Below, piece after piece: positions 1 through 64,000 of a DNA stretch of 64,000 nt. This DNA comes from Zasmidium citrigriseum. Taxonomy: Eukaryota; Ascomycota; Dothideomycetes; Mycosphaerellales; Mycosphaerellaceae. A program made the position numbers and the translations under genes. Position 1 is the stretch's first letter. Each line of letters begins with the position of its first letter. A model generated the notes under the pieces. It saw only the letters and a list, made by a program, of their open reading frames with translations. It was not told the DNA's origin and made no database searches. The stretch lies in contig NHNW01000008.1 of assembly GCA_002786025.1 (NCBI GenBank), positions 965,637-1,029,636 of the forward strand. Direction: 5' to 3'.

Positions 1-1408
1 GTTAGAAGCTCTCCTTACCATTGTTGATTATGAACAGCCACAGCTGGCCCACATGCAAGAAGCGTCCATCCCTTTTCGAAAGACGCTTACAAATGGCCTG
101 GTATCGATCAAGTTGGTGATCAACTCGACTGTTCTTGCTTTGAAAAAGTGTCAACATCGAATGGACCGTAGCTGCTGTTGGAGAGCCTTCAGCGTGTCGT
201 GGTACATGAGCTTCCAGCACTGGGAACGGGAAGCAGGCGGCGAACAACGTTAGTATTGGTCGACCTGAAGAAGGATCTGTGTGCTTGACAAGTCGCGAGA
301 ATGGCTTCAGGTATCGGTGACCGCGTCCATTTCGCATTGGTTCTTCTTTAGCTGACTTCACCTGACATAGAAAAGCCTCCACAGGCGCCTTCAGACGCTC
401 ATTTGAGCCGCAGGATCTGATTATCCTTTCCTTTGTTGAAATTGACTTAATATGGTCCTTCCTTAAACTCATGTGTGTTACTCACAATGTATAATTCGAA
501 GTCCAATCGATGCTGATGGAGGTGGCTGTCAAGTCAGCAGCAGAGAATGTAGCCTGAGAAAGATACCGAACTTACATCCATCTTGATAGTCCGTGGGACC
601 GCATGACATCGAACGAACTGGAGGAATGCAGGACCGCGAATTCCCTCTCAAATTCTGGATCACGCTTGTGCACTGCCTTCGCCAGGCGATGGACGGCAGC
701 ATGTTCAACCCCCTCATCCTCCGCCGCCGAAACCCGAATCGGTCCCTCTCCAACTGGCTGCTCGTGGTGGAGATTGAGAAAGTGAGTTGTGGAGGTATCA
801 CCGTGCAGGAAGGCACGCCGCTTTCGCCGAACGTTTTCGAGTGGCCCTTTGATTTCCCAGGTTGCAGGTGAAGGGTCACCTGTCTTCTTGGCAGAGAATC
901 CTGTTGACGAGGAAGAAGACGAAGCGATAGAGGAACGATCTAAGGGACCCGCGAGATATTCGGTGCCAGGCTGGGCGTCCAGCTCAACCGGATGCAACGG
1001 CCCTGGAGGTCCCTCGAAGTCATATGGTTGCAAAGGAGGACTCGTTAGATTTTCCGTGTCTTCATACCCGTATGTATCGGTGCTATACCGTCTAGAAGTC
1101 GAAGGTGATGGCCTGGGCCCTCTCACCAAATCCCCGAGTTCGAACACTGCATCAAGGACATTATTGTAACGATCCTCCATTCTGCGAAGCCTTGACTCGA
1201 GATCGGTGTCTGGATTTGTCCTGAAACTCCCAGAGGCATTGGAGGGAGCACTCGGGCTCGTCGCTATCTGGTTAGGGATTGGAGCCTTGGGCTCTCTTCT
1301 CTCATCGTCAAAAGTGACATGCCGCCCAGGAAAGGTCTGGCTTCTGGCCACGGGTTTGATCTCTTCATCCGCACTGCTAACGCCATGGGCTTTCGTGTTT
1401 TGAGACAT
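1..1408 (-). CDS. CorA-like family protein, 3' part only (runs off left edge)
   Basis: Proposed exons on the minus strand are 1408-576, 525-486 and 430-19, with a further donor (GTAAGG) at 18 that sends the gene out of the window. Intron 575-526 starts GTAAGT, has a CTGAC branch site and ends GACAG. Intron 485-431 starts GTGAGT and ends AAAG. Both junctions keep one frame, which otherwise stops just after 575. The N-terminal 270 residues are Ser/Pro-rich and look disordered. The part read from 430 to 19 ends in a segment with VGQLWLFIINN, which resembles the conserved stretch just before the transmembrane end of fungal CorA-like Mg2+ transporter-type proteins. That family link is inferred from this one motif and the transmembrane helices would lie outside the window. 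Exon structure is probable, function uncertain. Confidence 0.6.
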
Positions 1409-2071
1409 GAGAAGTTGTTAGGATACGGTACCTGCCTTGAGAAAAGGCACGATGCGCGAAGGAGACAGTCGAATACCTTAATATACCCTCAGCCGCTCTC
1501 GCTACTGCGTAGCACAGCGCATTTCCTTGGCCACGACAACGCTCGTCTGGGCCCACAGGCGACATGGGCAGCAGCCGCTCGGCGGCAGTGATGGCCCCAT
1601 AGCGATGCCGCCGGCAAGTCATTTGTCCAGTGGTGACCCTCTCTCGGAGACATCACGAAGATAAATGCGATAGATGCAGCATCTGGATGGCTTGGAGTGT
1701 TGTGTAGTGAAGGAGAGAAGGAGAGAGAACAGGACTTGCTGTCCATGGCAAGAGCGAAGTCGCCGCGTCTCGAGCTAGAGCCGAGACCCACCCGAGTCAG
1801 GTGATGAAGACATAGATTGAGTCTCTCTACGAACGTGGTTTGCGACCAGGCTCTTGAACAGGCACTGAGGACCTGAGAGAGCGTCATTCGATTGGAGATA
1901 GACCTTCCAGTCCGATTGAGAATGCCCAAGCAGTTGCCTCGCGGCTTTGATTCGTGCTCTACCTGAACGAGCAGCTTTTTCATTGAAACAGACCTATCCC
2001 CGCCATCCCGTCGTTTTCCATGCCAACGCCACGCTAATCGATACACTCGAGATACCTATGCTTTCCGGGGA
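1409..2071. other. Intergenic, 663 bp
   Basis: This is the 5' flank of the leftmost gene and the 3' flank of chorismate synthase. A 185-codon minus-strand open frame (2046-1489) crosses it, but it shows no recognisable domain and biased composition, so I do not call it a gene. No RNA gene or repeat is visible. Confidence 0.5.
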
Positions 2072-3352
2072 TCACTTCGCGTGCCCAATAGCCGGCTCGG
2101 TCAAGTTATTAGCCGTCTCAGAAACAGGGACCGTCTTTCCCGGCAGCACAGGAAGCAACGCTCTCGCGCTCTGTCTCGCCGACTGTACCATCAACGCGTC
2201 CATCAGCACCAGCGCCGCCATGCTCTCAACGATGGGGACAGCTCTCGGGATAACGCAAGGATCATGTCTGCCCTTCGCCTCGAGAACGCCCTCCTCCTCA
2301 TCGTAAGAGACCGTCGTCTGGGCCTGCCCAATCGTGGCAGGAGGCTTGAAAGCCACGGTGAAGTAGATGTGCGCACCGTTGGTGATGCCGCCCTGAATGC
2401 CTCCTGAGTTGTTCGTCTTCGTCGTGAGGCGGGGCTTAGGCGGGCGACCATGGCCGTGCATCTTCCTAGCGTCCGCGTCGTCTGGGATGGGCGTCTTGAT
2501 GAACGGATCGTTGTGTATCGAGCCTGGGACCTCACAGCCTCCAAACCCACTGCCAATTTCGAAGCCTTTCGTCGCTGGGATGCTCAGCATCGCTTGTCCG
2601 AGCTTAGCCTCCAGCTTGTCGAAGCAAGGCTCGCCTAGTCCACTAGGACAGTTCCTGATTACACAAGTCACCGTGCCACCAATACTGTCCTGCTTGTCCC
2701 TGAACTCCGCAATGATATCCTCCATCCTCTTGTTGGCCGCCTCGTCAGGACACCGCACCGGCAGCATTCCGTCCACATCCTCTCTCGTAACCTTGTCGAT
2801 AAGCTGGAGGAACGCAGGGTTGGTCGATGGCGTAGGATGTTCTCGAGTAGCGGGGAACAGATGCTCAGGACCAACGCTGTTGGTAAAGGCCACAATCTCC
2901 ACCCCATGCGCCTCTTTGAGGTACTTCTCTGCAATGGCACCGGCTGCTACTCGTCCAATTGTCTCCCTAGCACTGCTTCTGCCTCCTCCTGAGCTGGCCT
3001 TGACACCGTACTTCTCGAGATAGGTCCAATCGGCGTGGCTGGGGCGGGGGAAGTGGTCCATCGTCTTGCTGCCATAGTCCTTAGGCCTCTGGTCCTCGTT
3101 CATCACTCGTAGGCCAATGGGCGTGCCTAGCGTAATGCCAAACTCGGTACCAGACTGTATCTCCACGCGATCCTTCTCATTCCTAGGCGTAGTAAGAGCA
3201 GATTGGCCTGGACGACGACGTGTCATCTGGGGTTGGATATCCGTTTCGTCGAGTTGCAGGCCAGGAGGCACTCCATCGACAATACAGCCGACCGACTTGC
3301 CATGGGATTCGCCGTAGGTGGTAACTCGGAAGACCTGTCCGAAGGTCGACAT
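2072..3352 (-). CDS. ARO2: Chorismate synthase
   Basis: Chorismate synthase catalyses the last step of the shikimate pathway: 5-enolpyruvylshikimate-3-phosphate to chorismate, the precursor of Phe, Tyr, Trp and folate. It needs reduced FMN; fungal enzymes are known to be bifunctional and reduce the flavin themselves with NADPH. The 426-residue single exon starts [19 protein letters not shown], the usual fungal N-terminus, and carries all three family signatures: [18 protein letters not shown] near residue 14, [16 protein letters not shown] near 125, and [16 protein letters not shown] near 365. Length fits fungal homologues. The frame is intact and shows no RIP. It is presumably cytosolic and independently transcribed, since neighbours are more than 650 bp away. 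Confidence 0.97.
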
Positions 3353-4436
3353 GGTGGGCTATCTCCGCGAGACTGCAGTGCTTGAAAGGGCTTGACGGGC
3401 TGTCGAGAGGCAGAGACGGAGGTCGTTTATATGGGGAGAGGTCGTTCGGTGACTGGCTTGTGACTCCGAAGCTTCCAAAATTCTTGCCCCGAGCTCGGAG
3501 CTTGCCGGCTGCCATTGGACCTCACTCCATTGGAGAAACCAGCCATCTCCTCAAAACATCATCATCTCTCGACATCTAATAGGTCTCTCCGATGACACAG
3601 ATGGCATTGAGGCGGTGGAGATATGACTGCAACTTCAAATTTCACTGCCGCCCTTGACTGCCGAGATGTTCGAGATCTCGGGGACCGGATGAGGCACAGG
3701 TTTCCGGCATCTCAGAAACACCAACATCCATCAAAGTGTCATAGACCTGTTCGAATGCAGAGAAGAATATGGTTCGAAGGAGAAAACGATGGAAAAGATC
3801 CACATCAGACTCAATAATACCATTGCGACTTTTCCGTGACCTCGCCACTATCAAAGTACACACTTTCATCCCCTCCAATCTCAACCACTCCTCCCCATGC
3901 ATGCGTTATCCTCGAATATTCCAACATCCCAATGCCGCGACCAATCAATACCAACCACCACCTCCATCAACCCATATGCTACATAACACACACAACAACA
4001 ACACATGATAGTCCCATTCCCATCATCCCATCTTTTCAACATGTTAAAGCTCCCAGATTGTTGGCCTCTCCCTTTCTCTTTCTCTTTCGAGCCGGCTGTG
4101 CTTTCTGTTTTGCTTTCCTGCCGACCCTTTTTCAAATCACTGTTCCCAAAATACCCATTTGCCCTCTCTATCGTTCAACGCCGGCGCTCAGGTAATAACT
4201 CCAAAACACTCGAAGACACAGGGAAAGCGCGCGTCAAAGTTCGCAGTGGTCTATGCGTACATTGAAAGCAAAAGGCGCGTGAAGCAGAAGTCGTTGCGGA
4301 GGTAGTCGCAACTGTATCGGACGAAGCGGAGGGTATAGAGCGGAGCGTGCGAGCGTTGTATCCATGATCGTTCGTGTCGTCGTTCGTAAGGGGTCGTAAG
4401 GGTGTATCATGGCTCGCAGTGTTGTGATAGGTGGTA
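3353..4436. other. Intergenic, about 1.1 kb
   Basis: It holds the ARO2 promoter side and the 3' flank of the kinase gene. There are AC- and CT-rich low-complexity tracts around 3935-4130. Only short antiparallel open frames occur and none looks coding. No RNA gene or repeat element is visible. Confidence 0.5.
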
Positions 4437-7400
4437 TCATTCCTCGCTGATCTCCATCGACCGGCGCTCGTCACCACTCTCTCGTGTCCTGACTTTCTTC
4501 ATGGTGTTGTTAGAACCTGATCGGGAGGACTTCTTTGAGCGAGTAGACAGGCCTGTGCCGCGACGCTCTTTGGGTGTATCGCTGCCAACGACCAGTCCAT
4601 GGCCTTTGGACGTCTTGCGACGAGACATGACAAGTCCACCGTCACTATCGGAGGACGAGTCAAATTCTTCGTCACGGTCGGTGTCCAAGGCCACTTCTTG
4701 ATCAGGACTGTATCCTTCGTCCATGTGCTCATCAAGAGGCTTCATCTTTGGACTTGGATTGAGCGTGTCATCGGACGACAGGTCACGCTTCTCTTCTGGA
4801 TGTGTGCGGTACTGGTCGTCTCTTGGGTCGAAAGACGATGCTTCTGAGATAACCGAAGGGATCGAGGGGTTAGATATCGACATCGACACCGCTGAACCAA
4901 GATCGGAAGAGCTTGACACCAGCGCCGGCGGCAGCTGTCCTGTTTGATGTGTCGGGCTGATACCTTCCGAGGGTGTATCGGCTGGCGTCTCCGGGTTGGA
5001 GCTGTCTGCCAAGGACGGAACTCTTGAGTCGTCTCTCTTCGGCCTCAAGTCGTCGGGGCTCGTTGGACATATCCCGCTGTCGAAGTTGCCTGGAGACTCG
5101 GAGAGTTGAGGCGAGAACGTGGCCCGCTCCAACTCTTCCCTACCCTCTCGCACAAGCTTGCGCACCCTTTCCTCATCAGCACGCTTCCAATCCTCCGCAC
5201 TCGATTCAGGCGCGCGCCGAGATCGTGATCTGGCACTGCTCCGGAACGGCTCGCCCATGCGACGTCCAATCGAAGCAAGTGAGCTGCCGGAGCTCTTTCG
5301 TGAGAGCGGGCCATGGTCGAGCGGCTGAAGATGTTGTTGGTGCTGCTGGGCTTGGTCTGACACCACAGAGTGTGGACGCGATGAAGCCGGACTGTTATGA
5401 GCACTCGAGTTGGGCGTGTAGCGGTCGAGTGTCTCCGGCGCGTGCACATGGCCAGCTGCGCTTGCGTGGCTGACTGCTAAACTTGCTTCAGCATGGTGGT
5501 CAGACTCCTCCACAGATCCTCTCGAGCTCGAAGCCGCTCTGCTCCGTCGGCCTCCTTGTGTGCTTCGTTCTCTGACACTTTTAATGAGACGGCTAGGGCC
5601 GCCAAAAATACCGCTCAGGTGGCTGCCTCCAGGAGAGGCAAGCGCCATTGGGGTACCTGGTAGGCCTGGAGATGGCGGTGGCGATTCGGCCAAAGCTTTG
5701 CGATAGTCTGATTGAGTGACAGTCCGCATAGAGCCCGCAGCCGAATGTATTGTCATCGCGCGATGAGGTGGGCTGGGACGAGATGGCGTCCTTGACAAGT
5801 CATTGCCAGACTCTTCGCTGCCATTGGACTTGGCCGGCTTGTCAAAGTAACGCTGCTCATGCTTCTCATGTTCGGGAGTGGCAGCCAGACTCTTAGACAA
5901 TGGATGCTCACCCTCTCGATACTTGTGAAGGGCATTGTAGATTGACTCGTCCCCTCGCATGCTTTGACGCCGCGCATCTTGGCTGATCGTACTGCTAGAC
6001 GAGTTAGCCGATCCAGCGGGCGAGCCTTCTTTTCCCGCGCTCGCATTTGATTGACCACGAGTTCGAGTGATGCCAGTACGGTCCAGAATCTTCTTCATGC
6101 CAGATCTCATTCGCTCCACCAGGTTGAGTGGCACGACGGCAGTGTTCAATTCTTCCTTGGAGACCTCGATCTTCTTGCCTTCCGACTGCCTTGATGGATC
6201 CGTCTCTTCAAGCCATTGCAGCTTGTTGGACAGGTCTACGACCACCCATGGATGGTGACGCACTTCTTCGAGTGTTATTCGCTTTCGTGGGTCCTTCGTC
6301 AAGAGTCGTTTCATCAAGTCGTGCAAGTCGTCATCAATCTCCTCATACACGAGATCCAGTTCATGGCGGCGACCGTTCTGGATCGGTGGGAACGCACGGC
6401 CATGTGACGATGGCCTCGATTTGGGCTTCAAATCGACTGGCTGGAGCCGTCGGCGTGGAAGGTAGATTTCCTCATCTGCGATCTGTCGCATGACAACGTA
6501 CTCGTTGTCAACGAATGGCGTGCGAGCGAACAGCATGCAGTAAAGTGTGACGCCCAGCGCCCAAACATCGATAGCCTTCGTCACTGGTAGTGGATCATCT
6601 GTCGGATCGGTGATGCATAGTTCAGGCGCATAGAATGCAGGTGTTCCCACGGTCTTCGCAAGTTCCTTCGCTTCGTCGTCCAGATCTTGCGCTTCGGCCT
6701 CGCTGACATCTTCACCAGCCTCGCCTTCGCGAACCGGTCGTCCCAGGTATGAGACGCCAAAATCGGAGATCTTCACACGGTTGTCGATGGTCGCAAGCAA
6801 ATTTGGTGGCTTGATGTCCCGATGCACGATGCCTTGGTAGTGCAGGTACTGCAGACCAAGCAAAGTGTCCCGGAAAGCAACTCGAATTTGCTCCATCGTC
6901 ATGACGGGGACGTACTCCAGCTCGGAATCAAGGGGAGCCTCGAGGACCTCTGTCGCGTACCTTGTGAAATCGGCTGTACTGCTTCTTGAAGACGTCAGAC
7001 TATTCAAGCTCGCCACACGAGACGTCTGACTGTAGGTAGAGTCGTAAGGGCCATACATTGTTCCTTCAAGACCGGAGAGGCTAGCTGACATGCTGAATGC
7101 GCTGGACGGTCTCCTCGCCTGGGAATGATCATGATCGCTCGTTGGTGAAGTCGTCTCTGGCTCGGAAGTCAGTGACAAGTAATGGGACTCCGATTCGCTG
7201 GCTTGTAACGGTGATGGTGTTCGAGATGCTCTTCTGCCTGGGGTTTCCACAGCGAGTCGTCCGGCATCAGACTGTGCGGTCAGCGAAGATATTCTCGAAA
7301 GTCGATCCTCTTCTGACTCTTCGCTTTCGTTGTCACCCATCATCTCGACACTCCAGAACTCTGGCGCATCTTGCGCGCCTCGCTTCATCTGGCGGTACGC

Positions 7401-8717
7401 CTTGAGCTGGTGTCGTTTCTGTCTTTGTAGCCGCCGTTGTACCTCTGTGAGGACAGCACTGTCTTCGGCCAAGTCGCGTTCGGTATGGCTTCCATGCTTC
7501 TCTCGCTCAAATCTTCTCGCTTCGATCAATGCGATCTCTTTGGGTCCCTTGACCCGCCAGTTGATCTCGCCTCGTTCCACCCACTCGAGCACGATGTAGA
7601 CCTTCTTACGGGATGGATCATCGATGACTTCCAGCAGTGCGACGACGTTCGGATGCCGAGCTTTCTTGAGAATGGCGACCTCCTTTTTGACCTTGTCTTC
7701 TGTGGTCCCCAACCTTCCAAGCTTACGTCGCTTCGAAAAGCGTTCGACGATCTTGATCGCAACATAGGTCGGTTGCGCACTTGGACTTTCCAGATCCCGT
7801 CCAAGCTTTACTTTGCCGTGTGTACCGCGACCAAGCTCATCGATGATCTCGTAGTGATTGATGAGTTTGCGCCCCGACACTGGATCGACGTCGACATCTG
7901 CCACGTGGGTTTCTTTCGGCACGTGAGTGTGCGTGAAGTGCAGAAAGGGACTTGCATAAGTGCCAGAGTTCTCGGCCGTATCGACAGCGGGCGCAGATGG
8001 CGGTCCTGAGGGGTTGAACAGTCCAGCGCCTGGAGTCACGGCCGGGGAGTTGTGCGCCGTCCGAACGCCACTCGAATGCAGCGATGCTATCGCAGATGCA
8101 AACGTGGAGATTGGGTACGGTTGCGGTCCACCTCGTCGAGCCGAAGGCGGTAGATAATACCTACCGTGGTCTTGAGTGTGCAGCGCAGACAGTGCTTGGT
8201 TTGGAAAGGCTGGCCGTTGGGGTCGTGCATTTGGGTGTTCTGGGGTGATGGTCGAGGTACTCGTCGTGCTTTCAATGCTCAAGCTACTCTGTGTCGTATG
8301 CGGCGGCGGTCTTGTCGTTGCAGCAAGCGATGCTTGAGGATCGGGAAGTTCGATATGGCCCGGTGCCGTGGCGTTGCTTGTACTGGACGTAGATGCGGTC
8401 GATCGATTCGCTGTCGACGAGGCGAGCAATTGCGATTGCGACGCCCGCGCCTTCAACTCTTGCGTTGGCACAGTGGTGGAATGTCCTCCAGGATGTTGGT
8501 CGAAGTATCCTCCAGAAGTGCCCGCTAATTGTTGAGCCTGCCTTGCGATAGCCTCTGACGCACTTGGAGTCGTCACATTGAGAGAAGGCGGGACTTCCGA
8601 TCTTGGTGTATTATCAAGCTCCCCTCGAGTATCTACAACCTCTTTCCCAATATCTGCCGCTTCCCGCGGCGCCAGCGTTCCATTTTCGCTGCTATCCTTC
8701 GCCAACGGATCGGTCAT
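4437..8717 (-). CDS. Ser/Thr protein kinase, CaMKK / Sak1-Elm1-Tos3-like
   Basis: A single 1,426-residue exon. The first 290 residues are Ser/Thr/Pro-rich. The kinase domain starts at YEIIDELGRGTHGKVKLG (Gly loop about 295-303), with the lysine in VAIKIV near 322. Then comes a long insert of about 220 residues (about 385-605) rich in charged and Ser residues, followed by HRDIKPPNLL (632), DFG in ISDFGVSYLG (652), GTPAFYAPEL (691) and DVWALGVTLYCMLF (717). The domain ends near KRITLEEVRHHPWV (about 825). This is the pattern of yeast Sak1/Tos3/Elm1 and fission yeast Ssp1, which phosphorylate the activation loop of AMPK/Snf1. The C-terminal 590 residues are disordered and rich in SP and RS motifs, likely regulatory. 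Kinase identity is certain; the subfamily is inferred from the Gly-loop and APE regions. Confidence 0.93.
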   Translation of the reverse strand: MTDPLAKDSSENGTLAPREAADIGKEVVDTRGELDNTPRSEVPPSLNVTTPSASEAIARQAQQLAGTSGGYFDQHPGGHSTTVPTQELKARASQSQLLASSTANRSTASTSSTSNATAPGHIELPDPQASLAATTRPPPHTTQSSLSIESTTSTSTITPEHPNARPQRPAFPNQALSALHTQDHGRYYLPPSARRGGPQPYPISTFASAIASLHSSGVRTAHNSPAVTPGAGLFNPSGPPSAPAVDTAENSGTYASPFLHFTHTHVPKETHVADVDVDPVSGRKLINHYEIIDELGRGTHGKVKLGRDLESPSAQPTYVAIKIVERFSKRRKLGRLGTTEDKVKKEVAILKKARHPNVVALLEVIDDPSRKKVYIVLEWVERGEINWRVKGPKEIALIEARRFEREKHGSHTERDLAEDSAVLTEVQRRLQRQKRHQLKAYRQMKRGAQDAPEFWSVEMMGDNESEESEEDRLSRISSLTAQSDAGRLAVETPGRRASRTPSPLQASESESHYLSLTSEPETTSPTSDHDHSQARRPSSAFSMSASLSGLEGTMYGPYDSTYSQTSRVASLNSLTSSRSSTADFTRYATEVLEAPLDSELEYVPVMTMEQIRVAFRDTLLGLQYLHYQGIVHRDIKPPNLLATIDNRVKISDFGVSYLGRPVREGEAGEDVSEAEAQDLDDEAKELAKTVGTPAFYAPELCITDPTDDPLPVTKAIDVWALGVTLYCMLFARTPFVDNEYVVMRQIADEEIYLPRRRLQPVDLKPKSRPSSHGRAFPPIQNGRRHELDLVYEEIDDDLHDLMKRLLTKDPRKRITLEEVRHHPWVVVDLSNKLQWLEETDPSRQSEGKKIEVSKEELNTAVVPLNLVERMRSGMKKILDRTGITRTRGQSNASAGKEGSPAGSANSSSSTISQDARRQSMRGDESIYNALHKYREGEHPLSKSLAATPEHEKHEQRYFDKPAKSNGSEESGNDLSRTPSRPSPPHRAMTIHSAAGSMRTVTQSDYRKALAESPPPSPGLPGTPMALASPGGSHLSGIFGGPSRLIKSVRERSTQGGRRSRAASSSRGSVEESDHHAEASLAVSHASAAGHVHAPETLDRYTPNSSAHNSPASSRPHSVVSDQAQQHQQHLQPLDHGPLSRKSSGSSLASIGRRMGEPFRSSARSRSRRAPESSAEDWKRADEERVRKLVREGREELERATFSPQLSESPGNFDSGICPTSPDDLRPKRDDSRVPSLADSSNPETPADTPSEGISPTHQTGQLPPALVSSSSDLGSAVSMSISNPSIPSVISEASSFDPRDDQYRTHPEEKRDLSSDDTLNPSPKMKPLDEHMDEGYSPDQEVALDTDRDEEFDSSSDSDGGLVMSRRKTSKGHGLVVGSDTPKERRGTGLSTRSKKSSRSGSNNTMKKVRTRESGDERRSMEISEE

Positions 8718-10465
8718 CGCTGGCTACCGACAATGGGGACAAAATCGGATAAGCCAGACACGGCGGCACTCTCTACCCGCACTGGTTTCGGCTGGACATG
8801 AAGGGGTCTTGCAACAAGAGAGACTGCGGTGGGAGGCCGTCTCATAGCAGAAAGCGCCAAGCCGTATCCTCCATTCGGTTGGGACCCGCCAGACGCCTCG
8901 AGCAGGCAACGCAGCGCAACGCAGAATCGAAGGACGATTGTATTCGCAAAGGATTGGAGGTGTCGCAGCACAGACGGATGGGGAAGGAGCGTGGTGAACA
9001 GGTTGGGCGATGGGAGGTTGTGAATGAACAGATTCCCAGCACTTCGAGCAGAGGAGGGCAGACGGCGCTCGCAGCGACAGACAGGTGGGGACGATGATGG
9101 GTTTGGGTTGAGGATCACCGACCAACCAGCGCCCTCAGCCCGTCCCTCCCGCCTGCTAGCGCCCGTGCTGCCAAGCCTGTTCGGCACCACACACGTGCCG
9201 TCACTGGCCCCATCCTGGGCCGTGCGGTTTCTTTGCACATGCTGCCCGAGACAGCACACACCCAACAACAACGACATCGACGTCCAGTCGCCAGCGTTGG
9301 GCAGCGAAATGGTTGCTGGCATTCCATCACCGCCTCCATCATTCACAACGACCACGTAAAGGCACACGCAAACTTACGCCAACCGCTCTCCCGCAATCGC
9401 ACAGCCACCAAGCCCATGGATGACACGCTGACTGCTCATCACTCTCTGCTCGGCTGGGGTTGTACATCTTTCCCACCACAAACATATGGCCCGAATACAT
9501 TACCCCAAAGTCCCACCAATTCCCTCCCCGCAGATCCCGATCAATTACCCTCTTCACTCCTCTTCGCAGCCGCAAAACCACACGGCAAAGTATCCTTCTC
9601 GACACTTGCATCACCTTTTGTTCATCACTCAATCGTGATTCGAGCTCGGGCCCTGGACCTGCAGGCGAAGGCACAAGACCTCTTAATAAAGCCCCAGGAT
9701 TTTCAGTCTTAGTCTGGTCTAGCGACATCCCATTTTGAGGATACAGCGGTACATCCACTGGCAACTAGCGGGGTATATCACTGGCGCAATCCTATGATGA
9801 GACTTTGGCGCTAGGCCGCGATTGTAAAGACCTGCAGATTTGCACATGAAGACTGCTCGGGGTGCGTCTGGCGCGCCTATAGTTGTGTGAAAGCGAATGT
9901 ACTTGTTATTGCTGAACGCAATGGTTGGGTCCCACGAAATTGTGCTGCTTTGTTGATTCACTGCTACTTGATGTCATATCGTGATTGACTGATAGCTGCT
10001 CCGCGGAAAGCTCCCAAGGACGCAATCGCTTTGATCGACGGAGCCGGATCATCCGCCGAAAGGCTGCCACACTGAAACATTGACAGCCCTCCAAGACTCT
10101 TGTTTTATCGCAAATTCCCCGGCACGCGTTCTCCACGCGGAGAGCCTTGGATCCGGGGATCTTCACAAGCTCGTGGAAGCAGCGAGGCGGGCAAACAATA
10201 TATTGAATGTTGTGCCACCATTTCCAGCTTCGCTTCGGCCGTTGATTGCACCGCAGGTGGCCCAGGCGCAGTTCCTTGCCCTCCCTCCCTCTTCGCCCTC
10301 TTGCAATCACACGCAGCTCGCTAATTCGCATGCCGCGACTGCCGACAAGAAAATGCCCCTGGTCGTGAGAGATGATCCAACCAACCTGTTTCGCAACAGG
10401 CGCAAGGATCGCTTAGAAGCACGATCACGTGGATTCGTCTGACCACAACCACCACCAGGACGATC
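8718..10465. other. Intergenic, about 1.75 kb
   Basis: A long spacer upstream of the kinase start and downstream of cwf18. Open frames of up to 217 codons on both strands overlap each other and show no domain, so I read it as the long 5' leader/promoter of the kinase plus the cwf18 3' flank. GC content is normal and there are no RIP signs. Confidence 0.45.
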
Positions 10466-11113
10466 TCAGCTGGCATCCAAGAGCGCCTCCTCCTCCTCAC
10501 GTTCTCGGCGGAGGTCTTCCTCAGCCTCTCGCTCTCGAATATTTGTCGCTTCCACCAGTGTTGTCCCCTCAATACCCGCAGCCTCAACGTCACCACCATT
10601 CGCTGAACCGTTCATCCTCGCCTGAGCGGCCTGTTGCTGCTTGGAAATCCTGTCTCTTACCAGCCGCGCAATCGCGTTATCTGTGCGCACACTCAATACC
10701 TCCAACTTCGTATCGAGGTCACGTTTCAAATCCCAATTCGGCTTCTTCGGCTGCAACTTGAACAGGTCCAAGGGCTTGTCGGCCTTCTCTTCTTCCTCGG
10801 CTTGCCGTCTTGTCTCGGCTGCGAGTTGTGCCGCCTTCATCTCCAGCGTCTCCCTGCCCTCTGATGGCGCATTCTCAAATCCCAATCTAGCACCTCGCGT
10901 TTCTGAATCGTAGTTGCGTCCAGAGAGGTATTTGGGTGTGCTGTTTTGATCGGATTCGGGCGCTTCGTTCTGAGGTGCTGATTCATCGTTGCCTTGCTGT
11001 TCTTGTGCTTCGTCTGGTTGTTTGCGCTTCAAAGACTTCAATTGGGCCAAACGAGCCTTTCTGTCCTGCGCAGCTGCGCTCAGCGCCTGTGTGGAGGCCA
11101 TGATCGGTTGCAC
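10466..11113 (-). CDS. cwf18: Pre-mRNA-splicing factor cwf18 (CCDC12 family)
   Basis: A 215-residue single exon of the cwf18 family, a small coiled-coil component of the Prp19/NTC-associated spliceosome (human CCDC12). Family landmarks: an N-terminal Lys/Arg-rich helix with RKARLAQLKSLKRK, a middle segment with KPLDLFKLQPKKPNWDLKRDL, then KLEVLSVRTDNAIARLVRDRI. The C-terminus is an acidic Glu/Arg helix typical of fungal members. Two in-frame ATGs lie four codons apart (11113 and 11101). MASTQALSAAAQDRKARL from 11101 resembles homologues better, so the true start may be 11101. Nuclear location is expected. It is the last intact gene before the first RIP island. Confidence 0.9.
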   Translation of the reverse strand: MQPIMASTQALSAAAQDRKARLAQLKSLKRKQPDEAQEQQGNDESAPQNEAPESDQNSTPKYLSGRNYDSETRGARLGFENAPSEGRETLEMKAAQLAAETRRQAEEEEKADKPLDLFKLQPKKPNWDLKRDLDTKLEVLSVRTDNAIARLVRDRISKQQQAAQARMNGSANGGDVEAAGIEGTTLVEATNIREREAEEDLRREREEEEALLDAS

Positions 11114-11450
11114 ACCAGGCGGACCCTGTCGTCTCGTGTGCGCTCAAATCGAGGGAGGCCGTATGCGTGAGACTGCAAGGCGATTCGGGGCTTCGGTGGA
11201 GTTCTCGGTGTTGGGTGATTGGTTGCTGCAAGTGTTGAGAAGCGCAGAGTAAAGAAATCGCTAGCAGCTGAAGCCCAGACCGCTCGGCGCTAGTTGACTG
11301 GCGCGCTCGGGTGTGAGCTGTCTCAGCAACTTCACTTGCTTCCAGTCCTTACAAACCACCCCATTTGATTTGTTCAGTGACAAGTAATCTTTGGATATAC
11401 AAAACACCGGCCAATGTCTACTAGATTCTTACGAGCTAGAGATTTATAAT
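11114..11450. other. cwf18 promoter and border of first RIP island
   Basis: Base use is normal up to about 11,400, with many CA and TG dinucleotides. From about 11,440-11,500 these dinucleotides disappear almost at once. No element terminus or target-site duplication is visible at the border. Confidence 0.5.
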
Positions 11451-12499
11451 TTAGACCAAGCGCTTTGCCCACGCTTCGAGATACTAGGACTAATCTTATC
11501 GTAGACTTAAGCTAACTGCTACTTAAGGCGAGCGAACGGTAAGACTTAATTAAATATTTTATTTAGAGTCGGCTATAAAACATTATAAATATTAAATAGT
11601 ATTAAAGTACGTAGTAAGTCGATAATTTGCCTTCCTTCGTTAAAATCGCGGTACTATATAAGCGATAAGTTCTAGAAATAGAATCTTAGAATCTAGTAGT
11701 ATATTTACTAGCTATATTAGTAAGGGAAGATATACGAGCGAGCTTATACTTAGTACGATCTAGAGAAGCGATTATTTACGCTCTTAGGATATAGTAAGCC
11801 TAATTAAGGAAGGTAGAGAAGAGTAGGTAGTCCTAGACTTATAGTAGAGCTTATAGCTTTAGGATAAAGTTATCTATCTAATCGCTAAATAGGTATAGCC
11901 GTATATTAGTCTCTATAGTTACTTATAGAAAAGATAAGGAGGGTAGAAACGATTAAGAAAGATAAGCTAAGACTATAAAATACTTTCCCCTAACCTCTAG
12001 TCTCGAGCCTTCGAGGAATATAGAGAATAGTAAGATAGTAGCTATAGGCTAAGAATCTTAAGAAGATAGTATCTTATAGCCTTATATATATTAGGTTAGC
12101 TAGGAGCTAGATTAGTATTAGTAATAGTATTACTTTAGCTATAGGACCCTAATATACCTAAGGCGGATACTAGGCTAGTAGGATTATAGAGGGAAGACTA
12201 AAGTAGTCTAACGAGGTATATACTTACCTTCTAGCCTCCTAATATAGCTATATCTTTCGGGATATAATTAGTATCTAAGGCGGTATATAATAGCTATTAT
12301 AGCTATTCGACTAGCTATCTATATACTTTATAGCAGTATTAGTAAGATTACTTAGCGCCTTTATATATATAGACCTATATAATAGTCTACCTCCTACTAT
12401 ATTCTATCCTATCTTCTCGTTATAGCTTCTACTAGTCTTCTCCTTATAGACGCTAGTATTACCCTCGTTATTACGAGTATAGTAATTCTAGCTATATAT

Positions 12500-13982
12500 A
12501 ATATCTATTTCTACCTATTAAGCTATATACTAGGCCTAAAGCTTTAGCTAGCGTTTCCTCTACTACGATACTAGGAAGGAATTCGTAGGATATTCGATAA
12601 GGAAGCTAGGAAGCTCTATAATAAGTATAGAAACGTTATATAGATAGCGCTAGATAAGCTCTCCTTTACTACTATATAAGTATAGAAAAATATATATAGC
12701 TATAGCGTACGTAGCTAGCTACCTAAGGTTATAATCTTCGATAAGGAGGCTCGTAACGTTTTTAACGCTAAAGATCCGCTCGTCTATAGATATATACGTA
12801 AGGTACTAGCTCTATACTTTTCTAAACGAGGAGTTCGCTAACTAGAACCTACTATTACTAAATATACTAATATACTTCTCGATTAATTTCGTAAGTTTAC
12901 TCGTATAGGCGAGCTCTACGACGTCTATAAGTAGTATAATCTAACTACGTTCGATATTATTAGTAACCTAGCCTTTAGTAAGTCTTTCGATAGTTTAGAT
13001 ACGAGCTATACTAGTCTATAGGTAGAGATAATATTTAATATACTCTATATTCTACCTATCTTAACTATAGCTAGCGAGTACCCCTTCGTTATATAGATAA
13101 TTAGAGCGCTAATACTAGCTAGTATAGTAAAAGCTCGCGCTAAGTACGTTTAGCTTAGCCGAGATAAGGCTTCGCGCTAAATCTATAACGAAGTACTTAC
13201 TAGTAGTAGAGACTTTATAGATACTATAATAGCTACTAAAGGTAGTAAAGACGAGTTCTCGTACGCCGAGCTTATAGCTAATACTAATATCCTTATTATT
13301 ACTAGCTCGGAAACGTTAGCTAAATCTCTATCTAGTATTACGTATTAGTTATATCGAACGCCTACTACTTTATCTAAACTAATATACGAGATCTACTCTT
13401 CTTTTTAGTCTAAAGAGGAGATTACTATAGTTATAGCCTCTAATAATTTACTATATCTCTAAGTATATATCGATACGGGCCTTCGTATCTATCTACTAGG
13501 CGTTAGAGCTATCTAGCGTTACGTCCTAATAGGCGAGATAAGAGTAATTAATAGTATTATAGTACTAGCTAAAGTACGTCTTCCCTTAAGCCCTAATAGA
13601 CCTATAACGTAGATTCGCTAACTAGCCTATACTATAGACGAAAGTTATAGTCTACTATAGCGTAGTATATTAGTTAGAGCGGTATTTTAAAGACCTATTA
13701 ACCTATATTCCCGAGCGATAGCTACCGGAAGCTACCTTAAACCTAGCGTTAGCCTACTATAATAATAATAGAGCTATTATATAGCCTTTTAGCCTTAGGC
13801 CTCGAAACTATTTAGGATAAAGCTTTATATAGAACGAGATCTAGTATATCTTTACTCGGCTTTTATAGAACTTCGATATTACGCTCGATCCTTAGAGTAT
13901 TAGCTAGGAGGACTAGAAGGCCTATATAATCTAGGAGAAGAGGCCGCTAAAGGTAAAGTTAACTTCTCGTTTTAGTAGGTAA
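12500..13982 (+). pseudogene. Cytochrome P450, destroyed by RIP
   Basis: Reading through TAG/TAA gives a fungal microsomal P450 in order: a proline-rich hinge like LSxIxGPK near 12,518, a segment YNLTTFDII near 12,930 (compare the common fungal YNFTTFDIIGDL), helix I with the EL-ANANILIIAGSET pattern near 13,265, the ExxR region near 13,475, the PERW block near 13,715 and the heme loop at about 13,785-13,820. In the heme loop the Cys codon now reads TAT and the expected Gly reads AGG, both explained by TG-to-TA or CA-to-TA changes. The frame ends at TAA 13,980-13,982. One or two introns may remain. It cannot encode an active enzyme. It resembles P450s of secondary-metabolite clusters; substrate unknown. 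Confidence 0.85.
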
Positions 13983-14340
13983 TTACTTTAAGGTTAGATT
14001 CGTAATACTAATATAAGGAAGCTAGTAGCTTATTAGATACTATAGTCTTATAGTACTAATACTAAGGTATAGTCTACTCGAAAGTACTAGTAATTTACTT
14101 TACTTCTATATAGTTCCGTAGAGCCTAGTAAAGAGTTAGAGGAAAAGGGGAGCTAAGCCTAACTCTAGAAAGTATAAGGACCTAGGTACGGATTATAATA
14201 CTAAGTAGAGTCTAGCTAATTATAGTACTCGTCTCCTACTATACCTAATCTAGAGACGACCTTACCTTATCTAAAGCGCCTATAATAGTCCTTTCCTATA
14301 CTTAACTTCTACTTATACTATTATATATCTTAAGACGATA

Positions 14341-15090
14341 TACTCGTTAACTTAGCGTAGAGGTAGACGATATTAAGCGCTTTCTTATTAAGCGAAATAC
14401 TAGTATTATCTATAAATAAAGCCTATTAATATTAAACTCTATCGGCTAAAATATTATATACGTTATTAAAAACGATATTACTCTACCCTAACGGCTTTTC
14501 TTATCTTCCGCTTAGTAATCTCTCTCGAATACCTTAGCCTACTAAGATACTCTAGTATAAAGAGACGCTAGCCCTATATACTATATAGCCGATCCTCTCT
14601 ACTATCTTAATTTTCTAATAATACTACGTATAATATACTTTAAACGCTACTTTAGCTTATCTACCTAATAGTAAAGATTTAGCGTAGTATTACTAGTAGT
14701 CTATAGCGAAGTATCGCGAAGTCTATCTTCGTTAATAGTTATAGACTCTTCTAAATTATTATCTATCTCTAACGGAATCTCCGCTATACGCTAATATACC
14801 TTTTTTACTAGGAGCTAGACCTAGTAGAGCTCGCCTAATATAAGCCTTAAAGTAGATTTTCCGCTATCGCTAGAGTCGATTTTATAGCTACTAACTTTAG
14901 TAGTAGCTATATAGTCTACCTCTTCTATAAATAGCGAGCTAGTCGTAAGAGCTTTAGGATTAGCTTAGGATAAGGTAGTTAACGGTTATAGGCCGCTATT
15001 AAATAGTATTTCGCCCCCTTAATTATTATAATAGCCTTTAGTAGTAGTAGTATACTACGTAAGAATTTTTAAGGAGGACTAGGTTTAATA
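14341..15090 (+). pseudogene. Decayed reading frame of unknown function
   Basis: One frame stays readable for about 250 codons, with stops that are only TAG or TAA, as expected for a RIPped exon. The product would be Leu/Tyr-rich with a stretch like LNATLAYLPNSKDLA. I do not recognise a family. Downstream sequence reads as Gln-rich in the same strand, which would be compatible with a fungal transcription factor, but no Zn2Cys6 motif could be found. Low confidence. Confidence 0.35.
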
Positions 15091-16299
15091 TCCTAAGAAT
15101 ATACTTATTTATCGAGTAGGAGTAGTTTAAAACATAATCTACGATAGAGAGGATATCCTAGTTCTATTTAATAACGTTTAGGAGTATCTAAGGAGACTCT
15201 CCTAAGTTACTATAGTTATTATCCTAAGAGGTATAGCGATAGTATTAAGCCGAATATAGGAATAGTAAGCCGATAATCGAGAGTATACTCGTTAAATATA
15301 GCTTAGTATTACTCGAGGAAGTTCTACGGGATAGCTAGCTACTAGTAGCTTTTAGGCTATTTAATACTTTAGGGCCTTTATACGCTAAAGGCGCTAAAAC
15401 CTTTAGCTATTCGACTAGTAGATCGTCTATTATTATAATATCGTTATAGGTAATAGAGTCGATAAAGTCGAGGTTACTACTAGCGCTAATAGCTTCTATA
15501 CTCGTAATATCTTAAGTCGAGGATAGGTCCTACTAAGGCTAGCCGCTATCGAGGCTAATTAGACTAAAACCGCTATCGTAATTAACGCTACTATAGCTAT
15601 ATAAAGTAGGGCCTAGTAGTAAGTTAAACGTTAAGTTAATCGTAGGCGGAGTCGAGAAGTCGAAGAGATCTAATAAGAAGCTTATATTTATCTACTTCCG
15701 CCGCTACGGAGTATTATTAATAGTACTAGGGAGTTTAAAGGCGAGGCGACCTAAGCGATTAGATACGCTATACTCGTATAGCTATTATAGACGTATATAG
15801 CGGCTATACGTTAGATATTCCTTACTATAGCGTACTTTAGCTCTTAAGTAGGTATTATACATTATACGAAGCTTAGGACTAACTAGAGGCCTACGTTTTA
15901 ATTAGTCTATTAACGGTAAAGAAGCCTATATAGTAGAAGGTAAGGAGGACGAGGAGGATAAAGAGTATAAAGGCCTAGTATTATTACTGTTAGTAGGGCG
16001 AGTAGAAGAAGATAAGGTAGTAGAAGCTATAGTAGTAGTTATAAGGTCTTACTACGAGGAGTCGAGATCTAGCTAGTAAGACGAAGTAGCGTACGAATCT
16101 AAGCGTACGTATAATCTCTCTTATATATAGGCTAAGTATTAGTTAAATATATATACTTAAATAACGACCTATATATTTAGGCGGAGAGACTACTAATAGT
16201 TAGTAGCTAGGTATAGTTATAATATTTTAACTAAACCGAGTCTTATTATAAGGAAATAATAGCCCTTTAAACCTTACTACTCGCTACTATAGTATTTAT

Positions 16300-17899
16300 A
16301 CTTCCTACGCTTAAAGAATAAGACTTCTTAACTTAGTTTCCTCTAAATTTTAGTATCGCTATAGTAAAGACTATAAAGAATAGCCTTTCGCTCTACGCTA
16401 AGTACTACTTATCTACGTATATCTAGCTAAAGGTCTAATATTATATTTCCCTATTCTTATCTATTACTCCCTATAGCCGTTTATAAGTAGACCTATCTAC
16501 TACTACCTAGATAACTTTAGAAGTATTACGCTTCTACTTTAAGAGGTATAACTAGTATTCGGGTCTCTAACTATAGATATTACGGTTTACTAGCTTTAAG
16601 CTTACTATAGTCGTTAAGTAATAAAGCGCGGTTCTAGTAGTATAATCTCTCCTAGGTACGATATAATATTACCTTTAGGCTAACCTTATATATAAGTAGT
16701 ACCTATATCCTAGAGTCTTCCTAGCCTCTTTTTAGCTATCGTATATCGACGTATCTATAGATCTCTAGGAATATATTATAGTAGAGACTAGCTTAAGTAA
16801 TAATAGCCGATCCGCTAACAACTTTCCGATCTAACAGCTTCCGAGCTACGCTACTCTTAATACAAGGGCATTGGAAGTATTAAGGGCCGCCCTTCGAAGA
16901 CTAATCGACAGGACAGGAGTAGGCATCCGAATTGTTCGCGAGGTAATACCTACACTTAGCAATTTTGCGCTAAGCTTTAGTAATCTTATAGTATAGTACT
17001 ATAATAGTAAGCATAATAAGAGTCTTTCCGAAAACTATTGTGTCGGCAAGAAATATGTAAGGCAGCTAATAGCGTGTAATTGTGCCTCGAAGGCGAGCTA
17101 TGCCTCGTAGTAGCTAGTAGCGTAGCAGCTTGTAGCGGTTATCGAAGAAGAAGAATTGACAGCAATCTTTCTAGTCTTCCTTAGAAAACTACTAGCCGGG
17201 GAACTAAGCGAGTAACTCCGCGTCGTTATCGATCTCCTCCGCCTTATCCTTTCTAGGATTATGCTCCTCGCTAGCCTTCTTCGATAGTTGGTTCTGCTTT
17301 TCTAGTACGGGCTGCTCTTTATCCTCTAAGTCTACGACCTATGGATTCTCCTTAACCTCCTCTTCCTCGTTATATACAAGGCTCTGTTAACGGTAGAACA
17401 TTGTAATCGAACGCTTACTAGATGTATTAATAGGCAAGCTCCTATAGGCGTCCAACAATTCCTCCTAGATAACTTTCCTAACTAAGTACGGGAGCGGGTC
17501 TAGTTAAGGGTATAAATATAGAAAACCCGTCTAGCTAATTATTCCTCTTTTCTAAGATTCCTATTCACCCTTAGATAAACGGGCTTAGTTAAGATCTACA
17601 CTAGCTTAGTCGAAAGCGGGAGTTGGTCTTAGACTATAGGGTATGTCCTTCGACTCTTAGACGCCGTGACGAGCTAGTAGTGCGGCCCGTCTAATCTATT
17701 TGTACGGCTTTATCGTCGGAGGGAAGGACTACTTAGTCGCCGCTAGCCCTATTACGGATGCGGTCTACACGCGTAGACGCCGCACGCTAACCTCTACGTC
17801 TCTCGTGTCGATTGCTCTCTAGCGAGGAAGAATAGTATTGTTAATAACTTAAAAGACGAGAGTGTTAGATTAGCTAAATATCTACTCGTGGAAGATAAA
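16300..17899 (-). pseudogene. SNF2-like ATPase, left fragment of the module array
   Basis: This aligns by eye with 26,040-27,680 of the central ATPase copy over most of its length. The Walker A segment lies at about 17,015-17,065. The C-terminal half (from motif III on) is missing: similarity fades at about 16,300 where the RIP-saturated island begins. Upstream, a likely solo LTR at 17,900 interrupts it. RIP density changes inside the fragment: left of about 16,815 CA/TG are almost gone, to the right they persist. Confidence 0.7.
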
Positions 17900-18121
17900 T
17901 GTTGGAACATCTAGGTTCAAGCGATGTAGAGTAGTAAAACAACTTAAACGGGCTTAATGCAGTGTTCTGTGTACAGCATTTGCCTCGACTCAATTACTTC
18001 GGATACTATATAAGGCCTAGAGTAATCCTAATGTAACCTGTAGGAGACCGACGTAGCCGGGCCTATAATTGCTATAGTTGCTTACAAAACAAAGAGCTGC
18101 AACCTTTAATATTGTCTAACA
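17900..18121. mobile_element. Possible solo LTR, 222 bp
   Basis: It starts TGTTGGAACA and ends TGTCTAACA, i.e. TG...CA with an imperfect TGTTRGA terminal inverted repeat like Ty1/copia-type LTRs, and holds a TATA-like CTATATAAGG in the middle. The central ATPase copy lacks this block at the matching position (27,680), so it looks like an insertion. No clear 5-bp target duplication (ATAAA versus TTAGC), so this is tentative. Confidence 0.4.
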
Positions 18122-18539
18122 TTAGCTAGCACTAGAGATCCCGAAATAGCGTACCGTAAGGGGGTCGCCGTAACACAAGTCTCTACGATCGAGCCTTAGT
18201 CTCAAGTTTTCGGCTGTTCGGTTAAGGGTATTTAGTTTTTAGAGACGCTTTCCGGATAATTCCTCTAGTATCGCTACAGATATGTTCTTTAAAGAGACCT
18301 ACACGTTATTAGCAGATAATCTTATTTCCACGATCTGCTATATAAGTCTGTCGTATATCTTCCTCAACTTATCTCCGCGGCGCTATTTATACTGTTAACG
18401 ATAATCTAAATAGACAGTGCGGAAGATCTTGTAGAGCTTCGAGAAAGTAGAAATATAATCGCGACCGGGTGGGTGTGGATTTAGATATAGTTATAGTATA
18501 GTAATAATGTAACGGCGAGGTGCGCAAGGGTAAGTCGAG

Positions 18540-18930
18540 CTTTATATATAGCTCTCGTATCGTGAAGATTGAAAGATGTAGCATGTAGAAGCAGCTCAAG
18601 CTTAAAGTAAGGCTACGGTGTCGTTGAAATTGAGTAATACAGCACGTAGGGGAAGCTAAAGCTTAAGGTGCGGGGCTAGTGTCGTTGAAATTTAGTAATA
18701 CCGCACGTAGGGGAAGCTGAAGCTTAAGGTGCGGGGCTAGTGTCGTTAAAATTTAGTAATGCCGCGCGTGGGGGAAGCTAAAGCTTAAGGTGCGGGGCTA
18801 GTGTCGTCAAAATTTACTAATGCCGTACGTAGGGGAAGCTAAAACTTAAGGTGCGGGGCTAGTGTCGTTAAAATTTAGTAATGCTATACGTCGGGGGAGC
18901 TAAAGCTTAAGACGCGCGGATAAGATCGTA
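18540..18930. repeat. 61-bp satellite, copy A
   Basis: Five direct monomers of 61 bp start at 18,601, 18,662, 18,723, 18,784 and 18,845, with degenerate edge copies on both sides. Each begins CTTAAGGTGCGGGGCTAG or close to it. It lies between the minus-strand ATPase remnant and plus-strand gene 2, so it occupies the divergent promoter position of the module. Confidence 0.9.
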
Positions 18931-19199
18931 AAGATTCAATAACATCTTCTAGAGGATAAATAGAGAGTCCGGGTGTAGAATACATCTCCGGCAGACTTTA
19001 CGTACGTATACTTATATTCGGACTCTCTCTAGTAGCTTGGAAAGTAATACGACATCTGTCCCCTTTTCCTTGCTCTAGTAAATAACCGAGATTAGAACCG
19101 CGACATAAGCATCTTATAGGTGCACAAAGCTTTATAATCGAGACGTCGAAGGAAACAAGTATTCGTAACGCGTACGAGGAACGCAACAGAATTCATAGA

Positions 19200-20310
19200 A
19201 TAGGGAAACTAAAGATTAGATTGGGGTGCTACGCCTGTACTAATATTAACCTTATACGCGCAGAATTAGTAAAGATCCCCGTGAAGCCTAAAGACATTTT
19301 CTCTCTATATCCTTACGAACCTCTCCTCCGGAGCCCGCTACTACTAAACCCTAAGCTATAGTAGTCGCTAATTAAACTCTACGCATTATTAGCGAACCTA
19401 AGAGGAAGGCCGCCGAGGAAGCCTTAAGAGAGCAGCTTAAGGGGCTTTGGAAATGCACGGAAGCGAAGAAGGTCTTTCGATGCTATATAAGTCCGAGGGG
19501 AGATAAGGTTGTAGGCATAAACTACTAGTTCGATTCTAAGCTGCACAAGAAGAGAGATAAGAAGAATGCAAAATGCTAGGATAAATGTAATAGTAACAAG
19601 TAGAAGGATCCGACGATACAAGTTAAGCCGCACCTAGCTGTCTTAATTTAAGATAGGAGAATATAGAAGGGCCCCGAGACAAAGGATGCTATAAAGCAAT
19701 AGGAGATAATTAGGAGGTCGCTAGTCGATCTAGAGTCCTAGTATAAGGCCGGAGTCCTAGCACAAAGATATAGAAAAGAAGCCTAAGACTATGTCGAGGA
19801 AAGCTCCCTCTAAGCATATAAGGAGCGACGGCGACGAGGATAAAGATAGGAAGAGTAAATAGAAGAAGTCTGCTCTCGGGAAGGGTGTAAAGGGTAAGGA
19901 TACAGAATCTAGCTCGAGTTTGCTAGTAGTACTAGCGAGCACTTATATTCCTAGCTTACTAGTCTAGAGAAAGTCGCTTACTCCTAAAGGTAGCATTAGC
20001 GAGGACCTATATCCCTAGCTTAGCAGTCTGGATGAAGTCGCTTCGAGTTACTCTAAAAGACAGTATCGACAGAACTACGATAATAGCGAGCGAGCTTGCT
20101 GTTCCGTAACGCCGTATTAGTAAGACGGGTAATTTGACAGAAGTTTGTAGCTCGCGTTAAGTAAGCACGGGGTCCGAGCACGATCGATTGGAGTAGAGTC
20201 CGTATTAACGAAGAGAAAATTACTACTAATAAGGAGTTCTAGGCTCTACTGTATCGGAGTAGCGTAGATAGTAAGATAGTTCTTACATTTAGGATTGAGT
20301 ACGTTAACGT
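19200..20310 (+). pseudogene. Module gene 2, copy A (unknown function, RIP-damaged)
   Basis: The C-terminal part of the gene seen intact-like at 28,938-30,312. From about 19,290 the same product can be read: a Pro-rich stretch, then ISEPKRKAAEEAL (19,390), a basic region with NSNKWKDPTIQVK, and a Lys/Glu-rich tail. An intron acceptor GCGCAG with an upstream CTAATATTAAC branch is visible near 19,260. The first exon is not recognisable, and small frameshifts occur near 19,310 and 19,980. Stops are TAG/TAA at Trp/Gln positions. Confidence 0.6.
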
Positions 20311-20419
20311 TAACGCGTAACGTTCCGACTTGCCTAATAGGGATAACCCCGCCGTAGGCGCGCCTACCTTCCTTCCTTCCTAACCTTCTCTCTCGCTTTA
20401 TTCCTACTATTACCCTCTA

Positions 20420-23400
20420 TGTATCCTACGGGAACGCGTAGCGATTATCTCTACTACATTAGCTACATTTATTTACCTAAGCGCGGCCGATAGCTATTAT
20501 AGCTCGTAGGGGCTATAACCTATATAATAACCTGCCGCTGCGCCTAGACAATAATAGCGGTGTCTCCGATAAGAAATTAGTAGCAGCTTAGGTAGGTGCA
20601 GAGCCCTTCGTTCACGACTTGGCCTAAGAGCGTTACGTGGAGCACACTAACAGGTTCCTTAATTTAAGCGCCTACGAATTACGCGAAAACAGCTAGCGAC
20701 AATAGTAGTTTATTAACTTGGCAAAAGAGCACAGACTCGTGAATCCGACTCTTTACATTAAGGCCTTACTAAGAGACGCTCTACTAGCCTCTACTAATAA
20801 ATCCTTAAGCGGCAAGCGACGGAGGTCCTTATCTAACACGCAATTAGTTAAAGAGGGCATGTAGAAGAAGGCTACTCTATCCTTACCTAACGGATCTCCT
20901 ACTACGTCTCCGGTACATTAACCCGCGCCTTATTCGTCTAACACTAATAACAACGACATCTTCTTAGCCGATCGACAGCCCGGCCTTAAGGACTATTAAT
21001 ACGAATTCTAAGAGATTTGTCGCGTCGCTATATTGTCCTCGTACGGGGAGGCTGTTATATCGCGAGAAATAGTATCCTAGTTAGAGCTACTAGACGACAC
21101 TATCCTTAACGACGACATCGAGCCGTTATCTAAGTTAGACGCCTCCACCGCTATATCGTCGAGCTCTATAGCCTCCACCGCGGCGTCGTCAAAATCCCAA
21201 GCTTCTAGCGCGGCGTCGTCGAGCTCTACGGCCTCTACCGCGGCGTCGTTAAAATCCTAAGCTTCTAGCGCGGCCTCGTCGAGCTCCACGGCCTTTACCG
21301 CGGCGTCGTCAAAATCCCAAGCTTCTAGCGCGGCGTCGTTAAAATCCTAAGCTTCTAGCGCGGCATCGTCGAGCTCTATAGCCTCTACCGCTGTATCGTC
21401 GAGCTCTACGGCCTCCACCGCTGCATCGTCGAGCTCTACGGCCTCTACCGCTGTATCGTCGAGCTCTACGGCCTCTACCGCTGTATCGTCGAGCTCTACA
21501 GCCTCTAACGCCCTAGAGACTTCTACGGAGTCCTCGCACTCTAAGTTGGAAGCTCGTGCTCGGAAGGAGTTTATCTGTTTCGAGGGTTAGAGCTAGGAGT
21601 AACTTATTCGACAATTGTTTTCGTGGTTAGCTAAGGACTACTAGAGCGTCTAATATTTCGCCCGCCTACCGGCACCGAAGACATTACCTACCCTACTCTA
21701 GATCCCTACTAGATATACATTACTAACTTTCGACTATAAGAAGCTTAATAAGGCCAGTTAGAAGGATATGTTCTGTTAGGAGCTTTAACACTTGTACCGC
21801 AATCTAAAGGATAGATATGCTTTAGAATAATACGATCTATAGAAGGACAAAGGCGTTAGCTCGGACATACTACCGCGTTAGATCTACATAGTGTGTGAGA
21901 TTAAGAATGCGGACCTATCGTTCGACGAAAGCCGTCTTGTTCGGCCCTCTAGTAGCCTCGACCTCCTAATAATATAGATTATGCACTAGCCGACCGAGTC
22001 GATATATAAGAACAGATTCTACTACAGCGAAACTAACGACCTAGCGAGCCCTTGTCCTTCTCTCCTTAACTAGCGAACCCTAAGCAGCTAGACCTTAGTT
22101 ATTAATTTATTCCCTTTCCGCCTAACTAGGGAGTAGTAGATTAAGGCCGCCGAGAAGTATAGAAAGGCTGGTCGCGACTATCCTTACCGCTACTATCTTA
22201 CTACTACGACTCTCTAGGCTTTCGATTCGTTCTTCGTTTAGGTGGTCTAGTACTTTAAAGCGATAACTATAGTGTTATACGGTCGCTAGGCGACCGAGAG
22301 GACTCTAGAGGTTATAAAGCCTACCTACTTCTAGTCGATAGACTACGGTCTTACCCTCTTCGATAAGGATATATACGTCGCTAGACGGAAGGTATAGGAC
22401 GGCTCCTAGGAGAAGCTACTCTTTGTCTCCTTCTATCTAGAGGCTATCTTCCGAGGGACTAATTTGCGCCGGAAGCGATTGCTAGATCGTATAGTTAACA
22501 TAGTATACTATATCGTAGGTCTATAGGTTAACAATTACGCGAACTATATAATAGCGCCCTACGTTATAGAGTTTATGCCGTACCTACCTAAGAAGCCTAA
22601 CGCTGCCCGATAGAAGATAACCTAGTAGAAGACAGCTCTAAAGAAGGTAACCTAAGTAGTATCCGACTTAACCTAAGAGGTTAGCGAAGATGCTATTAAT
22701 GTCCTTACGGTTCCTCCACCTAGCGGCCTTATTCGGTAATTAGACGATTAGCTTAAGAGCATGTACGAGGAACTTCTCCTACTAAAGGTCCTCGTCGCAA
22801 TTTAGCTCGTATACCTGTTAACTAGAGCTAGGATCCTTAAAACGGTCTCGGTACAACCGTTGCTTAACGTCTTCCTACTCCGCTCCGATATACCGATCTT
22901 AGGTCTCCGTAACGACCTACTCGAGAACCCTCTTACGAAAACGTTCTATATAGCACTTTACGATATTAATGTCTGTATATAGATCGGAAGAAGTAATTTA
23001 TCTACGCGGACCCTACTATCGAAGGGTAACAAAGTCGCGTTAGCTATAGGCCGTCTAATAGCGCTCTTTAGAAGGGTATACGATCGTCTTAGCCTAGGAG
23101 CTTTGCAATTAACTATAGCCTAGTTCGGTACCTTTTTAGGCAAGACAGGCGTTGCTAGGAAAGAATAGGGAGTACAGATACGTGCTCTAAACGAAATGGC
23201 GATACGCCGCTATCTAGCAGGATATCCGGTATTAGGCGTCTAGTATATAGTCGAGTACTAACGAGTACTCGGTCTTACGACGTAGGTTAATCCGACGTAG
23301 AACCCTTCCGAGTTTATAAAGTACTACTAACTTGGATTAGGCAATATACTCTCGCTGCTTGCATAGTACCTAATTCCTCTAGTGTTCGAGTTCTCTAGGG

Positions 23401-23752
23401 CCGAGAGAGGCCGCACGGCTGTAGCTAGCGTATTCCTTCCCGCGGTTAAGAAACTATAGACATACAAGAATCTCTACATAGATCCGTACGTTACCGTAAT
23501 AAAGGATAAGATCGTACGTATAGTTGCTAGCTAGGAACAAATATATCGCGACGAGACTAGTCGATTCGGCGTTCGGAGGGCCCCTAAGGGAACTAATCTT
23601 CTCCGCATTAGCGACCCTAAAGTCGACTACCGCCTAACCCTTAGTGTAATACTAGCTTATATCCCTATATAGTAGCGGCATATTCTCGACTTAGGAGGAC
23701 TTTCTAAGGATTTAGGAGAATTCTCTAGGGATGGAGAAGATTAAGTGGACAT
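20420..23752 (+). pseudogene. Module gene 3, copy A (about 1,100 codons, unknown function)
   Basis: One uninterrupted register runs from about 20,500 to TAA 23,750-23,752. All internal stops are TAG or TAA at likely former Trp/Gln codons; no TGA and no frameshift was found. Order: an N-terminal region with a KSLSGKRRRSL basic patch, an acidic linker, twelve 10-residue repeats (21,141-21,500), then about 750 residues of globular-looking sequence rich in Trp/Tyr/Leu, with segments such as EIKNADLSFDESRLVRPSS and YANYIIAPYVIEFMPY. The C-terminus is acidic. I do not recognise any family. An in-frame start is not certain: an ATG at 20,419 is in another register, so a first intron is possible. Confidence 0.7.
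21141..21500 (+). repeat. In-frame 30-bp repeat of gene 3, 12 copies
   Basis: Exactly twelve 30-bp units, each coding a 10-residue motif of the form A-S-[TS]-A-[AIV]-S-S-[SK]-S-[TQI]. They alternate between an SSSST and an SKSQ type. They keep the reading frame of gene 3 and form a Ser/Ala-rich linker. Confidence 0.92.
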
Positions 23753-23974
23753 AATGTTTACTATTACTATAAAAACAAGATAAGGATGTAGTAATGTATT
23801 ACTAATAATTGCAAGATATAGATATTTTACTTATAGCTAACGATTAGACGATAGAGACATTTTACGGGAATTGCTAATAGTTGGAAGTAATATTAATTAT
23901 GTTGCTAGCAAAATGAGCTTAGAATACTAACAGAACATTTTATTGAAACGTGTATATTAAATCCAGTGCTAGAG

Positions 23975-24300
23975 TTTCAAGACACTAAAGCTAAGGGGAA
24001 ATAGTCTCGAAAGACCTAAGCCGAGGCCTTAAAATCTTGCGACACCGCAGCTAGGGGCCTTAGGATCCTACGACACTACATCTAGGGGCCTTAAAATCTT
24101 GCGACACCGCAGCTAGGGGCCTTAGGATCCTACGACACTACATCTAGGGGCCTTAAAGTCTTGCGACACTATAGCCGGGGCCTCTAGATCCTACGACACT
24201 ACATCTGGGGGCCTTAAAGTCTTGCGATACTATAGCCGGGGCCTCTAGATCCTACGACACTATAGCCGAGGCCTTAAAGTCTTAGGTTATTCTAGCTTAG
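23975..24300. repeat. 31-bp satellite, copy A
   Basis: About ten units of 31 bp arranged as 62-bp dimers, built on GGCCTTAAAATCTTGCGAC and GGCCTTAGGATCCTACGAC. The array lies between the 3' ends of gene 3 (plus) and the ATPase (minus), so it marks the convergent end of the module. Confidence 0.9.
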
Positions 24301-24479
24301 GCGGTGCATTTTCTCGCATTAATTCTAAGAAGGAGCACTTCTCGAGGCATTTAAGATGGTTACGCTAAGCGAGTTTGCAGTACAGAATAGTCTTCTTGCA
24401 TGCAAAATTAATTAACACGAAGATAGAGTGTGAACGCGTAAAAGGAAAGCACATTTCATATTAGAAACTTAATACACAT

Positions 24480-27400
24480 TATTTACATCTAGTACTCTTC
24501 CTCCTCTCCTCTATTACCCTCGCCTAACGCTACCTAGAACTACTCTAATCCTCCCTTAGTTGAACTTATAAGCTAGAGCTTAGGCTCGAAGCCCTCTAGC
24601 ACGAGTCGATATCTAAACGTAACCGGATTCTTTTAACTATTAATAATACGGCAGGATCTGCCGCCGGCCTAGATAATAAATCTCACTCGATCTAGAACGT
24701 TAAGATAGATAGTTCGAAACGCTCGAACACACGAAAAGCCTTAGCTAAGAAGTTCGTAGGTGCTAAGAAGAAAGGCGGGACCTTTCTTAGCTATCGCGAC
24801 AAGTAGCCTTCTAAGATCGGCCGGATTCTCGCCGTCGCTCGCCTAGCGAGCTTCGTACGCTTCTCTAAGACGGCGTTAGTCGGTAGTAATATCCTCTCTC
24901 TCTACGAGTATAGGCGCGTCCTTATTACCGGCATTATCCTAGATATCTTCGTTGAACTCGTTAACTATATCTTAGCGCTCTCCTTTGTCTGTAGACATAT
25001 CCGATATAATTGCCTCGGCTCGACCGATCTTCTATCTCTCGAATGCGTATCTTAAGACGGCGACACTAAAGGGATCTCGTATAAAAAGGATAACCTTCTC
25101 TTAGTTACCCTACTAATCCTAAGACTTTCGAAACCTCTTACATATCTTTACTATATAGTTGCACTTTAGCGAAGTGTTAATAAGCTCCTATCCGTAGTCC
25201 TTTATAAACTAATGTTCCTAGAGTTGCTCGTAGATCTCTTTAGCAAGCTTTTTATTAACCTTCTTCTAGATCTTATAGTTCTTCTTCTATAGATGCGCGA
25301 GGTATAGAAAGTTCGAGATAATCGCTATCTATCTAGAGGAGTCGATGTTCTTGCTAGTATCCCGTTATAGCTTCGGCCCTCTGTTCTTCTCTAACTTTAC
25401 TTGCTACTTCTTCAAGCGCTCCTAGTATTCCGTATCGACTATAGCCTTGAAATCCGCTGCAACTTTATTTATATCGTCTTAATACTTATAAGGTGTGGAA
25501 ATGTAGATATCGCGGTAGCGGTACGGTAGTATAGGAACGGTAGGGTAATCGAACTACCGAGAGGACTAGGTGCGACGAAGTACGCATTTCTCTACAAACT
25601 GCCTAAGGAACGTAACAACTTCTTCGTTGTTAGCGCGGATGTTAGTAGGTGCGTCTACGATCTTAACCCCCTTGTAATTCTTTCGCTAGTTACGGACAAC
25701 TTTGTTCTTACTCTTAATCCGCCTAAAGTTGTCGAGTCGAAGCGCCTTAATATATTTAATATCCTCGCCTTGTAGGCTAAACTAGTTCTCGAGGTAATTA
25801 GTGCTCTAGGGGTAGTAGTAGATCGCCGACGGCGTAGGGTTTCCTTAGGTCCTTCTACTCTTACTAAGAGGGTTGCGGTTAATTTTACTAGGTCCTGTGC
25901 CCTAAGAGTACTTAGGCTCGTAGAGGCGATTCTCGAAAAGACTTATAACTCTAAACAACTCGTTTATAGCTTTCGTAAACGGGGTAGCGGAAGTCTAAAG
26001 GCTACGAGTAAATTCGAATCTCGCTATAGTTAAGCTTATGAAGAACGACTTCTCGCTGCGCGCCGAGTACTATTCGTTAACAAATATCTAGCCTAGAGCC
26101 TAATACTATGTTGTACCGTTATTGTTCACCGCTCCCTATAGCTATTTATAAGCAGACCTGTCTACCGCTACCTAGATAATCTAAGAAGTATCGCGCTTCT
26201 GTTTTTAGAGGATCTAACTAGTATCGGCGTCTCTCTCCGTAAAGGTTACGTCTCTAATAGCTTAAAGCTTGCTATTATTATAGAGTAACAAAGCACGGTT
26301 CTAAGCACGACGTGCGATTACGTTTAGGCTAACCTTGTATATAAGCATTACCTGCATGCTAGAGTCTTCTCGGTCTCCCTTCAGCTATAGTATATTAACA
26401 TGTTTGTAAATCTCTTAGACTGTGTTGTAGTAGAGACTAGCTTGCGTAATAATAGCCGACCCCCCGACTACCTTCTAATCTAGGAGCTTCCGGGTTACGC
26501 TACCCTTAACATAAGGGTATTAGAAGAACTAACGATAGCCGCTACTATAATAGTCGATACGGTTGCCTCTTAAATACTCGTCGACAGGATAGGAGTAGGC
26601 ATTCGAATTGAGCGCTAGATAATCTTTGCATTTGGCGATGTCGCGCTAAGCTTTAGTAATCTTATAGTATAGCACTATAATAGTAAGTATAATAAGAGTC
26701 TTTCCAAAACCTATTATGTCGGTAAGAAACATGTAAGGAAGCTAATAGCGGTTAGAATAAGCTATAATCCACTAGACTGCATAGAATTAATATGCGTAGA
26801 GGGACGTCTTTATGCCCTAAACGCGCACTATTCCTCGTAGTAGCTAGTAGCGGTTATCGAAGAAGAAGAACTAATAGTAATCTTTCTAGTCTTCCTCGGA
26901 AAATTAGTCGCTAGGGAACTAAGCGAGGAATTCGGCGTCGTCGTCGATCTCCTCTGCCTAGTCTTTTTTAGGATTATACTCCTCGGTAGCCTTCTTCGAT
27001 CGCGTGTTCTACTTTGGTAGTACGGGCTGCTCTACTTCCTCTAAGTTAATAACCTCTAGTTTCTCTTTAGCCTCCTCTACGTTAGTAGTTTCCGCTATCT
27101 TAGCCTCCTTTTTCGGGTCTATAAAGCCCTAATGGCTGTATAGACTGTTAATTGTGTGCCTATAGTCTAGGCCGTCTAGCAAATCTGTCGCGGTCTTTAA
27201 CAACTTCTTTAGGACGTTAAACTTTAGCTTATATAGGAATAGGTCCGGTGGAAGGTATACGAAGGGAAAGAACTCCGTCTAGTATACTACCTAGGCCTAG
27301 TACTAAGCTAATTTAAGCACCTTTTCCTCCTCTAAATAGTTATTTTAAGACGAGCGAGCTTGGTTAAGATCTGCCTCGGCTTGCTTAATAGCGGGAGTCG

Positions 27401-28550
27401 GTCTTAGACTATAGGGTATATCCTTCGACTCTCGCACGCTATTGCGAGCTAGTAGTGTATTACGTCTAATCTATTTGTACGGCTTTATCGTCGGAGGGAA
27501 GGAGTCCTATTCCTACCGGTTATCTCTAGTCGCCGCCAGCTCTATTACGGATACGGTCTAAACGCGTAGACGCCGTACGCTAACCTCTACGTCTCTCGTG
27601 TCGATTGCTCTCTAGCGAGGGAGACTAGTGTTATTAATGACTTGAAACATAATAGTATTAGACTAGCTAAACATCTACTTATGGATGCTAGCTCGCAACT
27701 CGCTGTCGTTGTAAATGTGCAATTTGTTATAGCTCCTAGGATCGATAAGATATATCGTGTCCTTGTTGTAGCCCTTGACTTGCTATACAGCCGCCTATAT
27801 AGGACCTAAATCAAGCTTTAAGAGGAGGATACGGCCGGTCCTAGGGTCGCGACATTCGCTATAGAGGAAAGGAGTCTCACACTTAAAGCGAGACTCGGTG
27901 TAGCTAGAGACGAAGATCTCTAACATACGATCTTCGAGGGGTTTGCCGTTGTAGGAGTCTAGGTCGTCGAACTCGTGTAGAGGGTCTTCTATAGTTGCGT
28001 CGTCTACATTCAGCTTTTGGAGAATAATCCTCGCTATTCTCCTAATAAGTATGTTAATGCTATCGGGTATATAAGGTGGTTGTTTACCGGACTTAGTCTA
28101 CAGGATAAGGTTAAAGACTTGTGGAATAGAGTAGCCGCGAATACCTCCGTCGCTCGTGGCGTCTAATATCCTTGATTTAATAAGTTCGCAAGCCTGCGTC
28201 TCTACTTCGTCTAACTATGTGCTGCCCTTCAATAACGACAATACGGCCTCTACTAAATCTAGTATAATGTAGTGTTCTTCCGTGGAAAGCTTTAGTATAG
28301 CTAGACAGTCCTCGAGATTCTATTGATCTGGCTTCTTTAAAGACGCTATAACCAAATAAGTATACCCTTGGGCGCGTAAGCTTGTAGGGGCGACGTCGAA
28401 TTATAGGTGGTGGCGTTTATAGAATAAGGTTAGGCGTTAGACACTAAAGCGGCCAAAACAATTGCAAACGCCGTTTTGAGTAAAGCGTTGCCTAATTTAG
28501 CATAGGTTGCTACAGGAACTAGGACAAGGATCTAGCGTCGCGAAACGTAG
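24480..28550 (-). pseudogene. SNF2-like ATPase/helicase of the module, full-length copy
   Basis: About 1,300 codons read on the minus strand with stops almost only TAG/TAA. The N-terminal 500 residues contain a Cys-rich start (CPSSCSNLC near 28,520) and a helical region. Then come the ATPase motifs: I, IIGFGKTL at about 26,700; II, a degenerate VNE near 26,060; III, TSATPFTKAINELF at about 26,000; the SNF2 landmark KCVLRRT at about 25,580; and the C-lobe, KVILFIRDPFSVAVL near 25,080 and ISDMSTDKGERxDIVNEFN near 25,000, matching motif V. SNF2-family proteins are ATP-driven dsDNA translocases. The Walker Asp-Glu box departs from the usual DEAH and may itself be RIP-damaged. The start near 28,550 is not fixed; no ATG survives. 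Cannot be expressed as intact protein. Confidence 0.75.
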
Positions 28551-28826
28551 GGGTAGCTGAAGCTTAAGGTGCGAGGCTAGTATCGTTAAAATTTAGTAAT
28601 GTAGTACGTAGGGGGAGCTGAAGCTTAAGGTGCGGGGCTAGTATCGTCAAAATTTAGTAATGCAGCACGTAGGGGGAGCTAAAGCTTAAGGTGCGGGGCT
28701 AGTGTCGTTAAAATTTAGTAATGCAGTACGTGGGGGGAGCTAAAGCTTAAGGTGCGGGGCTAGTATCGTTAAAATTTAGTAATGCTACACGTCGGGGGAG
28801 CTGAAGCTTAAGGTGCGGGGATAACG
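28520..28826. repeat. 61-bp satellite, copy B
   Basis: Four full monomers start at 28,563, 28,624, 28,685 and 28,746, with a partial one at 28,807. Same unit and same divergent position (ATPase 5' side / gene 2 5' side) as at 18,540-18,930. Confidence 0.92.
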
Positions 28827-28937
28827 TCAATTTAAGCTAGGCAACTGTTTGCTATATATTAACTTTCACGCTTATTTGCACTTTCAACCTCTTATTACTA
28901 CCGCTATCCGGCAAGTTTAGCGGCCGCGCACTACACA

Positions 28938-30312
28938 ATAGCTAAAAACGGCGGCGATAATAATTTCAACCCTGCTTTACCGACCCTAACGAAACGCAAA
29001 CCTAAACGGGAGTGGACGAAGGAGGAAAAGCAGAAAGACGAGTAAGAGAGAAAAGAGAAGGCCGCGCGGATTAAACACAATAAGCTCGTTTTGATTATAG
29101 GCGACGACACACCGCTATAGAAAGTTTTCACATACAAATAGTTATACGACACCTGCCTGCTCCTCCTTAGCCTAGTAGACGACCGAGACGAGGAAGGCTA
29201 GCGTAACAATCTTACGGGCGTATAGGATTTCGTTAAAGACACGGCCGATAAGATTAGTATTTATAACTAGTGCGAGTGGTATAACAAGATCTTCGAAGCA
29301 AAGAGGAACAAAGGTAAGATTAGAATATTATTCGCCCGTTGTTCATAAGCTAACATAAACAGAACCCGTCGTTTACCCCCCTAAACCTAAGGCCGTTTCC
29401 TACCCGAACACTTCTCCCGAGCCCGCTCCTACCTAGCCCTAGACTAAAATAGTCGCCGATTAAACTCCGCGCGTTATTAGCGAACCTAAGAGGAAGGCCG
29501 CCGAGGAAGCCTTAAAAGAGCAGTTTAAGGGGCTTTAGACGTACACACAAGCGAAACGAGTGTTTTATTATCGTGGAGACTTAAAAGCCGGCGAGGCGAC
29601 GAGTATTAACGACTAGTTTCACTACTAGTTGTATAAGAACAAGGATAAGCAGAATACTAAGTACCCGAACAAATAGACTAGTAACAAGTAGAGGGAGTAT
29701 ACGGGGCATATTAAGACGTAGCTACAAATAAAGATTCGAGATAGTGGAAGATAGAAGCGCCCCGAGGTAAAGAAGGCCGTAAAGGAACAAAACAAGATTA
29801 AGATAGCGCAACGAGATCTAGAGTCCGCGTAGAAGAAAGATTAAAAGAAGCCTAAGAGCGTACCGAGGAAAGCTCTCTCTAAGCATCTAAAGAGCGACGG
29901 CGACGAGGACGAAGAAGGGAAGGGTAAGCCGAAGAAGTCTACTATTAGCGAGGGTGTAAAGAGTTAGGATACACTACTAGCGAGGAAGGACATCCCTAGC
30001 TTACTAGTCTAGAGGAAGTCGCTTCGAGTTACTCTAAAATACAGCCTAGACAGGACTACGATAATAGTAAGCGAACTTGCTATTCTATAACGCCGTATTA
30101 GTAAGGCGGGTAATTTAAAGTGGGAGATGTTTATAGCTCGTGTTAAGCGAGTATAGGGTTCGAGTACGATCGATTGGAGTAGGGCCCGTATTAACGAAGA
30201 GAAAATTACTACTAACGAGGAGTTTTAGGCTCTACTACATCGGAGTAGCGTAGATAGTAAGATGGTTATTACGCTAAAGATTAAGCACATCGATTATACG
30301 TAGGCAGAGTAA
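28938..30312 (+). pseudogene. Module gene 2, copy B (spliced, unknown function)
   Basis: Two exons, 28,938-29,313 and 29,363-30,312. The 49-bp intron starts GTAAGA, has a textbook branch GCTAACA (29,349-29,355) and ends CAG; the frame continues across it. Exon 1 opens with a basic NPALPTLTKRKPKREW stretch and a Lys/Glu helix; exon 2 has a Pro-rich linker, ISEPKRKAAEEAL, a Lys/Asp-rich basic region and a tail with SSTIDWSRARINEEK ending at TAA 30,310. About 440 codons. The expected start codon reads ATA at 28,938-28,940, which is ATG after a RIP change. Internal stops are TAG/TAA. High charge suggests nucleic-acid or chromatin binding (inference). No family recognised. Confidence 0.7.
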
Positions 30313-30399
30313 GTTGTTAGCCTTAAGAGTAGCAGTAATCGCATGGAAATGAAAGCTTATCTGTCTGTTTGCTTCCTTGATAATTCTTATCCAAGCTCT

Positions 30400-33300
30400 C
30401 CGTCTTCGTCTCTTAAATATTAATAGACCCCGTGGAACTTAGTAGGCTTAATAGAGCAACCGAGTATTAAACAAAAGACTTTAAGGTATACTAGAGGTTA
30501 ACTGTTAAGGAGCTCCTTAAAAATTAGTAGGGCTAGACCTAGTATATTAAGCTACAGAATCGCTAAGCTTAAAGCAAAATAATTATTCGGGTTCCTTACT
30601 AACTAAAAGACCTACTGTTAGCTTGTAGAGTTAAAAGTTTAAATGAGAGCGACGATAGCCCTTATTATATGTAAAATCTGTTGCGGAGTCCGGGGATATA
30701 AAAGCTAATAGACGCCTTACTTTATATTACTAGTATTCTTTAGAGTAAGGACCGAGCAGGAGATCCCGTGCTAGCTTCTACTAAGAAGACCTCTAGCGGG
30801 AAGCGGCCGAGGTCTTTATGTAACGCCGGATCTGTTTAGAAGGCTATATCCGAGAAGGCTACTCTGTCCTTATATAACGAATCTTACCTACGCCTCTAGT
30901 ACATTAACTATACTTCATTTACCCGATTCTACTAACAACGACATTTCCGTTGCCGATCGACAGCTTAATAGCGAGGGCTAGGAGACCGTTACATCGCGAC
31001 AATTGTAGTCTTAGTTAGAGTTACTAAACGACACTAGACTCGACGACGACGTCGAGCCATTATCCAAGTCGGAGGCCTCTAATGCTATATCGCTTAAATC
31101 TAAAGCCTCTACCGCGGCGTCGTTAAAATCCCAAGCTTCTAGCGCGGCGTCGTTAAAATCCCAAGCTTCTAGCGCGGCGTCGTTAAAATCCTAAGCTTCT
31201 AGCGCGGCGTCGTTAAAATCCTAAGCTTCTAGCGCGGCATCGTTAAAATTCAAAGCTTCTAGCGCGGCATCGCTTAGCTAAAAAGCCTCTAGCGCGGCAT
31301 CGCATAAATCCAAAGCCTCTATAGCGGCGTCGTTAAAATTCAAAGCTTCTAGCGCGGCATCGCTTACTTGAAAAGCTTCTACTAGGACATTATTAACTTT
31401 AGCTGCGGCCGTAACAGGATTAGAATATTACGAGCTCCACGGTATCTAAGCGAGAAGCTTCTAAACATAAAGGAATTAGAGAGCTTCGAGGATTAGAGGC
31501 CTTGAAATTAGAATTACACGGTATCTTATTCAACTGTTGTTTAAGTAGTTAGCCGAGATTTACTAGAATGTTAGATATTTCGCCGGCCCGCTAACACCTA
31601 AGACATTACCTACGCCGCTCGAGCTACCCCTCGGATATGCGCTACGATCTTTCTACTACGAGACTATCGACGCGGTTACTAGGATAAATATTAGGAACAT
31701 ACCCGAGCCTATCGGATGGGTTTGCTTTAGCAAAGCACAATTACTAGTAGAAGAAAGGCCTTGGCTCTAACATACTGCCGCGTGAGATCTGCTCGCGATA
31801 TGAGATTAATAGTGCGGATCTATAATTCGACGAAAGGCGTCTTGTTCGGCTATCCGGTAGCCTCGAACTATTAGCCGACAGAGTCGATATACAAGGGGAT
31901 ATTCTAGTACGGCGAAAGTAACGACCTAGCGAGCCCTTGTCCTTCTCTCCTCTATCGGCGAACCGACAGCAGTAAGTGCTTAGTTATTAATATAATACTA
32001 TTGCGCCTTGCTAAGGGGTAGTAGAAAAATGCGGCTAGGGACCACGGACTAGATAGTGTTAACTACCCTAATCGCTACTTTCTTTCTCCTACGACTCTCC
32101 GCTCTTTCGATTTATTCTTCGCGTAGGTGGTCTAGCACTTCTATGCGATAACTCTAGTGTTATATAGTCGCGAGTTGACCGAGAAGACTCTAGAGGCTAT
32201 AAAGCGTACCTACCTTTAGTCGATGGACTACAGTCTTACGCTCTTCTGTTAGGACGTATACGTCCGTTAATAGCAAGTAGAGAACGACTCGTTTAAGAAG
32301 CGACTCTTTAGCTTATACCACCCGGAGGCTATCTTTAGATAGACTAGCTAATTTGCGCCTAAAACGATAGCTGGATCGCTTAGTTAACATAGCATGCTAT
32401 ATCGCGGGTCTGAAGGTTAACAACTATACGAACTATATAATAGCGCCCCACGTTATAGAGTTTATACCGTACCCGCCTAAGACACCTAACGCTACCCGGC
32501 GGAAGACAGCCTAGTAGAAGGTAGCTTAGAAGAAGGCAACCTAAGCAGTGTCCGACTTAACTATAGAGGACGGTAAAGATACCATTAATGTTAGAAGACA
32601 GCCTAGGCATTAGCCGACTCAACCCCGAAGAACGGTAAATCTACTTTCAACGTCCTTAGGATCTTATCTGTAAGAGAAGATTATTCTCCACGCCGAAGAG
32701 ACAATTACGTTCGCGGGTAAGTTAAAGGGCTTAAGACTACTTCCGAAGGACTTCTCCTACTAAAAGTGCTCTTCGTAGCTTAACCCGTATTGCTTTAGAA
32801 ACATTCTCCCACTAAAGGTCCTCGTCGCAGTTTAGCTCGCGTGTCTTTTAACTAGAGCTAGTATCGTTAGGACGGTCTCGGTTTAGCTATTGCTTAATGT
32901 CTTCCTGCTCCGCTTAGACATACCTATAAAGGATCTTTATTCCGACCTTCTTTAGAACGCTCTTGCGAAGGCGGTATATATAGCACTTTACGGCCTTTAT
33001 GTCTATAGATAGATAGAGGGAGGTGTTCTTACTAAGGGGCCTACTATACGTGTAATAAATCTCTTTAGAAGGGCATACGATCGTCTTAGCCTAGAAGCTT
33101 TGCAAACAACTATAGCCTCGTTCGGTACCTCTTTAGGCAAGACAGACTCCGTTGGAGAAGAACTAGGAAGATAGATGCCTAATCTCGGTGAAATAGCGAC
33201 ACGCTGCTATCTAGGGCGATATCTAGCACTAAGCGTCTAGTACATAGTTAAGTACTAACGAATACTCGGTTATACGACCTGGATCAACCCGCCGCAACAC

Positions 33301-33600
33301 TCTTCTAAATTTATAAAACATCGCTAACCTAGATTAGGCGGCGTACTCTCGCTATTTGCACGAAGGATAAGATAATGCGTGTACTTGCTAGATAGGAACA
33401 AACCTATCGCCACGAGACGAGTCGTTTCGCTAGAACTAAGAAAATCGCCCCCGCATAGGCGACATTAAAGTGGACTGCCGCCTAACTATCCGTGCGATAT
33501 TAGCTTACATTCCTATACAGCCGCGGCACATTCTTAACTTTAGAGGACGTTCTAAGGATTTGGGAGAATACTAAAGGGATAGAAGATAGGAGAGTAAGGA
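30400..33600 (+). pseudogene. Module gene 3, copy B
   Basis: Diverged second copy of the gene at 20,420-23,752. The match is clear from about 30,700, through the repeat linker (31,075-31,374), to the C-terminal region near 33,560. It has several small indels relative to copy A, including an extra segment near 32,590-32,690 and a deletion around 33,350, so it is more broken. The 5' 300 bp are not alignable by eye. Confidence 0.65.
31075..31374 (+). repeat. In-frame 30-bp repeat of gene 3 copy B, 10 copies
   Basis: Ten 30-bp units coding the same 10-residue motif as copy A (ASSAASLKSQ type dominates), two units fewer than copy A. Copy number differs by whole units, so the frame is kept. Confidence 0.92.
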
Positions 33601-33609
33601 TTAGGCTAT

Positions 33610-35565
33610 ATTCGAAGACGATGTTTTGTATAATATAACTACCTATAAGATATTAAGATATATTAGGGGAAAATATAACTATAATCTCGATAGATCCCGA
33701 ACTAGAAAGAACTTCTAAAAAACCCTAGCCCTAAAACGCGGAGTACTAAGTATACGTCTACTACTAAAATTTACTAGTAAGCTATATAGTCCTTCGTCTC
33801 TATACCTATACCTTTATTTATATATTACTATATAACGTTATATATTACTTAATATATTAATCTCTAGTACCCTATACTCTTCTACTATCTAATTACGCTA
33901 TTACCTACTATCTATACTTTATAGCGCCCTTTAATAATAAGGATCGTATATATATTAAACTATTACTTTAAGAAGGACTCTCTATAGATAATATTTAGAT
34001 CTAGTTACGCTACTTCTAGTTTACGCTCTATAGTTATCTATTATATTAAGAAGTTTCGTATATATAGTACTATCTATAGACTAAATAGCGAGCTTAGAAG
34101 GCCTAAAGCTATTATACTAGAAGTAAGGAACTTTATATAAGAGTAGTAGTTAAAGAAGACTACTATATAGGTAGAGGAAATATAAGGGTTTATACTTAGC
34201 TACTTTAGACTCTATTTTATTAAGAGTATAATTAATAGAGTATATAGTAGTAAAGGTTTTATAAGGAAGGTTATTTAGTAATATTATTCTTTATATACTT
34301 CTCTATTTATAGTAATATTATTATATTAGTTAGTAAGTACTACTCCTCCTATCTTTAGGTTATAGTAAGTACTTACTAATATATAGTAGCTAATAATACT
34401 ACTACCCGTTAATAGGGTATATTACTTATCTATATAATTATATAGCCTCTTAATCTTCTTTAACGACTCGAGCTTAATAGTATACTCTTTCTTAGTACGT
34501 AAGTTAGTATTCTATTATTCTTTCTTATTATTAGAGGCTATTAGGGTATAGTCTAGTAAGGGGGTAGACTAGAGAGTAGGTTAACGTCTAACAAAAATTC
34601 TATTATAGTAGATTTAGGAGTAGTAGATAGAGTAGTAGATCTAATACCTATAGGCTAGATATTAGCCTTATATAACTACTTTATAATAACTTTTAGCTTA
34701 ATTAATAGTAGCTCGAGCTATTTATACTACCTTAACGTCTTACTAATTACTAGCTAGTTATCTCTACTATTAAAGGATTAAAGTAGCCTTATCTCTACCT
34801 TAGATCGGTTTATAAGGCGGAAGTAAACCTCTATATATTATCGAATAAGGTAGTATAATAGTCCTCTAGATCTAGTATAGTTCTTAATATACTAGTAGTT
34901 TCTAATAATCGTAAAATTAACCTTATAATCTTCCTTAATTACTATAAAGAAGACTTTATTAAGTAAGTAATAGGTTTTAAATTAACCTATCTAATTAACC
35001 TTAATCTATATAGGTTACTTTAGAGGTATAGGCGATAGTTTAGTAGTAGTAGTAGCGCTAGTAACCTTCTTACTAAGTACTATTATTACTATTACTATCG
35101 CCTATAATAAGATACTAGATAATAAGTATAAGTAATAGACTAGTATTAAGAGTAGGAGTAATAGCTATCCTTTATACGCTACTAAAGGCTCTTACTACTC
35201 CTTATACTAGCTAAAAGTAGCGTAAATTAACTTAGTAATAGTTATAATAGATATAGTATATTACTATATTATATCTTAATTAATAAACCTACTATAATAT
35301 AGATATTTCCTATATAAATAGGTAGAAGGATATAGTTTACTAGTAAATTTAGGTAGTAGGCGTATTTTTAGTACTTTAGCTTTTAAGACTAGAGTTCTTA
35401 AAATTTAGAATAGGCTTAAAACTTTAGTAAAGTAGATATAGAGTTAGAAAATACTACTATAAAGCTACTAATACTCTAAAAGATTAAAGCTATTTAAAGA
35501 GAGTATTAAATACTAAAGCTAGGGAAGTAATATTAAAAAACTAAAGCTAGGATAAGATAGTCTCT
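33610..35565. repeat. RIP-saturated segment inside module copy B
   Basis: About 1.95 kb with practically no CA/TG, flanked on both sides by module sequence that still has many. Module copy A has only about 230 bp at this place (23,752-23,980). I see no reading frame, terminal repeat or target duplication that would name it. Its right end (35,440-35,560) holds loose 30-35-bp repeats reminiscent of the 31-bp satellite. Confidence 0.6.
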
Positions 35566-35569
35566 AAAT

Positions 35570-36000
35570 ACTACTACCGGGAGAGTAAGATCTAGAAACA
35601 CTACGGCTGGAGGCCTTAAGATCCTACGACACTATAGCTAGAGGCCTCGAAATCCTATAGCACTATAGCAGGGGGCCTCAAAATCTCGTAAGACTACGGC
35701 CGGGGGCTTGAAAATCCTACGATACTACGATTGGGGCCTTACAATCTTGCGACACCGCAGCCGGAGGCCCCCAAATCCTACGACCCCATAATTAAGGCCT
35801 CTAAATCTTGCGATACTACGGCTAGGGGCCTAAAAATCCTACGACACTACGATTAAGGCCTCAAAATCTTGCGACACCGCAGCCGGAGGCCCCTAAATCC
35901 TACGACCCCACATCTAGGGGCCTTAAAGTCTTGCGACACCACAGCCGGGGCCTCTAGATCCTACGACACTACAGCCGAGGCCTTAAAGTCTTAGGTTATT
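35570..36000. repeat. 31-bp satellite, copy B
   Basis: About 13 units of 31-33 bp of the same family as 23,975-24,300 (units with TCCTACGACACTAC and TCTTGCGACACCGCAG), ending in the same TCTTAGGTTATTCTAGC flank as copy A. Confidence 0.9.
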
Positions 36001-36253
36001 CTAGCGTAGGCGGTGGATTTGTTTAAGATGCTATAGCAGAGGCTGTGTAGTTAAGGGCGGTAAAATCTTACATCTGTAATAGTGGACCTGTTTGAAAGGC
36101 GCATCGGGGTAAGGCTAGATATCCGGAATATGTCTTATACCTACGCGAGTAGAATAAACCTACATTGCTATCGAGAAGAGAAAGGAGAGGATATTAGGGC
36201 GCAAGAGCGCGTAAACAGCATAGGTTGCGAGGAATTAGGGGAAACTACAAACC

Positions 36254-37760
36254 TTACGATAGGGTAATGTAATTGTCCTCGTCTTTAGACATAAGCTTAA
36301 AGGTATTCTCTCTTTCGTTCTACCTGTTATTCTACCTAACCTCTCTACGCTTACGAGAGGCTACCTCTGTCTACTCTAATCCTCCCTCGCTTAAACTTAT
36401 AAGCTAGAGTTTAGGCTCGAAGTCCTCTAGCACGAGTCGATATATAAATGCAAACGGATTTTTTTAACTGTAAATAGTACGAGGGATATAGAATAAAGCC
36501 CGACCAAGACATTTATCGGGATCCTTCTTAGCTATTGCGACAAATAGCCGTCTAAGATCGGCCGGATTCTCGCCGCCGCTCGGCTAGCGGGCTTCGTGTG
36601 CTACTTTAAGACGGCCTTCGTGGGTAGTAATATACTATCTCTTAATAGGTGCAATTTCTCCGGTAGAGGTTATAAGACTTGATCGTATGAATTTACCTAG
36701 TATAGGTATGTCTTAAGACGACAACACTAAATAGATCTCGCATAGAAAGGGTAACCTTCGCTAAGTAACCCTACTAATCCTAAGATCGTCGAAACCCCTT
36801 GCATAACTTTACCGTAAAGCTGCACTTTAGCGAAGTGTTTATAAGCTCCTGTCCGTGCTCCTACATAAAACGAGATTCCTAGACCTAATCGTAGACGTTC
36901 CCTTACAAAGTTAGAAAGGCAGATATGTTAATAGATCTCCTTAGTAAGCTCGACATTAATCTTCTTCCACATCTCTATTTCTATCTTCTATAGATGTACT
37001 AGGTATAGGAAGTTCGACATAAGTGCTATCTATCTAGGGGAGTTAATGTTCCTTTAAGTATCCGTTTGCGGCTTCGTCCCTCTACTGTTTTCTAGCTTCG
37101 CCTACTACTTTCTTAAGCGCTTCTAGTATTCTTCTTCGACTATAATCTTATAGTGCGCTACAACTTCATTCACGTCGTCTCGATACTTGTAAGGCAAAGT
37201 AACATAGATATCGTAGTAGTGCTAAATAATCAAAGCAGCGAGAGGACTAAGTGCGACGAAGTACGCATTTCTCTACGAACTGCCTAAGGAACGCAACAAC
37301 TTCGTCGTTGTTAGCGCGGATGTTAGTAGGTGCGTCTGCGATCTTAGCCCTCTTAAGCTCTTTTGCGGATCTTGCGCGGGCTTATTCTTTACTAAAACGA
37401 GCCGAGGATTTTGAGTCGAAGTGCCTTAACATACTTGACATCGTCGCCTTGTAGGCCAAACTGCCTCTCGAGGTAATTAGTGCTCTAGGGGTGGTAGTTA
37501 ATCGCCGACGGCGTAGCGTTTCCTTAGCTCCTTCCACCCTTAGTAAAAGTGTTCCAGGTGATTTTGCGGGCCCTATGCTCTAAGAGTACTTGAGCTCGCA
37601 GAGGCGATTCTCGAAAAGACTAATAACTCCAAGCAACGCGTTTACAGGTTTCTTAACGGGGTAGCGGAAGTCCAAAGGCTGCGAGTAAATTCCAGGTTCG
37701 CTATTTTGGGTTGGAAAGACAGGCAATGCTCCTTGTCCCGTGAACACAAATCTGCCGCAC
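36254..37760 (-). pseudogene. SNF2-like ATPase, C-terminal part, module copy B
   Basis: Corresponds to the C-terminal 40% of the ATPase at 24,480-28,550. Motif III reads LWTSATP at about 37,655-37,680, with the Trp codon intact where the central copy has TAG, which supports the reading. IRANNDEVVAFLRQFVEKC and VLRRT follow at about 37,255-37,330. The frame ends at TAA 36,254-36,256 after a basic Arg/Asn tail. Everything N-terminal to about 37,760 is missing and is replaced by unrelated sequence, so the module array is truncated here. Confidence 0.7.
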
Positions 37761-37968
37761 ACGATAGCATTTTCCCTGTCGTGGGGAGCAAGGACGCATA
37801 GGGGTCATCGACGAATTAACGCGTATCCTAAAGGACCTAAACTCACCTAACGCGTGGCACTGTACTAGGTGTATTGCTCTGGAGTTGTTGATCAACCTTC
37901 TTCTACTCCTTCTAAGCCAGCTTCTCCAACTTGTCTTGCTCTTTCTCACGCTCTTTCTCACGCTCTTT
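37760..37968 (-). other. Junction segment with Lys/Glu-rich frame
   Basis: Sequence between the truncated ATPase and the FAS fragment. One minus-strand frame reads a (KERE)-like run from a short GAGAAAGAGCGT repeat followed by KLEKLA, i.e. a possible coiled coil. It may be host sequence trapped at the breakpoint. No further assignment. Confidence 0.35.
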
Positions 37969-38998
37969 CCCTGTATGAATCCCCCAGCGTTTGGCCATCC
38001 TGGATTCGCAAGAGGGATACGATCGATTTCCCGCCCGCCATGTCTCTTGATAAAGTCGAGCACAGGGTTGCCAAGGCAGTTATCCTCCTCGAAATGAATG
38101 GTCCCATAGGTTTCCAGTCGGCCAGTGTCGCTCGAAACCTTGACAGATCCGGAAATCTATAGTCGACGTCTTTCATGGCTTGCGTACCACATATTGAACA
38201 TGTTCAAGTTAAAGATCAATTGCTTTCCTAGTAGCTGAACACTCGACTCTCCCTTTAGCCATATGCATTTCTGCAGCAACGCTGCCACACTTTCAAACTG
38301 TACAGGGAGTGTTAGTTGACTTCGATGCGTAGCAAATTGCCTGCCACTCTCGTCCACGTGCCGAAGGAAGAACTCTGTCTGGATGACAATAACCTTCTCA
38401 GATCCTCTGAGAATGTCGGCGGTCACCTGAACGACCGTTCCAGAGCTCGCGTGCTTGAGGGAGGTGATCCTCGAATTGGTTGTGACCTTATCCCCACACC
38501 GCAGCGGTAAAGAACCTTCGGAGTACTCAAAGTTGATAGAGCGATGGAGCAGCCTGAGAAAATCACACTTTAGTGCCGGTATTATAACAGGCTCAACAAG
38601 AGCCTTCTATGCGATGACGATGCAGAAGTCGAGAGGCAGGGACCCCTGCGGATGCCATCCCTGAAGGTCTGCAGCATCGCTATGGGACACAGCTGCCATG
38701 TACATGTGCACGTCCTGAGGAGAGATCACATGTTCGGTGCCTCTGTACTCGGAAGCGAGGCCATCGCTACCTAAGCGCGACTCAACCCCAATTTTCCACA
38801 GCTCAGAGTACAAGGTTTGTACATTCGCCGAGCGCAAGTCTTCATCCTCGACCAGTACAGCATTGGAGTCTGTGAAGTGCAAGTGGTACGTGAAAGTGGG
38901 CTTTGTGGTCGCGCCTAATTCGTGCGGCAGGTCGAGCTCTACCACAACAGAGGTCTTGGAAATAGACAGTCGGAGGATTTCCAATCCTCTGGACTGCA
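37968..38998 (-). pseudogene. Fatty acid synthase beta-subunit fragment (HexB/FAS1-like)
   Basis: About 340 codons in one register with two in-frame TAG codons, at 38,607 (Trp in an expected IVxxWKA) and at about 38,158 (Gln). Landmarks of the fungal FAS-beta dehydratase/hot-dog region occur in order: LYSELWKIG, PLDFCIVIA followed by KALVEP, LLHRSINFEY, LRCGDKVTTNSRITSL, FFLRHVDESG, LLGKQLIFNL, then YGTIHFEEDNCLGNPVLDFIKRHG. In FAS1 and in HexB-type subunits of aflatoxin-like pathways the last motif reads GNPVxDYLxRNG. The acetyltransferase, enoyl reductase and malonyl/palmitoyl transferase regions are absent. The fragment stops near 37,968. PLANPGW after it fits the HexB type better than primary FAS (inference). 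Confidence 0.82.
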
Positions 38999-40122
38999 GA
39001 CCGATGTCATGCCCTGTGTTCGCGACCTGATTGTAGAAGAACTTGGCCTGTGGGAACAGAACCCCAGTCCCTGCTGTGGTCGATGTCGCACCGGTACCGC
39101 AGTTGCCTCGGAATCCGACAAGAGGGTCCGTGGGAAGTACAGCGCAGAAAATCTGGTCATTCTGTCCGTTTAGCAGCAGAAGTGAGCCTTTATATAGAGG
39201 AGCCGGCAGCTGACTGAGTGAAGAGGTGGCCAGTTCCCCGGCAGGTACAGGATTGGTGTGTGCGAAGTCATAAGCCGCGAGCTGCTTGTCGTAATTTCCG
39301 AAATAGAATACGCCTTGACTTCCTCGAGCACTTGTAGTTAGCAGATAGGTTGGGTCCAGCCCGGGAAACCGAGTCGGGCTGGCGATAGCTGCAGGGACGA
39401 AGCCGACTGCAGCAACACTTCCAGCACCGCCGACGAGGAACTTGTCTGTGAAGGCCTGGACGATGTATGTTGCGACCGGTGCGTCTGGATGGACTTGCAT
39501 GAGAAGCTCGCAGACTGTGGAGCCTTCCGAGTGGCAGACAGGTATGACTTTGTCGAACTTGCGGCCTCCGGCGATGGTGCTCGAGCGTACTTGCATGATG
39601 ATTTGATACAAGACTTCCGTGTTGGCTGGTAATTGACAGACCGTGAGTCCGTTGGGCTTGCTAGAATCGCCATTGCAGATTCGATCGATGGCTAGTGTTG
39701 GGTAGCCCTGCTTGGACGCATACGCGACGTATGAGTACTTATCGCCATCGTAGCCTTGTCCAGGAGGTCCTAGCCCTGACCAGTAGTCTTTGTTGTATGT
39801 CTGAAAACATTAGCAGGTCGGTCTCTTGCAGTCCGTCGCTATTCGGGCTTACCACTCCGTGAACAAGGAGCTGGAGAGTGTTTTTGCGCGAGGGAATGTT
39901 GACTTCAGGCTCACAGTAGCGAGCTGCAATCTTGTAGGTCCCGGTGATCTCTACTTTCGGCAAAGCAGTCAAAGCGTCCAGTGTAAGGCCAGAGGTATTG
40001 GCGGGCAGCTGGATGTTCAGTGCTGTTATGCTAACCGTGAACGTCAACAGATTACATGTTGGCTCTGCAGATGCCACAGAAGTTGATCCCAGCAAGGAGA
40101 GAATAGCCCATCTGAGGCGCAT
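38607..40122 (-). CDS. Secreted alpha/beta-hydrolase, tail replaced by FAS fragment
   Basis: Exons 40,122-39,853 and 39,800-38,607; intron 39,852-39,801 runs GTAAGC to TTTTCAG (52 bp) and keeps phase. Signal peptide MRLRWAILSLLGSTSVASA. The rest is a fungal lipase/esterase-type alpha/beta hydrolase: oxyanion region LLVHGV, GLGPPGQGYDGD, nucleophile Ser in VCHSEGS, acid in LNGQNDQ, His in NTGHDIGLQ. So the catalytic triad appears complete (about residues 1-360). From about 38,998 the frame passes without a break into the FAS-beta fragment and ends at its first TAG (38,607-38,609). The natural C-terminus of the hydrolase is therefore missing. Could still be active, or be a dead chimera. Confidence 0.7.
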
Positions 40123-40529
40123 GTTAACCAGCCCTAGAGTCGTCGAGTAAGCCTTATTCCCTGCCTCCGTTCATGCGCCTGGTGGTGATATATGAGCTGT
40201 ATGGCGGTAATGCCTTCCACAGGAATGCCGAAAGAACGGAAGGGGATTTTCTTCCCGCGAGCGGGGTCGCGACTGCTTATATTGAAGATGCATTTTCTTT
40301 TTGAGCTCTGGAATCCTGACGCAATGGTGTAAGCGTCCGTCGATGGAGTGGCGGCGGTGGTGCAAGTGACGGAGGAAGTTTGAGCAAGTGTGACTTCTGA
40401 AAAGGGGAAGGAGGATGAAGTCACCGGGCCGTCCCGTCCAGACCCGCTTTCAAGTGAGTTTCTTCGAGATGAATCGACTGCAGCGTCGCTCGATCACACC
40501 ACGCGACACTCCTCAATGTCATCTCATCA
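40123..40529. promoter_or_regulatory. Shared 407-bp intergenic region between divergent genes
   Basis: The hydrolase (minus) and the PPR gene (plus) are divergent with 407 bp between starts. Base use is normal. I see no clear TATA box or known operator. Confidence 0.4.
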
Positions 40530-42995
40530 TTGATGCCACGATGCCGCCTCTCCATCCGCTCGCTTCTCCATAGTCGCAGCTCTCTGGTCCCGCCAAGTCC
40601 GCCCTGTCGTCCAACATGGCGTCGCTACACCACCGCAGTCGAAGGAGGCCGGGGACATGAACATCCTCCCCTGGACTTGTCGAAGGAAACCGCAGAATCT
40701 TCCTACTTGGATTGGATATTGGGACCGCAAGGTGGGCAAGTGGCAGCCGAATATCCGGATACGACACAGCCGAGCGACAGAAGTGGAGAAGAGAAGGGCT
40801 CAGATGATGGACGGTCGCTATCGAGTGGAAAGACGAGAAGGGAGAGACTAGCACAGTCGAGCATGAAATATGCAAACAGGCAGCAGCGGGTCAATTCGAC
40901 CCAGATAACTGCAGACCGAGAGCATGAACAGTCCTCAACTGGCAAAGGACAGCAGCCGCTCCAGAAGTCTACTGTTCGCAAGATGCGAGCGGGGGCCAAA
41001 CCGCATCGCCCTACCAAGGTCTGGACTTCGCGGTTCCCACATGCCAATGGAGTCAAGATGGCTGCGCTTCGATCTGCGGGTGGGTTCTCAGCCGGCTTCT
41101 CTTCAAACTGGCAACTGCAATTCGCACGAGTTCAAAGACATCAGGACAAGGCGATCGGAGAGCACACATCTAGGCTTGCTCCTGTCGTCCATGAAGATGC
41201 AGCGAGTTGGGCTCGCGAAATATTCAACAGATCGGAAGAGAGCATGTCCATGGTGTTGGGCCGACTGGCTGGCTTCAGTATTAGCCAGAAAACATTTTGC
41301 TGGTCTCAGATCGCCCTCTGGCTTTTGTACGATGATCCCGAGAAGATGATACCCTTCCTCCGCGAAACACACGTCTTTCCATATGCACCAATCGCCTGCG
41401 TTGACGACAGTCTGAGATATCTGGCCAACCATTTCTCTCACGAGCAGGACCTGCATCACCTTCAGGCACTTGCAGACCTGTTTCCTGTCCTCGCGAAACG
41501 AGAGAAAGCCGGCCGTTTGCATATGCACGGACCCTTCTTCCGGCTGTTGATGCCTCATTGCAGCCATGAGCAAATCAATGAGATGTATCGCGCTGTCAAA
41601 GTACATCACGTCAAGGTCGAATGGCATACGTTCTTGCACTTTGCTACTTACTTCGCCAAGAGCGAGCATTTCGAGCAAGCTCTTGATGCTTTGTTGGAAG
41701 CCAAGAACGCAAATGCAGATCTCGACTCCTTTGCCTTTCGCAGCAACTGTTCGACCCTGCTACGCAATTCAATTCGACAGCCAGCTGGCCTTCGGGTCTG
41801 TTTACGAATCGTAGACAACCTCGTCAAAATTGGAGTCAAGCTGAACAATCAGCTATGCAACATTGTCATGCTGAATGCGGTGGAAGCTGGCGATTTGAAG
41901 ACTGCGTTCTCGATCTACAGCTCGTTGGTCGAGCATGGCCTGGAGGCGGACAAGTACACCTACGCCATTCTTCTGAAAGGATGCAAGTCTGCAATCGATG
42001 ATGCTGAAACTCTCAACGCTACTATTCGAGCCGCCATAACACACGTCCAAGTCGTTCAGGAGCCTGTCGTAGCCACCGAGATTCTACACTGTCTTGCACT
42101 CCATCACAGAAAGCACAACCCGGACAGAGCTTTCGACACGGTGACAGATGCATTCGCACAGCTATTCGATTCGACCCCGCTTGAGCAGCTGGGAGTCATG
42201 CCGGCGAAAGGACTTCAAGCTGGACCTGTGTCAACCGAGAAGATGCAACCTCCACCGCAAGCAATGGGCATCATGATCGCGATGTATCTGGACCATGTAT
42301 TCGCACGATCCCAAAGCACATCTGGAGCATACGAATTGTACAAGCGCTTTCGCACGCTTGTTGAGAACGGCTTGGAACCTTTCGTTTCCATGACGGAGAC
42401 CGATCATGTAGCCAACTGTTTCTTGATGACATTTATCAAGAAAAAGCAAGGCCTTCTCCCTGCTGCTCAAGTCATCAAAGACATGCAACGAACTTCGGAT
42501 GACTTATCATCAAGGCAACAATGCAAACCTACTCAACAGACGTGGTCAATATTTGTGCATGGATTTTCTCGACACGGCCAAATGAAGCTCGCCGAGCAAG
42601 TCTTGACCTACATGCGTGGAAAGGGCATGGAACCGAATAAAGTGACCTGGAACATTCTGGCAACGGGCTATGCAAGCGCACAGGATGTCGAGGGGACACT
42701 TGATGTGCTAAGGCGGATGGAAGCCGACAGCGTAACATGGGATGAATGGACATTGAATGGCGTGAGGAAGTTGCAAGACCAAGAAACACTTCGAAAGGAG
42801 CTCGAACGGAGACGAGAAGTACCACAGCTGGACTTCACAGGCGACATCAAAGACGGCCTTGGCGAGCGGCTGAATGCTTTTGGAGAAGCTCCCCGCACGA
42901 TAGAGCGAAAGGAGCCGGAAACGGTCGAGGGCGTAGCAGATTCGCCTTCATATCTGGCCGAGTCAGGAGCACAGTCATATACCCCTTTCAATTGA
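40530..42995 (+). CDS. Mitochondrial pentatricopeptide repeat (PPR) protein
   Basis: Single exon, 821 residues. PPR proteins bind single-stranded RNA and control expression of mitochondrial transcripts. The N-terminus (Arg/Ser-rich, no acidic residues in the first 35, then RRYTTA) is a typical mitochondrial targeting peptide. PPR-type helical pairs are visible at about residues 437-485 (NIVMLNAVEAGDLKTAF, then HGLEADKYTYAILLKGC) and 669-735 (IFVHGFSRHGQMKLAEQVL, then GMEPNKVTWNILATGYAS). The middle is helical with degenerate repeats. The gene starts 407 bp from the divergent hydrolase and ends 6 bp from the convergent next gene. Which RNA it binds cannot be told. Fungal CYA5/PET309-like proteins are one possible relation. 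Confidence 0.88.
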   Translation: MMPRCRLSIRSLLHSRSSLVPPSPPCRPTWRRYTTAVEGGRGHEHPPLDLSKETAESSYLDWILGPQGGQVAAEYPDTTQPSDRSGEEKGSDDGRSLSSGKTRRERLAQSSMKYANRQQRVNSTQITADREHEQSSTGKGQQPLQKSTVRKMRAGAKPHRPTKVWTSRFPHANGVKMAALRSAGGFSAGFSSNWQLQFARVQRHQDKAIGEHTSRLAPVVHEDAASWAREIFNRSEESMSMVLGRLAGFSISQKTFCWSQIALWLLYDDPEKMIPFLRETHVFPYAPIACVDDSLRYLANHFSHEQDLHHLQALADLFPVLAKREKAGRLHMHGPFFRLLMPHCSHEQINEMYRAVKVHHVKVEWHTFLHFATYFAKSEHFEQALDALLEAKNANADLDSFAFRSNCSTLLRNSIRQPAGLRVCLRIVDNLVKIGVKLNNQLCNIVMLNAVEAGDLKTAFSIYSSLVEHGLEADKYTYAILLKGCKSAIDDAETLNATIRAAITHVQVVQEPVVATEILHCLALHHRKHNPDRAFDTVTDAFAQLFDSTPLEQLGVMPAKGLQAGPVSTEKMQPPPQAMGIMIAMYLDHVFARSQSTSGAYELYKRFRTLVENGLEPFVSMTETDHVANCFLMTFIKKKQGLLPAAQVIKDMQRTSDDLSSRQQCKPTQQTWSIFVHGFSRHGQMKLAEQVLTYMRGKGMEPNKVTWNILATGYASAQDVEGTLDVLRRMEADSVTWDEWTLNGVRKLQDQETLRKELERRREVPQLDFTGDIKDGLGERLNAFGEAPRTIERKEPETVEGVADSPSYLAESGAQSYTPFN

Positions 42996-43001
42996 AAAAT
43001 T

Positions 43002-43634
43002 CTACCTCCCAACCCCCATCCCAACCCCATCAACATTCGCAAACCCAGCGCTCGTATGCTCCTTCCACCAAACCCACCTCCCCCCATCTTTCTCCCACCT
43101 CCAAAAGAACACATTCATCTTCTCCCTCTCCACCCCTCTCGCATCATTATGCACCAACAACCCCACCCAGACCGTCGCATAACCGCTATGCCAATCGATA
43201 TGGACATTGGCGTTTATGACTTCGGCGTAGACGTCTGGGCTGAGCTCGGAAAAGTACCACTCCCGGAGCTTGAGCATTTCTGGCCCGGAGAGTTTGAGGA
43301 CTTGCCCGTTGTCTTCGGTGTTTTCGTAGATGTAGTCGGGGGAGGCGTAGAGGGTTAGGGGTGTGGCTATGTCGCGGGTGTTGATGCTGTGGCAGATTTG
43401 GAGGGATTGGGATTTGAGGAGGGTGGCGGTGGGATGTTCTTCTTGTTGGGATGGGTTTTTGGTTGCGGTTGTGTCCATGATGTAGGATATGGGTTGTTCG
43501 GTCCTTGTGGAGGCCTTGTCCATAGCGCTTTTTGTTTGAGATTCGAATTTTCTATGTCCTGGAAGAGTATGCCGAGAGGATCGACTTGGAGAGCTGAAGT
43601 CCATCGTATGAGCTACTAAAACTCTCTCAGGCAC
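43002..43634 (-). CDS. Hypothetical protein, possible NTF2/SnoaL-like fold
   Basis: 210 residues; other in-frame ATGs at residue 11 (MDFSSPSR) and further in could be the real start, since the first 60 residues are Ser/Thr-rich. The C-terminal 110 residues look like a compact alpha+beta domain: LTLYASPDYIYE, MLKLREWYF, then strand-like segments HIDWHSGYATVWVGLLVHND and MNVFFWRWEKDGGRWVWW. This order (helices, then long aromatic antiparallel strands) is what NTF2/SnoaL-like proteins show; I rate that as a guess. Its 3' end lies 6 bp from the PPR gene stop, so the two transcripts must overlap in their 3' UTRs. Confidence 0.6.
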   Translation of the reverse strand: MPERVLVAHTMDFSSPSRSSRHTLPGHRKFESQTKSAMDKASTRTEQPISYIMDTTATKNPSQQEEHPTATLLKSQSLQICHSINTRDIATPLTLYASPDYIYENTEDNGQVLKLSGPEMLKLREWYFSELSPDVYAEVINANVHIDWHSGYATVWVGLLVHNDARGVEREKMNVFFWRWEKDGGRWVWWKEHTSAGFANVDGVGMGVGR

Positions 43635-43800
43635 TGCTTATAAAGATCTGGCGAGCAATTCAGCTTTGCTCCTCGGGTCCTTCTGGCTAGTAGGGCAATA
43701 TCCAAGTGATGGATTAGGTGACTCCGGTAAGAAGATGTGTTTACAAATTCATCTATCATCTCGACCGTTTGACGATGGTAGATCCCTTTCATTGTTTCGA

Positions 43801-44763
43801 TTATGGTGATGAGGTTTGGTCTTCATCTTCGTTGCCGGAATTGTAAAGACGCTTTAGTTTCCCAAGGCACCAGGCCGAATGACGGCCATTACTCTCGTCA
43901 CAGCGAAGATGATAGCAATTGCGATATGATCCCTCCAAGCTCAAGGCATTTTCTCTCATCCTATCGTCCATTTTCTGCCTCTCCAACTCATCGGCTTTGT
44001 CGAGCCGGGCTTTCCACTCGAGTGATGTGGCTGTGGGTTGGCTATGATCCATGAGGTCAACAGTGTAAGGAGCAATGAAGTCATCGAACCTGTTTCCCAA
44101 CAGAGGTTCCGCATCGACCCAAAGTAGCAGATGCTCGGGATCATAGCCACATTCTGTGACGTCCAGAATCGGGCGGTCGCTCCAGTACACCAACGAGCCC
44201 TCGCTATAGAGAGCCACGGATTCGCTGAGGCATCCATTCTTAACACAATCCAAGCAGATGTTTGTGGCTTGGTACAAATGTGATAGCTTCGCGGTACGCC
44301 TAGAGTATCGGCCTGAAGGTAGAGGGAAAGAGAAATTCAAAAGCTCCTCGGTAATATCGACACACTTTCTGCAGTGAAACCCCTGGTGAAGCCCTCGTCG
44401 AGCACATGAGCGGCAGGCCACATAATCCGTAGTATAAAGATAAAGCGCCAACGCATGATCATTTGGCATAGCTTCCAGTATACTCCTCCATGATGTTGTT
44501 GTATGATTCGGGGTCGTCCAACTTTGGAGTTTCGCCAAGGTCCTCGTTGGTTCAGTGGTATGACCGGCCATGGCCCAAACTCTACTACGAAGCACAAGTC
44601 CAGCGTATGCCTCGTTGACGACTTGCTGACGTTCTTGTGAGTCTTCATGCAAGGTCGAAACCATGTGTTCGCACCAGTCGAGATATCCGGCAAACGCTGC
44701 AAGAGTAAGTGCTGTCTCTCCAGAGGCATTGCGTGCACCGAGGTCAACCTTTGAGGGTAGCCT
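43801..44763 (-). CDS. Ankyrin-type protein with Cys zinc motif, 5' end missing
   Basis: The open frame from ATG 44,664 has 287 residues, but coding sequence clearly continues upstream to about 44,763: DLGARNASGETALTLAAFAGY is an ankyrin repeat. There it meets an intron-like acceptor (CGTCCAG) preceded by in-frame stops. No upstream exon can be found, because the RIP island starts about 120 bp further. The centre holds CRSCARRGLHQGFHCRKC (C-x2-C-x10-C-x2-C), a likely zinc-binding knot, with more Cys pairs (CLDC) after it. The C-terminal half is acidic/charged without a known domain. Fungal ankyrin proteins with such a Cys-rich tail are common and uncharacterised. Probably a 5'-truncated gene, or one whose first exons lie beyond the repeats. 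Confidence 0.6.
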   Translation of the reverse strand, partial: RLPSKVDLGARNASGETALTLAAFAGYLDWCEHMVSTLHEDSQERQQVVNEAYAGLVLRSRVWAMAGHTTEPTRTLAKLQSWTTPNHTTTSWRSILEAMPNDHALALYLYTTDYVACRSCARRGLHQGFHCRKCVDITEELLNFSFPLPSGRYSRRTAKLSHLYQATNICLDCVKNGCLSESVALYSEGSLVYWSDRPILDVTECGYDPEHLLLWVDAEPLLGNRFDDFIAPYTVDLMDHSQPTATSLEWKARLDKADELERQKMDDRMRENALSLEGSYRNCYHLRCDESNGRHSAWCLGKLKRLYNSGNEDEDQTSSP

Positions 44764-44911
44764 GGACGTTTGAGTTTATTAAAACTATCGTCACCTGATC
44801 ACCTCAACACTTTCGTTATCTGATCACCTCAACCTCCGTCCTAATTAGGCCTAGTGTGACGGGCAGATCCGCTCCTCCAACCTCACCTCTCGACTTCAAT
44901 AAACCTTCGTC
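44764..44911. other. Border of the right RIP island
   Basis: Transition segment with a short direct repeat, CTGATCACCTCAAC, at about 44,797 and 44,820. CA/TG are normal here and vanish after about 44,900. It could be the end of an inserted element, but no partner end is visible. Confidence 0.4.
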
Positions 44912-45599
44912 CTATTATAGTTTTACTATAAAGTAAGATTCGTACTTTATAGAGAAATAGGCTAGAGTTATAATTAGGCTATTATTCTTTAGAGTAGGGA
45001 TATATTAGACCTACGCCTACGTATAAGGGAGAGTAAAGGAGTAAGCCGTAAGAGACTATAATTAAAAGCTTACTATTATTACTACTCGATTTAATCGCTT
45101 AGAATTACGCTATCCTATATTTAGTATTAGTTAGGTAAAGGATTCCCTATTTAGTTCTTCCGCGAAGTAAGAGCCCTACTTCGTAGAAGAATAATAATAG
45201 GGAGTAAAGTAAAGAAGCGTATATAAATAGGGATAATAGAAGCTAAGAAATTAAAAAGGTTACTCTTTACTTATAGACTTCTAATTTCCTTCTTCTACCT
45301 ATATACCCGCTTCCGACAACTATCTTAAATACTATCTATATTATAATAGTTACTATAAATATACTACCGCCGCCGCCTACTATACCTAGCCCTAGCGCTC
45401 GTCGTTTCGTCTCTTCTATTATCTAGTATAATAAAGTATATCTTCTATCTCTTAAGTAGTAGCGAGCTCTAAGCTAACTATTAATATAGAATAATATAAA
45501 TACTCTTACCCGCTTCGTCTCGCGTAGCGAGCTTCGCTTATAGTTCGTTAGTAGCGTCTATTACTCTAGCCTTAGTCCTCGCGAGTATATCTTCGTTTA

Positions 45600-46080
45600 C
45601 TATATTAAGGCTAGTTTTGTCTAGCGCGCTACCTATAAGTCTTTAATATTATAGTAACGATCCTCTAACTTTAGACGATAGTATACTAATATTAATAGTC
45701 TACTATACGCTTGCTCGCGCCTACGCTCGCCTCGTCGCCTATTATTAGGCTACTCGTACTACTCTACTTACTAGTACTCGCGCTTATACCCTCGCCTACT
45801 CCTTTAGTACATATTTAAATATTAGACTTTAGACGGTAGCTTACTAATATTAATATAGGCCGTAATCTACTCGCCTATACCCGCGCCTATCTCGCTACTC
45901 GTTATTTAGCTACTACTCGTCGTTTTACTAGTACTACTAGCGCTCTTCTCTTTAGTAAGTCTCTAACGACTACTTAAACTTTAAAGGATAGTAAGCTAAT
46001 ATTAAAGTAGTCTATCGCTTATAGGTACGCGCTTATAAGTATAGAGCTACTACTACTACTACTCCTTTACTATCTCTATT
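45600..46080. repeat. Three degenerate repeats of about 160 bp
   Basis: Blocks at about 45,660, 45,826 and 45,976 share ACTTTAGACGRTAG followed by TACTAATATTAATA. They may be repeats inside an old reading frame. Too mutated to classify. Confidence 0.5.
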
Positions 46081-46369
46081 AGATTTTAATAACGAAATCG
46101 ATAACTTATAAGTCTTCTAGTCCTCGCTCGATCTATAGCTAGACTAGTAGCTAATATATAGATATAGCTTTATACCTAACAACGATAACTTTATAGGCCC
46201 TAAGCCTAATAATACTACTACTACTACTACTATTACTAGCTAGCCTACTATTAGCGATCCCTCTAGTTCTAGTCTAGTCGCTAGCTCTATCTCTACCTCC
46301 GCTATCCCTATTATAGCCCTAGTAGCCTCTAAGTCTACTACTACTACTACCGCTATACTACGCCCTATT

Positions 46370-46760
46370 AGTTAGCTAAAGGGGTTAATAAAGGTTACTC
46401 TTCGTCGCCTCGAGTAGGAGAGTAAGTAGTAGTTAGTCCCTAAGTATAAGTAGGGTAAGCTAGAGGACTAGAAGAAGTCTAATAAGGATAGGCGCTACGC
46501 CTAGTCTAAGGTAAGTAATTTAGATCCTAAGCGAGCTATAAATCGATAGATCGCTAACGTTTTATAGACTAGCCGCCTTATAGAGGGAGATAGTATTCTA
46601 TAGGCTACTAGGCCTTATAAGAACTACTATCGTAATAGTACGTAGTACTTAGTACTACTAGAGGGTAGTAAATATACGAAGTACGTCTTCGACGTTAAGC
46701 CCTATAAGCTATAGATAGCTATTATTTTAGGTTACTATATAGCGTCTATCTACTATACTA
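46370..46760 (+). pseudogene. Decayed basic reading frame, unknown
   Basis: A register with only TAG/TAA stops reads a Lys/Arg/Gln-rich sequence (LKGLIKVTLRRLE, then RSNKDRRYA-like and GSKYTKYVFDVKPYKL) for about 130 codons. Consistent with a DNA-binding segment of a mobile-element protein, but no family is recognised. Confidence 0.3.
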
Positions 46761-47250
46761 TATCTATATACTAGGAGCGTTTTACTATAAGCGTTTTACT
46801 ATATTACGTCTATCTACTAGGTCCCTACGCTTTAGGCTAGGCCTTAGAGCCCTATAAATAATAAAAGCTTACTCTATCTATATCTTCTTAGTTTCCTACC
46901 GTCTTAACGTCGATATCTCGTCTTAATCGCCTATCTTAGTTAATTAGTATTAACTCCTAAGTATAGCTTTAAGTATATATCTAATTACTAGAATTCTTCT
47001 ATAAAGTAGCGTATATATATTATAGAAGAATTACTTATATTTAGAAGATATAGCTTACGTATACTATAAATCGATAGTAGTCGTACTCCTTATTCTTAAC
47101 TTATATATATATTTCTAAGTACTAGGATTTTTCTATAAAGTAGCGTATATATATTATAGAAAAATTACTTAGCTTTAAAGCCCTTAAATTAAATCCTTAT
47201 CCTACGTATACTACGAGTCGACTAAGGGACGCTATCTTCCTCTTTCTTAA

Positions 47251-47435
47251 CCTCTAGCCTAGTAGTATACTTCTTCTTAGCCTAGTAGTATACTTCTTCT
47301 TAACCTCTAGCCTAGTAGTATACTTCTTCTTAGCCTAGTAGTATACTTCTTCTTAGGCTAGTAGTATACTTCTTCTTAGCCTAGTAGTATACTTCTTCTT
47401 AACCTCTAGCCTAGTAGTATACTCCTTCTTCTTAA
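47251..47435. repeat. Minisatellite, 24/30-bp units
   Basis: Seven units of AGCCTAGTAGTATACTTCTT-type sequence, 24 bp long or 30 bp when an extra ACCTCT is present. Confidence 0.85.
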
Positions 47436-49139
47436 CCTACTTCGCTAGAATAGTAACGCTAAGTAGTAGGAAGGTTTAGACGTCTAGTACGGCGATAGAA
47501 GGTTTAGACGTCTAGTATAGCGATATAGGTGTAAGACGTAAGCTAGTCGAGTCGTTATGTTATAAGTTAAGACGAGACGGACGATTCGCGATAGCTAGAG
47601 TATCGAATCCTTCTACGAGATAATAGTATACTATATATACTAACGGGGATCCTTATAGCTTAGTAGTATATAGAGTATTAAATTCTCCTATAAAGTAATA
47701 GCCTAGCTTCGTAGAAAAATTAGTAACTTTACTAAAGAAACGGAACTTAGGTATCTCTTACGTTAAGTATTTCTATTAGTAATAGTACTATCTAATATAC
47801 CTTTTACGAGCCCTACTACTTACGTACGTCTACGCGATTAGTAAAGTCGGAGAGATAATATTAATTACTAGGTATTAGGCCGCTATATAGATACTCTTCT
47901 AGGGGTCCTTAAGCGCTAGTATTACCGTTAAGAGTCTATTATAATCGCGTCGTTCTAGCGTATTTAGACGGTCTAGCTTATTAGGAATACCTAGAGCTCG
48001 TAGGTCGCTTTCCCGCTCGAGTCTCTAATATATTAGAAGTTATTTAGGAGCGAGCTAATAAGATATAGGCGTATAGAGGTTATAGATTAAAGATAGAGGA
48101 TATAGAGGTATAGAAGTCCTAGATACGTCGATAAAGCTATAGTAGGTAAATAAGCCGCTAACGCGTATTAAAATATAAGTTACGTTATAGATAATAGATA
48201 TACGCTATATCTAGTACGACGTCTATAGTAACTCGGGAGATCTTAGCCTAAGGTACTAGGGTTACTTAGAGTAAATATATCTACTAGGGTTAGGGACTAC
48301 GAGGTTATTATACTATTAATATAGCTTAGAGGTAGCTCGCTATTTAAAGGAATAACTAATAGATCGATTTAAAAAATTACTATATAGTTAAGGAAGCTAG
48401 TATAAGAAGTAGACTATTTAGGGGGTAAGTCTTTAATTTTACTACGAAGTAGAATATATACTTTATAGAGAAATAGTTAGCTAAGCTAGGTATTAAAGGA
48501 CTTCTAGGGAAGGAACGTAAGGAGATAGGTTAGATAACGCTAAAAATAGTAGTAATCGATAGTCTCGTAGATTTAGTTTAATATTAAGTAACTATAGTTA
48601 AGGACTAATAAAAAGGGGCAAGCTAGTTATAGAAACGATTTAATAATAGCTATACTAGTAGTTAGGGAAGATAGCTATACTCTAGCTATAAAGACGGCTC
48701 TAAAGGCTTAATATAGCTACTATCTAGCGGTAGGGAGAGTTCTAATACTTAAGATTACTCGAGATCTACTACTATCTAGCCTTTAGGAGCGTAGCGAGAT
48801 ACTTAAGATCTACTACTATCTAGCCTTTAGGAGCGTTCTAATACTCGAGATCTACTACTATCTAGCCTTAAGGGCGGTAAGATACTCTAAATAGTCCGCT
48901 ATCTATCGTTAGCGATAGCTCTAATACTCGAAATACTATAGTTATATTATAAAGAGCGGCTACCGAGACTTTAGCCTAGGAAACGACGATTATATACAAT
49001 TCTCTATAGGTTAAGGTATAGTATATTCGTATTATATATATATATATATAGCTCGCCTAGCGTAAGACGCTAACTACTAGGTATAGAGACTAGCTAGCGG
49101 CTAGCTCTAAAATTAAGAAACAAGTATAACTTTAAATAT

Positions 49140-49192
49140 TATTAAATTAATACCTATACCTATACCTATACCTATACCTATACTTATACCTA
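49140..49192. repeat. Hexanucleotide repeat (TATACC)n
   Basis: About eight tandem copies of TATACC/TACCTA with one variant. Not the fungal telomere repeat TTAGGG/CCCTAA. Confidence 0.85.
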
Positions 49193-50799
49193 TATTAGTC
49201 TATATACTACTAGCCTACCTATTATATTATATTAGTATTCTTAGTATTAAACGCCTACTTCTACCTTATAATTATTACCTTCTACCGCTTTACTAGAGTA
49301 CGCGGACTAACTACTATAGCTAGTAGCTATCTATACGCCTCCGAAGGAAATATAAAGTAGTAGTTCGGTCCCTCCTAGTACTACCCCTCTCTAGGTAGAT
49401 CCGTCTTAGTATAGTTATCTAGAATTAGTAGAGATAAATAACGCCTAGTTAGCGTAAAACGGTTCTTAGGGTCTAGTAGGTAGTAGTACTCGAGGTTAAT
49501 ATCCTTAGTACTAGCGACTTTAACGAATCGATAGTAGATAGTAACCTTACGAATAACGTCGTAGACGTTAGGGATACGATCCTTAGTATACTCTAGCTAT
49601 ATTATATTAGTATCTACCGAAGCAAACCGATAGATAGAACAACTAACCTAGCGCTACTAATACTTATAGTATACGTCGTCCTTATACTAGAGTCTTAGCG
49701 TCTTAGGCTTATTCGAGAATAAGCTCTATTTCTTTAAAGAACTAGGTAGAGTATTCGAGAACTTAATATTAGGTAAGAGTAACTTACGGTTAGCTATTAT
49801 CTAATATATATTAGTATAGATATTAGAATCTATAACGGTAGCGATTAGATATACTACTTCGGAGAGCGAGTTAGTATAGGAGTATAATTTAAAGTATAAT
49901 TAAAGGGCTATATATTTAAAAGAGGTAGTTATTACTATTATCGTTAGTATTATAGAGAAGAAGAGGAAAAGGTTAAGAGCCTATATATATAGCTAGCTCC
50001 TACCTCTATATATACCTAAATTAATACCCTATTACGCGTAATTAGGGAGTTACTAGCGCTAAAGGCGCTCGTAACACCTATTACTCGGGCTACTATTAAG
50101 GCGGCGTCCTTATAAAAGCTAAGCTATATATAATACCTAGGTATAGTAGCTCTTATATTACTAATATTAGGATACTAGTAGCCCTCGAATCGATCTAAGG
50201 TATACTATCTCTCGAGAGATTTTAAGAGCTCGAAGTAAGGAAGAGTCTTAAATTCTTCTACGAAGCTAGGCTATCGCTTTATAGAAGAATTTAAGACTCT
50301 TCCTTACTTAGACTCCGACTTTATATTCGTCGGAGGGTACTATAGTAATTACTAATACGTAGCTTTATCTAATAAGTAACCCTACTAGCCGTAATAGTAA
50401 ACGATAATAGTAGATAAAGCTTAAATAACACCTAGGAATATAATACTCGAATTTCTTTACGAAGGTATCTCTACTACTTCGTAGAAGAACTTAAGCGTTA
50501 TAAGGTTAGGTAAAGTACTATAGAATAGGTCGAAGAGATAATAAGATAGTAATCGTATTTAGAGAAGTATATATATAGTATATCCTATTTAGTTATTACT
50601 ACTTCTTCTTTAACCTTATTTCGCGATTAGACCTAGGTACTTACTATACTCGCCGTAACTTCTTCCTCTTCTATTAGTAAATACTCTCCTACTAAACGCT
50701 CTCCTCCTAACTACTCTTCTAAACGCCCTCCTACTAAATACCCTCCTAAACGCCCTCTTATAGAACGTCCTCTATATCTATATCCGCCGTTAATAGTAT

Positions 50800-52900
50800 A
50801 AAGCTCGATCTAGTACTAGAATTAAGAGCCGTCTAGGATACTTTCTACTACTATAATTCTTATTAGAGTTAATAGATCTCGGGCTAGTTTAACTAAGGTA
50901 ACTAATACTCTAGTAGAGGAAGTAGAGGGATAATATCTTCGTAAGTAAATAAGATCTTAGTCTATTTAACGATAGTATCTATTATATTAAGTAGAGGCTT
51001 CGGTAGTAGCTACTTCGTCTTCTTACTCTTCTTACCGCCTAACTTAGCTAAGCTAGAACCTTTCGAGCTAGAAGCTATCTTCGAGCTAGAAGCTATCTTT
51101 AAGCTAGAAGCTATCTTTAAGCTAGGAGCTATCTTCGAGCTAGGAGCTATCTTCGAGCTAGGAGCTATCTTCGAGCCTATAGAGAGTATAGTAGACTTCG
51201 AACCTTTAGTAGTCTTCGAGCTACCCGAGTCTTAAGCCTTTCTAGTAGGCGGGTCCTAAATAGTATTAGGCTTATCTTTTAGCGGTCGAAACGTAGGCTA
51301 TAGCTTCCCTATATTAGTTATAGCTAGTCTCGAGCCTTTACTAACGTTAGACTCTTACTTAATACCTACCTCTTACTTAATACCCTCCTACTTAATACTC
51401 TTCTACTTAATACCCTCCTACTTAATACCCTCCTACTTAATACTCGCCTCCTACTTAATATACCTTACCTCGCTAGTATTAGTACATACTACCCGCTTAC
51501 GCGTAGAGGGATCTTTCGCTACTCGTAAAACCTCTACTATCGTAGGGAGTATTTCTTCTCTATCTAAGTTAATAAAGATAATATCGAATAATAGTCCTCT
51601 ACTAGAATTATTAATATCGATTACTATTTCTATTAATCTACCTACGTTATTAGTTCCTATAGGTCGTTAGGCTTTCGATATAGGCTAGTCGTTACCCTAG
51701 CTAACTAGGCGTAGCCGCTTTAGATTATCTAGCTAGACTATAGACACCTTATTACTTAGTTATAGTTAGGCCGAAGGGATCTTATAGGTTAGTTAAGCCA
51801 TAGGGATCTTAAAGATTAGTTAGATAATCTTATAGATTAGTTAGGCTATAAGGAATTTATCGTCGAGTTATTAGCTTCTTAAGATTATTAGTAATATATT
51901 ACCTTCGTCGTCTAACGATACGCTAGAAGGGAGGTAGTTACGCCCTATTAGACTATCGTTATAGAAAAGGCCCTCGTTATTAGTAATACCTAGAATCGGA
52001 CTTAATCGTCGAAACTACGCTAGCGAAGAACGTACTATAGTAGGAGTCTAAGTACTAGTAGGTAGTTTAATAGATACTTAAGTACTAGCGGGTAGATTAA
52101 TAGGTAGTTCGATCGTAGCGTAGACGTTAGGAGGTACGTCGAGCTTAGGCTTAGACTCCTCTTCTACGTTATAAAGTAACGTAATCTTAACTTAACGTTC
52201 CTACTACTTAGTTAAGCGTTTGTTTAAGAGTTTAAAAGGTAGAATTATTTTATCTAGGTCGTCGGCCTCTTAGTTACTAAGACTAGGGCGTTAAGGCTTA
52301 TTCGTACGGCTATCGAATCTAGTAATAATAAAGCTATCGAAGTAGTTCGTTTCTACCTACGTAATCTAAAAGTCGTCCCTTACGTCCTTATATAGGCGGT
52401 AATATAAGCGCGAATTACGCTACTCGGCTAGCTAGTCCTTAATTACGAAATCGTATAATTAGTACCTATATACCGTTAACTCGAAGCTAAACTTAATCTT
52501 ACCCTCGTCGTACTTCTAACTCTAAGGGTCGTTAACGTTTACTAGAGTTACTAGAACCGTCTAGATATTAACTTTAAACTTAATCTCCCTAGGAGCTACC
52601 TTCGACTAGGGTAGATAAGAAGGCCCTACTAATATAGTACGAGGTAGAGACAAGGGTAGTAACGAGCGATCCTTAGAATACTAGTAGTTCTCGTTTAGTC
52701 GAGGTAGGTAAGTAGACGCTACTAGTCTAAGCGGATTACCTTTAGTACTACTAATCTTCCGTTTATAAGGCTTCTTCTTATTCCTATTAAGAATATCCTA
52801 GGCTTATCTATCGAGAAAGTTCTAGAAACCTACGGCGGTAGTCGTTAATAGGCTAAGCGTAGAAGCGTTTATAGGTAGGCTAAGCGTAGAAGCGTTCGAA
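50800..52900 (-). pseudogene. Decayed minus-strand gene with 6-residue repeats
   Basis: Reading through TAG/TAA gives a register of several hundred codons. From about 52,600 to 51,900 it reads as ordinary protein (VNVNDP, GKIKFSFELTVYR, VETNYFDSFIITRFDSR). The region 51,180-51,060 codes six tandem SSKIAP/SSKIAS units. Pro/Thr-rich linkers (LPTSTQTPT-like) follow about 52,050. Family unknown. Frame continuity with TAR-only stops makes a former gene likely. Confidence 0.45.
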
Positions 52901-53679
52901 GGCGGGCTTAGTAGACTATTATATATAGTAGCTCTAGACTCTAGCCTATATAGCCTAGGTTCTAGATTCTAATTAATTAGGCCGTATTATAGGTAGACTT
53001 CGAGACTTTTATCGTATCTTAATAGCTAACTATATAGGAGTTTAGAATAGAAAGGGGTCTAATTAGTAACTAGTAGAGGTATATTTAATATTAGAGGTAG
53101 ATAAGTATATTATCGATAAATAAGGTATATATAAATAATAATAATAAAGCGAGGTAACGAACTACGTACCTAGTACTAGCGACTAAAGTATATATCTATA
53201 CGTAATATCCTTAATTTAGTAGCTTACTAGTAGTAGTAAAGACTACGACTATACGATCCCGCGGCTATAACTCGTATCGATTAGGGGGCTCGAACTTATC
53301 GAGTTTACTACTAGCGTTAAGGAAATTAGTAGCTCGATCGCGGAGGTAGTAATATACCTATAAATAGAGCTTCTCCTCTAGGTTATTAGGGTTAGGCTCG
53401 CCGCTATAGAATCGTAGTGGGAAACCTATAGCCTATAGCTCCCTATTATACTAATCGAGAGTACCTAACGGTAGATAGGAATTAAGGTCTAGATTCGTTA
53501 GCGTATATACTACTTAGGCCGTATATCTAAATATAGCGAGTTCCCTTTAGCGATTAACTCGACTTAGCGATTAACTCGACGTAGCGTACTAGCGTAGCTA
53601 TAATCTTAGCTAATCGCTAATAAATAGCTAGCCCTCTACTATTATATCGAAACTTAATTTAAAATTAAGATATAACCGT

Positions 53680-54760
53680 AGTCTATAACCTTAGTACTAA
53701 AGACTAACTCCTTAGCCGTATTAGGAAAGATATACGTACTAAATAACTCTACCCTCTCTAGCTATTACTATATTATAGGGTAGTCGGTATCGAGTAGTAC
53801 GCTATAGAATTCGGCCCCTTTAAGCTTAGGGTAGTCGTAGAGTATCTTTAGAATTCCTTAAGGGCCCCTAGTTTCGAGATTTTACTTACGAATACTATAC
53901 GAGTTCTAGCTTAATACGAACTCGTAGATAGTATACTAAAGGATAGGTATATAGATAGTAAGCTAGGTAACCTAGTAGGCCTTATTTACACTATTAAAGG
54001 CGCGTATAGCTACTATACGATCCTATAAGTTACGCTATCGGTTAATTATAGCCTTTACGAGCTCGCCCTACTAGTATTTAATAGTCTAGTTTCCCTTACT
54101 TATCGTATACTAGAAGTAATCGTTAAACTCGAGCTCGCTCCCCTCTATAAGTTCGCGAAGCTATAGATATATATCTACTAGTATTAGTATCTCAACTCCT
54201 TAATTAGAACGTATAATCCGAGGGAGCTATCCTAATAGATATATAGTAAGTATATAATACGCGAATACTAAGAACTTCGTCTTAGCTAGGTGTCTAATAT
54301 AATACTATACGATCTTCCGCGAGTATACGTTAATATAGGTATATACCGTAATTCTAAAATACGGGTAGATCTTATAGAAGGTATCGATAGAGTATATATT
54401 ATCTAGTCCGATTACTTATAGGCGTATACCTTAGGGACGATACTTCTTTCCTAAGCGCTATACTTTAAATACTAATTTTACCTTTAATCGTACGAGTCGA
54501 TAGATACGATCCCTTCTAATAAGGCGCTATATTCGACGAAGTATCGCTATAAGCTCTTAGTATCTAATATCCTATTTTATACTATAGCTAAGGATATAAT
54601 CTAACGCTATATTAATCTCTTAGTTAACCTCTTTAGGATTCCGGTTCGTATACTATTAGTAGAGGTTTATCTTATAGCGAAGTTATTTAAGTCGATATAC
54701 TAATAGTACGAATCCGTCTAGTCTTAGTATATCTAAGGTCGTCTTATTATTAAGCTATAT
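53680..54760 (-). pseudogene. Integrase-core (DDE/D-type) transposase relic
   Basis: Minus-strand register with TAG/TAA stops. Landmarks of the fungal integrase-core family: GLDNIYSIDTFYKI at about 54,405-54,365 (first catalytic Asp in the usual WSID position), then YINVYSRKIV at about 54,335, LPRIIRSNxGVEILILVD near 54,225 (second acidic position; Asn where Asp is expected, a GAC-to-AAC change), and ELEFNDYF with GELVKAI near 54,100-54,050, matching the common WWGxLT end of the core. The N-terminal helix-turn-helix part is blurred upstream to about 54,760. Inactive. Confidence 0.62.
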
Positions 54761-57700
54761 ATCCTAGAAGAGCTTAATAATCCTCGCCCTTAGGCGTCTC
54801 TCTACTTAGCCCTTTCTATACTCTCCCTTTAATTACGTTAAGATACCCTAGTCTACTAATCGCCTATTAAGAGTAGCTAATAAGATACGAATACTATCTA
54901 CGCGGAGGTTAGAGCGGACTTCGTCTATAGTAAAGCTATTATACTTAATTTTCCTCTCGATTTTAGTACGCTTTACGTCGAGGTTTAGTCTTAGGCGAGG
55001 TATCCTATCGTTCTTACGTAATAAAGGGTGTTAAAGAGAAAGGGGCTATAGTCGCCTCGATAATAATACTATCTATATTACCTACTCTTCTATTAAGAGC
55101 TAGAAATACGGAAGTACTAGTAGATATTTAAAACTTCTAATTAGAGGGTAGACTAAGGTAATATTATCGAGAGGTACTCGCTTATTATCGCCGCGGGTAG
55201 TAGATCGAGTCGTAATTATAGGCTAGGTTAGGGCTAGTAGGCTTATTACTCTTCCCTAAAGTAACGTAACGCTATTATAATAAGTCGCCTAGGCCGTAAA
55301 GGAGGTACAACGTCGCCTAGATAAGGATCTATATAGCTCGAGTTAGCCTACGAAAAGGGCGAGGCTCTAAATTTATCTATAAAGTAAGAAACGTACTTTA
55401 TAGAAGAATTAAAGACTATAGCTACTTCTCCTTTAGTACCTATTAGTAGTAGTAGCGAGTAGGCGTCGATATTCTCTAATATACTAGACTAGAAATATAT
55501 ATTATAGTTAGTAAGGGCGATAGTAATACTAGCGTGTACGCCTCGATTAGCTAAAGAATAAATAATACTAGTATATATATAAAAACTTATTTTTCTACGA
55601 AGTGTTCCTATAGATATCTATTAGCGCCCGTTCTAACTACCTAATAAGCAAATTTAGTATATTTATATTATACTAGAAGGTGTTTAATTATAGGTGTATT
55701 ATCTTTAACTTCGTAGAAAAATTAAAACTTTAAATACCTACTAGCGTCTAGATAGATTAGGCGAGTAGTTAGGAAAGCAGTTTTTCTATAAAGTAAGAGC
55801 GCTACTTCGTAGAAAAATAGCTTTCCCGAAAACTTTATATAATATCCTATCTTAGCTCTACTATTAACAAATACTTATCTTAGCTCTACTATTAATAAAT
55901 ATATTAATACTACTACGCCTTTCTATTAGGGCGCTATTATTCTTCTACGAAGCGACACGTATACGTCTAAATCGAATTCGTAAGCCTTACTAACGAGTTA
56001 CTACTATCCCTAAGTCCTCGTACTACCCTTATTACCCTTACTACTAAGTCCCTCTATTACTACTAAGTCCCTCTATTACTATTTCTATTACCTAGAGTCC
56101 TTTCTACTAGCTCGGGTATTATAGAAGAGAAGGATTACGCTTAAAGAGGAGGGTTATTCGGCTACTTAGTATAATAAGTACTTTATAGAGGAAATACTTA
56201 CCTCTACTATTATAATTATATACTTATCGACTAGGCTAAGGCTAGGGAAACATATATAGTACTACTATCTACGTTAATACTAAAGTATTAGGTAGACGGG
56301 CGGAACGGGAACCTTATATATAGGCTATAAGGATATAGGGATCTAAGGTTTAGTATAAGATCCTCTTCTCTACTAGGTATCGTATCGACTAGCTAGAGCT
56401 AGGAAATAATACCCTTCGCCGCGATAAGCTAGTAACCGAAGCTAGAGGCCGAGAAGGGTAGTATAGATTATTAGTATACCGTAGAGGATAAGGTTTAGTA
56501 GTATTCTTATAAGTAAGTAAAGTACTAATCTTATTAACTACGAGTATTAGTTCTATAAGTAAACTAACACCCTATAGGGGACCTTCGAGCTATATAGTAA
56601 TATAGAGGCATAAAAGGGCTAAGGAATATATAGCGCTAGTTGTTAATAACTAGAAGTAGAGTCTTAAGACTAAAGTCTTAAGGCAAAGTCTAATCTTACG
56701 AGCCTTAGGTATCTTAAGGGATAAGCCTAAGAGTTAGAACTCTATAACTAACGGTGTTAGATAACGACTAATATATAACGCCTCTTTTATAGCCGAGTAA
56801 GACCGTTAGTAGTAAATAGTACCTCTCGTAATAATAGTACGAATAGTTTAACGCTATAACGTAAGTATCGTATTAGGCGGAGCGTAGCTAGTAAGTATTA
56901 TAAGTAGTAACTAATACGGCCGAAGGTAGGTAACCTAAAGGCGACTCGTAGGTAGGTACTAGTACCCTATTAACGACTTAATAGACTCGGATAGACTAAG
57001 TAAGTAAGAAGGATAGTAATACTATCGTAGTTAGTAGCGCCTACTAATCTACTAGAATCTTATCGATTCTAGTACTAGGTAGGTAGATATATTACGCTAT
57101 AGCTAGTAGCTAACTAAATAATAAGATAGATAAAGTATAAGGCCGACTAAGTAGAATCTTATCGATTCTAGGTAGATAGCGATAGTACTAAGTAAAGGAA
57201 GCGAAGCGGTCTAGCGATATCTACCTTTCCTAACCTCTACTAAAGTAGAGTAGTCTAGCGTCTATTACCTTTCTAGCCTTTGTAGAAGCTAATAACCTAA
57301 CGGACGAAGCGGTCTAGTAGTCTTCGCCTTTCCTAACCTTTATACCGAAGTATAAAGCGGTCTAGCGTCTACTACCTTTCTAGCCTTTATAGAAGCTAAT
57401 AGCCTATAAGCTAAAACCCTTTAAGCTAAAACCCCTTAAGTACTCGGTTATTTAGTAAGGTAGATAGTAGCTAGCCTACTACTTAGTTTAACGTCGTAAA
57501 GCTAGACGGAAACTAATACCTATTAGCTATTACTACTACGTTAACGAGGCGGGCGGTAACTAGGTTATCGTCCTATACTAGTAGGTATTAGAGGTTAATA
57601 AAAGGAAGAAGAAGGAAGAGCGTAAGTAACGAAGTTTTAAGCTCGCGTAGGTAGCTACGCGATATAACGTTAGCGTAGGTAAGGTAAGGTATTTAATAGT

Positions 57701-60289
57701 AATAGATATCTATATAAATAGCTAGAGTTTATAGAGTTTAGACTTAGGCGTTTTTAAGAAAGAGTTAGAGGTAGGAAAGGATAACTTAGCTATTTATCTA
57801 TAAAGGGGTAGCGTTACTTCGCGGAAGAATTCGAACGTAGGACTATCCTAGCGCTAGTAGGTAGGTTATTTTTAGGCTTATCGCTCGTAATAGGGTTTCT
57901 ACTAGCCGCTAAAGTTATCTATTCTTCTACGAAGTACTAGCCTAGCTTCGTAGAAAAATTCTAAGCTCTAATAGCTAGTATAGAGTCCTACCTTCGATAA
58001 TAGATAGTAATACGATCCTTTACTTACCCTTTCTACGTTTAACTATATAGCCGCCTAGGCCTACGTTAGTAGTCTTATACGAAGAGTAGGACCGCGGTTA
58101 CGAATAGGAGGATAACGGCTAGATAGAGTAGGTTAAGGAGTAGGCTAGGGATACTAATATTAAGAGCTATACCTATTTAATATAAGTAATTCTCCTACGA
58201 TATATATACGCCGCTTCGTAGAAGAACTATAGTAATTAGAGGTATACTTAGAGTTATAAGTTAAGAAAGATTTATACTAATTAACTAAGATAAGCGACTA
58301 AGACGGGCTAGCGATTTATTTATATACTAAATTCTCTTCTTCTTCTCCTACTTCTTTCTCGTCTTCTCGTCCTCGACCTTTACCTAGCTCTCCTTAATTA
58401 TAGTATCTATACGTATATCGTCGCTAGGGTATAATTCTCTATTAGTAATACTAGAGGCTATATTCCTAACTATATCTTTACTAAATCTCTTAATAAGCTA
58501 CTCTTTCGTCTCGACTAGTAGGGATTCTCTACGTAGTCTAGTCTAGTCTTAATCTAGCGGAGGTAGCGGATTACCTAACTACTAGCTAGTCCTAGTATTA
58601 TTAGGGAAAGAAGAGAGAAAGGGGAAGAGGAGGGGGCTAAAGAAGAGAAGAGAGTTAAAGAAGAGAAGGGGGTCGAAGAAGAGGCTAGGCCTAAAGGTTA
58701 TTATTTCTCTAAGTATAGCTAGAATCCTCTTCCTCTAGCTTCTTTAGTATACCGCTATCTATATCGGTAGTCTTAGGTAGTAGATAGTATAGAATAGTAT
58801 AAACGCCTATCTTCTTTCTAATCTTCTATTATCTTCTCTACTACTAGCCTAACTCTACTACTAGCCTAATATAGCGGCCTAGGACCGCGACTATATAGTA
58901 CTTAAGGACGTAGATAGTAGTAGTCTTAGGTAGTAGATAGTATAGAATAGTATAAACGCCTATCTCCTCCCTAATCTCCTAATATAGCGACCTAGGACTA
59001 CGACTATATAGTACTTAAGGACGTAGAGCTATATACTTTCTAGGAGTTTTAAGTAGGGCGGAGAAGTTAGTAAGGTTATCGATTTCTCTACGAAGAGCGA
59101 CTACTACTTCGTAGAGAAACTACCTACCTCTTCGATTCCTATCGTAGGGAGCGATATCTCTAGTACTTAAACCTATATACCTAACGATCGTCGATAGTCG
59201 TACTACTAGTAGCGTATACGGATAAGATATTAAGGAATCTAAAGACGGCGTATACCTAACCTCCGTCTATTATATAGCTTTAAGAAGCTCTCCTTTAGTA
59301 ATATAATAATATACCTTAAACCTAGTACCGCCTTCTACGATAGCTATATATTAATATATATAGTTACTATAATTATATAACCTACTTATTATACTCTCTA
59401 GAAAGTAGCCTACGCGCCTAAGCCTATACCCGCCTAGCCGTTATAGCCTAAGGGGTAGCCTAGGGGATTATAAGGTCCCGCTCCGCCGTATAGGCCCTCC
59501 GCGCTACTATCTAGGGGGTAGGGGGCTCTCCTAAGGTTAGCGTCGAGCCGCTAGCTCCTCCCCTCTATAGTAAAGATAAGCGGGTTAAGGACTATTAGAA
59601 GAAGAAAGGTTAAGGGGTAGAAGACTAGTAGATATAGGCTAGCTAGTAGTCTATATGTTATTAATATTACTAAGAATCGCTCGTAGTAATAGCAAACGCT
59701 AATTATATATAGTAGTAGGTAGTCTAATACTCCTATAGAGTTACTAATTCTCCTACGAAGCCGCGCTAGTACTTTATAAAAGAATTTAATACTCTAGTAA
59801 CTAGTAACGACGCCTACTAGTACGTATATTATACTAATCCGTAGAATTACGACTATAAGCTCTATATAATCTTCTTCCTTCTACCTTCTTCCTCCTCTAT
59901 AACGAATAGTCGGACCTAAGTATATCTAGGAAGCTTTCTAATACCTATAGAAGGTAGGCCTATATTAGTAGTCTTAGATTAATAAGAAGGACGAGAACGT
60001 CGCCTAGGCGAAGTAGCTTAAGAAGAAAGATAGGTTAATTTAATCTTTAGTAAAGTATTAAATTTTTCTATAAGGTACTAGTCTAGCTTCGTAGAAAAAT
60101 TCAATACTTATATATTAGTAAGGATCCTCTAGCGCTATTATTAGTACTTTAGCCTCGACTTCTTATCTTCGCCTATTTCCTATTAGAATCGGTTACTATA
60201 GGGCGGACGATATTATAAGACGTTAAGATAAATAGACTAAGGTAGTTTCTAGGCTTAGTAATTATATTATAGTCCTTAGCGTTAGTAGA

Positions 60290-60610
60290 ACCTCCGCGCT
60301 AGTACGGCGACTATATTATAGTCCTTAGTATAGCGACTATATTATAGTCCTTAGTATAGCGACTATATTATAGTCCTTAGCGTTAGTAGAACCTAGGCTA
60401 CTAGGCTGTACTAGTATTATATTATAGTCCTTAGCGTTAGTAGAACCTCTATACTAGTATAGCGACTATATTATAGTCCTTAGCGTTAGTAGAACCTCTA
60501 TATAGTCCTTAGCGTTAGTAGAGACTCTAAATCGATCTACCTCTATACTAGTATAGTAACTATATTATAGTCCTTAGTATTAGTAGAGCCTACGCCGCTA
60601 CTAGACTAAA
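60290..60610. repeat. Minisatellite with 26-50-bp units
   Basis: At least seven copies of CGACTATATTATAGTCC, followed by TTAGCGTTAGTAGAACC in most units. Unit length varies because the second block is sometimes absent. Confidence 0.8.
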
Positions 60611-63600
60611 AGACTTTAAACTAGCTAAGTTAAGTCGATCGCCGCCCTTTCTAGCGTTAGCTAATTAGAGAGCGAGAAACCGTATTAAATATTCGCGTAA
60701 TTCTCGTATTAGATAGACGTATTAACGCGATCTACTAGTATATAGCCTAGGTAATTAATAATACCCTCGTATAGGTATTACTACCCTCTATACTACCCTT
60801 ACTACTATCTCCGCCCCCTTCTATATCTCCGCGTACTATCCCTATCTACCCCCTTATCTTAAGGATCTAATACCTACCTACCCTACCCTAGGATCTATTA
60901 TCCTACTACCTCTTTCGTCCCTACCGCCCCTTCTATCCTTCTACTACCCCTATCTACCTTATAGCGAGTTAATACTAAGCCTTAACGAGATATTATATAC
61001 TATCTACTATCCCTATCCCCTAATATATAGCGAATTACGCTCTTATATTACATTTTAGGTTAGTATAGCTTAGCTAGTATAACTCTAGTTTCTCTAAATA
61101 ATATAGTAATATCGATAGATTAATCGTTAATTAATCTAATCCCTATAGTAATACTAAAATAGCCGTATTAATAATATTTATTCTAATCCTTAATCGATTT
61201 AATTAATTAATATCGATCGATTTAATAAATATTAGCTAACGTTAGGTAATCTAGGGTAATAAATACTTCTTTTTTACTCTCTATTACCCCTTAATTAACG
61301 TATAAGTTTAGTTCTATACCTAGCTCTAAGGAATACGAAGGTTAGGAATAGCGAGGTAGCTCTATTCTTCTACGAAGTATAGCTACTACTTCGTAGAAGA
61401 ATAGAGCTACCTCGCTATTCCTAACCTTAGTTTTAGGCCTAGAAAGGGAAATAAGCTACGTTCTTCTATAAAGTAAGTATATTACTTCGTAGAAGAACTA
61501 CTACTAACGATTATCCTAACTAGAATCTAATATATCTCTACTTAATACAACCCTACTATTATCTAATACGAGCTAGAATAAACTCCTATCGTATTCCTCT
61601 CGGTTAAGCTAAAGGGCTACCTATACGTTAGCTATTTCTTACTTTAACTTACTAATATAAGATAGAGCTATATCTAATTACTCCCTTATCCTACTATAAT
61701 CCTTCGTCTTAAGCTACTCTTCGCCTATAGCCTCTCCTAACGCCGCCGTATATCTCGTCTTACCTATTCTCTTATAGTAGGTATAGGCTATATTACCTCT
61801 TTTCTAGTAGACTCGATAGGGTATATTATTACTAGGCTAGAGATACTAAGAATATAGCGAAGGAGCCGCTTTACCTATAGTATATTAGCTACTTAGGTAG
61901 TTAGCCGTTAGTATAAGTAAGACTTACCTTCGTCCGTTTCTATTATTTAACCTATACTATTAAACTTCTATATTTAATTAAGAGCGTTAGTCCTCTTAGT
62001 ACTACCGCGCTTAATATTATTAATATAGCTATTCTACTACTCTTAGCTAATATACTAGAAGTCGCTAGGAGTCGTCGTTTCGGGCTTCTAGAACTCGTAT
62101 ATCTTAATCTATTAAACGTTATAGTAGGAGATCCTATTAGCCTACCTTAGGCTGTAACGGGTTACCTAACCTTCTTTAAGCTCGGCTTTTCTAAGCTTCT
62201 TCTTCGTAGATAGCTAGATATTTATAGCTATACGGCCTATAGGTTATATATATACCGCTTCTAGCCTTCTATAGCGTTTCAAGATAAGCTAAAGGGGGTA
62301 CCCTTTACTAAAGGCTCTAATTTAGAGCGATTCTTCGAGCCGCTAGCTAGTTCGGCTACTACTACTACGGGTATTGCCTCCTAGAGCCGAGCCTAGGCCC
62401 CGCTATATTTATAGTAGTTAGTACGAGGGGCGTTTAAGCTAACTAGGTAGTAGAAAGGCGATAGAACCGTCCGGCTAGGCGCTAGCGATAGATCTATTAA
62501 ACTATACGGTTAAATATACTAAGTAGGCCTTAGGAAGGCCTACTAAACTACTAAGATAGGCCTAGATAGCTACGTAGTAATTACATAATTAAGAATCCAC
62601 GAAACGGGCCTATTAAGTTACCGTAAAGCTAAGTTTAAAGTTAAAGAATCTAAGTTTACGCGCCTAACTATAGTTACAACCCCCTATAAATTAGTATTCG
62701 ATAGTAGGGACGCCTACTACTAATTCCCTAGTATCTAAGAACTCCTCGTAACGACTACGACCCTACCGTCTACCGTCGACGACGTTAAGAACAAGAATCT
62801 CGAGAAGAAGCTATTTTATAGCCGCCGTATACTATAAGTTAGGCTCTCTAAAACCGCTCTATTATTTCCGGCTAAACCCCGGAATTTTAACGCTTCTTCG
62901 CGCGCTACGCGAAGGACTACGTAAAAGTAGCACCGCCGCTACGTATATACCGCTATAAAGTACTCGGCCTTAGGTATTAAAACCTAAGGTTTTACGGACC
63001 CCTATATCCTCTCTTTTCGAAGGGGGTATAGCTCTAACCCCGAAAATACTAAGAACTACGATATTAGAGGGTATTTATTAAAGCCCTATACTCGCCTATA
63101 GAGCCTAGCTAACTTACTCCTTACTAGCGAGGCTATCTACTAGAACCGGAGCTATTAGGTAGGTATAGTAATAAACTTTACCTCTTAAGGCCTACCGATT
63201 TAGTATAACGAAACCTATACCTTTCCCGATTTAGAAGGAGTAATAGGGCTCTTCGGAGGTTTAAGGCTTCTAATTCTCTTCGATAGGGCCTATACCGTCC
63301 TTACTACCCTACTACTTCTTTACTAGCGATTCCGAAGAAGACTATAAGCGAATCTTCGATATACTAGCTATCGCCTACCTTTAGAGCCTACCCGAACCTC
63401 TTCCTTTCCCTCTACCCTCTACTACCTACTACTCGCCTTCTACTACCCCTTTCTATACTAGATTTTACTTATATACCTCTCTACTACGTTCTCTCGACCC
63501 TCTACCCTTCCTACTTCCTACTAGTAGAGTAGGAATTAAGCTTTCTAGATAGCTTACCGTCTAGCTAAGACATAAACTAAGACCCTACTATTAGGGATTA

Positions 63601-64000
63601 AGAGCTCTTATAGATCTAATATTAGTAAAGGAACGCTACTATTACTATAGGCGTTAACGCTAACCCTCTTAACTTTTAGCCTCGCGAGCCTACTACCGAA
63701 CTAGGTATAAATATCGATAATAAAGAAGCTAGCTCTAGCGAGTATATATCCTTAGCGGTTAATTCTAAAGACTAAGCTCCCTCCCTAATAGCTAATTATC
63801 GAAGAACTACACCTAATAGTACGGATTCGTAGGTTCCTACTTAAGGTGTTATCTTTTAAGCCTTAGTAGCGGATCTACTATATTTCTTCTATAAAGCTAC
63901 TACGGGTTAGGCTTCTACTCGAAGCTCTTCTAAGATATATCCTCTACCTAGCGAAAAGGATATCCCTTAGTTTAAGGGCGATAATACTACCCGCTTTATC

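Follow-up and report, generated by a model that had tools for sequence, protein, structure and literature searches.

Two collinear RIP-degraded arrays of Zasmidium citrigriseum carry a divergent SNF2-like ATPase gene and a large repeat-containing gene

The window (the whole 64,000-nucleotide stretch of DNA analysed, on the contig here labelled C127) contains an array of two head-to-tail units, and a second array is present on another contig (C1). The following features of the window array were distinguished (coordinates, strand, description):

16344..37704, no strand, whole array: two head-to-tail units of ~9.7-10 kb each (blastn of the window against itself, end alignments)
16344..18500, minus, truncated SNF2-like gene (5' two-thirds), decayed: frameshifting indels, codon constraint absent overall
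18618..18911, no strand, 61-bp satellite, left copy, ~4.8 units (TRF): same place in the C1 array
18930..20400, plus, 'gene 2' stretch of the left unit: conserved between copies, without clear coding signal; possible short exon at 19751-20134
20748..23720, plus, gene 3A: ~990 codons in one frame, inner gene
21141..21511, plus, 30-bp coding repeats of gene 3A: 10-residue, Ser/Ala/Thr-rich (TRF, translation)
24025..24283, no strand, 31-bp satellite flanked by gene 3A and the central SNF2-like gene, each with its 3' end towards it (TRF): also in the C1 array
24420..28500, minus, central SNF2-like ATPase gene, full length (protein search, helicase motifs, codon constraint)
28545..28820, no strand, 61-bp satellite, right copy, ~4.5 units (TRF)
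28830..30400, plus, 'gene 2' stretch of the right unit: without clear coding signal
30737..33610, plus, gene 3B: decayed copy of gene 3
31089..31381, plus, 30-bp repeats of gene 3B (TRF)
33718..35399, no strand, inserted repeat of ~1.7 kb with ~70-bp terminal inverted repeats: heavily RIPped, foreign to the unit
35598..35993, no strand, 31-bp satellite, right copy (TRF)
36000..37704, minus, truncated SNF2-like gene, 3' third, decayed

An earlier sequence-only reading had proposed a head-to-tail tandem array, and this was borne out by a blastn comparison of the window with itself, in which 16344-23741 matched 26009-33587 at offsets of 9.7-10.1 kb and, beyond the transposon-like insert that enlarges the right-hand unit, the offset was 11.5-11.8 kb, with block identities between the units of ~69-90%. 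The 61-bp, 30-bp and 31-bp repeats identified with TRF likewise occupy equal relative places, as had been claimed. The proposed two large copies and one fragment are better described as two units whose ends lie inside truncated SNF2 pieces, since the SNF2-like gene spans the unit junction. The left end of the array corresponds to unit position 26009 and the right end to 26027; the ends thus overlap at one point of the unit, with a short direct overlap (TCGCTAT), and homology halts at both, none above background being detected past them in eight of eight extension tests. Inspection of the array ends by eye revealed neither a target-site duplication nor a terminal inverted repeat, and no recombinase was found for the array. 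The insert of the right-hand unit shows inverted self-matches (33718-33787 and 35330-35399, 79% identity) and a CpA o/e of 0.02 in 34001-35000, and has relatives on five contigs (C46, C2, C120, C69 and C1); it is missing from the equivalent site of the C1 array, where its two flanks adjoin.

The central SNF2-like gene crosses the unit junction near 26019 and comprises ~1,300-1,360 codons, with 66 TAG, 19 TAA and 1 TGA stops in 24420-28559. In a protein search of its own genome it matched the C1 copy with 1703.9 bits and 63% identity. Inspection by eye distinguished ordered helicase motifs in one continuous frame: (i) YQ...W / LADxxGFGKT, (ii) an SATP-like block and (iii) a C-terminal QxxGRxxRxxxSQ-like block. 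The GFGKT and QAG(S/G)RSCRIINSQ blocks were recognised by eye in both full copies, and an un-RIPped relative on contig C94 carries, again by eye, LADTMGFGKT and QVSGRACRLIDSQ motifs. Profile scores were low. The best match to PF00176 (16.0 bits, E 0.0065), obtained with the C1 copy read through, lies under the curated cut-off of 24.9, and the C94 relative matched Helicase_C (PF00271) with 17.4 bits (E 0.0055; cut-off 23.5) and SNF2-rel_dom with E 0.095. The window copy matched no SNF2 family of Pfam, whether its stops were replaced by X or read through. In an hmmsearch with a profile of host SNF2 proteins, the C1 copy reached E 4e-4 (best of 42 frames, stops as Q) and the window copy E 1.1 (best stretch 0.005), or 0.51 with stops as X; blastp of the SNF2-like protein against eight host SNF2 loci gave a best E of 0.41. 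A PDB search with the coding-frame query yielded no match; the four PDB matches of the SNF2-family comparison, are labelled 'Helicase-like protein', a protein known as Mot1. The protein-collection search, in a collection that may hold few fungi, also gave no match. The structure predictions of this analysis (mean pLDDT 42.4 and 32.3) produced unusable models. The SNF2-like ATPase gene read earlier on the minus strand is real but very divergent, with weak support from profiles.

Gene 3A is interrupted by 40 TAG and 14 TAA codons. The earlier reading of gene 3 as coding is supported by comparison with a diverged, little-RIPped homologue on contig C69, which revealed an excess of transversions at third codon positions (for first, second and third positions, 46/35/82 in one stretch of 302 codons and 75/54/97 in another of 265). 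Gene 3 belongs to a dispersed family with relatives on seven contigs (C69, C68, C61, C66, C62, C124 and C94). As the sequence-only reading had stated, it fits no known family: Pfam gave no match for the window frames (stops as X) or for the C61, C69 and C62 relatives, and one of three frames of the C124 relative gave a match at E 0.19. Nothing was found for two gene 3 relatives in the protein collection (which may hold few fungi) or in a viral-contig scan for gene 3. A dispersed short repeat was considered for gene 3B, but blastn did not detect it in the window.

The third proposed gene, a spliced 'gene 2' on the plus strand, fared differently. Long between-copy alignments of this stretch showed no third-position excess, and its best forward frame scored no better than the reverse strand (454 vs 460). 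A short exon is possible at 19751-20134, where a short alignment leans to third positions (27/27/44, p 0.05), as does that with the right unit of C1 (31/25/47, p 0.02); these two alignments are interdependent and come from a large number of frame pairs tried. Of the three-gene module that had been proposed, the real unit is supported and the number of genes is not: 'gene 2' lacks a clear coding signal, and the signs of selection concern an inner pair, gene 3A and the SNF2-like gene.

The second array (C1:1682303-1703686) is collinear with the window array over 17.2 kb at 78.6% identity, with matching gene order, strands and satellites and with unrelated flanks. Its presence at an unrelated locus supports the argument that the fixed arrangement marks a real unit. 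Between the arrays, left units share 79.2% identity and right units 73.0% (78.6% without the insert region), and these values exceed those for left against right unit inside one array (66.4 and 63.7%). The many transversions and indels agree with the earlier view that the copies are not recent. Co-occurrence elsewhere, to which the sequence-only reading had tied its unit, is confined in the own genome to these two arrays, the only ones found in the one genome searched: there the satellites accompany both gene 3 and the SNF2-like gene, while most gene 3 relatives elsewhere lack the latter. An ordinary SNF2 gene located ~2.5 kb from the C124 gene 3 relative was considered as a second module and rejected, because it matches PF00176 strongly and the SNF2-like gene of the array has no match to it. 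On C94, the closest SNF2 relative and a scrap of gene 3 lie ~27 kb apart; the gene 3 orientation is wrong for a module and the match is weak.

The ends of the C1 array correspond to unit positions 26049 and 25896, inside the SNF2 gene like those of the window array. They bracket the point of the unit at which the window array ends and lack ~153 bp there. The ends differ between the loci, by 30-40 bp at the left and by ~130 bp at the right, and all of them fall within the same 153 bp of the unit. Past the array ends, 33 of 34 extension tests remained inside background. A protein search of flank against flank gave two matches (31 and 32% identity), with the window side in a Pkinase stretch. The right flank of the window array contains pieces of other genes; the left flank is an island RIPped throughout and matched no other DNA, so a shared flank may have been lost there.

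These observations bear directly on an ancient segmental duplication, in which a tandem SNF2/gene 3 host locus would have been copied with its surroundings, the flanks lost or rearranged and the copies RIPped, with no mobility needed. Such a history would suit the dispersed gene 3 family (of whose contigs only C94 is matched by the SNF2 gene of the array), the array ends free of any mobility signature found, the gene fragments of the right window flank, which resemble a rearranged region, and the precedent of X3X3R8, interpreted as duplicated endogenous genes (PMC3017866). Yet the flanks share no DNA or protein homology save the two low-identity matches, although the arrays end in the same 153 bp, and the C1 array is an island, CpA being near normal within ~1-2 kb on either side. 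We consider this history credible but unlikely; in its plain form, which the sequence-only reading had named as fatal to its module, it is disfavoured because the flanks are unshared.

A subtelomere-like amplicon, i.e., tandem arrays near chromosome ends undergoing ectopic exchange, would fit the position of the window array ~26 kb from a contig end next to RIPped islands, and the near-identical patches that suggest exchange between arrays. It is improbable given that the C1 array lies ~144 kb from its contig end with mostly un-RIPped fetched flanks, that no telomere repeat was seen by eye in the last 200 bases of the window contig and that only two arrays were found. Cargo of a Starship, a giant transposon with a DUF3435 tyrosine recombinase, is highly improbable. 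Starships are described as giant cargo-mobilising elements of Pezizomycotina (PMC12134995), but DUF3435 (PF11917) had no match on C127 or C1, and in the genome the matches above cut-off were three stretches of one degraded gene on C70, with one sub-cut-off match on C116.

Codon-position analysis separated the inner from the outer copies. In the central SNF2-like gene, transversions between the arrays on the two sides of the junction numbered 59/38/106 and 50/42/91 (pooled 109/80/197), whereas in the truncated end pieces they numbered 67/55/62 and 69/58/70 (pooled 136/113/132); the pooled chi-square gave p = 3e-13 and 0.30, respectively, and Fisher's test p = 6e-6. Within 0.8-1.2 kb of the array ends, the truncated pieces lean to third positions (34/27/41 and 32/31/44); it is on their remainder (33/28/21 and 37/27/27) that the contrast in constraint depends. 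One 4-bp indel separates the arrays in the central SNF2 gene. Gene 3A differs from its C1 counterpart in the left unit by one 3-bp indel, while gene 3B differs by 13 indels, 12 of which are not multiples of three (10 of 11 without the poorly aligned 3' end). The count for gene 3A is lowered by homogenisation of 21444-22643; outside this patch, in 22830-23400, gene 3A has one 3-bp indel vs three frameshifting ones in gene 3B. The codon bias of gene 3A between the arrays is weak (38/33/48). Transversions drop to 0-1.0% between left units in 21444-22643 and to 0-4.1% between right units in the equivalent of 18444-20543, and this patchy near-identity suggests exchange between the arrays, which can shift codon-position signals about. 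Judging from the codon constraint in the central SNF2 gene and the few indels in gene 3A, this convergent pair was apparently functional after the arrays parted, and the outer copies decayed.

Both arrays carry a RIP signature. With the insert left out, CpA o/e in the window array is 0.17-0.72 per kilobase over 17-38 kb, compared with 0.00-0.10 in most kilobases of its neighbouring islands; in the C1 array it is 0.18-0.40 over most of the length. The frames of both arrays are broken, with RIP stops throughout, and these stops seem to be later than the divergence of the arrays, the inner pair having apparently worked over a long period and only then been inactivated.

The history that we favour, and judge fairly probable, is that of a low-copy two-gene block of ~21 kb whose relocation as a unit was followed by divergence and finally by inactivation through RIP. 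Its active part would be one convergent pair, gene 3A (plus strand, encoding a large protein whose family is undescribed) and the divergent SNF2-like ATPase gene (minus strand), and an older tandem duplication of the ~10-kb unit would have left the flanking copies of both genes, which are truncated or decayed. The whole block, ending in the truncated SNF2 pieces, would then have reached two unrelated loci, on C127 and C1, and selection would still have acted on the inner pair as the two versions drew apart. Since similar duplicates do not survive RIP in a sexual fungus, this divergence probably took place in different genomes or during a period of RIP inactivity. Once both versions were together as sufficiently similar copies, RIP would have written stop codons throughout both, and occasional exchange between the arrays would have generated the near-identical patches. 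We infer this order of events, as well as the movement of the block as one piece, perhaps via a circle. The value of a 2.0-unit array as proof of a circle is weakened, since a tandem duplication always ends at its own junction; the points left needing explanation are the SNF2 frame intact across the unit junction and the ends common to two loci. A bolder and rather doubtful version would see here an undescribed low-copy fungal mobile element of ~20 kb, circular when transmitted and encoding a new large protein along with the divergent SNF2-like ATPase. The head-to-tail junction of two units would restore its SNF2 gene, and the element would have come into this genome on two occasions, from source lineages that had diverged, before each insertion was killed by RIP.

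If the inner pair did move as a unit, fungi would harbour a class of low-copy gene-pair elements around an SNF2-like motor, which standard annotation would overlook, all their frames being broken by RIP. Comparing inner copies with outer ones offers a simple route to the once-functional genes of a RIPped repeat, using transversions and indels only and no de-RIPping. It is also predicted that, in a RIP-active genome, paralogues whose divergence took place under selection came together only late.

The SNF2-like gene resembles SNF2-family ATPases in its motif blocks, present in the expected order in one frame, and differs from them in scores below curated cut-offs and in the lack of a host SNF2 match under E 0.41. 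A five-gene cluster of wine yeast reportedly re-inserts as a multi-gene cluster via circles, with breakpoints that differ among insertions. A circle would explain why the two ends of an array coincide on a circular map; the breakpoints differ in wine yeast, while here a single stretch of 153 bp contains them all. Among published systems, the nearest parallel found is X3X3R8, a RIP-degraded SNF2 gene-cluster repeat of Parastagonospora (Stagonospora) nodorum SN15 (Hane and Oliver, 2010; PMC3017866). It carries a Rad5-like helicase gene and a Rad6/ubiquitin-conjugating gene, and nine copies bear genes, six of them with some or all genes thought functional (PMC3017866). No UBC domain was detected in the window frames scanned, which were part of the total and in which RIP lowers sensitivity. 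Compared by description only, both systems are RIP-degraded multi-gene repeats with tandem SNF2-type helicase genes, further uncharacterised ORFs, a fixed arrangement and several genomic copies, and RIP broke the frames of several X3X3R8 genes as well. They differ in that the SNF2 partner here is gene 3 and that only two arrays were found, both with broken frames.

The window covers the last 64 kb of its contig (C127:965637-1029636; the contig ends at 1,029,636) in a genome assembly of 44.4 Mb in 148 contigs. Self-comparison showed head-to-tail copies at an offset of 9.7-10.1 kb (11.5-11.8 kb beyond an insertion), with tandem repeats of 61, 30 and 31 bp at corresponding positions in both units. 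The tandem array described in the sequence-only reading is thus real, and wider than claimed there: DNA searches of the same genome (queries 24300-30300 and 30300-36600) detected one further array, on contig C1 at about 1682.3-1703.7 kb, and also matched relatives of gene 3 (contigs C61 and C68) and of the inserted repeat at other places. Matches of the satellite-bearing query parts were confined to the two arrays, a weak result since the search skips simple repeats. The window array (16344-37704) comprises:

16344..18500, truncated copy of the SNF2-like gene (terminal piece)
18930..20400, plus strand, 'gene 2' stretch of the left unit
20748..23720, plus strand, gene 3A (left unit)
24420..28500, minus strand, central SNF2-like gene, crossing the unit junction near 26019
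28830..30400, plus strand, 'gene 2' stretch of the right unit
30737..33610, plus strand, gene 3B (right unit)
33718..35399, inserted repeat
36000..37704, truncated copy of the SNF2-like gene (terminal piece)

The window bears a very strong signature of repeat-induced point mutation (RIP), as judged from the observed/expected (o/e) CpA ratio per kilobase, which is 0.00-0.10 at 12-16 kb, 34-35 kb and 45-64 kb, 0.16 at 16-17 kb and about 1 in gene-bearing stretches. Within the array it is 0.17-0.58 (17-34 kb) and 0.32-0.72 (35-38 kb); the array has therefore been RIPped, but not completely. Positions 45000-64000 form a RIP island that reaches the contig end and is nearly devoid of CpA and TpG (o/e 0.00-0.09); no telomere repeat was seen by eye in the final 200 bases. 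Adjoining the array end, the minus strand of 37704-39809 carries a frame with two stops corresponding to the dehydratase and insertion domains of fatty-acid synthase beta, with a hydrolase-like stretch (by eye) beside it.

The C1 and window arrays are collinear for 17.2 kb (78.6% identity), and collinearity resumes beyond the insertion. In a four-unit alignment, the left units share 79.2% and the right units 73.0% identity (78.6% without the insert region), vs 66.4 and 63.7% for left against right inside a single array. The two-unit array therefore predates the split of the loci. The similarity is patchy: transversions fall to 0-1.0% between left units (21444-22643) and to 0-4.1% between right units (equivalent of 18444-20543, left-unit coordinates), the closest pair at the unit's right end is the two window units, and at the left end window left/right ties with window right/C1 left. 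We read this pattern as putative exchange between and within arrays. The heavily RIPped, ~1.7-kb inserted repeat has ~70-bp terminal inverted repeats and relatives at C46, C2, C120, C69 and C1:1070k, and its site on C1 is empty; it resembles a DNA transposon, one that would have inserted beside gene 3B after the arrays parted. Near this site, the right unit on C1 carries a different stretch of extra DNA, ~1.9 kb long and fully RIPped (about C1:1684.5-1686.4 kb).

All four array ends fall within the SNF2-like gene: the window array starts at unit position 26009 and ends at 26027, and the C1 array starts at 26049 and ends at 25896. Extension past the ends stayed at background level in 33 of 34 tests, the exception being 40 bases at the C1 right end (score matched by just 14 of 500 random segments). 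DNA comparison reported no homology between the flanks of the two loci; a protein search of flank against flank gave two matches (31 and 32% identity), on the window side in a protein-kinase stretch. The C1 array is flanked on both sides by largely un-RIPped sequence.

The window copy of the SNF2-like gene matched no SNF2 family with its stops as X, and gave no SNF2 match in Pfam or PDB when read through. The C1 copy (stops as Q) ranked top of 42 frames against a profile built from eight SNF2 proteins of the host (E 4e-4), the match covering the ATP-binding block; the same frame of the window copy reached E 1.1 (best stretch 0.005), or at best 0.51 with stops as X. Profile-profile comparison scored this frame highest, though weakly (E 0.0097, probability 4%), the other five reaching 0.26-0.83. 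When both copies were combined in one profile with an un-RIPped relative from contig C94, PDB listed four matches at E 0.1 or better (0.010-0.011), all 'Helicase-like protein', which we take to be Mot1. The ATPase proposed earlier is thus SNF2-like in the order of its motifs and by weak profile scores; in Pfam it lies below the SNF2-rel_dom cut-off (C1 copy, E 0.0065). The C1 frame retrieved the window copy from the same genome with 1703.9 bits (63% identity), and C94 at 37-39%. Three SNF2 matches with equal scores in this RIP-active genome (C60:8001, C65:56912 and C134:71600, one of them 8 kb from the contig start) are possibly recent identical copies.

Because RIP makes transitions only, transversions between the arrays were counted per codon position. 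The central SNF2-like gene gave 59/38/106 (first two-thirds) and 50/42/91 (last third), and the terminal pieces 67/55/62 and 69/58/70; pooled, this is 109/80/197 (chi-square p = 3e-13) vs 136/113/132 (p = 0.30; Fisher p = 6e-6), the p values being guides, with sites non-independent. The central gene shows in-frame indels and one 4-bp indel, and two 56-bp gaps appear to be a product of differing unit cut points. Counting against selection on the inner pair, the terminal pieces show a third-position lean close to the array ends (34/27/41 and 32/31/44), though not in their remainder (33/28/21 and 37/27/27). Gene 3A differs by one 3-bp indel over about 2.97 kb, and gene 3B by 13 indels, 12 of them frameshifting (11 and 10 without the badly aligned 3' end). 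The low count in gene 3A is due in part to a homogenised patch; outside it, at 22830-23400, gene 3A has one 3-bp indel vs three frameshifting ones in gene 3B. Its codon bias is slight between arrays (38/33/48), clear against the C69 relative (46/35/82 in 302 codons, 75/54/97 in 265 codons) and not clear against that on C61 (17/15/20). Long alignments of 'gene 2' lack a third-position excess, and its reverse strand aligns equally to the forward; one stretch (19751-20134, ~130 codons) leans to third positions (p 0.05 and 0.02, non-independent and from many frame pairs tried). Codon-position transversions and indels thus support the SNF2-like gene and gene 3 of the proposed three-gene module, but not gene 2. 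After the arrays parted, selection seems to have acted on the convergent pair formed by the central SNF2-like gene and gene 3A, with the outer copies already in decay.

Relatives of gene 3 occur in the same genome on C69, C68, C61, C66 (search match only), C62, C124 and C94; that on C69 is almost free of RIP and contains a few stops and an intron-like gap. Two un-RIPped relatives (locus L058, about 1589; locus L057, about 5470) have an in-frame stop at the identical place (GGTGTCTAA / GGTGTTTAG), past which similarity resumes, pointing to an intron, readthrough or a shared pseudogene. A dispersed repeat of ~154 bp, shorter than the Neurospora RIP length limit, was found at L053:5780-6020 (C61) and in 40 other matches, 75-85% identical (40 of 145 candidates scored; further copies are likely). 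Outside the arrays, the own-genome search placed the SNF2-like gene on C94 only, where a weakly matching fragment of gene 3 lies ~27 kb away, oriented wrongly for the module. Co-occurrence of the SNF2-like gene and gene 3 was therefore confined to the two arrays, no clear pair being found at an independent locus of this genome. Genome-wide, a single DUF3435 gene (the type of Starship captains) exceeded the cut-off; it lies at C70:484061-485419 and is stop-degraded.

According to a passage in PMC3017866, RIP in Neurospora depends on duplicates sharing 80% identity or more over 400 bp. Since like copies would not be kept intact over many sexual cycles, the two copies would have diverged separately, or in a period of RIP inactivity, before they came together. 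Arrival of the block from two sources, hybridisation or a prolonged asexual phase would be consistent with such a history. The best explanation, which we favour with modest confidence, is a RIP-inactivated block that relocated and whose inner pair was selected while diverging; this confidence is slightly lower because the end pieces lean to third positions. Mobility of the block is plausible, if unproven. Searches of the open-licence PMC literature gave no description of the SNF2-like/gene 3 pair; the closest parallel found there is X3X3R8 of P. nodorum (PMC3017866).
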